The notes beneath the pieces were generated by a model. That model was not told where the DNA came from and made no database searches. It was given only the letters and a program-made list of their open reading frames with translations. Of a stretch of 64,000 bases of DNA, positions 1-64,000 are shown in pieces. Origin of the DNA: Deuterostichococcus epilithicus. Lineage: Eukaryota; Chlorophyta; Trebouxiophyceae; Prasiolales; Stichococcaceae. Positions within the stretch are counted from its first letter, which is position 1; each line of letters begins with the position of its first letter. Location: NCBI GenBank assembly GCA_033439295.1, contig JAVTLE010000023.1:3818530-3882529 (forward strand), read 5' to 3'. Position numbers and translations under genes: made by a program.

Positions 1-3000
1 TGCATTGCACCATGCATCCTGAAGCGCAAGGCAGCTCATTTGCAGTGAGAGGCCATCTCGTGAGGCGACAGGTAGGTAAGCGCAATCGAAAGGGCGCCCA
101 CGCACCAGCATGCTGGCCATTGACAAGCAGAAGTTCACAGCTCCCATACGACTCTGTCGATCGGAATCTGAGGGAGACGATGTCAAGAGCCAGATCAACC
201 ACAGTTGTGCAGCACACCTCGATGCGCTCGCCGACGGCGCGGGCCCGAGAGGCGCTGCGGCTCCACACCGCGGAGCCCAGGCCGAAGGGGCAGTCGTTGG
301 CCAGCGCCACCGCGTGGTCGTCACTGTCCGCTGCAGAGTGTACAGGACGTCACATGCCAACCTTTCTGCCCGAGTTTCGAACGAAACGGTAGACCACATG
401 TGGCAAGCTTTCTCTTGGAGATCTGGAGCTCCAGCCACATCTGCGGCTGGACGCTGTAGCTATAGCATGAGCAGCAAGGCATTCCCTATATGATGTGCCC
501 TGCGGCTGCCGCATGAGCAGATGCGCTTGCATCGTATATAGCACAAGCGGCACCGGCGCACCCTTGACGACCACGATGACGGGCCCAAACACCTCCTCCT
601 GCCAGATGCGCATCGCCGGCGTCACGCCGGTGATCACAGTGGGCGGGTAGAACTGCCCGTCACGCTGGTCTGGCAGGGTGCCACCCGCCATCAGCTGCGC
701 ACAGGGCATGGGCAGACAGCGCCTCAAGAAGAACGTTTCCTGACACAAGCCGAAGATGCAGGGCGGCGCTGCGCCAGTCGACTGTTCCACACGAGTCCAG
801 TTTTTGCAATCCTGCAAGCGGACTCCCATGGGACGCTCGTGTGTTGTCGTCGTGACAAGGCATTGCCGCATCAGAGAGTCGTTCTGTTTCTCGCATTCCT
901 GCCGATCGATCGCCACTGGATGCCAACCGATGCTGATCGATACAATGTGAAAGGCGGGCCATGCACCTGCGCGCCCTTGCCGACCGCATCGTCCACGAGG
1001 GCCTGGATGCCCTGTGCGGCGCCCGGCATGCACATCGCACCGCAGTCCACTGTGCCGCCGCCCAGCGGCGGCCCCTGCACGCGAGGCTCAGAGGAAGTTT
1101 CCGAAGCTCGGTTGCTTGTGCATGCTGCAGGCTCCTCGCCCAACCATCAGGCTTGGCGCTGCCGCAATTCGCAGGAAGCGGCAGGCGACTCCCCCAATGT
1201 GGTGCCTGAGCGGTTGAGCCACATGTGATGTCACAGCAGGGAGGAAGTGGCGTGGACGATGCACTTCCGAGGCTTAAAAAGAGGGCAGGACCGGGGGCAA
1301 TGTCCTAGCCGTGCTGTCTTGCAAACACAGCGGTAAGCTTCCGGTCCAGGCGAGGCAGCCTTGAAACGAACCACCGGAAGCAACACTCGAGTCACCTGCC
1401 GCAGCTTGAGCGCGACCTTCGTGACGCGCGACACGAACTCGTCGAATAGCTGCGCTGCGACGATGAAGCGCTCCGCGCCTGCGCAATTCTGCCCGCACGA
1501 CTGCAGCCCGCCCCGCAGCGCTGTCGGCACCGCCTACGGGGACATACACACGTGCAGGCTTGCGCGGCCCGGACCATTGAGAGAATTGGTGATTATGCAG
1601 CACTGCGAGTCGCACAACAAGCAGCCAATAATTGTGTTTGTGCCGTGAAGCGCCGCGCGGCGCTGCTGCGGGGCATGCGATCGACCAGCCACTCCGGAGG
1701 TCCAGGCACAGCGCAGTACCAGCCCCGGCAAAGGCCCATGAAAGGGCGCGCCAATGCCCTCGGCTGAGCAGCAGCCGAGCCAAGCAAGCGAAGGCTGAAT
1801 GGCTGAGGCATGCTCAATCATTACTCCCCATGAAGACTGACGACGACCACATGTATGTAGCAATCGAGGCACCTGATTGAGGTCCGCATCGTCCAGCACC
1901 ACAAAGGCGTCTTTGCCGCCCAGCTCGAGGACGACGGGCGTCAGCGTCTCCGCCGCCGCCGCCATGACTGCCTTGCCCACCTGCCGCCGGGGGGATTGCA
2001 GGGAATTGGACTGTCGGGACAACGCGCGTCGGCAGGCGGCAGCAGGCAGATCCCATGCCGCAGGTCCCGACACGGCGGCTGCTGCTGCCAGCGCTGTCGC
2101 AAGCAGCTTCCCAGGAGCCAACAGAACAGCTGGTTTGGCAGGCCTAGCTTCCATTCCAACATTGACTGCAAGCGCAAAACTTTGGGAAGGCACCTTGGTG
2201 GAGCCCACGAAGATGAGTTTATCGACGCCGCCGGTGACGAGCGCATTGCCCGCCTCGCCGTACCCTGTCACAATTTGCACCAGGTCTGCAGGGGCGCCTG
2301 CAGTTGCGGATAATTTGGGCTCAGTCGGGCACAGCAGCTGCTGGACTGTCTCATGCTGTTTGAGAGCCCTTGCATGTCTGCAGGCTGTTGTGTTGCCCAA
2401 CGCAGAAGCTTTCACATCCGAGCATCCGGCTTACGACAGCAGGCACATGCTGTCGTAAGCTCCGCCCAGTGTGAGGTTGGCAGGTTGTTCTTGACTATGT
2501 TTTTTGGATGTGTTTTGTTCTATATGTCTGGCGCCTTCCAGCGGGCGCTCACCCACAGCCGCCAGGGCGGCGGAAATGATGCGGCCATAGTACTGACTGG
2601 ACCAGGACGCGTGCTCCGACACCTGCGGGAAATTATGAATTCAGCTCGTGCTTTGGCTCATTTGTCGCATCCAGGCAGCCACCGGACGCCGCCAGCTGCC
2701 GCGCCTGCAACGCCTGTCGTGCATGGGCTGAGTATCCCCACACGGCGGNAAAGGGGGNGTGTAGTTCACAGACGAAAGCTGCTATCCGCAGGAGCTGACG
2801 TGGGACCCGCAGGCAGTCCACCTTGATGACGATAGCATTGCCGGCGTAGATGGCCGCTACCAGGGGGTTGAACACATTATGAAACGGGTAGTTCCAAGGC
2901 ACGATGGCGCCGATCTGTTGTGCGGCAGCACACCAAACTGATATTTCTGATATTGAAAAGCACAGCAGAGTGGCTCAGCCCCGACATTGAGAAGCTAATA

Positions 3001-4348
3001 TCCTTGCAATTTCAATGGAGCGTTTGATCGGTGCATGTCATCACGAGGGATTTCGGAAGACTCACCACACCAAGTGGGTGGTACTCGACTCGCGCTGACT
3101 TGTAAAACATCTGCAAGCACAGAACAGCTGAAACGGCATCAACGCAGCACACCGCGATGGCCCGTGTGTGCACCCACCTCGGATGCACTCGTAGTCTGTG
3201 ACACACGACAATGCACAGTGCCTCCGAATGTCATTCCGAATGTCATTGGAACATGCCCGCACCATGGCGCCGGCCTTGCGCTTTTCGGGCAGCAGGTACT
3301 GACGGCCCTCGTTGACCAGCCACCAGATCTTCTCGCACGTCACCATGACCTCACCGAAGGCGGCGTCCACCATTGGCTTGCCGGAGTCGCGCGCCGACAC
3401 CCTGCAGGAGGCAACAGGAGGTTTGACACTGTTGATGAGAGCTCAGAAGGACACCCTGAGGACTCGCGTGGTGGCTGCTTTCAAGCCTCGGGTCCAACCG
3501 CAGCTCGGCTCTGTGTCGGGCTCTGGCTTGCATGCGACCAGTCAGGATGCACGCTCTCCTGGGCGGCGGCAGCACACCTGCAGATGGTGTCCTGATTTGC
3601 CACGATGTACTTGACTAGCGTCTTCAGCAGCAGATTGCGCTGCCTGAAGCTGGACTTACTCCACATCTGCAGGAGCAGCATTGCAGCACGACCTCACACG
3701 GTGACATGCTGGGTACGTGCGCGTCCTGTCATGCAAGCCCAGGGACGAGCACAGGGCATGTTGCAGTACCTGCGAAGCCGCTCGTGCAGCCCTGATCTTG
3801 CTCTTCACCTGCATGTCGGAATGAGTGGCTCAAAGCTGCGCCATTGCACAAATGTCCATTCGCAACGGAAGTCCTCATGTGGGCCGTTTTTTTTAATAGC
3901 AAATGCGGCCGCATGGCGACCTCGAGTGCCACGTGATGACCGACCTCGTCTGGCGTCATTGCCGGCATGGTGCCCAGGTAGGCCTGGGTGCTGGGGTCGT
4001 AGCACGGGATGTCATGCGGGCTGCTCTGCCGCGGCAGCCGGCCACCGCTGAATGTGTCATCCGCCTCCGCTGTCACCGACGAGGCAATCGACCACATCAC
4101 CAGGTTTTTGGAGCCAAATTTAGAGCCATTTCTTCAACAGATCGACTCTGCACCTACGCGAGCTCATCGCTGCGCTGGGACTCACCTGGATCAGCATGGA
4201 CCTGTAGTGTCGGGATCCGGTCGAAATACTCCAACGAGAACAGCCAGAAGCAGAACAGGAAGCCTGATGCCACCAGCAGTGCGTGAAGTATCCGCGCATG
4301 ATCATCGTAGACAGTGGCTAGTATCGCGATCGCCTCCCAGATGCCCAT
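1..4348 (-). CDS. ALDH22A1: ALDH22-type aldehyde dehydrogenase, membrane-anchored (C-terminus outside window)
   Basis: NAD(P)-dependent oxidation of aldehydes to acids is expected; plant ALDH22 proteins are membrane-anchored members of the endomembrane system. The start at 4348 opens with [16 protein letters not shown] and is followed by a hydrophobic segment ([20 protein letters not shown]), the N-terminal anchor. Later exons, read right to left, carry [20 protein letters not shown] (about 3990), [19 protein letters not shown] (about 3620), [18 protein letters not shown] (about 3390), VEYHPLGVV (about 3090), [20 protein letters not shown] (about 2900), [20 protein letters not shown] with the catalytic-Glu region (about 1930), [12 protein letters not shown] with the nucleophile Cys (about 1490), [11 protein letters not shown] and [10 protein letters not shown] (about 600), and [20 protein letters not shown] (about 290). 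The order matches plant ALDH22A1 throughout. The last exons lie left of base 1. Two ambiguous bases (2749, 2758) fall in an intron. The family call is firm; some splice junctions are approximate. Confidence 0.9.
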
Positions 4349-4882
4349 GTCTATTTCTGGTACCAACAGCCAATTGCCGCCAATGGCTTGCTCAGCAAGC
4401 ACAGCTAGTCCAAGACCACATGCGAGACGGCCTTGCAAGCTGCAAGTGATCGCCGGTGCGCACGACCAAGCCTTGATGTGAGCCTGACTTGAAAGGGACA
4501 AGTCCGAAAGGGAGGGCTGCTGCTTGTGAAAGCCCGACCGGGAAGAAGATGGCGGCGAAAGGCAGTGCAACTTGGGAAATCACGGCAAGGGGTCGGTCGT
4601 CGCCGTGCCTGCATTCGTACCGAATCCTTAATCCGCTTGGCGATTCAAGACTGGCATGCAAGTGTATCAGGCATGCGCTGACCACATTTTGCTGTGTCGC
4701 GTCTTTCGGCAGTCACCTTGAGGCTTCCTGAATCGTGACAATCAATCGCATGGCACAAATCACTGTGCTGTACTGTGCTGCTCAGGACACCAATGAGCGT
4801 ATCTGCACAACTGGTCATGGGCGCATGCAGGCTTTCCATCTTGCCGGCATCAAGCATTGCTGACTGTGCGTCAGCTTCTGTG
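4349..4882. other. intergenic spacer between two minus-strand genes
   Basis: This 534 bp stretch holds the 3' flank of CMC1 and the upstream region of the ALDH22 gene. I see no convincing exon, RNA gene or repeat in it. The ALDH promoter must lie here. Confidence 0.5.
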
Positions 4883-5395
4883 TCATAGGCCCGCTAGCAA
4901 TGTGTCCCAGTCCGGCCGCTCAGGCCGCCCCGCCTCCGCGAATCGCCGAAACAGCTGCTGCTGGACCTCTGGCCGCGTGCTGCATTTGCGCACACAAGAA
5001 TGTCAGCTTGAGATCAGCTCAGGGACGCTGCGGCATCATTGCGAAGGCAGGAGTGATGGCAGGTACATTGATAACGGTCACATCAGGTCAGAAGCAGGCT
5101 GCACGCCCATCCGATGCGCACCAGTGGCCCAAGCACTCATTCAGCTCGTTCAGCGCAGGCCGGCAGGCCCACGCCACCGAGAGCGTCCGTCCCTCGGCGC
5201 ACTGTGCATAAGCCTTGGCCTTATCCACGCACTTCTTCATGGCATGCTGCTTGAGCTTGTAGATCAGCGCTGCGCGACCGCACACAAAGGCGTCAGCAAG
5301 CGCTTGCGCACAATATCACCGGCACAAGCATTTGGTGGGTCGCATGGGGCACCTTCTTCAGCTTTCTTGGTGATCTGTGGACCGGGGTCTGCCAT
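4883..5395 (-). CDS. CMC1: CMC1-like cytochrome c oxidase assembly factor (twin CX9C)
   Basis: A small mitochondrial intermembrane-space protein used in cytochrome c oxidase assembly and copper handling. Three exons join cleanly: 5395-5353, 5269-5122 and 4979-4883, giving 95 residues and a TGA stop. The product has an N-terminal helix (MADPGPQITKKAEEALIYKL), the first motif CVDKAKAYAQC, the linker AEGRTLSVAW, the second motif CRPALNELNEC and the tail RRFAEAGRPERPDWDTLLAG. Both cysteine pairs have exactly nine residues between them, the pattern oxidised by the Mia40/Erv1 import system. Plant CMC1 homologues share the YAECASGRTFSVVWKCR-like centre. Introns use GTGCCC and GTGCGC donors. It is head-to-head with the M-domain gene at 5827. 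Length and reading frame are as expected for an intact gene. Confidence 0.9.
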
Positions 5396-5826
5396 GCGGC
5401 ATCCCCGGAGGACAGACAACGGCCCTCTACACCGCAAAGCCCGTTCGTAAAGGCCAGGTGAAACCGCCGGCAGGGCCACTGTACACAGGCCAAGCGGGCA
5501 GGATTGATTCGAAGATTCTAATGAATGTCTCAGGTGGCCGAAAACTGCAAGTGGCGCACATGTGCTGCGGTGATGACATGATGTGGCATCTCGAAAACAC
5601 TCACGCCATTGTGCACTTTGCAACGGTCGCGAACGCGCGCGCTGTTGCCTTCAACATTATAAGAGTTGTAGCTGATCTGGACTGTTTGACGCATCGGGCA
5701 CCGTGCTTGTAGCGAGTTCGCGGACCCACATACAGCGTGCATGGCTTCGAAAACAGTGCTCATTCCACGTCGCTCGATGCAGCAATAGAAAGAATCTGGC
5801 GTTGTTGATCAGCCGAACCGATTCAC
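5396..5826. promoter_or_regulatory. divergent promoter region between CMC1 and the M-domain gene
   Basis: The 431 bp separate two start codons that point away from each other, so both promoters must fall here. I see no exon in it and no clear TATA box or named regulatory motif. The call rests on gene arrangement only. Confidence 0.4.
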
Positions 5827-7445
5827 ATGTTTCCTGGTCGCTTCGCTGTTAGGTCACTGCAGCACCTCCTGGCTCGCAGCGGTTGCACCCTCCGCGGATC
5901 GTCAGCGCCAAGCCTGCAATCTGCGGGATACGCTTCAGGTAGGCACCCCTGGCCTGCGTCCTCCCGTTTCCTACTCACTACTACCCTCATTTTCTTGTTG
6001 CTGTTTGATTGCGTGTGCGGGGGCATCATGCCGCATGCTGACTGGCGCACCGTGCCGCAGCATGAGCTACAAGCTCAATCGTCAGATGCGTGTACGACAT
6101 GTGGCGCGCATTTGCTGCAGATTTTGGGGCAGAGCGGCCCAAGGGCTGGGTGCCGCAGTGGCTGCGCGAGCGGCTGCCAACAGCGGTGGGCGGCACCTCG
6201 GCATCAGAGGAGTCTGAGGACCTCACCCTAGACAGTGGGTGGATGCCATCCGAATATGCATGTCGCAGAGAGACAGCGGCAATGCGCAGCGTGAGCATCA
6301 CGAGCAGCTGATGCTCGCATCGTCACTGTTGTCTTTGTGCCGCAGAATTTGCTAGTACTCTAAAGCAGGCGCGGCGGCTGGGCAGTGTCACGAGCTACCT
6401 GCCAGGCGCCGCAAAGCTAAGCGACTCGACCCAGAGCGCGAACCTACAGCAGTATGAGACCATCATCGGGTGATGAGCCAGTCTGACATGATTCTGGAAG
6501 CATCAGAGGGATGGTCTGCCTGGTTGCTGACAGTTGCGCAGCCTCGAGTCCAGGTCAGAGTTGCCGGGGTCGTCATGCTGCACGGCTACGCGCCGCTGCC
6601 TCGCTCCAAAAGAGCGCTTTGAGGTCAAGCTGTGACCGAAAACCTCCTATAATTGCCTTGGTTAAAACGCACGGTGACCGGATAAGGTATGGGTCAATAT
6701 TGCAGGGCGATGTCGAACGAGGAGAAGGCGGACCTATCAAGGTTCACGGGCGCCGCCCGCCAGCGCGTCGCGCAGGCAGCTGGCTGCAGTGTCGCTCAGG
6801 CGCGCTTCGTGTGCACGACCCAGCTGCTGCGGCGCCAGGCGGCAGCCCTACCCGTTGCAGATGCACAGACAACCGGACGAACGCACAGGCAATAGGACCT
6901 CGCACTGCATGTAGGTGGACGATTGCCTGGCCAAATACCACTGGATGCGCGCGATGCTGGTGAGGGTGGCGGATGCCAAGCGGCAGGGCAAGCCGCTGCC
7001 CAAAAGCATCGAGGATATGGAGCGCACTGTTGGCGGTGCGCTCTGCTGTGGATCTGAACGATGAATGCTGAATGATGCTGCATGATGCCATACGGCGCAC
7101 AACTGCAGCACGCAGTGTCGACGATTTCTGCGGCGCAAAGGCTGCAACCTGGGACGGCCCGCATCTCTCGGGTTTGGCGCTGCGATTCCCGCGTCGCACT
7201 GGTGGCTGGGCGCTGTTGATCACGTGCTAAGCGGAGGGACCATATGCTCTGCTTCTAGGCAACCCGGACCTGCCGCGCCACAGCCAGCCCGGCTGCTCAG
7301 AGGCACACCTGCCGGACGCCCTTGTTTCCCGCACCACACAGGCACGTGGCAGAAGTTCAAAACGGAGGCGCCGTCGAGGCCGCAGGTGGTGCAGCAGGAC
7401 GGCAGGACGCCCCACCGCGTCGCGCCCAGCAGCGGTGAGCAATGA
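5827..7445 (+). CDS. probable mitochondrial SRP54/Ffh M-domain-like protein without GTPase domain
   Basis: The protein begins with a basic, Ser/Arg-rich, acid-free presequence (MFPGRFAVRSLQHLLARSG), typical of mitochondrial import. Exons are 5827-5938, 6121-6234, 6346-6469, a 12-nt microexon at 6542-6553, one from 6706, one from about 6913 to 7048, and a last exon ending at 7445. Phases agree across the first five. The central part, KFASTLKQARRLGSVTSYLP, then YETIIGLESRAMSNEEKADL, GAARQRVAQAAGCSVAQ and VDDCLAKYHWMRAML, follows the order of an SRP54/Ffh M domain (helix, finger-loop position, GSRRKRIARGSG-like RNA-binding helix-turn-helix, QFEQMRKMM-like helix). There is no NG GTPase domain. 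The tail GTWQKFKTEAPSRPQVVQQD is unlike SRP54. The junction after SVAQ uses either a GC donor or a GT six bases later. The role is unknown; binding of RNA or hydrophobic peptides is inference from the fold. Confidence 0.7.
6542..6553 (+). other. 12-nt microexon of the M-domain gene
   Basis: The 12 bases CCTCGAGTCCAG are flanked by an upstream AG and a downstream GTCAGA donor. Joining them between the exon ending at 6469 (two bases left over) and the exon starting at 6706 keeps the frame and gives YETIIGLESRAMSNEEKADL, which aligns with the EAII..MTPEER stretch of SRP54. Skipping it also keeps frame, so it needs transcript evidence. Confidence 0.55.
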
Positions 7446-8685
7446 GCGTTCTCTGTCGACCCTGCATGCCCCATGGGCGCCTGCTTGCCGCGACCGCCTC
7501 CTTCAGATGCCGGGCGACCATCGTCCAGTCGCGCATGGATTGTGGCTGCTGTCCTGCACCGAGACGACGAAAAAATTTATCCGTTGGCGTGTCGGGCCTG
7601 TACCAGAGGACCAGAAATCGACTTTGAGGCTCTCCTCCCCATTGCAGAGCACATAGTCCCGCTGCACGCCGTCAGCCCCAAGGGCGGCCAGTGCCCGCTT
7701 GCGGGGCAGCCGGCCAGCCGAAATACAAAGTGCCCTGCCACCAAAAAGGCGTACAAGGCCTGCTGCGGGCGGCAGGCGCTGCGTTGACGCTGCTGGGTGT
7801 GGCGCCTATCGGCGTCGGGTGACGCCGCGGCCTGATGGTGCTCGTGGCATCTTCCGTTGGCATGACGTGACACCCGGCCTGGGAAACGCGCGATAGCAAT
7901 TGCAACAGCTGGAGAAGTTCGCTTCGAGGGATCCATGCGGTCGATTGATGGCGTGGTCGATGTCGGACGAGTGTCAGGTATCATTGGTGCCTGCACAGGT
8001 GTGTTGCACATGGCCGGTTCCGCGGCTCGTGCCACCACAGCTCCATGCTATGACTGTGTTGGGTGCCGTGTCAAGAGTTGGTCGAGTGCAGAGAGACGAG
8101 AGTGTGGTCTTCGATAAGGCTCAGCCCACATCCGCCGCCCAAGCTTGATACCTACCATCTCTCCACGCATAATTCTGTTCCGCTTGTCTGCAGCCATGCA
8201 CGGGACATCCGAGTTATGAAACAGGGAGGGCACTGCGCTGAGGAAACGATCAACATTCCTAATGAGAAGTGTGACATCTGCAGACCGGCCACACCTACCC
8301 ATCAATCATGCGCGCGTATCTGTTCAGAAACCCTCTGAACCACAGCAAGGCTTGAAATCACCCAATCTCAGGTCGCTCCGCAAAGCATAGTTCTGGGTTG
8401 GAGTGGCAGCTCTGCATTGCAGCAGCTAACTGATTTCGCAACCCAGTCTTTTGTCGTGTCATGCCCAGAGGACGACACTTGGCCTTCTCGCATGGTCCCT
8501 TGGGCTTGCGCGCCAGTTGCGCTGCATGCGGTGTCAAACATTGCCGGTGCTCCACCACTGCGGCGCGCCAGCGCCAACAACCGCTGCAGCACCCCACGTA
8601 GGGCATCAATTCTCTTCCATCTGCCGCATGTGTTGTAAAGCTGCTGGCATAGGAGACTCCTGCTCACGCTGTCTGATCCCGAACC
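7446..8685. other. convergent intergenic region
   Basis: The 1.24 kb lies between the stops of two convergent genes and should hold both 3' untranslated regions. Open frames here, for example 7473-7787 (+), show no recognisable domain and no consistent splice structure. No RNA gene or repeat was seen. Confidence 0.45.
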
Positions 8686-10667
8686 CTAGACATCCTTCCG
8701 CATCGGCAGATTCAGCGGCGGCACCCTAGGCGAGCCCTGCCGCACAGGCGGCGGCTGCTGCGGCGGCGGCTCCGATGCGCCAGACGGCGGTGGAACGGGC
8801 GGCGGGGCAGAGGGTGCTCCGCCGCCATTGCCGCCGGGCAGAGGCTGGTACTCTTGTGCCGACTGCGGCCCCCACCTACACACATTCGTTGAATCAAGAA
8901 TCGGCTCCTCTGCAGCAAAACGTGCTCTCACTCTGTGATTGCTCGTGTGAGCAATCTGTGTTAGCAATAACGATGAGCATAGCTGGCAGTTGTGGGCAAT
9001 CAGCACGATGCAGAAGCTCACTGGAACTTCTGCTGCGGATGAAAGAGGCTGCCGATGACGCTGGCGCCCGGCTCGAGGCTGCCGTACGGCCGCGTGGGCG
9101 GCTGGCCGTCCTGTTTGAAAACCGGGACAGCGCCTCAGTCGTGCATCAGCCGCACTGCAGCACGCAGCGCATGGCCGCAGCATAAACAATCCAATCAATT
9201 GTTCATGAAGGCGCACTCGCAGCAGATGGGGCGTGGGGTGCTTCGGGCAGCGAGAGGCGGCCGGCTGTGAGCCCACAGCAGGGGCGGCTGCCCCGACCGA
9301 TCACACTGGCACTGTGACGCACTGCTTTGCAGGCTAGTAGCACCTACCCAACCACCTGCTGGGGGCCCGGAAGCCTACAGACAAACCTCTTCTGGACCCA
9401 TCACCCATTCCAGCATGCCCGGAACGCCAGGACATGGCCATCAGTCTCATCTGGAAGCCCTTGAAGTGGCAACATGTCAACAAACCACCTGAGCCCCGAG
9501 AGAGGAGGACGATCTGCCCTGGCCCACACCCTAAACCTAATATGTGAAGACACCCTAATTCCTTGCCTGCTGATAGCCGGAGTACTCCTGGTTCTCCTCA
9601 TCGCCGGTACGGAAGGCGCCCGCCAGGCAGGAGCAGCAGCAGCTGAGCACGCTGACCGCCAGCGACAGCGCCAGGTACACTATCATCAGCGCCGCCGCCA
9701 GCCGCGTCGTGTGTATCAGCGCCCTCGACTGCGGCGGCAGCAGGGTTCAGCTGCCATGAGCTGCGGCTCGAGATGTGCCAGCAGTCGGATCTTGACCACA
9801 CCACCAGCTTGTTGCGCCACAGACCCGTTTTGGAAACATCAAGCGAGTGCTAAGCAAGTTGAGTAAGCGCAATGGCAGAAAAGGCACCGAGAGCCAACGC
9901 CGCACGCATTGGAGGGACTCGTGATGGTGGCGGGCCTCAGCTGATTTCGCAGCCCAAGTGAGGCCGATGATGCTCCACGCCAGCGCCGCCGGACACATGA
10001 CGAAGTAGGCCGCGACCAGAGGCTCCCACCAAAAAATATGCAGGAAGCTGCAGGGGACAACGTGTGTACGCGGGTCGACACACAAGGAACCGAAATTCGC
10101 AGAAACTGCCATTGGTCATATCGTCACCTGCGGAGGAATGTGGGGCAGTTGCATGCTGCAACAAACATTTCTTCGCCAGTCTGTGTCCCACCCCAAAACC
10201 GCATGCCGTCGCACCGGTCAACGCTGTGCACTGGGCGGCGCCCCTGGTCGAGCGTCCCCGGCCGGTTGTACTGCGCATGGATGCGGCACGCAAACACTGC
10301 AACAGAGGCGGCACGTCAGTCGTGGCTGCGTTGCGGCTAGGCACCTTGTGAGGCGTCGTACAATATGTGACTGCTGCGGCTGGGTGAGGGCAGCGCCTTA
10401 GCTGGGTGCAGCACACCAATATTGCACACAACGTTTGCCATGTGGGCCCTTCATCGTGAGACCTTTCAAATACAGCGGATGCGCTCAGCACAGAACAACG
10501 CCAACTCACCGATCATGAAGAGGCAGAAAATCAGCGAATACACCAGCAGCCACAGCGGCAGGTTCTTGGCGCAGTCATTACGCCAGTGCACCGCGGCCGC
10601 AGCGATGGCCAGGGCGCCGGGAATGGCGTTCATCAGAACGGTGTACGTGAGGAACACCGGCGACGCC
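8686..10667 (-). CDS. tetraspan membrane protein with Pro-rich C-terminal tail (TMEM272-like topology)
   Basis: Exons on the minus strand encode hydrophobic segments VFLTYTVLMNAIPGALAIAA and LPLWLLVYSLIFCLFMIG (exon starting 10667), a third around VAAYFVMCPAALAWSIIGL (about 10000), and a fourth, ALMIVYLALSLAVSVLSCCC (about 9680), ending in a Cys cluster that could be acylated. A cytosolic tail follows: DGQPPTRPYGSLEPGASVIG, then WGPQSAQEYQPLPGGNGGG and a run of PPP motifs to the TAG at 8686. The HWRNDCAKNLPLWLLVY stretch between segments 1 and 2, and the final CCC run, recall TMEM272-type proteins, but this is resemblance only. The tail junction (TTCCA joined to GTGGGG) is clean. One intron appears to use a CAG/GCAAGG donor. 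The first exon, upstream of 10667, was not found, and the phase between the first two exons listed is unsolved. Confidence 0.6.
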
Positions 10668-11744
10668 CTGCAGCGCACCGGACAGCATTGGTAACGCTGC
10701 GGTTTGGTGTCATCTAGGTCATTGACGCTTAGGTCATGGGCGTGGTGGCGCAGAGCTACTCGGTGGTTCATCATGCACTACATCAGAAACAAGGACACCC
10801 ACTGCGAGGAATCGCGAGGCGGGTATGACTCTGCGGACAGGCAGCTGACAGTATCACCTGTCCCGCGGGCACAGCAGGCCTGTGACCGCCCCGCATGAGG
10901 CGTCGCATGCCCGGAAGCACAACGAGCAGCCCTGGCCGCACGCTGCACCACAAGAAGCGAGAAGTGACGTGAGACCCCGAGCAGGCGCCAGCGCCGGCCT
11001 CGTGCACACGTATCAGAGGCTCAGCTGCACGCTGGCTGCAGACCTAGTGCAGCTCAGCAGTCGCCAGCATTGCCACCGGCTTCGTTGGCGCCAGCAAGTA
11101 CCCTTCTGAAGCGCCTTCACAGGAGCTATACTGGAGTTGACGATGGAAGGCTCACCTCTGCATGGTTCTGTGCACGCATATTTGCACCCTGCAACGGCGA
11201 ACAGCACGTCATGTTGCAAATCGCAGTGACGACAATCACTAAGAGTATATATGACTGGTTGAATTCACTTTCAAAGTGGTTCACGCGTCGGGGACCGCGC
11301 GTAGCCGTCCAAGCGTGTGGCTCGATGTACGGCAACGTGCACGTTTGAACGCCGATGCATTGTTGCACCTTGGACGCAGTAGTACGCCATCCTCGCCCTG
11401 TTCCGGCCGCCACTGCAGCTGCGCTAGTGTATGTTGAGCAGCAGCGGCAGTTCCTTTCCTGTCTGCCATCACACTCGACAGTAGGAAGCTCCTGTCTGAC
11501 AGCTTGGCGCACCAGTCAGACACCAGCTGCTTCCTGGCTGCGAAGCTGACATTTTCCTCTATGTCAGACACCTGAAGCCTGTTCAGGCGGCACAGACGGC
11601 GTCAAAGTTTGGAGTTTTCGACATCTGCGGAATTTAGGAGCGCGAGCTCGTCATCGTGAGGCTGACTGGTCGTGATGCCCCTACGTTGCCGTGGCGACGT
11701 TTCGTTCAAAGTGGGCAGCGTTACTCTGATCCCTGTGGGACAAC
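10668..11744. other. region upstream of the tetraspan gene, no clear gene
   Basis: About 1.1 kb in which the missing 5' exon or exons and promoter of the tetraspan gene should lie. One candidate short exon on the minus strand (around 10910-10860, beginning MRRLMRGGHRPAVPAGQ with a GTGATA donor) does not join in phase to the next exon. The first copy of a 42-43 bp repeat lies at 11474-11515. Confidence 0.4.
11474..11515. repeat. 42-43 bp direct repeat, copy A
   Basis: This segment, starting CTCGACAGTAGG and ending GCGCACCAG, matches 12615-12657 with three substitutions and one single-base indel. Both copies are in non-coding DNA in the same orientation, 1141 bp apart. Flanks are not alike. 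The origin is unknown. Confidence 0.75.
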
Positions 11745-12083
11745 ATGTCGGTCAAGATTGAGGGCAAGGACAATTACCTGGCAGCAGTCACCTTTGTGGA
11801 CCACCTGGGGAAGCAGCTGCCCCTGCCAAAGCGGGCGACCATCGTGGGTAGCACAGGCGACCCTGCCGCCCGCGTCGACGACGAAGATATGTTCATGCTG
11901 GCATACTCTGAGGACTATGTTCTAGGGCTCGGCGGGAGGAAGGTGTTCGAGATCGACAGCCGGACGTCCCCCATCTTCTACGGCATGCCCACGACTACTA
12001 CTCGTACCCATGAGGCCCAGAGCTGCACCATGTCGGCAGAGCGCATTTCTACTGCCAACAACACCACAGTCGAACTCTGCTGA
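11745..12083 (+). CDS. orphan ORF, 112 codons
   Basis: The first 85 or so codons have G/C-rich third positions and a soluble, acidic composition (MSVKIEGKDNYLAAVTFVDH, then DDEDMFMLAYSEDYVLGLGG and KVFEIDSRTSPIFYGMP), which looks translated. After about 12000 the composition changes, so an intron donor may lie before the stop and later exons may be missing. I recognise no family. No signal peptide or membrane segment is present. It could be one exon of a longer gene. Confidence 0.45.
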   Translation: MSVKIEGKDNYLAAVTFVDHLGKQLPLPKRATIVGSTGDPAARVDDEDMFMLAYSEDYVLGLGGRKVFEIDSRTSPIFYGMPTTTTRTHEAQSCTMSAERISTANNTTVELC

Positions 12084-12957
12084 TTGCACTTTCATGTCGA
12101 CGAGGGTCTGCAGGTGCGCTCACTGCTGGCAGCAAGCCTTCGAGTCGTCTTGAGCTGAGTCGTCTTCCGGTTTGAACAGTTTCGACATTCTCGCAGGGTT
12201 CGAGGAAGACCAGCACACACCAAGCGCGTATACACAGGAGGCGCAGCGGCAGCTGTAGTTCAGCGCGTGACATGCAGCCAGATACGTACAGCATGTGCGA
12301 CCGCGGGACACAGGCGTGTCAACATTGCCTACTCCGTATCGACGGCAGTAATGCACGCTAATCGACTGGTTTAGATAGCTCAGATAGCTGCCAATGGAAC
12401 CCCCATGGGTACATTCACCAGTCACTTCAGCAACTGTATCATGCTACATGTTCGCATGCGTGTTCCTGAACTGGATAACAATTTGGGAAGGAATCAATGA
12501 GCTGATTCAATGATATGTGCGAGAACACGCCATTCGTAGTACACTCGCAATCAATGCGCCTGGCAATAGTCCTCACACGTTTCCGCATGGCAGCCCGGAG
12601 TCCCGGATTTGCAACTCCGACAGCAGGAAGTTCCTGTCTGACAGCTTGGAGCACCAGCAACTCATCAACATAGGTTGCGCTGATGTGCATGCTCGCACTC
12701 GAGACTTGCGATGAGCTTGCCGGAAGCCGGCATTCACTGGGGTGCTGGGCCGCAACTGGGCCGTTGTTGGAGCAGATTCGGTCGACCCACTGAATCAGTC
12801 TCACATCGCTCCGCGATCCCAGACCCTGCCTTGCCGTCATTTGGCCCTCGGTTTCACTCCAAATAGCACCCACTTGGCAGCAGTCGACTCGAGCAGCGGG
12901 TTCTCCTACGTTAGCTGAGCCTGGCATCGGCCAGCGCCAGCTAACAGGCGCGCCAAT
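12084..12957. other. region between the orphan ORF and RTF1
   Basis: This 874 bp stretch includes the second copy of the 42-43 bp repeat (12615-12657) and the RTF1 promoter. No exon could be supported. Confidence 0.4.
12615..12657. repeat. 42-43 bp direct repeat, copy B
   Basis: This is the partner of 11474-11515, with three substitutions and one indel between them. In the plus frame it would read DSRKFLSDSLEHQ, but no gene model supports that. Confidence 0.75.
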
Positions 12958-15900
12958 ATGAGCTCCGATGACGACGACCTCAACAAGGAGCTGCTGCAAG
13001 TGGCCGGCGGCCGCAGCACCGGCGGCAAGCGCGGCCGACCCGCGGCGTCTGCGTCAGAGGAGGCGTCACTATCAGAGGAGGTGAGCGCGCTGCGTCCGAG
13101 GCGGACAGCGGGCAGCCTGCAGACCTGCCCCGCAGGGCACGCGCAGGGCTTGCCTTTGCTGGATTGGTGACCGCTTCTGTCATGGGCATGCACTCCGCTT
13201 GTCCCACGTCCGACCCCGACGCAGCGGTCAACCAGACAACGGATATCTGACACATCTGCACACGCGAACAGGCGCTGGGGGACTCGGACGATGAGGGCTA
13301 TGGCGCCTCGGGGGGCCGCGGCGGCGGCGGCGGCGGCAGGAAGCCGCCGCGCAAGAAGCGCGCGCCGGCGCCGGCGTCCCCGGAACCGGAAGACGACGAT
13401 GCCTCAGAAGGCGAGGCGGACGACCTGGACGCCTTTGAGGACGGCTACGGCAGCGACCTGATGGGCGACGACGAGGACAGGTGGGCTCCTTTGGATAAAT
13501 TTTGACCTCTGCACTTGGAAGGTCTTCAGGGTAGACCTGGAAAAGTCGCGGACATGCGGGTTCAATGGGTCTCATGGTGGCACGGGGCATGCTGCCCTGA
13601 GCCTGGGCGGCCCGGCACCCTCGCATTATGATTTTGAACATGCAGGGGATGTGATGGCATGCCGCTCTGCACATCAAACCAATCAAACCTTGTCCTCCTG
13701 CTCTGTGCATGCCGCCGCCCCGCCCTCGAGTCCTACCCTTGGGCCCTGTCCTGGCCTCCGCGGGCCATCACACCCCATCTCGAACTTTGCACAGGGCGCG
13801 CCTGAACGCCATGAACGAGCTGGACCGAGAGATGGAACTGGCGGACAGAGCGGAGAGGCGCGATGATGCGGTGCAGCGGCGGCAGATGCTGCAGAAGCAG
13901 CAGCAGCAAAAGGCGCCCGCCCGCAAGGTCCGCTCAGGCTGCACCCATCACGTGGAACCTGACAGCCACACGGAGCGTCGTGCGGCTGGAACGCAATAGG
14001 TCTGCAGCAGCCGCCGGCACCTCGAGGCACAGCACGCCTCTCATGCATGGTCACACGCATGCCACATGCACGTGCCAGCGCACCTGACCGCTGAGGCATG
14101 CAGAGCAACGAGCCGCCGCCGCCTCATGCCAATCGGCGTCATGGTTCGGCCATCGCCCTGCACCGCAGCCGGTGCGCAGCGCAGCGCGAGCATCGATGCG
14201 GGTGAAGAAGCCGGACAATCGCGCCAAGGCCAGCGCCATGGAGGAGCTCAGGGCCGCCCGCGCGCGCAAGGCGCAGCCCCGCAGGTGCTGCCCATCAAAC
14301 CCTGCCGACCAGAAGAGCTTTCAATCAGCCACCTTGAGCAGCGGCTGTGTAAAGTGCGATGCAGTCTAACCACCCGGTTCGACGTGCATCTTCAGAGTGG
14401 AAAGCTCTTTTGAGGCGCAGCCATCAGCAGCCATCGATGGCAATTAGCAGTCGTTGGCAGTGGATCCACGTTATGCCGGCACGGAGGCGGCGGCGCAGGG
14501 CAAGAGCGGACGCGCAATTGGATGACTTTCGACTGATGGCTAGGCGAGTTCAGGCCCTGTATGCCCCAGCGGGGCATCCTGTCCATGTTGCGACGGCAGG
14601 GAGGTGGCGACAGCGCAGAAGTGTGAGAGCAAGTCAAACACTCGCCATCGCTTGTTTCATCCACCCCTTTCAACATTTTTGTATCAACCACTCATATCCT
14701 AGCGGCAGGGAGGCGGCGCAGCAGGAGTGGGAGGGCGAGTCCCCGGACGCGAGCGGCGACGAGGGGCAGGGTTTAGGCCGCCGCGGCCGGCCGCCGCCCC
14801 AGGGCCCGCCGTCCGCCTCCGCCAGCGAGGAGGAGGCGTACCCGTCGCCGGGCCGCTCGCCGGCGGCCGAGGAAGAAGAGGAGGAGGCTGACGAGGAGGA
14901 CCGCCGCCGCGACCGCGAGGTGTCCCCTGGGAAGAAATCACCTGCATGTGGTTCGACGTTCCCGCAGAGACGGGTGCATCGTTCGTCCTGCACCGCTGCA
15001 TGGCGGGGCAGTGTGGGATTCCTGGTGTGCCGTCAGTTGGGCAGGCCTGTATGTCATGAGCGGGGTCCAGCGAGGCGGGGCGTCGCAGTGCGCATTTGGG
15101 CCATGACAGGACACAGGAAGCGCACGGATCGGGTGTCCTAGTCGTCTTCGAATGCACATCATGGTTGCCTGTCTGTCTGAACCCTCTGAACCCATGCACC
15201 AGGACGATGCGCTTGAGGAGGCGGCCTTCGAGGACGTCGGCGCCATCTGCGTGCGGCGCCACAAGCTGGAGGCGTGGGTGTCCAAACCCTTCCTGGAGCG
15301 CGTGCTGCCGGGCTGCCTGCTGCGCCTGTCCCTTGGCGAGCGCGCCAATTCGAACGGGGTCCTGGCACCCGTCTACATGCTGGCCCAGGTGAGCCCCGGA
15401 CCACCGGAAACCCAACCTGTCTGTCCGCGCTGCTGTGCCCTCCTCACAGATGCTACGAGCTGCGCGTGAGTCTGCGCATTGCTGTCTGTGCGCTTGAGGC
15501 ACTGAGGTACACGGCCGCGTGACTTGCATTGGCATGCTGAAGACAGCCACGCCAGTCCCACTGTTAGCACGGCGCCCACCCTGCAGTGATGCGGACACAA
15601 CGCCGCCGCGCCAGTCGCCCAGTTGCTGTTCCGCCTGTGCGGCAGGTGATCGAAGTGGAGACGCAAACAGGGACTCGGGTCAGGTGCGTGCCCCTCGTGG
15701 CCCCGGTGTAGCGCCGCCGACATGCGCCAAGTCGCATCCCTGTGCCTGTGCGGCTCGGTGGCCACCTGAAAGCAGTGTTCCCCCAATCCGAGCCGAGACT
15801 CTGCAAGCAAGAGCAACAGCCTCCGCGGCTGCTGACCCGCTGTCGACCATGGGCTGCCATCGAAAACGTTGCACCCGGCGCGCCAGGGATGCGACCGGGC

Positions 15901-18900
15901 GCGGGTGGGACAACCCCTACAAGTTCGGGCCCAAGGGCGCGCGGACAAACAAGTGGGTGAAGGTGCGGCGGGGCGACTCCGAGCGCCTCATGCCTCTCGC
16001 CCTCGTCTCCAACAGCAGCCCCACGGTGCGCCACCCGCCGCGGAGATGCGTGACCTCCCCAGGTGCCAGGAGTAGAGCGTCCAACTTTCTGACTTGCGTT
16101 TGATGTTGACATATGGTTTTGGAACACGGGTAGCATCTGAACCACCTGCCGCCTGCGCCGGAAGAGTCGCTGCTGTGGGGCGACACCTCAAGTTCCGGTG
16201 GAGGTTCTGCAAATCTGGGGCGTCTGCGGGGCGCCCAGGACCGACCAGGCGGCAAGAAACCTTGTCGTTGCAGGGTACATGAGGACACACAGCTCATCAC
16301 GGCTACTGGATCCTGGTCTTGGGGCAGCGTGCCGACTCCAGCGTCAGCCAATACTGCCGTTAGCGCTGGCGATTCTGCCGAAGTGACTCTTGAACCAGCC
16401 TTGTCGTCGCTGCGCAGGAGGAGGAGTGGCAATCGTGGCAGAAGGAGGAACACAAGGCTCAACGGCCGCAACTCACCAACGAGGACGTCACCAAGGCGCG
16501 CCAGCGGCTCGTCGACGCCGAGACGTGCGCCCCTGCTCCACCCTGCTGTCGGCCTGATGGCCGTGACTGTAATCGCGTTCTGGCCCACTGCCCGTCCGAG
16601 TGGCGCCGCGGCAGCCTGCAGCCGGCGCCGCAGCTCTAGGGCGGCGCCTTGACAGCGCGGCTCGCCCCCAAGCTGCTGCTTTGCACCCTCGTTCATGCTC
16701 GTCGCTCTCTTGAGTCAACCTCTCGATCGCTCTCCCTCATTAATCATAATACCATGACTATCGTGATGCCCCGAAACCCAGGTACAAGTCCTCCTCGATT
16801 TGCTTCCTTTTCTGAAACATGTTTTCTCGAATCGCAGGTACAAGTTCACAGCGGAGGATGTGCAGCGCATGGTGGAGGAGAAACGGCAGCGCGGCGGCCG
16901 CAACACCGCCGCCGAGCGGGCGCGCCTCGCCCGCGATCTGCAGTACGCCCAGGAGCAGGGCGACCCTGACGAGGCCGCACGGTGAGAACATCTCATAACA
17001 GAGGAAAAAGCTCAGATATACTTCAATATGATGCCTCTCATGAGGGGGTTCTGGGCTTTACCAGCGAGAACAAGCCACATCCTGATCCTCAATCAGCGCA
17101 GCCCGGCTCGGCCTGTGCAGCCTGCCTCCTGCTGGCTGCAGCGGCAGAGACTGCCATGTCTTGGCGGGAAGACGGCACCTTGCATCACCCGGCATTGCCT
17201 CGCATCGCCCTCCGACGACTCAGCACCGCAACCCGCCACTTGGACGAGGCGGCTACAGGGCAGTTCCAATGGGTGGGCAGTCCTGCCGGCGCAGTAGAGC
17301 TGCCCCCTGTCGACGTGCTTGCCTGCTCGTCCTGTAGGCTGCGGGAGGTGCTGGCGGGGCTCGAGCCGCGTGCCACGACGGAGAAGTAGAGAAGCTACAT
17401 GTATGTATCAGCAGCCCCCACCCCCACTCCGGAGAGCCCAACAGGAGATCGCAACAAGCCATTGTTGCACACCCGCAGGCTGCAGGAGGTGCTGGCGGCG
17501 CTGGAGGCACGCGCCAAGATGGACGGCGAGCGCGCCAACCGCATGTCCATGTCCGCCATCAACGAGCGAAACAAGGCGCGTTCCGGGCAAACTTCATGTG
17601 TCACACATGAAGTTTCGATCAACATCGACTTCGCCCAGCGCATCGAATTCTGCCGCCCCCTTTGCCCTGGTCGCCATCCTGGCACCGCGACCTCAGTGCC
17701 AGGGCCTGCACACCGCGTGTTGAGGGTCACCCGCCCCCTCTCGGGCATCAGGGTCCACAGCCGCGCCACGGCTTGGCTGCAGCCCGGGCTGGCCGTCCTG
17801 CGCTTGGCTGGTGTGTCGATGCGCGCTTACGCTGCTGCCGGGGCCCTGACCCCTAATCTCAAAAAGCAGGGCGTCAACTTCCAGAATGCGTTCAAGGACG
17901 TGTCGGCGCGGCCGGAGGGCTCCCGCATCGACGCCGCCGGCAACGACCCCTTCTCCCGCCGCAAGACCGAGTCCCGCAACTACTGGGCCACCCGCCGCAA
18001 GGGCGCAGGTGCGGGCAACAGGGCCGGAATCAGGCGGGCTTGTGCGATGCCGCATGCGCCGCACGGCATGCTGCTGCTTGGTTGCATCTAACTTTGATCA
18101 AAGCGTCCGCCTGCGATGCGCGCAGCCTCATGAACGAAGTGGCACTTGCACGACCGGCTGCTGATGCACGAACGACTGCATCACCACGGACAAGAGCAGC
18201 CATCGTCGGCCAAGCCGCTGCCGCAACGCACCTCGCTCTGGATCCGCCTTTGCTTGTGGAGCCCTTTCTTAGCTGTACTCCCGGTGGTTACACAGGCGAG
18301 CAGGTGGCGGAGGACGCTGCGGCCGCTGGCGAGGATGCGGCGGCGGCGGCACTGGATGTTGAGGGGGAACTCGAGCCCGACACACCGGCGGCTCGCGCCC
18401 ATCAGGTGAAGGCACTGTTTCTGTTCAGAAAATGCCGCTGTGGCTTGTTGAAGGCTTGTCTCCAAGAGAGCACGACTGCTCGGACCATGCTTCGAAGTTG
18501 GGCGCCCTGGAGCCTTCATGAGAGCTCACGGACCCATGCGGCTGCATTGGTGCGCCCAGTGCCGCGCTTCGTGACACGCCATCGACCTGAAACGATGTCC
18601 GTGGTCGCAACAGCGGGTTTTGCCCGCCTGCGCCGCTGTCACACTGCAGTTTGGGAACATGTCACGTAGCGAGGTGCGCAAAGCAAGAGATCAATGCAGC
18701 CACGCCCTCCTCACCCCCCGGGCCTCGATGCCATAGCGTCGTGCCACAGCGCTTACTTTTTCCCGCAATTCCCATGAGAGACAATTTACTGTTGGGTCGT
18801 GTCCTTCTTTCAGCGCCATTCCAATGCGCATCCTGGATATTCCTTCTGCCTCTGTTTCAAGCCCTTGCAAGACCCATGTGCAGGCCGGCGAGACGGGGAT

Positions 18901-19209
18901 GGATGCTGGAGCTCGACACAGGCCCGAGCATGAACCTGAGCCTCGTCTGCAGCATCATTCGCAGTGACTTAGTTAGTCGGAAACCTTCCTGACTAACACC
19001 TACCTATTGAGCAGGACGACGAGACGGGTCTCGTGGAGCTGGACATAGACCTGAGCGTGCTGTCGCTGCCGCGGCCGCCGCCGTTGGCAGCGAAGCTGCT
19101 CGGCCCCGACTGGCGTGCCTCGCTCAGTCGGCATGCAGTGCCGCCCGGCATCGCACGCCGCCGCACGCTTACGCTGGCCGACTACAAGCAGCGCCTCGGC
19201 ATCTCCTGA
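12958..19209 (+). CDS. RTF1: RTF1, Paf1-complex subunit with Plus3 domain
   Basis: A nuclear transcription-elongation factor: within Paf1C, RTF1 binds Spt5 through its Plus3 domain and promotes H2B ubiquitination. The start at 12958 reads MSSDDDDLNKELLQVAGG, the usual acidic opening. Acidic and Ser-rich exons follow (DDLDAFEDGYGSDLMGDDED, about 13440; MNELDREMELADRAERRDDA, about 13820; a Glu run near 14880). Plus3 runs from about 15190 to 16020: AAFEDVGAICVRRHKLEAWV, FLERVLPGCLLRLSLG, VIEVETQTGTR, and NPYKFGPKGARTNKWVKVRR with the following ERLMPLALVSNS. C-terminal helices include YKFTAEDVQRMVEEKRQRGG (16840) and LQEVLAALEARAKMDGERAN (17480), then NDPFSRRKTESRNYWATRR (17945), an RTF1 hallmark. 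The last exon starts at 19015 and ends LADYKQRLGIS. Many short exons; ghost copies of three exon edges lie in the introns. Family assignment is secure, some middle junctions are not. Confidence 0.92.
14477..14621 (+). repeat. two ghost copies of the RTF1 exon start at 14703
   Basis: The exon beginning at 14703 (CGGCAGGGAGGCGGCGCAGC) is preceded in its intron by degenerate copies at 14477-14504 and 14594-14621, spaced 109-117 bp. The second keeps CGGCAGGGAGG and an upstream ATCCT stretch like that before the real acceptor. The similarity is short and GC-rich, so this is one of the weaker cases. Confidence 0.5.
17338..17380 (+). repeat. ghost copy of the RTF1 exon start at 17479
   Basis: The copy has its own AG and reads LREVLAGLEPRA, against the real LQEVLAALEARA. 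About 30 of 37 bases match and the offset is 141 bp. The real exon is the one that continues into the conserved NERNKA stretch. Confidence 0.75.
18884..18945 (+). repeat. ghost copy of the last RTF1 exon start
   Basis: Behind a GTGCAG acceptor-like site, the copy shares GAGACGGG, GGAGCT and CTGAGC blocks in order with the last exon at 19015. The offset is 131 bp. It has small insertions and a broken frame. Confidence 0.6.
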
Positions 19210-19780
19210 TCCGAAGTGCGTGCTGGGAAGCTTCGCATGTGGGGCATGGCCGCACCAGGGAGGTCGGGGAGTTGGCGGTGGCGAGGGAGGGTGATGTCCC
19301 GGGCTGCCGTGGCAGTGACACACGTGCACAACAGAGCAACCGGCTCATGGATCGGGTTGTTGGCAGTGCTGACTGGACTGGCCCTTGACGCGGCTTTCAT
19401 GCTGTAGCACTTTGGCACCTCGGATGAATGCTGGTGCAGGGCAGGGCTTGTGAAGATGCGCAACAGGTGACCATCACAGGGGCTGGCGGTACCATATTAT
19501 TGCTGCGCAATCGTCTCAAAGCACTGAATCACGAGACAGACTTCAGGCTTGTGGCATGCACGATCAGTGGGTGGCGTCAAGCGGCAGAAGCGTGCAGCAC
19601 GGCATGCTGTCGCCATTGAAGCACTGCCTTCCCCAATGCGCTCCAGTTTCTACAAGTGGAATCCGTCATATGGCTCCACAGCACCGTAGTCTGCGGCCGT
19701 GCTAGTGAGGAGCCGATCATCTGCCTGGCTGCACCACAGAGCTTGTATGTTCTGCGCTTCAGCGTCGCCGCCGAAGTACG
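19210..19780. other. convergent intergenic region RTF1/CGI121
   Basis: The 571 bp between two convergent stop codons should contain both 3' untranslated regions. I see no further gene or repeat. Confidence 0.5.
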
Positions 19781-21213
19781 TCACAGGTCTCGTGCCGCGA
19801 TGCGGCAGGCAACCGCGTCCGACAGGCTGCCGATCTCGAGCTCCTGTGTTGTGATCTTGTGCAACTGCGATTGCAAACTATGCGCCGTCACACCCTGACC
19901 GACACGACAGTGGTTCCGTGCAATGCAACCAACAGTTCAATATGCAGGGGAATTTTTGGCATATTTGTGCATTCACATGTCATGACAGTGCAACAAAGTC
20001 ATGCTTTTTGTTCTGCTCAGTGCAACTGCCGAGTTGAAGCCTGCCCATGAGGGCCGTGGCTTCCCACCTTTTTTACTGCTGCACAGTCTGTCAGCTCCGG
20101 CAGGGTGTCCAGGGGCACGGCTTGTCCCTCCACGATCCCCTTCACCTTCTCCATCTGAGCACAGATTGGGGCTGGGTGTGTCAGAGATCTGCTGTGCATG
20201 CAGACCCTTTGCGGGTCACACCCCATGGCCAGCCACTTCACAATGGCAGATCTGCAAGCTTGGGGAGCATTGCCTCTCATAGGCAGCAGTCAGCAGACAG
20301 CCGCAGGTTGCAGCAGCCTGTGAATGCCGGCGGCCATCAGCGACAAGCCCACCTCCTCTGGGGTGCCATCAAACCGCGCAGCCAGCACCGAGCTAACCCC
20401 ATCGCCGACGCCAAAGCGCTTCAGGCTCTCGCTGATCTGCAGCATCCACGAAACTCTGCACTGGAGACTGGGGCCCAATGCGACGACGCAACCCATGACG
20501 CGGCTGCACATGTGTATGGACCTCAACTGCAGGCATTTCAGAAATGCATCAGGGCGCCAGCAGGAGAGAAGTTGACCTCTCAACTGATCAGCAACTCTGC
20601 AAGACATCGTGCTGCGCCTTTGGTTGCTGCCATCAGGTGCCGCGTCAGCCTGTCGGCTTGGCACACTCACATGCCGGGTGCCTGATAGGTTGTACAGGAG
20701 CTCAGCGTGCAATGAGCGCGTGGTCAGCTTGCCACGCTGCTGCGCTGTCAGTGCGGTGGTGGCGGCAAGCTGCAGCAGGAACAGGTCCGGCACCTGCGCT
20801 CCAGGATGAGGCGTGATTTATTGCGGGGTGTCAGCGGTTGCTGGCCTTTGGGCGGCTGCGGCGGCCGGATGCATCCCATATGCCGAAGCCAAGGCCCAAC
20901 CGCAACACCTGATGCGAGTTGAACTTTCACTGGCGCATGGAGCCGGCACTGACGGTGTTCACGGTAAACTTGCTGTGCTCACCACTGAGGCGTTGATGAA
21001 GGCGCACTCGGCCGGCACGTCACCGCTCACAATCCGCTTCTGCAGCTCCCTGCGTCACGAGATGCACCTGTCAGACTCTTGATCCTCTTTCAAAGTACTT
21101 TTCAGCATGGTCAGCGACTCATGCGCCGCTTACCCGCTGTTCTGCACCTCCCGGAAGAGCAGAACGGCCAGAGATTTGTCAGCGTGGCCGTCGACCTTTA
21201 GCACTGTGGCCAT
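19781..21213 (-). CDS. CGI121: CGI121/TPRKB, KEOPS complex subunit
   Basis: KEOPS makes the t6A modification of ANN-decoding tRNAs; CGI121 binds the Bud32 kinase and helps recruit tRNA. Six exons join exactly: 21213-21134, 21049-20983, 20793-20671, 20436-20353, 20154-20068 and 19864-19781, giving 174 residues (human TPRKB has 175). Every junction has an AG acceptor and a GT donor. The protein reads MATVLKVDGHADKSLAVLLF, then ECAFINASVVPDLFLLQLAA, KLTTRSLHAELLYNLSGTRH, ISESLKRFGVGDGVSSVLAA, VPLDTLPELTDCAAVKK and LEIGSLSDAVACRIAARDL. These match TPRKB blocks TLLLFKDVKNAG, KMKTRTLSTEIIFNLSP, ISEALKKFGI, NLPEIMNITEVKK and IGTLLDAIICRM in order. No ghost exon was noticed in this gene. It is head-to-head with the SNF2 gene. 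Confidence 0.95.
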
Positions 21214-21639
21214 CGGTTCGCGGAGCGGTTGCGCGATGTTCTGGCGATGGCGTTCTTTCACATGAGAGTGACACTATGGATCTGGCCGCGTGGCCAGTCT
21301 CCGCAACATCGCGTTGCATTGTGTCGGAGGGTGCGTGAGAAATGCATCTGAGCTTTTGTAGCACCGGCGGTTGAACTTTGGCGCCGTCATCGAGTATCTG
21401 AAGACGGTTGCGTAGGGCTGCCTTGTACCTGAAGCTGATGGCCCCGTCGGCCGGTGCCGGCCATCCGAACACTGCAATGTGATCTCTCTCACCGACAGCC
21501 TGGCCCTGGCTGACCAGCAGGCCCTGCTTGATTGTTTGGAATGGAAGTACCAACGACGGACCCGGGTGTCCTTGTCAGCTTCCACTGCCGGGATCTGCTC
21601 CGGGACAGCCTGCAAACTGCAAGGCACGCGCCATGCGGC
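21214..21639. promoter_or_regulatory. divergent region CGI121/SNF2
   Basis: The region lies between the CGI121 start codon and the first usable SNF2 ATG, so both promoters and possibly a short 5' exon of the SNF2 gene lie here. No specific motif was identified. Confidence 0.35.
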
Positions 21640-34386
<12,747 letters not shown>

Positions 34387-35218
34387 CAACGGCACGTCGT
34401 TGGAACGCCCAGGGCTGCAATCCATCTGCGCACGCTGTCCTGGCGCATAACAGTTGCATCGTGTGTTTCAGGAGTAGGCATTGTTTCAGAACGGATCTCT
34501 TCCATGAGTCGTGACCACCATTCTTTACTTGATGTCCTGGCTTAATTGTGATATTCTCAGCACGGTAATAATTGAAGCTGGCCAAACAATCCTGTCGCAC
34601 AGGCAAGCCATGACACCCGGCGCGCCGCAGGGCGCGGCATGCGCAGATGGTGGTGTCTTGAATGCACTACCCTATCATTGATATCCTAGGTCACAGAAGC
34701 GTCTCTGGAGCACTGTTGCGGCCGAACGCTAGCGCTTTCAGCGATCGCTATGCACAGCGGACCCGTCCAGGCTAGGGTTTATGTGCAGACCGCCAATAAA
34801 TGCAAGAGATCATCAACGACATTCTCATTCAGCGCTTTGTGCACGCGCGGTAGCGCATGTTGTCAAGATTGCCAGACAGCTGCGAGTGACCAGCTTGCTA
34901 CCAACTGCCAGCTACGACTGCAATCGCATCACAGCACGCAGGTCGACCGTCCCCACGTGCTCCTTTCACGGTGGCATTGGCACAGCTCAAAATCCTAGCA
35001 GCTGATGTGCACCCTGAACGCACCGACAGTCTCTCTATCTGGGCACTCAGGAGCAGCAGCAAGCGAAGGCTGACGCATGAACCATGAAGTAGTTGGCCCG
35101 CTGTACCGTGCCAACATAGACAACTTGTGCTGCCGCCGGCAGCTGCTCCAGTCTGCATGTTGCTTGTGAATGTGCGCTGCAAGCTTGAGAGACTGGTCAC
35201 CCTCCACTTGCAGGCGCC
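34387..35218. other. intergenic region after SNF2
   Basis: The 832 bp hold the SNF2 3' flank and the upstream part of the next ORF. I see no supported exon. An acceptor-like TTGCAG lies just before the ATG at 35219, so an upstream exon is possible. Confidence 0.4.
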
Positions 35219-35533
35219 ATGGAGCCCCAGGTCACGACCGGCCAGCATCACACCTTCGAGGTGCAGCCTGGCATTGACGCGAAGCTCCGCCGCCTCAACC
35301 CCTGCATTGCGGCCCTGACGTTCCAGAGCGCCGACGGGCAGCGCCTACCTGTTCCGCTGTCGATGGAGCTGCGTATTGCCGACAGCGGTGTGCCCGCGGC
35401 GCGCTGCGGCGAGGCCTACTTCACCCACTGGAAGGTCAGCTACGTGCTCTACCGCGATGGCGAACCGATTATGAGCATCGCGCCGATGGGATGGACCATC
35501 ACACAGCCCAGCACAGGGCCGCTGGAGACGTGA
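35219..35533 (+). CDS. orphan ORF, 104 codons
   Basis: The frame is coding-like, with strong G/C bias at third positions and no stop. It reads MEPQVTTGQHHTFEVQPGID, then LNPCIAALTFQSADGQRLPV, LSMELRIADSGVPAARCGEA and WKVSYVLYRDGEPIMSIAPM, and ends PSTGPLET. Short beta-strand-like segments are suggested. There is no signal peptide or membrane segment and I recognise no family. The ATG sits only four bases after an AG, so it may instead be an internal exon of a longer gene. Confidence 0.5.
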   Translation: MEPQVTTGQHHTFEVQPGIDAKLRRLNPCIAALTFQSADGQRLPVPLSMELRIADSGVPAARCGEAYFTHWKVSYVLYRDGEPIMSIAPMGWTITQPSTGPLET

Positions 35534-36515
35534 AAGTGAGCGTTTTGCTAGCACACTGTTCAACCATTCGTCCGAGCTGTGAGACTCACACTCGGCTCGA
35601 TGGCTTCAGACCTCTGATGTGGCCCTTTCCTGGGGTGATGGCTGCATGCTGTGGCGCTTGCATATGCAGCTGAACACAGAGCAGTTGCGGCATTTCGCAC
35701 GACCATGCTGAGGGGTGTTGGGTGTCAAATGGCCTTGCTTTGACCATCGTATGATTGCTGCAGGTGCAGGAATCGGCCCTGGATGGACTCGTGGCTGCAT
35801 GCAGCCGCTGTTACGATAGAGGCGCTGCCCACCGCATCCTAGTTGAAGCCTGCAGCTCTGTGGCAGCTATCTGGTGGCTTTGCTGCACCCTCCTGCGCCA
35901 ACGGTTTTTGATCTCTCACAGCTGCATGGCTTGCGTCTAAACTCAACTTTGTGCCGGCGGCAGGAGCGAGGTTGCGCAGATGAACGATGATTTGTAATCA
36001 CTCGGATCGTGCAGATGACTCTGTAAGCTGGACGTTTGTGGTCTGTCCACTGCTCTTGCACCACAGTGCTAATGCCAGAAGTGGCTGAAAATAGTGCATG
36101 CACATCTCTGCTTCCAATCATTTGCACATGTGCAGTTGCACTCGCTGCTGGCAAAAGCTTCCGCCAAGTGGCAACAGCATCAAAAGGTCACTCAGAGTGT
36201 CTTACAGGACAAACGATTGCAGCGAGGACGCCGCCGGCACCGAACAGACAAATGAACACTGACACTCAATCATCACCGCAGATGTGCGCACCATAAAATT
36301 CATGCATGTCCCGTTTAACAGTCTCACAACCCGATCTAGTCCTCTTTTGTCGTTGCCGCTCACCACATCAGCAATTCTAGCATGAGTGGATCAGCAAACC
36401 AGAAGCGCCTGCTCGTCATGAGACGGCCGATACTGTCGTCAATACAACGCCGCGTGACGTTCGGCACTGCCATGCGCCATCAGCAGCCCGAGGCGCCGCT
36501 TGTATGGTTGCTCGC
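35534..36515. other. convergent intergenic region before pyruvate kinase
   Basis: The 982 bp lie between the orphan ORF and the stop of the minus-strand pyruvate kinase. No exon, RNA gene or repeat is convincing. Confidence 0.45.
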
Positions 36516-36662
36516 CTACTTGATGTCTACAATCTGCAGAATGTGCAGGCCGGGATTTAGCACTCTCTGCTAGCTGGTCACGGGGCTCAGCTCAGGTCCC
36601 AGCTGTGGGCGACATGAGGTGTTCACACAGCATCGGGCACTGTCGTCTGCGATCAAAAGCAC

Positions 36663-36694
<32 letters not shown>

Positions 36695-39600
36695 CGCCGT
36701 ACCTTGATGACGGAGGCATTGCCGATGCGGTGCAGGGCGACGATCGAGTCGCCGCGCGCGCAGAATCCCCGCTCCTGGGATGTGTGCACACCAGATCATC
36801 AGCAATGCAGTGACCAGCAGCACGGTGGTAGTCGATTCCGCAAAGAGGAACATTGGTCAAAAACAGTCCCTACGCAGTCCTCTAAACCCTAAACCCTCTC
36901 AGAACCCTCTGGCTCTGTTGGGGAAACTAGCCCCACCTTGCTGTACTCGATGGCGGCGTGCAGGATCTCGTCGGTGGTGTCTGAGTCGGTGGCGCGCGCG
37001 CTGCCCTCCGCCAGCAGCGGCAGCAGCCCCCGCGTCACCAGGCACTGCCGCGCCGGCGCCTCGCCTGCAGGCCACGAGCGTGCGACATGTTCAGCGTTTG
37101 GGTGCGCCAATTCGCGCCACTCGAGCGAGGAATCGAGCCCCGCCTCCACCGTCCATCTGAGGTGACGGTCGGCAGATTTCATTTGCGCTGTGCCTCCAGG
37201 GACTGTCGAGCACTCGCTACACACAGGCCACTACATTCTCGTGTATATGCAGCTGCCGCTCTGGAGGCGGCTTGGCGCTCGCTGAGCAGGCAACCGAGCT
37301 GGCAAGGATGGCTTGGGGCGGCTTTGCCTGCGCAGGGGCATCAGTGCAGGAAATGGGCTGATGCCTCGACCTGAGCGTGGGGCGGACTGTGGAGCCCCAC
37401 CTGAGCATGACCAGGTGAGGCTGTCGGTGGTGAGCACCGGCACCGCGACGGTGAGCACCGGGATGCTGGGCCGGTACTTTGCCACGAGCCGCGCCGTGGA
37501 GCCGCCGCGTGTCAGCACCACGATTAGGCTGGCGTGCACCTGCGCGGTTGAGTTCTGACGATCAGCATTGTAATCGTTTACTTGCCGGCTGGCGTCTCGG
37601 AAGGGGCGCACTCAACGTGTTGTGCAAGCGTTCGTATGGCTGCAGCAGCTTGTGATGTGCAGAGCAAAGGCAAGGGCATGCAAAAGGTACAGGCCGCCCG
37701 GCGCGGCAATCAGCATGCTGCCAGACCGGCCCGGCATCAGAACCTTGCAAGCCCTGAGAGCTGAGAGCTGAACCCTGAACCCGCACCTTGTGGGCTGTGC
37801 GCACTGCAGACGATGCCAGCGACTCTAGCGGCGTCATCGGCACCGGCGTCCGCTTCATGATCGCCTGCACGTGCGGTAGGCAGATACTGGGACGTGGCAT
37901 ACGCCAGATGGTTCAGGAACATTCATGTACGTGTCAAGCCTCCCTAGCTATCAACTCCTGGTTTTTGATCGCAGCCTGTTCAGATGTTCCCCTGCATTGG
38001 GCTCACCTTGAACAGGGCGTAGTAGTCGAGGGAGGCCTCCGACTCGCGGCAGATCTTGTTCATGACCTGCACCGCCTGCACCGGGAAGCTGCCGGCTGCC
38101 GTCTCTCCGCTGCATGCAGGAAGCGGCCACAGGAGCTGTCAGCCACAGGAGCTGTCAGCGATCGTATGCACAGGATAGCCTCTTGACATATCATCAGAAC
38201 AGCATAAGCATCCAAGGCAGCTGCTCAAGGCTGCCGATAGTGCAGACCCATGCGCAAGCCACTGCCTAGCTCTCCAAGCGCACTGCCTGGCCGTGGCTTT
38301 TCAAGTCCTGTAATGCACCTGAGCATGACGCAGTCTGTGCCGTCGAGCACGGCGTTGGCGACATCGGTGGCCTCTGCCCGCGTCGGCCGCGGGTTCTTGA
38401 CCATGCTCTCCAGCATCTGCGTGGCTGTGATGACCGGCTTGCCGCTCTGCGGGCAGCATATGCAGACGCGACCATCAGCTGCAATTCGTGCTGATCATAC
38501 ATGTCATGGGTGACCCTGGACGCCCATCCTTGACACACTGCCGACAGCAAGGCACAGATGTACAAGGCCAGGATAAACTATCCTTTTTACTACCCTGCGC
38601 CAGCAACGCACCCCGCAAAACGCTGCTGATGCAGCAGACGCTGAGCGGGCGCCCGTATGGAGTAGCCCTTCTGCCTGCCATTCCTCATCTTCCTCGGCAG
38701 ACCATCATTCAGACCCTCGACAGATCCCTGAACCTCGCCCCACCTGGTTGCACTTCTGGATCATCATCTTCTGCGCCAGGAAGATCTTCTCGGTGGGGAT
38801 CTCCATGCCCAGGTCGCCGCGGGCGACCATGATGGCGTCGCTCTTGTCCAGGATGTCGTCGAAGTTCTGGATGCCCTCCTGGTTCTCCACCTTGGAGATG
38901 ATGCGGATGCCGCGGCCCCTGGGGCCCAGCACCTGTTTCGATGGCAGGAACCCGCAGAAGTCGAGTCCGATAGTGACGAGTGAGCCCCGGCAGTGCACAG
39001 ATGATGGTGTGCTGCGCAAGCCCTGCGCGACCCCAACCTGTGGGCGGCCGGTATGCCAGACAGAGCGTTCCTGCTGACCACCACGCTCGCTTGTGCTGCA
39101 TGGCGTTGCGGCCAGCGAGGCTGCGGCGGCAGGGTGCTGCTTGTCGGCGTCAGCGAGGCGCATCCCGCAGACGCGGCGCGCATGCTCGGCGCCCGGGAGT
39201 CCGGCAGCCAGCCTGTGGCAGACCCTTGTGTGAAGCGAGGGGGACAACTGAACGAGCTTTGGGTGTCATCGCTCACCTGGCGGATGTAGTCCAGGTCGGA
39301 GCCCTTGCGCACGAAGGAGGCGGCGATGAAGTCGATGTCGTTGGGCACGCCCCACTGCACCAGGTCCTCTTCGTCCTTGGCCGTCAGCGTCGGCAGGTCC
39401 ACCACCACGCCCGGCAGGTTCACGTTTTTGCGCTCCCTGGAGGGGAATCGAGGACGGGAATGAGCGAAGCACGAGGGCGTGCGGCCATGAGGGTCACCAG
39501 TCATCAGGGGTCAGCGTCGGCCACGTCGGCAGGTGCACCACCACGCCTGGCGGGTTCACGATGTTGCGTTCCCCGGGGGCATGTCCCGGCGCCTGCGCAT

Positions 39601-41520
39601 CAGTGTCGGCCTGGAAGGAGGAGGGGGGGGCATTATAGAAACCGTCCTCTCCCGACACAGCCACTCCCAGTCCCGATTGCACTGCTTTGCCCAGGGCAGC
39701 AGCGCAGAGCAGCGCACGAGGAGTGCTCACCCCAGCTTGGCGTTGTTCTGGCAGCGGCAGGTGACGATGCCCTTCTCTGGGTCTGTCTCCAGCACCTCCA
39801 GCACGATGGAGCCGTCGGCGCACAGGATTTGGCTCCCCGGCTTCACATCCACCGCCAGCTTCTTGTAGCTGCAGCATCGAGAGACAAGCTGTGTGTAATG
39901 AGGGTATCGGCATTTGCCGCCAGCTATTTCAAGCTGTAGGAATGCTTTTTTGGCTTTGTTTCACATGGCCGCCATTACAGCGCAGGTTCTGGCTTTGCAG
40001 CTTGACGTCCACCAGCAGGTCGTTAAAGCTGCAACACGAGGTGCCGAAAAGGTTCGAACATGAAACGAGGGCGTCAGCATGCATTGCCAAGTTCGTGAAG
40101 ATCTATCAGGAGGCCGGGCGCAATATACCATTTGGGCAACACGTTCACGTGGTCCTGTGGTCGGCGCCGCTGCGCTGGCTGGCGCTTCTACGAATGCAAC
40201 CACGTCTGACGCAGGAGTATTGCATTTGGGAAGCGAGGTGCTGGAGCATCATTTTAAGAGGTGTCTTTCAGCGGCAGGCGGAAGAGCTGGGCACCTCATG
40301 CTGATCATCTCCTCGTCTCCTTTGTAGTCGTAGTCTGTGGTGATCTTGATCGTCTTCCCGGCAGTGAAGTTAAGGGGCTGGTCCGGGTTTTTCAAGAAGC
40401 CTGTCCGGATTTCCGGGCCCTTTGTGTCGAGCATGACCGCGCACATGATGCGCGTGTTCTGCATGGCCTTCCGTAGCGCGTCCAGCGTTTCCTGCACGGA
40501 GACGCATGTGAGCGGGGCCGTGAAGCCTTGCTGAGGCAGTAGTCGAGGGACGTGCGTGCGGTGCATGGCGAGCATGCATCCGCGGTGGCGGCGCTGGCCC
40601 ATCATGCACCTGAGCCACCCAGTCCTGAAGGCAGCAGCGGGCCGTACAAAGGATTCCAGCAGCCAGCCGAGCCGAAACTGCACCTGGTGGTAGTCATGCG
40701 AGCCGTGCGAGAAGTTGAACCGTGCCACGCTCATGCCCGCATGCAGCAGCTCCTCGAGGATCGGCACGGAGCGGGACTTGGGTCCCAGCGTGCATACCAC
40801 CTGCGGCCGACAGAAGAGGCACCCTCGCTTCTCGAGACAGTCGCCGCAAACGCTTGAGGCGCGCTGCTAGGGTTCCTGCTGCTACCAGCAGGCCCGCCCT
40901 GCCAGCCTCGCGCAGCTGCACAGCCTGCAGAAGTACCAGGGGCATCCAAGCGCTACAGATGCAGCAGCGCGGGGGGCCGGGTCTGAGGCACCGAGCCACA
41001 GATCGCTGGGCAGCACGTTCAGCCGAGGTGCTTTCTGATGTCGATCGCATCTCGCGGCTGCATGCATGCGCCCACGCGAAACCAGACTGCTGTTGAATCA
41101 CAGCGCAATCGTTCTGGTGCGCAAGCGACGGACCTTTGTCTTGGTGATCTCTGCTGGTGTGCCGCTGAGAACGGCGTCCAAGCCGAGCTGCACCTGCGAG
41201 TCGGGGCGACACTGACGGTCAAGACACTGAGGTTGTATCCTCTGACACGCAAGCCAGAGGCGTGCATAAGCAAGCGTTTCGGGAAAGCATATGGCGCAGC
41301 AGCTTTTGTCGCACCATCCTGAGCCGTCGCTATCACTGCTGTTGCTGCGCTGAAGGTGTACCACAGCAGCGTATCGCGGCAGGGCTCCGTCGTCTGAAGG
41401 TATTGCAACGAATCTGATGTTTTGACTGATGCGGCTGGCCAGCGCTCGCGGTGTCGGACCATCAGAACCGCCGTTTGCCGCCGTGCTGGCGACGGCGACG
41501 ATAGCGGCGGCACGGGCCAC
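36516..41520 (-). CDS. PK: pyruvate kinase, cytosolic type
   Basis: Glycolytic conversion of phosphoenolpyruvate and ADP to pyruvate and ATP. Exons from right to left: [20 protein letters not shown] (about 41200-41140), [20 protein letters not shown] to [14 protein letters not shown] (40802), [20 protein letters not shown] and [27 protein letters not shown] (exon start 39868), [20 protein letters not shown] (39436), [20 protein letters not shown] and [20 protein letters not shown] (38920-38750), [20 protein letters not shown] (38390), [35 protein letters not shown] (37510), [38 protein letters not shown], and an 18-nt last exon encoding IVDIK-stop (36533-36516). All substrate- and metal-binding blocks are present. 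The first exon is a guess: a frame from 41520 ([10 protein letters not shown]) joins in phase by GTG/GTACAC and would add about 53 residues. Confidence 0.92.
36664..36693. repeat. (CAG)10 microsatellite beside a pyruvate kinase splice donor
   Basis: Ten perfect CAG units (CTG on the gene strand). They start nine bases after the end of the penultimate exon (donor GTACGG), so they lie inside the last intron. Confidence 0.97.
36883..36899. repeat. telomere-like tract in a pyruvate kinase intron
   Basis: CTAAACCCTAAACCCTC lies on the plus strand between the exons encoding the last two large pieces of pyruvate kinase. Confidence 0.8.
39509..39576 (-). repeat. ghost copy of the pyruvate kinase exon start at 39436
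   Basis: Read on the gene strand, the copy gives [15 protein letters not shown], against [15 protein letters not shown] in the real exon. Most bases match; a duplicated block and a few substitutions break it. It lies about 130-140 bp upstream in the intron. Confidence 0.88.
39971..40028 (-). repeat. older ghost copy of the pyruvate kinase exon start at 39868
   Basis: Aligned without gaps to 39811-39868, 37 of 58 bases agree (about 64%). Both are preceded on the gene strand by TGCAG. The gene-strand reading has [14 protein letters not shown] where the exon has [14 protein letters not shown]. The offset is 160 bp. Confidence 0.7.
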
Positions 41521-42279
41521 CTGAAGAAACGGCGGTGCTTATGCGGCCCGGACTGCTGGAACAGCGCACGTAATCTACCATTATGTCGGTGGCCACGTCC
41601 ACTCTTCTGCTCCTTTCGACGTCGACATGGCTCTGACCCGCTCTGGCGACATCTGCACCATGCTCCGAATCGGCAGCCGCTGCTCGGCGGTCCTCGAGGC
41701 CTCGGCAGAGACTGCCAGATGATATGAGGCCGCTCTGAAAGGAAGGAAAACAGGTCTGTCCGCAATCTCTGATTGAGATCTACTCACCGTATATAGGAGA
41801 CCCTGCCTGAAACAGCCACAGCGCGAAGCCGGCATCCGTGCCGATTTGATGCTCGGAGCAGTCTCGGACTCAGGCACTCCTCTTCTCCCTTGCTATAGAA
41901 GGCATAGCTCACGTAATCACACTTAAATTGTGTTTTTCGTGCCTGCAGGGCCGCCCTTGAGACACCATCGACATGCCTACTTGACTGCTTGATAGAAGCT
42001 CGGAGAACAGAAGCACATCATCAGTTTGTAAGTAGTGTGTATCAATTCATGAGTAAGTGATGGGCACGTGAGTTTCTGGAGCCTTGCGCAATCAAGCCAC
42101 TAGCACTCTGCGCATCGTTGAGATTGAACCTTGCATACGATCCAGAACTTTTGAAACAGTCTGGACAACGCCGCGTCGCTGCCTCAGATTGCCAGCATAT
42201 ACCAATCGGAACAAGGCCGTTAGCAGGCATTGAGTCGCGTCGCGTGAAGCCGCGGCTGGCGCCGGCGAGCGCGCCGGCC
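41521..42279. promoter_or_regulatory. divergent region pyruvate kinase/nardilysin
   Basis: The 759 bp lie between the proposed 5' ends of two genes pointing apart. Both promoters should be here. No defined motif was recognised, and open frames here have no family resemblance. Confidence 0.35.
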
Positions 42280-45200
42280 ATGGCCGCTGACGCCGTTGCC
42301 GAGGCGGCGCGCGCCCAGACGGCACCTGAGGGCCGGGACATCATGAAGTCGCCGCAGGACCGACGGCTGTACAGGCAAGCGTCACAGCACATCCTACGCT
42401 TCGCATGACGATGCAGGAACGGCGATGGTTGCACTGATGAAATATCGGTAACATCTTGACAGAGGCTCTTGTAATGGTTCTGCTGCATGTATGGCCATCT
42501 AGTGCCGCTCATGCATTTCAGGCATTCATCATAAGATGTCATCTATCAACTTGACAGCGACTCTGTGCTAATTTACCTACAGGCGTATCGTACTGTCGAA
42601 CGGCTTGACGGCGCTGCTCATCAGCGACCCGGAGATGGCTGACGCCGTCGCTGCCACGAACGAGGCGGATGAGGATGGGGAGGGTGCCGGCTCCGACTCG
42701 GATGACGGCAGCGACGAGGTGGGAATAGAGTGCCGGCTCGAAGCTTCATCGAATGTGGTGATGCTGCGCATGGCACAAGTGTGCCGTTCGCCATCACCCA
42801 GCAGGCGAGCTGTGTCCATGAGCGCAGGCCTGGCTCAGGGTCGCATGCATGTGCTGTATCCGTAGGACGATGACGACAGCGGCAGCGAGGAGGGCAGCGA
42901 CAGCGACGGTGGCAGCGACGCATCGCCTGGTGCACCGAAGCAAGCAGCCAAGAAGGTGGGTTGAGGGTTCCGGAGACTGCTGTCCGTCAACTTGTGGTGC
43001 CACGCAGTGCCGGCATGCTGCAGCAATGCTGCGACTGTGTGATGTCGCTGGCTGTGAAAGCAGGCCTATGCCAGAGACCTACGCCATTTTCGCGACCATT
43101 CTGGGCGGCTGTTGCCATGAATGCGCGATGCACAGGGCCCGGGAGCTGCAATGTGTTGCAGTCCCCGGGCATAAGAACCATGTTCTGTGTCATGCTTTCC
43201 CTTTTCTAGAAAGTTGGACACTGATCATGCTTTCGCTCTGCAGGCCGCGGCGGCGATGGCAGTGGGTGTCGGCAGCTTCAGCGACCCGTTGGAGCTGCAG
43301 GGACTGAGCCACTACCTGGAGCACATGCTGTTCATGGGAAGCGGGAAGTACCCGGACGAGAACGACTACGACGCCTTCCTGGCGAGCCACGGCGGCGCCT
43401 CCAACGCCTACACCGAGCTGGTGCACCCTTTATGTTAGGAAAAGTCTTCACCACCACCCAAAGATCGCCTGGCAGGATTAAGATCTTGACGACCTGTCAG
43501 AACGACCGTCAGGCTGGCTTCTCAGCCTGGTGTTTCAGCGCAGATCGTTACATGCCAGGAATTGTTCCCATGTATGACAGAGCCAATCTGGATCAGCTCC
43601 GCCAGGTTTGTCTGCGCTGGGTTGCAAAGGGATGCGCCTGATGCTTGTGCCATGTGGCGCTAGTGATGCACGCCTGGCGACCCTCGCAGTCTGACACCAA
43701 CATTCGAGTTGCAGGGCGGCACCACTGCTCCGCCACTTCAATCCTTGCATGATGCGCGACTCTGTCTCGGCGGACGTCGCACAGTTTATGCGATTCGGGA
43801 GCTTCGTGCACTGCAGGAGTTCAACAGATATTCGTGTGGAGCGTTTCTGTCGTGCCACTGCTGTATCGGCAGATGCTGGCACTGATCGGTGTAGGAGCTG
43901 ACGAATTTTCAGTGATCAACTGCAAGCCAGAGGCGTTGCTCGGCGCCGGAGACTATCATGTCACAGCCATTCTTGCAGTTGATACTGGTTCCGATTTCCG
44001 CAGGAGCTGACAAACTACCAGTTCGACTGCGAGCCCAAGGCGCTGCACGGCGCCCTGGATCGCTTCGCCCAGTTCTTCCTGGATCCGCTGTGCAAGGCGG
44101 ATGCTCTGGAGCGGGAGGTGTCTGCCGTCGACAACGAGTTTGCAGGTGTGTGTGTTTGCGCGCCGCTGAGAAGTACTGCGAACCCTGCAAATACCTCCAG
44201 GGCCAGGTGGTGACAGCTGCTTGCTGTGCACTGCGGCGCGGCAGCAAACTGGTGGGTGCAGCTCCCTAAATGTTCCTTCTGAAGTGAGGCTCGCTGAAGG
44301 TCTGCTGAAAAATCACTGCTCCATTCAGACACTCGTCGAATGGAAGGCATCATTCCGGCCTGCAGGCGTGCTGCAGAGCGATGCGTGCCGCGTGGCGCAG
44401 CTGCGGTGCCACACTGCGGCGGCAGGACACCCCTTCACCGGATTCTCGTGGGGCAACCGCAAGAGCCTGTGGGAGGCGCCGCGCGCTGCCGGCATCCCCA
44501 TTCGCGACCGCATTGTCGACTACTACAAGTGCGCGGCTCCGCTGCCTCGCACCTTCCTCCCGCCTCATTTCTTGAGAAATTTTGGTGGATCGGGGAAGCA
44601 GACCCGTTTGGAGAGGCGGCAGGGCTGTATGCTGCCAGCAGGGCTGTCCGCACATGGAGGTGCCGGCTAGCGTGTGCATCCTGTTAACAGCCTGTCGAAG
44701 GAACGTGCTGCCAACTTCAGATTGTCAGCCAGGTAAACGACAGTCTCACCACGCCCAGAAGATTACAGTCCGTAAACTCTCAACCCCTCGGCCCCCCGCA
44801 GGCGGCAGTACAGCGCGGAGCGCATGTCGCTGGTGGTGCTGGGCGGCCACGATCTGGACACCCTGGAGCAGTGGGCGTCCGACCTGTTCAGCGGCGTCCC
44901 CGCCGGCCGCGGCCCCCGCCCCGAGTTCAGCTCCGCCGGCCTGCCCTTCCAGGTGCTGTAACATGCATGTCAGCCTTGGAATATGCAGACCCACCTGTCA
45001 ACCCGGTGCTCAGGGTCCCACCTGGTTGCTGTGACCTGCTGTGGTGCGACGTGCAGGACCTTTGTGAGTTCTGCTGCCAAGCTGCCATCGCGGCAGACTG
45101 CCCCCTCTGTGTCTAGCTGGGCGTCTGCAGCGGCGTTCTGCATGTGCAGCGCTGCCCATGCTGCTACGACAAAGCACCGGCTGCACAACGCATCCTTGGT

Positions 45201-48200
45201 CAACCTTTACGTGCATGCTATGCCGCAGGGCGGGCGGTTGTACGGCATGCCGGCGGTGAAGGACGTGCATAACGTCACCGTCACTTTCCAGCTGCCCAGC
45301 CTGCAGGCCGCCTACGCCGCCAAGGTGCACCGCCTGGTCCTGCGCAACCTGGTGCTGTGTGCTCGCCCTCAGCTCCCCGCCATGCTTGCGAATAAGCAAC
45401 CGACGATTGACACGTTTTGCTCGTCATCGGTGCTGGTCGTCCTGCCCAGACGGCGCCTCACCTGGCTGCCATTGCGATCGCAACACGGGACGGCTATTTG
45501 CTCTCGAATGTTGCCCGCAGCCGCCCGTGCGGCGTGCTTTGCCAGCAGCAGTGACATTGGTGCTCTCTGGCCCTGACACCGTCTTCAACACCTGCCACCA
45601 GCCTGTCGTTTGTGCGCTGCCATGCCGCACGGGGATCGTGCATTCCATGTGGCGCCTATTTGCCGCAGGCGGACGAGTACCTAGCGCACCTGGTCGGCCA
45701 CGAGGGTGCTGGCTCCCTGCTGTCCGCCCTCAAGGTGGGGCCCGCAGCTCAGCCACTGCACTTTTCAGAAGTCGCAACGGCAGGTCCGTGAATGACTTGC
45801 CTGCAAGGGACGCACCCGCACACTTCAGAGCTGCCACATTCCACACCGGAGCTGCGGCGTGCTTGATTCTCACCTGCAGCCTGTCTGCCGGCCCGGCTTG
45901 CGAGCTCAATCCCGACATACTTCGTGAACAGTCGCCGCCCCGGCCTGCGTGCAGCTCTGGAGGCGGCAGCATCCCGTATGCCGGCTGAACATGCTGTGCT
46001 GTGGGTCATGGGAAATTAAAGGGGATAAATTATCCCCGTTGCTGTGGGACACAGGCGCGCGGCTGGGCCACGGGGCTGTCTGCGGGCGTGAACGAGGGCG
46101 GACACGAGCGCTCCTCGGCGGCGTGGCTGTTTGACGTGACCATCAACCTCACCGACGCGGGGCTGGCGGCGGGCCAGGGCGCCGGCCTCGGTCCCGTCGG
46201 CCTGGTGTTCCAGTTCCTCAACCTGCTGCGGAGGGAGGGCCCCCAGGGGTGAGTCGCCCTGAACCCTGAGTCCCAAACCCTCTCCAGGCTGGATCCTGGA
46301 TCGGGGGCGTGGCGCAGCCTGGACTTGGATCCTGGCAACACCCTTGCTTCAGGCAGAGCTCTCAGCGGATGTCTGCGCCAGCCGGCGGTACAGGCGCTGC
46401 ACTAGTCACTTGCGCCTTGCCGACCCGAGACCGGGGCATCCCGGAACCGGGCAAGTGAACCGAAACTGGATCTGCTCTGCAAGGTAATGAAGATATTTTG
46501 TTTTATCTTCTGCAAGGTATCCACGTGAGGACTGTCCTCTGATGTTTTTCAGGTCCTCTGATGTTGTTCAGGTGGGCATTCGAGGAGCTGCGAGACATCG
46601 CGGAGATGAAGTTCCGCTTTGCAGAGGAGGAGGACGCCTGCGAGTATGTTACCCGCCTGGCGGCGGAGCTCCACCTGTACGCGCCCGCGCATGTGCTCAA
46701 GGTGGCGTTCAGTATTGATCCTTTGTGATCGAGGTTTTCTACTTTGCGAGCTTTGATGCACACCTGCACTTGGACTTGAGGATACAATGCCGGGGGCGTC
46801 AGCACGGGAGCTGGTGCATGAGCCTGACCGCACCCGCTGAAGTGCCTGGCCGGCACCGGTCTCCTGCTGCCGGAGCGCCGCGCTGGGGCATCCGCGTCCG
46901 AACCCTGACGGCGGCAACTCCAGGTGCTGACGCCTGGCCAGCCGTGACTGGGGCTCTACAGGGCGCCTGGGTGTTTGGCGAGTGGGACGAACATCTGGCC
47001 GGCTGGCTGCTGGGGCTGATGACGCCCGGCAACGCGCGCATCGACGTCCAGAGCACTGAGTGGGACGATGTCCGCGCCGTCATCGGGCAGGTGCCGTCGC
47101 CAGCCCCTCGTCCCTGGCCACCCGCTCGCTGTCAGACCTGCCACCACCAGGCGCCTGCTCACGCGAGATGCCTGGCGCGGCCGTCGGCACAAGCTTATCC
47201 TGGCCCACGCGGGACCTTACCAATCCTAAGAGACACCCCCGAAAGGACAGCGCAGCCTCGGCCAATGGATCAAGTACCTCCCGCAGATGCCGGGCGCGGC
47301 CGTCGGCACCGAGCCCTGGTTTGCGCTGGACTATGCGGAGGCGTCGCTGCCGCAAGAGCTCCTGGAGGAGTGGGCGTCCGCGGCGCCGGCGTCCGAGCTG
47401 GCACTGCCAGCGCCCAACGCCTTCATCGCCTCCGACTTTGCGCTGGTGGCCGACGCGGGCGGTGCGCAGCCAGGCGGGCCGGCGGCTGGCGGCGCGGCTG
47501 CCAACGGCGCGTGGCACCCGCAGGCAGGCCAACATCGTGCACACTCGGCCCCATACCGTGCTGTGGCACCAGCAGCTTCTGCTCCGCACCTGCATGCGGC
47601 GGCGCACCCGGCAGCAAGCCAAACACTTGCATGTTGACATCACCGGTTGCGCACCGCCGTTGCCAGGCCTGCACGTCATCGTGACCATGCCTGAATCTGG
47701 TAGTGTGCCGTGCGCCGCAGACGGCGCCGTCGCCGTTCCCGCAGCCGCCGGCGCTCGCGGCGGAGGCCGATGGCCTGCGGCTGTGGCACAAGACGGACGC
47801 CGCGTTCCGGGTGCCGCGCGCCACCGCCTGCTTCCTGCTGGCATCGCCTGCGGCGTACACCTCGCCCAAAGCCGCCGCACTGACGCACCTCGCCGTCAAG
47901 CTGCTGGAGGTGACCCTTGGCATCGAAGGTCGTTGGTTCGCTGTGTCATCTGTAACACGCCAGCAGTCCCGGAGAAGAAGGACCTCCTGCAACACACACC
48001 CTTGAGCGGCTGCGCCAGAGTCGTCTCGTAGGCCGCCAAGTCTTGTGAGGGGGCGGCGTGCATGAGGCGCATCACGCTACTTCTGCGCTTGCCATCCCGA
48101 GCGGCGCACCTGCAGAGTCGCCTGTGCTGCCACCCTGCAGGACGCGCTGTGCGAGACGGCATACCAGGCGGAGGTGGCGGCGCTGACGTGCGAGGTGACG

Positions 48201-51200
48201 CCCGAGGGCGCCGCGGGCCTGTCGCTGCGCCTCGAAGGCTTCAGCCACCGCCTGCCCGACCTCGCGGGCGTCGTCTTCCGCACCCTGGCCACGCTCAAGG
48301 CGCGCGCAAGGGGGATCGTTGACTTGGTTTCCCTTTGTCCGCGCACGCTCATGCCCCCTGGGGTGCCCTGCGGCAAGTCGTGCGAGCTTTCCCACCGCGA
48401 CCCCATGCAGAACGGCACCCACTGTCACATCACTGAGATGGCGAGGGGCCGGGCTTGGACCCGCCGGCTCGCCACCGTTCCTACCCCGGCTGGGCTTTCA
48501 AACAGTGCTTATCGAAACCCCGCTGCCGCCCGCGCCGGACCCGATCCTGGACGGCCACGTGACTGCACCGGCGCCTGAAGCGCAGTCCGCCATGCATACG
48601 TTCTAAAGAACGTACCCTAAACCCAATCTACAAAACCACCATGCGGCACAGGTGGAGGGCACGGCGTTCGGGCGCGTGCGCGAGGCGCTGGCGCGGCGCT
48701 ACCGCAACGCCAACATGCGCCCAGAGCAGGCGGCAAACTACGCGCGGCTGTTCGCGCTGCGCTCCGCCATGTGGCACGTCGATGCAGTGCTACCACACCT
48801 GGATGCCGCGACCCCGGCGGACGTGCAGGTGTGTTTTCCGGACTGTATGCGTTGACTTGTGTTGAGCCTTTGTTGCAGTATGTGGTCGGACCCTGCCGTG
48901 ACGTGTGGCCCTAATGTCGGCGCGATGCTGCCGCGCCCAGGGGCCGCTGCCCCCGTGGACACATGTTCCAGGCCGTTCTGGTGCCTCGCACTGGAGCCCC
49001 TGCAGGGACGCCTCGTGGTTCGTGCTGGCGTCCGCGCATCTCGCGTCAGCGCCCGGAGGCGCTGTAGCACAGCAACTTGGCAGGCCTCAGATCCCACAAA
49101 CCATGCCATCCTGAGGCCACAAGTCTGGAAGCTGGATTTCTGCACCCCCTCCGGGAGCATCCGGCCGCGGCCGCTGGCGTCCACGCACCTCAACGCCACC
49201 GCTGCGCGGCGACAACTCTGTGTCTGAAACCGCCTCGCACGCACATTCTAGAATCCGGGACCCTCGATTCACAGAGGTCGTTCCTCCTTGCAGGCCCACC
49301 TGGCGGCGGTGCTGGCGTCCACCACGCGCCGCGAGGCGCTGCTGCACGGCAACAGTCTGGTGTCCGAAACCGTTTTGCACGCACTGTCGGATCCGAAACG
49401 CTTGTTCCTCCTCGCAGGGCCACCTGGCGGCGGTGCTGGCGTCCACGCACCTGGAGGCGCTGCTGCACGGCAACCTGACGGCCGCGCAGGCGCGGGGCGT
49501 GGCCGACGGCGCTCGCGCGGCNCTCGGCGGCGCGCCGCTGCCGGCTGCGGAGCGGCCGGTCGACCGGGCGGTGCAGCTCCCCTCCGGATCCACGCTGTAC
49601 AGGTGTGTGTTGTTGTACAGGTGTATATTTGTTTACAGGTGTTTATTGTGTTGTATGAAACAGCTGTACAGGTGCCCAGCTGAAGCCGATGGCTGCTGCG
49701 TGAGGTGGTCGGTTGCGCACAAAAGCAGCAGGCCAAGGCGGCGCTGTCGCGGCATGTGTGCCGCCTCTCTGGCGCACACGTAAGGTCAGCTCGGGTCCTT
49801 TGGTCCCTCTCAAATCACATCGAACACAGAGACTTTGCTGCACACACAGCGGAGAGGACAACAACATGACGGAGCGTCCTGATGCTGCCGAGTGCATGCA
49901 CAACATCGTTTGCATAAACCCTAATGAAAACATCTACCGGTGTCGCCGCAGGGCGGCGGCCAAGAACGGGGAGGAGGACAACAGCGTGACGGAGCTGTAC
50001 CTGCAGGCGGGCCCAGACTCGGCGCAGGAGCGCGCCCGCGTTGACCTGCTCGAGCAGGCGCGGCCTTGCCAGGGTTTAGGATATTGTTGCCAGGGTTTAG
50101 GATATTGTCGCAAAGCTTCCTGATTCTCCCTGTCTCGCGTGGCGTGCGCTGTGCCCTCTTGCGGCGTCCTGTACCGGCGCCAGCGGCGGGTTGCACGGAT
50201 GCAGCCACGGACAGTTCTGATGGCGCTGCAGGAAACTTCGTTATGGCGCCGCAGCCTCTGTGATGTTCAAACAACCTTGTGCAGCGTCGCCGACTGCCAG
50301 CGCGGTGCCGCCCGCAGGTGGCGGGGGAGCCGGCGTACGACACGCTGCGCACGAAGCAGCAGCTGGGCTACTCGGTGCACGTCGGCACGCGCCTCACGCA
50401 CGGCGCCCTGGGCTTCTGCGTCACCGTCGCCTCAGGTGCGTGTTTTCCTCCCATGCTGCCGGCTGCCCAGATCCTCAGGCTTCCTGCTGCTCATGCAGAC
50501 TCCACTGCCCAGTCTCCTTGAACATCGCCAGACGGAGGTTCCCACGCCGAACCTTCCCTGACACCTTGGACTCGGCTGTTGCGCCCATCCATCTCATCTG
50601 CTTCTTGCGCGCACAGGCACGCACGGCCCTGCGGAGCTGGAAACCCGCATCGAGGCCTTCCTGGTGGGCTTTGCTGAGACGCTGGCGACGATGCCGGCGG
50701 ACGAGTTTGCCCGCCACCGGGGCAGCCTGCTGGCCGCCAAGCTGCAGAAGGACCGGTCCCTGGGGGAGGAGGCCGACCGCCACTGGGGGGCCATCTTCGA
50801 CCGCAGGTGGGCTTCTTGGAGGGATCGAAAAGCGCTGGGGGGCGAGAGCGCGCAAAGGCTCAGCTTGCTGTCGCCGGGGGCCGATCGCTGCTGCGGTGTC
50901 ATGTACGACTGCAGGCGCGGGGGATGCCTGTCTGTGGAGGAAAACCTTCATCAGACAGCTCGGAGGGGGCGCCAGCGCTGCGACGCAGCCGAGCCCCGCC
51001 CATGACCTGCAGGGCTGCGGGCTGCTTGCTGGGCGGGAAAGAGGGCGGGCCGTCGGTCAGCAGGCTGCCTGTGACGCTCTGGTCTCGCCAGCCGCAGCTG
51101 CGACCATGCCTCATGCAGCGGACAGATCCAAATCTGTCAAACATGCAGGCCTCCCAGGCTGATGTGCCATGCGCCTTCCTGCTTCTCAGGTACAACTTCC

Positions 51201-51662
51201 GGGCGCGGGAGCAGGAGGTGGCCGCCCTGGAGGCCCTGCAGCAGAAGGCGCTGGCCTCCTGGTACCGCTCCACCATCGCGCCCGGCGGCAAGCAGCGCCG
51301 CAAGCTGTGCGTGCAGGTGATCGATCTGTGTATATTCCTCTGCGCTTGCCGGAAACTCCTGTCGTCATCCCGTCTGTCACCCTTGGCGCTTTCTGGAAAC
51401 TGCAGCGCCCTGGCACTGCGCTGCTGGAGTCGCACTGGGGCGAAGTGCGACGTGCTGCTGGCCATGCGGATCAGTTCACCGTTGCAAGGCATTGGCGACT
51501 TGTGCACAGGTTGCGGGGCGGGCGCATGCGGGTGACCTGGCGGCGGCGCCGCCAGATGGCTCCTCCGTCATCGCCGACCTGGGCGCCTGGAAGGGGAGCG
51601 GGCTGCCGCTGTTCCCCGCAGCGGACGGCGCGCTGCCCGCCGACGTGTCCAAGGCGCCCTGA
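42280..51662 (+). CDS. NRDC: nardilysin-like M16 zinc metalloprotease with acidic insert
   Basis: An endopeptidase of the insulin-degrading enzyme/nardilysin family (a four-domain clamshell). The start at 42280 reads [20 protein letters not shown]; then [20 protein letters not shown] (42590) and two acidic exons ([17 protein letters not shown], 42670; [18 protein letters not shown], 42865), the nardilysin signature. The catalytic exon carries [20 protein letters not shown] (43300) with HxxEH; the third zinc ligand lies in [13 protein letters not shown] (44115). Next come [19 protein letters not shown] (44430), [20 protein letters not shown] (44825), [17 protein letters not shown] (46090), [20 protein letters not shown] (46620), [20 protein letters not shown] (47310), [20 protein letters not shown] (47810), [20 protein letters not shown] (48240), [20 protein letters not shown] (48690), [20 protein letters not shown] (49420), [20 protein letters not shown] (50337) and [18 protein letters not shown] (51256). 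The stop is at 51660-51662. At least five exon edges have ghost copies. Confidence 0.92.
43895..43948 (+). repeat. ghost copy of the nardilysin exon start at 44004
   Basis: After a GTAG, it shares GAGCTGAC, TTTCAGT, ACTGC, AAGCC, GAGGCG and CTCGGCGCC blocks in order with the exon [17 protein letters not shown]. The offset is about 109 bp, with a two-base indel that breaks frame. Confidence 0.82.
46534..46571 (+). repeat. tandem duplication of a 3' splice site (19 bp x 2)
   Basis: GTCCTCTGATGTTTTTCAG is followed at once by GTCCTCTGATGTTGTTCAG, one mismatch, each ending in a polypyrimidine-CAG acceptor. The next exon opens at about 46572 ([18 protein letters not shown]). Either acceptor could be used; the upstream one would add 19 bases and shift frame. 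Confidence 0.9.
47165..47203 (+). repeat. ghost copy of a nardilysin exon segment
   Basis: GGCGCGGCCGTCGGCAC is identical to the sequence at 47292-47308 and is preceded by GAGATGCCT against CAGATGCCG. The copy reads [12 protein letters not shown] against [12 protein letters not shown]. The offset is about 120 bp. Confidence 0.85.
49001..49359 (+). repeat. array of three ghost copies of the nardilysin [10 protein letters not shown] exon
   Basis: Copies lie at about 49001-49076, 49165-49215 and 49294-49359; the real exon starts at 49418. All keep GCTGGCGTCC and the following block in order. The third is very close to the real exon ([20 protein letters not shown]), has its own TTGCAG acceptor and a GTGTCC donor-like site, and is 66 bases long, so it would be a frame-neutral cassette. 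The intron pieces between units are alike too (GAAACCG, TTGCACGCAC, TTCCTCCT). Confidence 0.88.
49850..49893 (+). repeat. ghost copy of the nardilysin EEDNSVTEL exon segment
   Basis: GAGGACAACAACATGACGGA compares with GAGGACAACAGCGTGACGGA in the exon opening at 49952. The offset is about 119 bp. An acceptor-like ACACACAG precedes the copy. Confidence 0.8.
50066..50107 (+). repeat. exact 21-bp tandem repeat containing a telomere-like unit
   Basis: TTGCCAGGGTTTAGGATATTG occurs twice without change (50066-50086 and 50087-50107), at the 3' edge of the nardilysin exon ending in [10 protein letters not shown]. Each unit contains GGGTTTAGG. Confidence 0.97.
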
Positions 51663-52544
51663 TAGTATCAGTCCTTCATCAAATGGCGCCCCTGCAATGG
51701 GATGGACACGATGGCGTGCTGGGCCCCCGACGTGGCGGCAGCTGGGCGGTGATCGCAATACCAGCGGTGGCTTCATGCCATTAACAGGAGGAGGGCGACG
51801 AGGCAGGCAGTTGCGGGCAGGGGTAGGAGTTCAGCCAGCAGCCGGCGACTCTGCCAGGCTGGCCAAACAAAACCGGAAGCAGGTTGAGCTACAGCAAGAA
51901 TCCAAGAGGCAGCAACGTTGGCGGCTCCTGCCACAGCAACGAGCAACTTAAGCAGGAGTTGCAGCAGGGGTGGGGAGAGGCATGGGCACACGCGTTGATG
52001 GATAGACGAGCTCCGCTTGCTTTGGGAGGCAGGACTGGAAGATGGCAGAGGCTCTAGTGTTATGATTCAGTATTGAACATCACACCCGCTCTCGGGCGGC
52101 CAACACTTGCACATGGCAACGTCAGCTTCCTACCAGAGGCGGCAGCGCGCAACTATCAACAAGTGACCAATCTCCCATTGGCAGTGTTTTCAATCGCCGA
52201 GAATGGGGTTTTTGCCACACATTCCGGGGATTAGTGCTATCTGCTGCGCAGATCCACTTCAGCCTCGTGATCTTCACAGGCTGGCGCAGCGTGCGGCATT
52301 GCAGTCACAGCTGCTCGCGCAGCATGGTTCTCGCATCAGTGTATTACAATTCAGAGCTGCCTAATGTTGCTGCTGGTGTAGCCAAGTTCTGATAATGTAG
52401 CATCAGCGACCTGCCGCCAGCGCTGGTGGCGGTAGCGCAATCACTTGCCTGCGCCACGTCACAGTGGTGGAGGCTCAAGCAGATCAGTCTTCAGTAGGTG
52501 CATGCATGATCAAGACAGCCCAATACACCACTTGATGAGGGTCG
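51663..52544. other. intergenic region after nardilysin
   Basis: The 882 bp include the nardilysin 3' flank. No exon or RNA gene is supported. Confidence 0.45.
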
Positions 52545-52808
52545 TCAGGCAAGCAGCCATGTCAAACGCATGAAAAGCCGTGATGATTTGTCTTGGCTAC
52601 CTGCGGCGGCGGCTGCGGCTGCGGCACTGGCGCCGGCTGCTGCCACAGATGCAGCTGAGGACCCTGCAGCCGCGGCGGCCGAGCTGGCGACTGGCACGGC
52701 AATGGAAGGCGCCGCCACTGAAGTGATCTTCGTCTTGGGAAACAGCATCTTCTGCGGCGGCAACAACTGTTTCAAGACATTCCACCATATTCGTCCACCG
52801 GGCAACAA
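52545..52808 (-). CDS. Ala-rich open frame, strand uncertain
   Basis: On the minus strand, an 87-codon frame runs from LLPPQKMLFPKTKITSVAAP into alternating Ala/Ser (about half alanine) and stops at 52545. On the plus strand, 52570-52839 is open too, and equally Ala-rich. GCN repeats keep several frames open, so neither is secure. The minus reading resembles the Ala-rich stretch of the secreted gene to its right and could be a related exon. No family is recognised. Confidence 0.25.
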   Translation of the reverse strand: MLPGGRIWWNVLKQLLPPQKMLFPKTKITSVAAPSIAVPVASSAAAAAGSSAASVAAAGASAAAAAAAAGSQDKSSRLFMRLTWLLA

Positions 52809-53218
52809 GTTTTGCCGCCAGCATGTACGGACAATGTAATGGCGGACATCCTGAGTGCATCGGATTCACACACGAGAGCCAAGATGCATGCTGTCGGCAG
52901 CGATGGTGGCAGTAGCAGGTCCAGGCATGGAGTGGCAATGGACTACATGTCACCACATGGTGTTCTGTTATGAACTGATGAGGAGTCACCACAGTCTTCT
53001 TTGGCGGCGGCGGTAGGTATTTTTTTTCAGCACAACGTACACAACCTTCATGGCCGGGGCAGGCACTGCGGCTGCAGACAAAGCACCCATCATTTGCTAC
53101 ATGCATGTCAACAACGTTGCTGCGCACGTGACGATGGGCGCAGCCGCACCGGGCCCGCACGGCTCGGCAGAGGATGTGCTGGTCTGGCAGGGCGTTCACG
53201 GTCTATGGCGCCAGGCAG

Positions 53219-53992
53219 CTACAATGAGACACTCAAGAGCAGCATGAGCGGGGCAGGACCACCTGGGATGACGACCGGCGTAAGGACCGGAACAGGCATG
53301 GGAGGGGGAGCTGGCGCGGCGCCTGCAGTGGTTCGGATGAATTTATCGTTGGGTACCATTGGGCCGTGCAACAAGGAAGGAAGTGCAACATGCACTCAAG
53401 TAGGGGAACAGCACATTGGCGAGCACAAAAGCATGCATAATGGTACATACAATAATTACCGTTAATGAGCCCCCCACTGTTCACTGAAGAGTCAGACCTG
53501 ACGCAACGGTCGCAGCGGCAGCGGCGGCGTCTCCGGCTGCCGCAGCAGAGGAGGAGCGCCGCCAGCGGCTGCGGCAGCGGCCGCCGCCGCTGAGGAGGCG
53601 TCTTCTGGGAATGGAGGCATGCGGCCATCCATGATAATGCCACTCAGACGGCGCCCCATTCCCGAGTCGCCGGCCACTGCAAATGCATCATGCAGGACCA
53701 TATGAAGTAGCAGCTGGTGGGCGTCCCAGGGCTGCTCGCTGACAAGCCACCCTTAACCTTGGTCGGCAGGCTGCTTGCCGAAGTCCGTGAAAGCTTATGC
53801 CCGCAGGTGACAGTGCAGGCGTTAAGGTCCGGCACATATATGCGCAGGACGCGATTTTGGCATTCGCCAGCAATCACTCCAGAGACTATCAAGTGTCCAA
53901 GGAAATGGTAGTAGTGCCCATCCAGGCAGGTGCGCACCCATGTGGCAGGCGAAGCCCAGCAGGAGGGCCAGGGAGATGCCGCTGCGCGCCAT
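53219..53992 (-). CDS. possible secreted Ala/Pro-rich cell-surface protein
   Basis: The ATG at 53992 begins MARSGISLALLLGFACHMG, a good signal peptide. Further down are a Cys-containing stretch (RVLRIYVPDLNACTVTC, about 53850), an exon from about 53675 reading AGDSGMGRRLSGIIMDGRMP followed by a nine-Ala run and PPLLRQPETPPLPLRPLR, and a last exon APAPPPMPVPVLTPVVIPGG with APLMLLLSVSL at the very end, stop at 53219. The last junction is in phase if donor GTCAGG is used. The hydrophobic C-terminus suggests a GPI anchor. The joins between the first three exons are not solved, and no family is recognised. Confidence 0.4.
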
Positions 53993-55024
53993 GATTGCAG
54001 CTGGCTCACTTGACGGAAACTTGAGCGGCAGCAATTTGCAAATTGTGGCAGGCCTGGCGAGCGTGGGAACAGACCGTCGTGGGGAAAGCGCTGGGACTTG
54101 GAAATGTCGCTCAGAAGAACCATGAAAGCGTCACGTCAAATGACAAGGCTGCAGGGACATTGCCAAGTCAATATGACGGAGGCTCCAGCATGCAGCAACA
54201 GCGGGCTGGATGTCTGTTTTGAAGGGACAATGCCTGCTTGGGGTCGACAGCCACGTGCCTGCATCTCTTGGCTTTATTATTAGGCCGCTGAAATAATGTG
54301 CCCTCCGGACACTAATTTGCAACATCCTGTCCCGTGGGCATTGTAACGCTGTGTGGCATGCCAGTGCAGTCTGCGCAGTCTGATTTAAAGCACACAGTTG
54401 TTTCCTTCCTGTCTAGAATTAAACATTCAGACTTCATGCCGCCGATTTTTGGCGGCGGTTGCACAACCTGATTAGCTGGCAGCTGGCTGGACCATAACAG
54501 TGCTTTCCGCATGTGCAGGGCAACTTCAACCATTATCACTTGTGATTGCTGGCTGGTTTATATCGATCGAGGGCAGCAGGCGGCTGCAGGCATCTGCTGT
54601 CTGTCTCGATTCCAGCAGTGCGACCTTCCAACTCCTCGGTTTGATGAGACAACCGTTGCAGTTTCGTGCAGTATATTGAGCCGCTTGACACAACAAGGAC
54701 CTCGTTGCCATCAGTTCGACCTGCAGTTGCTGCCGGCTTCCGACACCCTGAGCCTCGGAACATCAGCGACTGCAAGACCCACTGCGAGGCTGCGCTCGCA
54801 TCAAATTCTATGGGAACGGATAACAGCCCGGGCCTGAAATGGTGCGAGTTGCACATGCAATTTGGGCTCCTCCGCGGGGCGCGCACATGCTGCATGCGGC
54901 CACTGTAGCTCTCCCGTGACTCATTATTGATCGCTGAATGTCTCCTGAATGCATGCATGTAATCTCGTAGCCAGGCGGACGCTGGAGCCGCCGACTGCTG
55001 GCAATTTTCCATCGCCTGTGCTGC
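53993..55024. other. divergent intergenic region before the carrier gene
   Basis: The 1.03 kb hold no recognised gene. It includes some AT-richer DNA and should contain the carrier promoter, or a short 5' exon if the ATG at 55025 is not the true start. Confidence 0.4.
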
Positions 55025-58000
55025 ATGCGCCACCATCACTGCTGGCAACGGCTCTCTTGTGCACATGCCAGGCGCGCTGCGGTGGCCGGCTGCGCGGCAG
55101 GTCTGGCGCCCGTGCTGGCGCTGCATCCACTGGACGTCATAAAGACGCGGCTGCAGGGTGAGCTTGCCGATGCAGTGGCAAGCAAAGCTTTGCGGGCGCC
55201 TGTGCACCTCGAGCGCACGCACCAACAGACGCGGCGGCCGTGGGACGGCGGCGGAGGCGAGCCGATTGTTCCTTGCTGCGGCGCCGTGTTAAGGGCAGCC
55301 ACCCGTGGCAGGCGCGGCACACCACATGAGGCTCGTGCAAGGTCCTCGGGCTCACTCCTCGCAAGAGCCGCACAACGCTGGTATGAGGACCAATCCTGCC
55401 TCCTGTCCCCTGCAGTGCAAGACGGCGTACGGGGCGCGCTGCCGCTGTACCGTGGCGTCTCGGATGCAATGGGCAGCATGGTGCGGCAGGAGGGGTGGCG
55501 CTCACTGTACGCTGGACTGACGCCCGCGCTTGTGGGCGCAGGCGCGCACTTCCATCCCCTGGTGCCTCAGCAGATTGAAAATGTTAATCAAGGGCCTGGT
55601 TAGGCAGCTGGGCTAGCGGCCACGCCTGTGGGTGCATGCGAGGGTCCCAAAATACTCACTCCTTCCGGCTTCAGCACCCTTTCGAAGAACGAATGGTTGA
55701 ACAAGGCATGGCGTGGAAGGCGGACTGACGCCCGCACTCGTGGGCGCAGGAGCACCGTGCAACCCTGGTTATGTACCTCATGCCTGCTGTTGCGCTCAGT
55801 ATGTCCTGTCCAACCCACAATAGGTCGAGGCGTATCGTGGCAACAGCAAAAACTGATGCCTGCAATAGTCTGCTGGACCGGGCTGGCACCGTCGCGTGCG
55901 AAGGCATGTCCTCCAACGCCCACCCTGCGTCTGGTGACGGTGTGCGCCGTCTGTGCAGGCATGTCGTGGGGCATCTACTTTGCGGCATACAGCCGGGCCA
56001 AGGCGCGGTACCAACGCCGCAGCGGCGCCGCCAAACTGGGCCCAGGGATGCACCTGGCAGCGGCAGCAGAGGCGGGCGCGCTGGTGAGAGCATTCCATGC
56101 CTGATGTTTCGTGCTTAATCCCTTGGAGGGGAAGGACTCCGGAGACAGGCTTAAGGCCTCTCTGGGCGACCGGACATAGAGCGGGCAGAGCGGGCACTCC
56201 TTCCTGTCTACATACCTTTGACAGCTGCAACTCTGCAGCGCAATGTTTCGGATCTGAAGCAGATCCTGCCGGCGACTGGCCGTCATATCTTGGAGCTGGT
56301 TGCAGCGCCAGCCCAGGAAACATGTGTGTCGCTCTGCCGCAGGTGTGCTGCGTAACCAACCCCATCTGGGTTGTCAAGACCCGACTGGAGTTGCAGCGGG
56401 GGGCACGCATCGCAACAGCCACCACCGCTGCGGCGCCAGCGGCGGCTGCCTCAGTCGGCCAAAAGGTGAGGCCGCCGGCACGGCACTGAGCCGCAGCACG
56501 TTCTTCCAGGCGGCTGACCTTGCGCTTGCTCCTCCCAAAGCACGTCGCAGCAGGACCAATGTGGCATACACCATGCCTCCTCTGCGTTAGCTCTATGGTG
56601 CTACTGACACCAGGCAGCGCAGCGTGACTGTCAAACAGCCTGCACAAGACTAGCCCTCACGTGCCAAGTGCGCCTTGTCCGGATTCAGGCTGGCAGGGCG
56701 GCGCTGCCGCCATACCGCGGCATGGTGGATGCAGTGAAGCAGATCGCTCGGGAGGAGGGGCTACAGGGCTTCTACCGCGGTCTGGGCCCCTCGCTGCTGC
56801 TGGTGCGTTGTCGCCCTGGGCACCAGGCGGTTCTTTGGCTGAAAATCTAGGAGCGGCACCGGAACACATGACTCTGACTACATCTTCCTGCATGGTGTCG
56901 CACAGCGCCGTACAGTTCATGGACTCTGAGGGGCTGCGGTTCAGATGACCAATGTTCCGTTCAGTCATCATCCCATCGCCGGTCGACTGGATCACAGGTG
57001 TCACACGGCGCCATCCAGTTCATGGTCTACGAGGAGCTGCGGTCGCTGGCGGAGACGGTCGGCGGGCCGCCGGAGCAGCGGCAGCGGTGGGCCGACTGGC
57101 AGGCGCGGCATGCGGGCGGCAGGGTGGCAGCGGGGTCGAGCGGGCGGACCGACGAGGCGGCCGGGCCCTGGGGCTGGCGGCGGCGGCGGGCGGCCGGGGC
57201 AGCGGAGGGCTGCGCACCACCGCCGCTGCGGCAGCCGAGCAGCGCTGAGATCGTGGGCATGGGCGCGCTGTCGAAGCTGGCGGCATCTGTCATCACCTAC
57301 CCCTCGCAGGCAAGCCCTTCTGTCACGACCGAAGAGGCTGGCTCATGGCAGCCTTATCCATGGCAGCCATGAGCCATCTCGTGCTATATTCTGTGGTTGA
57401 GCTCCGCCAAGTCCCAGCTGGCGGCGTCGGCCATCATCCACCTCTCGCAGGCAGGTGTTACGTAGAGTGTTACGTGAGCCACCTCCGGCTAGCCTGCTGC
57501 ACCTCTGCGGTTGTGCTGCAGAGCTTCGGCAGGACTCACAGACCGCTGTCCAAGCTGGCAGCCTTCGTGATCACCTGCCCAATATAGACAGGGCTTGCCA
57601 CGGACCAACCGTGCACTTGTGCAATTGATGCTGTGGCTCTGACGGCTGTGCACTGGTACAACCGCAGCAGTGGATCCCTGCCAGGCGCTGCGACCTTGGC
57701 GCAGCCGCACTCTCAATGTGGCAATGTCTCGAGCAGCCGCACTTCCAACACGGCAACGCCATCTGCGTCAAGTCCATGCACGGCAGCAGTTCAATGTGCT
57801 CGGGCCCTCAATATGCGCAGGTGGTGCGTTCGCGGCTGCAGCAGCGCATGGCGCGACGTGCGATCCGCTACCGCTCGGGGTGGGACGTGCTCCGGATCAC
57901 TCTGCGGCGGGAGGGCGTCGGCGGCCTGTACAAGGGGCTGCTGCCCAACGTGCTGCGCGTTATGCCTCAGGTGCGGTGCCCAGTGTTTGCAGTGACCCTG

Positions 58001-58382
58001 TGTTGCGGCGGCAGTATGCGCCGATGGATGTCGATTTGCAGCTGGAAGTAGCAGAGGTTAGTGTCCAAGCAGGCGCTGCAAATGCTAGGCAGCATGCACC
58101 AGGCGTGCCACAGGATGTCCACAAACCATACAACGCAATTCCTGCAGGTGCTGATTAATATCGTGGATGACGCTCTTTGACCGTGCTGCGCAGGCTGCAT
58201 CGACTTTCCTGGTGCCAAAGGCTGTCCACGAAGCATACAGCTCCAGCTGCATCTGCTCCTAAATATCGAGGATGACGCTCTTTGACCGTGCTATGCAGGC
58301 CGCAATGACGCTGCTAGTGTACGAAACCATGATGAAGCAGCTGTCTGCGGCGCAAGAGCGGCCACAGGCCCTGGAGAAGTGA
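55025..58382 (+). CDS. mitochondrial-carrier-family protein, SLC25A32 folate/FAD type
   Basis: A six-helix inner-membrane (or plastid-envelope) carrier with three repeats. Repeat 1 has AAVAGCAAGLAPVLALHPLD followed by VIKTRLQ, then YRGVSDAMGSMVRQEGWRSL and YAGLTPALVGAG, and GMSWGIYFAAYSRAKARYQ (55968). Repeat 2 has VCCVTNPIWVVKTRLELQRG (56344), YRGMVDAVKQIAREEGLQGF and YRGLGPSLLL, then VSHGAIQFMVYEELRSLAET (56998). Repeat 3 has LSKLAASVITYPSQ joined to VVRSRLQQRMARR (57820), LRREGVGGLYKGLLPNVLRV, and AAMTLLVYETMMKQLSAAQ. The motifs PLDVIK, PIWVVK and PSQVVR, with Trp and Gln in repeats 2 and 3, are typical of folate, FAD and pyrimidine-nucleotide carriers; HGAIQFMVYEELR favours the folate/FAD branch. 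Repeat 2-3 has a long basic/Ala-rich insert (about 57090-57240). The ATG at 55025 is the first in frame. One intron uses CAG/GCAAGC. Confidence 0.85.
55718..55760 (+). repeat. ghost copy of a carrier exon 3' end
   Basis: GGACTGACGCCCGCACTCGT, then GGGCGCAGGAGC, compares with the real exon end at 55513-55545 (GLTPALVGAG). Two of 28 bases differ in the core. The copy lies downstream by about 206 bp. Confidence 0.88.
56895..56944 (+). repeat. ghost copy of the carrier HGAIQFMVYEE exon start
   Basis: It reads VSHSAVQFMDSEGLRF against VSHGAIQFMVYEELRS in the exon at 56998, without any gap. The offset is 103 bp. No AG precedes the copy, so it is not a good acceptor. Confidence 0.88.
57401..57585 (+). 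repeat. two ghost copies of the carrier exon end LSKLAASVITYPSQ
   Basis: The source is 57269-57309. Copy 1 (57401-57455) keeps AGCTGGCGGC, ATCATCCACCTCTCGCAGGC and more; copy 2 (57545-57585) keeps CTGTCCAAGCTGGCAGC and GTGATCACCTGCCC. Both are downstream of the source, spaced about 135-140 bp. Confidence 0.85.
58153..58215 (+). repeat. recent ghost copy spanning intron and start of the last carrier exon
   Basis: The copy matches 58258-58318: GGATGACGCTCTTTGACCGT is identical and the next bases (GCTGCGCAGG against GCTATGCAGG) carry the acceptor. After the splice site the match decays (GCTGCATCGACTTTCCTGGT against GCCGCAATGACGCTGCTAGT). The offset is 105 bp. The intron part is better conserved than the exon part. 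Confidence 0.9.
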
Positions 58383-58808
58383 TAGGTATCCTGTTTCCAA
58401 CAACGGACCATGCAGAAAGCTTTGATGTGCGAAACAGAACGGGTTTGTCCATATTTAATTGAAAGCCATATTTTCAAGCTAGGGGCGGAGGCCAATTGCA
58501 TTGGTGCTGCGAACTGCAGACACGCCCACAATCAATGGATATTGACCAAGAGAGGGATCAGCCACAATCTGTACCTGAGACAGCAAGAAGTGCACGCTTT
58601 GAACAGCGTCAACTGCTGGCGGCATGACAGGGAAAGGGCCCTCCCCCCCCGTCTAGGCCGTTCCAGACCGCGAACTGCTCCCCGCAGCCATCCGCACACA
58701 CTCTGCGGGACAGGCAGCGGCCCTAACGCTACTACGCATCGATTGACTGCCGCTGCAGCCGTGCGGGGCACTAACACTGATCTCCTCCTTAGGGACCCGA
58801 CTGGCACC
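58383..58808. other. convergent intergenic region carrier/glycosyltransferase
   Basis: The 426 bp contain only 3' flanks. No other feature was seen. Confidence 0.5.
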
Positions 58809-61800
58809 TCACTCGATCTTATTTTCGCAGTTGAACTGAAAGGGACGGCCCTCGAACTGGCCCAGTGTGACATAGTGCTCCCACAGCTGCACCGGGTCCC
58901 GGATATGCTTGAGGTCCGCATTGTGCGTTCGGTACAGCTCCACGTCAAAACATCGCGACCCTCGCGCCCGGCTGTGCGAAAAAAGGAGAGCAGTGATTCA
59001 GCAGCTGCGCCGTCGTGGCAGGCAGACTGAAGCAAAGTAAATGCAGTTTGCGCGGTGCGACGGCTGAACAGTGCTGTCTGCATGCATGCAGAATGGATGT
59101 CTGCGACATGGCAACCATGCAAGCGACAGGCACAGGACGAGAGCACGAGAACTGCAGTGGCCCTGCTGCAGAACAGTTCATGCCTTCTGTTCTTGCCGAG
59201 CCGGCAGTCAGTACACATGTCGCACCTGTAAGCGATTTTGGCCGCCTTGAGCGGCCATGGATTCGACTTCCAGATGTTCTTCACCACGTCCGCATGCCCC
59301 TTCTTTGCCTGCAAAAGGGACGGTGATCATCTGCAAGCTGCCGCCTTGTCACAACACTTCGAAACTCAGTTTCCAAAGCCTCCAAGGGTGGCACGTCAAA
59401 AGTCTCATACTTCATTGCTGCCTATAAGAGGCTGGCTTCTTAGTTGAGAAGTCAGTCCTGGGGTCACAGGGGCCGCTTGCGGCAGGGCGGCATAAGGACT
59501 GGTGAGAGGCGCACCCGTTCCGTGTACCACTGGTCGTACTTGATAGCGGTGCGCGCGTAGGACCACTCGTTGTGCAGCAGCACCCCCTTCACCTTGACGA
59601 ACATGACCTCGAAAGGCGTCAGGCTGATGCCATCGTAGTAGCTCTCCCCATACGGGTTCACCCTGCAGTGCAAGGCAGTCACTTTTCAATCCGTGGCCAG
59701 CAGGCCCAAGGTCGGGCGTCAGGCTGGAGTCACTGTAAAAGCTCTCCCCCCGCATGGGGTTTTCAACCTGCAGCGCGGGTTACAGCAGGACATTGGTCTT
59801 AGTTTGATTGGTCTTAGTTTGAAGGCAAGTCGTGACTTTTCCACATCCCCTGGAAGGGGGTCAAGCAGATGCCGTCGTAGGAGCTCTGCCGGACGGGTGC
59901 TCCCTGCAAGGTGGGATGTGTGCCGGCGGCAAACATGCCACGGAGAGGGCGTCAGGCTGATACCGAGGTGAACCCTCCCGGACGATTCCGCGCCCGCCGC
60001 ATCACAGAGGGGGAGTCCGGCTTGTATCTACAGGCTTGTTGCCATGTTGTGTCGGTTTTGAGGTTGGGGCGAGTGGCCGCACACCTGGAGTTGCACTCCC
60101 AGTTGGCCTCGTTGGTCCAGTCCACGTCCTGGTACCGCACCATGAAGGAGTCCAGGTTGTACCCGCCGCGCAGGATGGCCAGGCTACTGCCCAGCTCGGA
60201 GTAGAAGATGGTGTCCCACATGTTGATGTAGCAGGCGAACACCTTGCCATCGTCCTGCATGAGCTTCAGGCCGACCTGCGGGGTGGCAGGGTTGTGATAT
60301 GGGGCGTCAGCAGCGGCGGCGGAAGGGTCTTGCTTGGGTCGTTTGGGGCTGGGGTCTCTTTGCGACGCGCATACAGGGTGTGTCGAACCCCGCGCCCGTG
60401 AGAAGCTGGGGCAAGGGTGCCGCGAGCGGCGCACCATGCGGCATGCAAGCCGCTGCCGGCAACCGTCGCCGCCGGCGGCGCCGCCTCTCGAGCAGCTGCC
60501 TCCCTCCTTTCGACTGAGCATGCAGATTACAATTCCGTCTCGTTGCTGACCCTGCAAACCAACCAAAGTTCGGCAGCGACTCGCCTGGTCGGTGGCCAGC
60601 ACATAGGACTGCACGTGCGGGTTGGTGCGCCATTCGCCGTCGATGTTGCCGTCTTTCGGGCTGCCCTCGCAGCTGATGGTGGGTCCCACCAGTTTGACCT
60701 TGTCCGTTATCCGCGACACGATCTGCTCGTGCCACCGCTTGAAGCCCTTCGCAAAGGGGCATGCCAGGGAGTCATTTCACAAGTAGGATCGCACAGGCTA
60801 GATCCAGCGGCGGGGCAAGGTGCCTCTCAGGGGCCGGCGTCGCACACATGCACCCGGGCAGGGACGGCCACAGCTGCCGCAGGTCTCGCACTCATGCAGA
60901 GGTTTGTCACTGTTATTGTCACTGTTAAATGGCGCCAGCAGAAAGGTGCATATCAGCCATGCTCTGACCTGGCCATAGGTGGGGATGAAGGGCCCCCGCA
61001 CAGAACTGTTCATGAAGATGAAGAACTTGTATTTTGACGTGTCCACCTACGGCGTCAATGACGACAGTGAGGGCGGCAGATGAGGGTTTGGTGTGTCTCG
61101 GCATGCATGGCACATGACCGATGCCCCGATTCACCGATGCTGATGCGTCAGGGCGGGGCGGCCAGCGGACATACAGCGGCGTGGACGGCCACCTACCTTC
61201 TTCGTATCGAACAGCCAGCCTATGGTGCCCCAGTCGTAGCAGCCATTTTGGTGCCGCTCCACCCGGGCATTTGGCGGCAGCTTCCCTGTCAGGTCCGGCA
61301 TCTGCATGCGGCCAGATCATCAATGCAGCAAAAATATGAATGCTTGAAACGACTCAGTATCAGAGCCTCTATACCTTCGTTCCACATGGATGGAGCAGAA
61401 CGCATGCTGCTGCTGCCGCACACAGATCTGGGCGGGATGCACGACAAAAAGACGAGCACTGCATACCTGCACGCCGTCCATGTCCTGCATTATGAAGACG
61501 TAGTCGCAGCCGTCGTTTTCTTGGACACCCCACTTTAGGAAGAACATCAGATTGTCCTCATACTCGGTGTCGGTCTTTGAGAAAATGTAGACCACCAGCG
61601 TGTGTGCCGCCTCCGGTCCAGGGCTGTGCGCCGCAGTGAGCTGGTCTGCAAGCACTGCCTGTGCGCCTGGGGGTGCGCTGCTGGCTGTCCCGAAGCGCAT
61701 GCCGACGATGAAGGCCAATATGAGCAGGCCAGCTCCCACGAGCAGCATCCTGTAGCGCTGCACTTTGCCGGTTTGGCTGCGGGTGGGTCGCATGTTACGC

Positions 61801-61811
61801 CCGGGTAACAT
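58809..61811 (-). CDS. type II membrane glycosyltransferase (algal family)
   Basis: A probable Golgi enzyme with a short basic cytosolic tail (RNMRPTRSQTGKVQRYR), one membrane span at residues 22-41 (MLLVGAGLLILAFIVGMRF) and a luminal catalytic part. Exons: 61811-61467, 61301-61197, 61046-60969, about 60760-60600, about 60275-60090, 59662 to about 59514, about 59300-59215, and about 58972-58809. Landmarks are VVYIFSKTDTEYEDNLMFFL, CYDWGTIGWL, YKFFIFMNSSVRGPFIPTYG (a donor/acceptor-fold block common in green-algal glycosyltransferase-like proteins), DKVKLVGPTISCEG, HVQSYVLATDQ, WDTIFYSELGSSLAILRGGY, VNPYGESYYDGISLTPFEVM, and the C-terminal FDVELYRTHNADLKHIRDPV with HYVTLGQFEGRPFQF. The last four exons join in phase. 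The sugar and acceptor cannot be named. The start at 61793 is an alternative. Confidence 0.75.
59714..59990 (-). repeat. three ghost copies of the glycosyltransferase exon start at 59662
   Basis: The source is 59618-59662 (VNPYGESYYDGISLTP). Copies lie at 59714-59767, 59853-59902 and 59945-59990, all upstream in the preceding intron on the gene strand. The first two are followed on the plus strand by CTGCA, the reverse of an acceptor. Shared blocks include GGCGTCAGGCTG, GCTCTCCCC and GCCGTCGTAG. Divergence differs between copies. Confidence 0.85.
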
Positions 61812-62417
61812 CCTTTGTCTGCACCACAGCCGGGTCCAAGGCTCATGCTGGCTGACACGGCTGCTGCTCTACTCGACAAATGCAGCGCGCCAACATAACT
61901 TTGCCGACTGTGCCCGGCAGACTCGCAGCGGCTCGGTCGAAGCACTAGCGCTATTGCACTTCGTTGACGATGTTGCTCAATGCAAAGCCGTGATGCAGGA
62001 GAGATTATGATCTGAATGCCAGCAACAGCTGGCTGTGTGACTAATAAAAGGGATGCAAGGGAGAATACAGCAGGTCAGCAGCGAAACGGCCCGACCTTCC
62101 CATTTTCCTTTGCTGTCAAGCTTAACGAAAACACGAACAATTGCGCTGCCAGCAAGCAAACCTGTCGCCCTGAGGCAACGTGGGTCAATGATGGTCGTGA
62201 CCGCCGGACTCAATCAGCACCTCCCTCCAGCAGGCGCACCATTCGAACCGTCTTGCACATCCACGTGTCCAATGCTATGCAGTACCTCCTCTGCATCAAT
62301 GCAAACACTATGATTGAGGCCGCCGCCAGCAGCGAGCATGTGGCGGTGTCTGTATACTGATGACGTATCTGGCGCCTCATTGCAGATGCAGCAGCCGCAC
62401 GCCAGTGACAGTGTCGC
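61812..62417. other. intergenic region
   Basis: The 606 bp contain the glycosyltransferase upstream region and the 3' flank of the last gene, both on the minus strand. No other feature was seen. Confidence 0.45.
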
Positions 62418-64000
62418 TCAAGGCGCAGATGCCTGCTCCTGCTCGTGGAGCACTGCGACGAGCGCCAGGGGGTCGCAGTGCTGCGGGAACGTCCTCGTCA
62501 TGAAGATCGCACCCTACGCACGTGAATGGACGCCTGATGAGGCAAGAGGTCATCGTGCATGCGGTGTGCCCTTGAGCACCCAAGTTGGCTGATGCCAGAC
62601 AAGACTGGGACCTAAACCCTTCCCACCATGCTGTCACCGCCCGCCTGCAATGCACGATGACAGCGTGCAGCTGCGCCGCCCTGCTGCCGCCGCAATCGCC
62701 GTCCTCGCGGGTGCCGCATCGTGGCAACATGACCAGGCCACAGCAGCACCAAGCCACCTGCAGCGGGCTGAGGATGGCGAACAGGTCCCGGTCCTGCCGG
62801 CACCACAACCGCTGCTCCTCTCGCAGGTTGTCGTCCAGCGCGTGGATGATGGCTGCCTTTGCCTCGTCGTCGCCGGGGCGATGCGCCAGCTCCGGCGTCG
62901 CAGGCTGCACCACCACTGGCGGCAGCAACGCGCCGATCATGTGCAGGTTGATGGTCGCCCGATCCGCGTACAGTCTGCAGGGCCGGGAGACAGTTAGGCA
63001 CCTCGGTTGCCCTGCCGGTTGACTGCCTGCAGCTTGCGCAATGGATAGCTTTCTGCAGGCGCTGCTCGCTGTCACATGCATCCTGTGGGCCCTCTCTGCC
63101 ATATCAGAGTTTCAGCTCCCCGGATTCGGCAGCTGCGCTGAGCACACGCAGTCAGCCTTTCAAGTGAAGGGCCCGCCCACCTCTCCAGGTCGCGCAGCCA
63201 GTGCTTGCGCGCCTTCATCAGTGCCTTGCGTTGTGGCGGCGTCAGCGCCAGCGCATCCACTGCGCGCCGGAACATGTCCGGATCGTCCCAGCCCTCCTCC
63301 AGCGATTCGCACCTGGGCGGGCACGAGCAACACACCTGGACCCAGCTGCATCCAGGGATTTGCCTGGCGAAACTGCAGCATCTGCTGGCGCCTGCAGCGG
63401 CCTTCGCCTAAGACATGGCCTGATCGTGGACCGTGCTGCAGCATCGGAGAACCATCGCCTCTCGGTCCTCAAGACCAGCGCACATCGACTTTGACCAGGA
63501 GGAGGCGCACCCCTCGACATTGGCGCTGATGAGCTCCTCCATGTCGGGCCCCTCCAGCCGGGCCAGCTGGAAGCACGCCTGCATGACGCCTGCCACCAGC
63601 TCTTTCACCTTCGCCACCTGTTGCAGTGGCAGCGGCATTGTCCGGATTCGGATTTTGGGCATCGTTCATAAGTCTACACCAGCCTATACAAGCCTACAAT
63701 GCTTAGCAGGATTTGGGCGGTGCAACAGAGACCGAAGCCGCAAGCCAGTTGAGCAATGCACGGCGCACTCAGAAAGCAGTTCCCTGTTAATGCGGCTTGG
63801 ACATCCTGCTGAGACCAACGATGCTCGTGGTAATATCATGTGCACCTGATCGGGCGTAGTTGCCGCCTCAACCAACTCTGAATAGGCCGCCTCTGGTCCC
63901 TGCCCAATCTGCCTAAGCACTGCCCGCAGCTCCACGATCTGCACGACAACACCTGACAGGCGTCTCATGATGCCCATCGAACTGTCTTCAACTATGAATG
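62418..64000 (-). CDS. unrecognised helical protein, N-terminus outside window
   Basis: Minus-strand exons carry amphipathic, Ala/Leu/Arg/Glu-rich helices: SGVVVQIVELRAVLRQIGQG with SELVEAATTPDQVH (63950-63850), VKELVAGVMQACFQLARLEG and PDMEELISANVEG (63620-63520), WDDPDMFRRAVDALALTPPQ and RKALMKARKHWLRDLER (63290-63190), LYADRATINLHMIGALLPPV with DDEAKAAIIHALDDNLREEQ and RDLFAILSPLQ (62970-62765), and a last exon joined in phase by a TAG acceptor, GAIFMTRTFPQHCDPLALVA with VLHEQEQASAP, stop at 62418. The layout recalls the C-terminal part of long algal bZIP-type regulators, but no basic region is in view and this is a guess. The gene starts beyond base 64000. Confidence 0.5.

Follow-up and report, generated by a model that had tools for sequence, protein, structure and literature searches.

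Intron growth is commonly attributed to transposons, and introns are also said to be created by tandem genomic, or internal gene, duplication, reportedly by Gao and Lynch in 2009 and Hellsten in 2011. In the sections of PMC3443670 used here, tandem genomic duplication doubles an exonic segment containing AGGT, the copy itself becoming the new intron, while staggered-break insertion leaves direct repeats on both sides of an insert, with organelle DNA as filler, and the insert is hidden by the spliceosome. Small tandem duplications arise when CST and Pol alpha-primase fill in 3' overhangs (PMC8355091, abstract). Direct repeats of 4-30 bp near intron borders have been read as insertion scars (PMC11782384, in the excerpt used), and nuclear plastid DNA insertions, in which organelle DNA fills breaks, are described as few in most algae (PMC7037861, likewise in excerpt).

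Many longer introns of the green alga Deuterostichococcus epilithicus hold a decaying copy of the neighbouring exon edge, referred to here as a ghost, and these exon-edge copies are real and genome-wide. They are most likely scars of DNA-break repair, by which an intron is lengthened without harm to the protein, and on balance they are probably a variation on the known break-repair insertion in which duplication of an exon edge lengthens existing introns and does not make new ones. Staggered-break insertion, as presented in those sections of PMC3443670, has in common with the ghosts the break, the flanking repeats, the organelle filler and the hiding of the insert by splicing; its repeats are short and yield a new intron, whereas here 23-87 nt of exon are duplicated and the event would strike an existing splice site, extend an existing intron and leave an exon-edge ghost. 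Tandem genomic duplication in the same source shares the duplicated exon sequence, one copy of which is spliced out, but no such introns stood out here and the spacer between ghost and exon lies mostly outside the duplicated unit. CST and Pol alpha-primase likewise duplicate sequence at a staggered break, although the abstract of PMC8355091, unlike the present case, makes no mention of filler DNA or splice sites. The repeats in the excerpt of PMC11782384 are also splice-site direct repeats taken as insertion scars, but they flank whole introns, donor against acceptor side, whereas here an exon edge is repeated inside the same intron. Organelle filler is shared with the plastid insertions of PMC7037861, as excerpted; here it consists of 45 nt between two exon-edge copies.

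The window, i.e., the whole stretch of 64,000 nt under analysis, was studied together with 20 stretches of 10 kb from the same genome (264 kb in total, the genome of 46.8 Mb being about 177 times as large), in which a gene finder trained on these data predicted 417 exons and 375 introns. Exons were compared with adjacent introns of up to 1500 nt at a raw score of at least 40, or at a looser cut of at least 36. The predicted pyruvate kinase model aligned without gaps to a relative's protein over 466 of 466 residues. MMETSP1473 we take to be Stichococcus sp. RCC1054. One locus, L015, is a set of tandem paralogues supplying three of the 37 matches at the looser cut; it was retained in the overall donor tally, the intron length histogram and the tallies per junction side, gene piece and locus, and excluded from the codon-position and frame counts, the tandem simulation, the pair-HMM and the outer-flank, intron-similarity, spacer, GC-donor and later tests. 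The pair-HMM set comprised 29 pairs with an edge distance of at most 6 nt, the intron-similarity and two-ghost sets 24 pairs with, in addition, an offset of at most 180 nt, and the spacer GC and repeat-family sets the 23 of these 24 whose spacer was long enough. Another locus, L016, contains a long repeat outside predicted exons and was for that reason rejected as a recent-paralogue gauge of the intron rate.

Across the sample, a direct exon-edge copy was found in the adjacent intron in 31 of 728 pairs at a score of at least 40, against 1 of 728 for the reverse complement, 2 of 728 for reversed sequence, 0 of 728 for introns of other genes and 3 of 628 for the next intron within the same gene. 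The degenerate direct copies reported in a preliminary description of the window, which proposed scanning exons against their flanking introns with controls, thus appear as a same-strand, adjacent-exon excess over the 264 kb. At the looser cut, similarity begins within 6 nt of the exon edge in 30 of 37 matches, and four of the remaining seven reach the edge with gaps on reading by eye. Identity is 70-96%; the offset, first given as mostly 100-160 bp, is 82-161 nt in 26 of 37 and falls short of the intron length in all but one of the 37, an L015 paralogue match. Besides the window, 10 of the 20 sampled loci have matches, including the L015 set. Where the preliminary description suggested that most long genes are affected, the share of junction sides with a copy is about 4-5% at these scores, and at least one copy is present in 16 of the 29 gene pieces that have five or more introns. 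Acceptor-side ghosts do usually keep their own AG (12 of 19), and GT or GC is kept in 7 of 10 donor-side ghosts.

Among 192 junction sides tested in the window, 16 matches were found: seven in SNF2, three each in the nardilysin-like and carrier genes, and one each in RTF1, pyruvate kinase and a gene called glycosyltransferase in the preliminary description, for which Pfam gave no family over most of the predicted protein. All six genes named there therefore contain copies, while the more than twenty copies claimed become about twenty when extra members of the array at 24461-24932 and a second copy near 59.7 kb are added. The features are as follows.

17338..17382, plus strand: ghost derived from the 5' end of RTF1 exon 17479-17575 (82% over 45 nt), in-frame TAG next
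24574..24932, plus strand: tandem array of ~107-nt units after SNF2 exon 24357-24516, a true tandem duplication with intron sequence included
25844..25914, plus strand: ghost derived from the 5' end of SNF2 exon 25971-26101 (80% over 71 columns)
26380..26453, plus strand: ghost derived from the 5' end of SNF2 exon 26536-26700 (75% over 84 columns)
27226..27278, plus strand: acceptor-side ghost, at offset 107, derived from the 5' end of SNF2 exon 27347-27472 (88.9% to 27333-27386 over 54 columns; exon part 92.5%)
27285..27329, no strand assigned: plastid-derived filler between this ghost and the SNF2 exon (87% over 45 nt, E 1.9e-7)
27333..27386, plus strand: functional copy, 14 nt of intron and the start of SNF2 exon 27347-27472
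27543..27593, plus strand: ghost derived from the 3' end of SNF2 exon 27347-27472, with a GC donor and spacer 27473-27542 (94% to 27406-27456)
30543..30626, plus strand: tandem-type ghost derived from the 3' end of SNF2 exon 30358-30492, including ~31 nt of intron, GC donor (85.7% over 84 nt)
31634..31665, plus strand: ghost derived from a portion of the 5' end of SNF2 exon 31746-31952 (84% over 32 nt)
39524..39572, minus strand: ghost derived from the 5' end of pyruvate kinase exon 39277-39436 (88% over 49 nt)
43895..43947, plus strand: ghost derived from the 5' end of nardilysin-like exon 44004-44145 (77%), stop in the exon's frame
47168..47190, plus strand: ghost derived from the 5' end of nardilysin-like exon 47287-47523 (96% over 23 nt)
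49851..49881, plus strand: ghost of part of nardilysin-like exon 49952-50057 (85% over 34 columns), stop in the exon's frame
55722..55749, plus strand: ghost derived from the 3' end of carrier exon 55416-55541, with a GC donor (93% over 28 nt)
56895..56940, plus strand: ghost derived from the 5' end of carrier exon 56998-57309 (83% over 46 nt)
57416..57450, plus strand: ghost derived from the 3' end of carrier exon 56998-57309, with a GC donor (83% over 35 nt)
59843..59898, minus strand: ghost derived from the 5' end of 'glycosyltransferase' exon 59515-59662 (77% over 57 columns)
within the spacer of ghost 59843-59898: second, closer ghost of exon 59515-59662, offset 100 (score 35)

The SNF2 ghost at 27543-27593 differs from 27406-27456 at three positions and gives the same peptide. 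A genome search with the ghost part of 25844-25914 returned no further match among the matches listed.

The ghost evolves neutrally beside a constrained exon: differences between the two fall on the codon positions as 78:73:119, with a stop in the exon's frame in 6 of 34 ghosts and a net frameshift in 11 of 34. The copies span splice junctions and, as the preliminary description had proposed, one copy is kept by splicing in the predicted models while the other decays. Its claim of a continuous process fared less well; since near-identical copies are few, a steady process is not shown. Lengthening of introns was correctly foreseen, ghosts being present in 27 of 60 introns of 380-700 nt (11 of 26 at 380-450 nt, 12 of 21 at 450-550 nt and 4 of 13 at 550-700 nt) versus 4 of 238 under 320 nt (2 of 88, 0 of 89 and 2 of 61 in three length classes). 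With the offset subtracted, ghost-bearing introns have a median of 340 nt and ghost-free introns one of 250 nt. A GC donor occurs in 7 of 12 introns with a donor-side ghost versus 25 of 329 ghost-free introns (p = 2e-5), and in 5 of 35 ghost-free introns of 380-700 nt. When donor and acceptor neighbourhoods were compared with each other, no clear sign of intron gain by tandem genomic duplication was seen: matches of at least 30 were found in 0 of 23 introns of 80-140 nt, 0 of 30 of 140-180 nt, 0 of 63 of 180-220 nt and 4 of 119 of 220-320 nt (1.3 expected), the last appearing GC-rich or repetitive by eye.

The spacers are diverse and 32-140 nt long, and the spacer lies mostly outside the duplicated unit. 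The exon part of the duplicated stretch varies from 23 to 87 nt in the 24 pairs, and similarity extends into the intron by a median of 8-9 nt (at most 14 nt in 18 of 24), compared with a median of 4 nt and a 95th percentile of 14 nt in mismatched pairs. Some intron similarity, above the control's 95th percentile, is retained in 8 of 24 pairs. Where an intron has two ghosts, their spacing is roughly equal. In six such introns the ghosts are 71-89% alike over 9-39 nt, whereas the adjoining spacers score 10-19 against one another; the eight highest of 30 control comparisons score 14-17, so that one real pair, at 19, stands slightly above. Over the 23 spacers GC is 0.522, as opposed to 0.580 in ghost-free windows matched to them (p = 8e-5; the controls overlap), while the intron beyond the ghost, at 0.591, does not differ from normal (p = 0.35); spacer GC is shifted as a whole and does not split into organelle-like and nuclear-like groups. 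Compared all-against-all, the 23 spacers matched no better than shuffled ones and are not one repeat family, and a genome-wide search with eight spacer regions showed, among the matches listed, no nuclear repeat family and an outside source for one of the eight. An introner or transposon origin was rejected, since no repeated family appears among the spacers or the matches listed, and the exon part, at 23-87 nt, is not a short, fixed target-site duplication.

The outside source is plastid DNA. Positions 27285-27329 match the minus strand of contig C21:32852-32896 (87% over 45 nt, E 1.9e-7), a contig of 211 kb in which the 1.2 kb around the match has 27% GC and PsbL and PsbJ lie within 0.5 kb. 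The fragment occupies all but 9 of the 54 nt between two repeats of ~54 nt. When the whole sample was set against 61 kb of the 211 kb of plastid DNA, no second spacer match appeared. Further plastid-like stretches occur in predicted introns at L003 2202-2243, where ARAGORN found no tRNA gene, and at L008 4727-4773; neither is flanked by repeats.

We consider it rather probable that most ghosts are target duplications that arose when staggered DNA breaks at exon edges were repaired. Such a break, which we infer along with the enzymes involved and the splice sites really used, would have long offset ends and straddle the splice site. Both ends would be filled in and joined around captured filler DNA (X) to give R-X-R, where R would be 23-87 nt of exon and the splice site, usually plus a few intron bases; this step is supported by the unrelated, AT-richer spacers and the one plastid insert. 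As the mRNA would be correct only with the outer splice-site copy, the inner R and X would become intron, which would usually gain 100-160 nt, and the event would survive only if R contains the splice site. The inner copy would then decay neutrally, and such decay, like the geometry and the longer introns, is what the copies display. An unrelated or foreign insert between direct repeats, the mark of break-repair insertion, is present here, with a foreign source for one of the eight searched spacers among the matches listed. Several findings count against break repair. The same process within introns should leave intron-intron pairs, and 3 were found beside 37 exon-intron pairs; in simulation the exon:intron ratio is 0.65-2.4 when divergence is 0.12-0.18 and rises to 3-6 at 0.22 and to 5-20 at 0.26, but identity at these two higher divergences is 77-80%, under the observed 83.5%. 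Simulated short R-X-R insertion did not reproduce the exon-only similarity and few intron-only pairs at the observed identity. Intron similarity is retained in 8 of 24 pairs, as tandem origin would give, ghost-bearing introns are still longer once the offset is removed, outside sources are few, spacer GC is unsplit, and 5 of 35 ghost-free introns of 380-700 nt have GC donors.

Plain tandem duplication over the junction, the simplest reading in the preliminary description, would copy exon edge and adjacent intron together, the intron parts having diverged past recognition because both copies are free, or the exon parts being preserved by exon-to-ghost gene conversion. A minority of loci are indeed ordinary tandem duplications that include intron sequence (24461-24932, 30441-30626 and 58105-58304, and others in L011, L012 and L019), and the intron similarity above the control's 95th percentile and the near-equal spacing of paired ghosts also favour it. 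For most loci it is rather unlikely: neutral simulation on these genes left a median of 62-95 aligned intron columns at divergence 0.05-0.15, against 4 observed, and fell to 3-12 columns only at 0.30-0.35, where identity is 74-77% versus 83.5% observed; the pair-HMM placed divergence at 0.6-0.8 in intron parts versus 0.15 in exon parts; and adjoining spacers are unrelated, spacer composition is unlike the intron beyond the ghost and one spacer holds plastid DNA. Random tandem duplication simulated with constraint and decay gave an exon:intron ratio of 0.83-0.88 at even ages and, as with R-X-R insertion, did not combine exon-only similarity with a scarcity of intron-only pairs at the observed identity. 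Both simulations fit parts of the picture at divergence 0.22-0.35, where identity is too low.

Sharp ends and unrelated spacers would equally be accounted for by templated copying, through polymerase template switching or RNA-templated repair, of a short exon-edge piece into the adjacent intron; the copy would land 32-140 nt away from the splice site, and the spacer would be original intron. A perfect 31-nt copy at L017 (2127-2157/2247-2277), whose exon part apparently begins inside the predicted exon, agrees with this, but we regard it as improbable: random templates should often be wholly exon-internal, while 30 of 37 begin within 6 nt of the splice site, spacer composition is unlike normal intron near splice sites, and one spacer is filled by a plastid fragment. 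A spliced-mRNA template further predicts an outer flank like the exon across the intron; no such likeness was seen, the mean score being 11.9 against 12.8 in the control. That the ghosts are functional alternative or poison exons under selection is very improbable, as stops, frameshifts and the codon-position pattern match unconstrained sequence and acceptor-side offsets occupy all three frames, although 10 of 19 acceptor ghosts score at least 4.4 (functional acceptors average 6.8, random intronic AGs 0.1). An artefact of assembly or gene prediction can be given even less credence; ambiguous bases in the assembly and a possible collapse of young repeats speak for it, but assembly cannot make one copy decay neutrally while its partner is constrained, matches recur in the window and 10 of 20 loci (one being L015), and the pyruvate kinase exon chain is verified. 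Since copies within introns are ~10 times rarer than exon-edge copies, breaks or copying might be aimed at exon edges by a mechanism tied to splice sites, via nascent RNA, the spliceosome or nucleosomes at exons, and drive intron growth genome-wide; we hold this to be a tentative and rather doubtful idea.

Almost half of the sampled introns of 380-700 nt show the scar of one process, at ~100-160 nt per event and outside any repeat family seen, and the protein would stay untouched via duplication of the splice site. The link with GC donors points to a rule governing the kinds of duplicated donor that can be tolerated. The constrained exon partner allows the scars to be dated, so that rate, age and splice-site competition would be measurable genome-wide.

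Compared with itself at a threshold of at least 40 bits, the window contains 20 direct repeats, 13 of them at a spacing of 100-150 nt, and 4 inverted repeats. This pattern is not window-specific, because the same peak is found in a first sample of 19 stretches of 10 kb (16 of 49 direct repeats at 100-150 nt). The copies considered here, called ghosts, are decaying direct copies of an exon edge inside the adjacent intron. When exons were compared with their adjacent introns (raw score threshold of at least 40), 31 of 728 pairs matched directly, 1 as reverse complement and 2 when reversed, while length-matched introns from other genes gave 0 of 728 and comparison with the next intron 3 of 628; the same-strand, adjacent-exon excess that the preliminary description proposed to look for is present. 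The copy begins no more than 6 nt from the exon edge in 30 of the 37 matches that reach a score of at least 36. Local direct repeats (at most 400 nt apart, at least 40 bits; array members counted singly, the tandem paralogues of L015 included) joined an exon or exon edge with an intron in 37 cases, two intronic sites in 3, predicted exons at both ends in 5 and non-genic DNA in 4, all from one stretch, L007. A banded scan (at least 30) marked 39 of 618 junction sides, and internal repeats were marked in 12 of 309 introns, several of these repeats involving ghosts themselves; the shuffled control gave 0 and 1, respectively. Other repeats were recorded as follows (L numbers denote sampled 10-kb stretches; the remaining positions are in the window):

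L007 8294-8946: non-genic, palindrome-like, direct and inverted repeats together
L016 1-2206 and 7342-10000: long direct repeat, 96-98% identity, possibly a mobile element
36664-36693: CAG microsatellite
31980-32014: TA microsatellite
58105-58304: intronic tandem duplication of ~95 nt, offset 107, 80% identity, directly 5' of the last predicted carrier exon

The genome comprises 46.8 Mb in 21 contigs, with the window on C19 at 3818530-3882529. Genes were predicted with a small hidden Markov model, trained on six pieces with Pfam support, the training being run to convergence on 264 kb. This sample yielded 417 predicted exons (median 136 nt) and 375 predicted introns (median 260 nt), with a CAG/GTGCG-like donor and a GCAG/G acceptor (slash at the junction); GC donors occur in 33 of the 375 introns (9%), which is high for a eukaryote. 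The seven predicted window proteins lack stop codons, largely by construction of the models. Stronger support comes from the pyruvate kinase model, which lacks its first exons: it aligned gap-free over 466/466 residues at 94% identity to a relative's protein, named in the manner of an algal transcriptome project. A complete SNF2 domain was found in a predicted window protein, and Pfam recovered Plus-3, M16 and mitochondrial carrier domains in pieces; for the gene previously named glycosyltransferase, most of the predicted protein was compared with Pfam and matched no family. The best named relatives in protein comparison include the trebouxiophyte algae Myrmecia bisecta and Elliptochloris bilobata.

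The occurrence of ghosts (threshold at least 32) varies with intron length: 2/88 introns below 200 nt, 0/89 at 200-260 nt, 2/61 at 260-320 nt, 3/27 at 320-380 nt, 11/26 at 380-450 nt, 12/21 at 450-550 nt, 4/13 at 550-700 nt and 1/25 at 700-1500 nt, with 2 control matches altogether. Thus, of the 60 introns between 380 and 700 nt long, 27 carry a ghost. The median length of introns with a ghost is 468 nt (24 pairs); with the offset between copies subtracted, they measure 340 nt vs 250 nt for ghost-free introns, and therefore either the copies account for part of the excess or longer introns acquire more copies.

Across 34 exon-ghost pairs, differences at codon positions 1, 2 and 3 stand at 78:73:119, 6 ghosts contain a stop in the exon's reading frame and 11 a net frameshift, which fits an unconstrained copy beside a constrained exon. 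This decay argues against an artefact of assembly and equally against an alternative exon kept by conservation. Few copies are young, the clearest being a perfect one of 31 nt in L017. In L003, exon-end copies at 9767-9807 and 9894-9934 share 95% identity, and each is called as an exon with its own donor; this pair is possibly a young case with both copies still open.

The preliminary description attributed the copies to tandem duplication across splice junctions. Plain duplication would copy exon edge and intron as a single unit, and in simulations matched for exon identity the intron parts do align almost as far as the exon parts. True duplications including intron exist as a minority (e.g., 24461-24932 and 30441-30626), but most cases do not support this explanation: on the intron side, similarity in real pairs stops after a median of 8-9 nt, exceeding 14 nt in 6 of 24. 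In pair-HMM fits, exon parts diverge by ~0.15 and intron parts by 0.6-0.8; 8 of 29 pairs lie beyond the 95th percentile reached by mismatched pairs. Moreover, six introns each hold two ghosts of the same exon, and comparison of the spacers next to these ghosts gave scores of 10-19, similar to those of controls.

More probably, a staggered break was repaired with filler DNA, which would leave two edge copies around a spacer, the inner copy and filler becoming intron. Mean GC is 0.522 in spacers, 0.580 in matched ghost-free windows and 0.591 in the intron beyond the ghost; comparison of spacers gave no common repeat family. The spacer 5' of the SNF2 exon 27347-27472 contains 45 nt with 87% identity to contig C21, which represents the plastid genome because of its low GC (27% in 1.2 kb around the match, 26-29% in other measured stretches) and because PsbL and PsbJ adjoin the match. 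The fragment is flanked by two ~54-nt exon-edge copies, with 6 and 3 extra bases; to judge from its layout, this is a picture of filler captured in a staggered break. Seven further spacer regions, searched singly, gave no outside source, and a comparison covering 61 kb of the 211-kb plastid contig gave no second spacer match. Short plastid-like stretches without flanking repeats also occur in long predicted introns at L003 2202-2243 (93%) and L008 4727-4773 (79%).

In simulations of filler insertion with repeats of 40-120 nt, the exon:intron ratio rose with divergence, from 0.65-2.4 (divergence 0.12-0.18) through 3-6 (0.22) to 5-20 (0.26), so that, under this model, intron-only events should be commoner than the 3 observed. 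Given the observed 37:3, either the events are older than their identity suggests or exon edges are their preferred target; the latter, which would be the novel case, we consider rather unlikely. Published accounts treat tandem duplication and break repair as routes of intron gain, organelle filler included (reviewed in PMC3443670), short direct repeats bordering introns (PMC11782384), 3' overhangs with fill-in (PMC8355091) and organelle DNA insertions (PMC7037861); among the matches listed, as titles and abstract beginnings with subscription literature thinly covered, none describes exon-edge ghosts as an intron-lengthening route.

A branch-point-like motif precedes 9 of 19 functional and 5 of 19 ghost acceptors in ghost-bearing introns; the corresponding shares are 35% in ghost-free introns (202 acceptors) and 14% for mid-intron windows (403 windows). 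On the donor side, GC donors occur in 7 of 12 introns with a donor-side ghost vs 25 of 329 ghost-free introns (5 of 35 at intron lengths of 380-700 nt), and in 0 of 19 with acceptor-side ghosts only. Since GC was often seen at both ghost and functional donor in the pairs inspected, the GC donor is probably older than the duplication event. In the light of work on competing 5' splice sites, we propose a filter: with a strong duplicated donor, splicing would use the inner copy and the event would be lost, while with a weak one it would use the outer copy and the event would persist.
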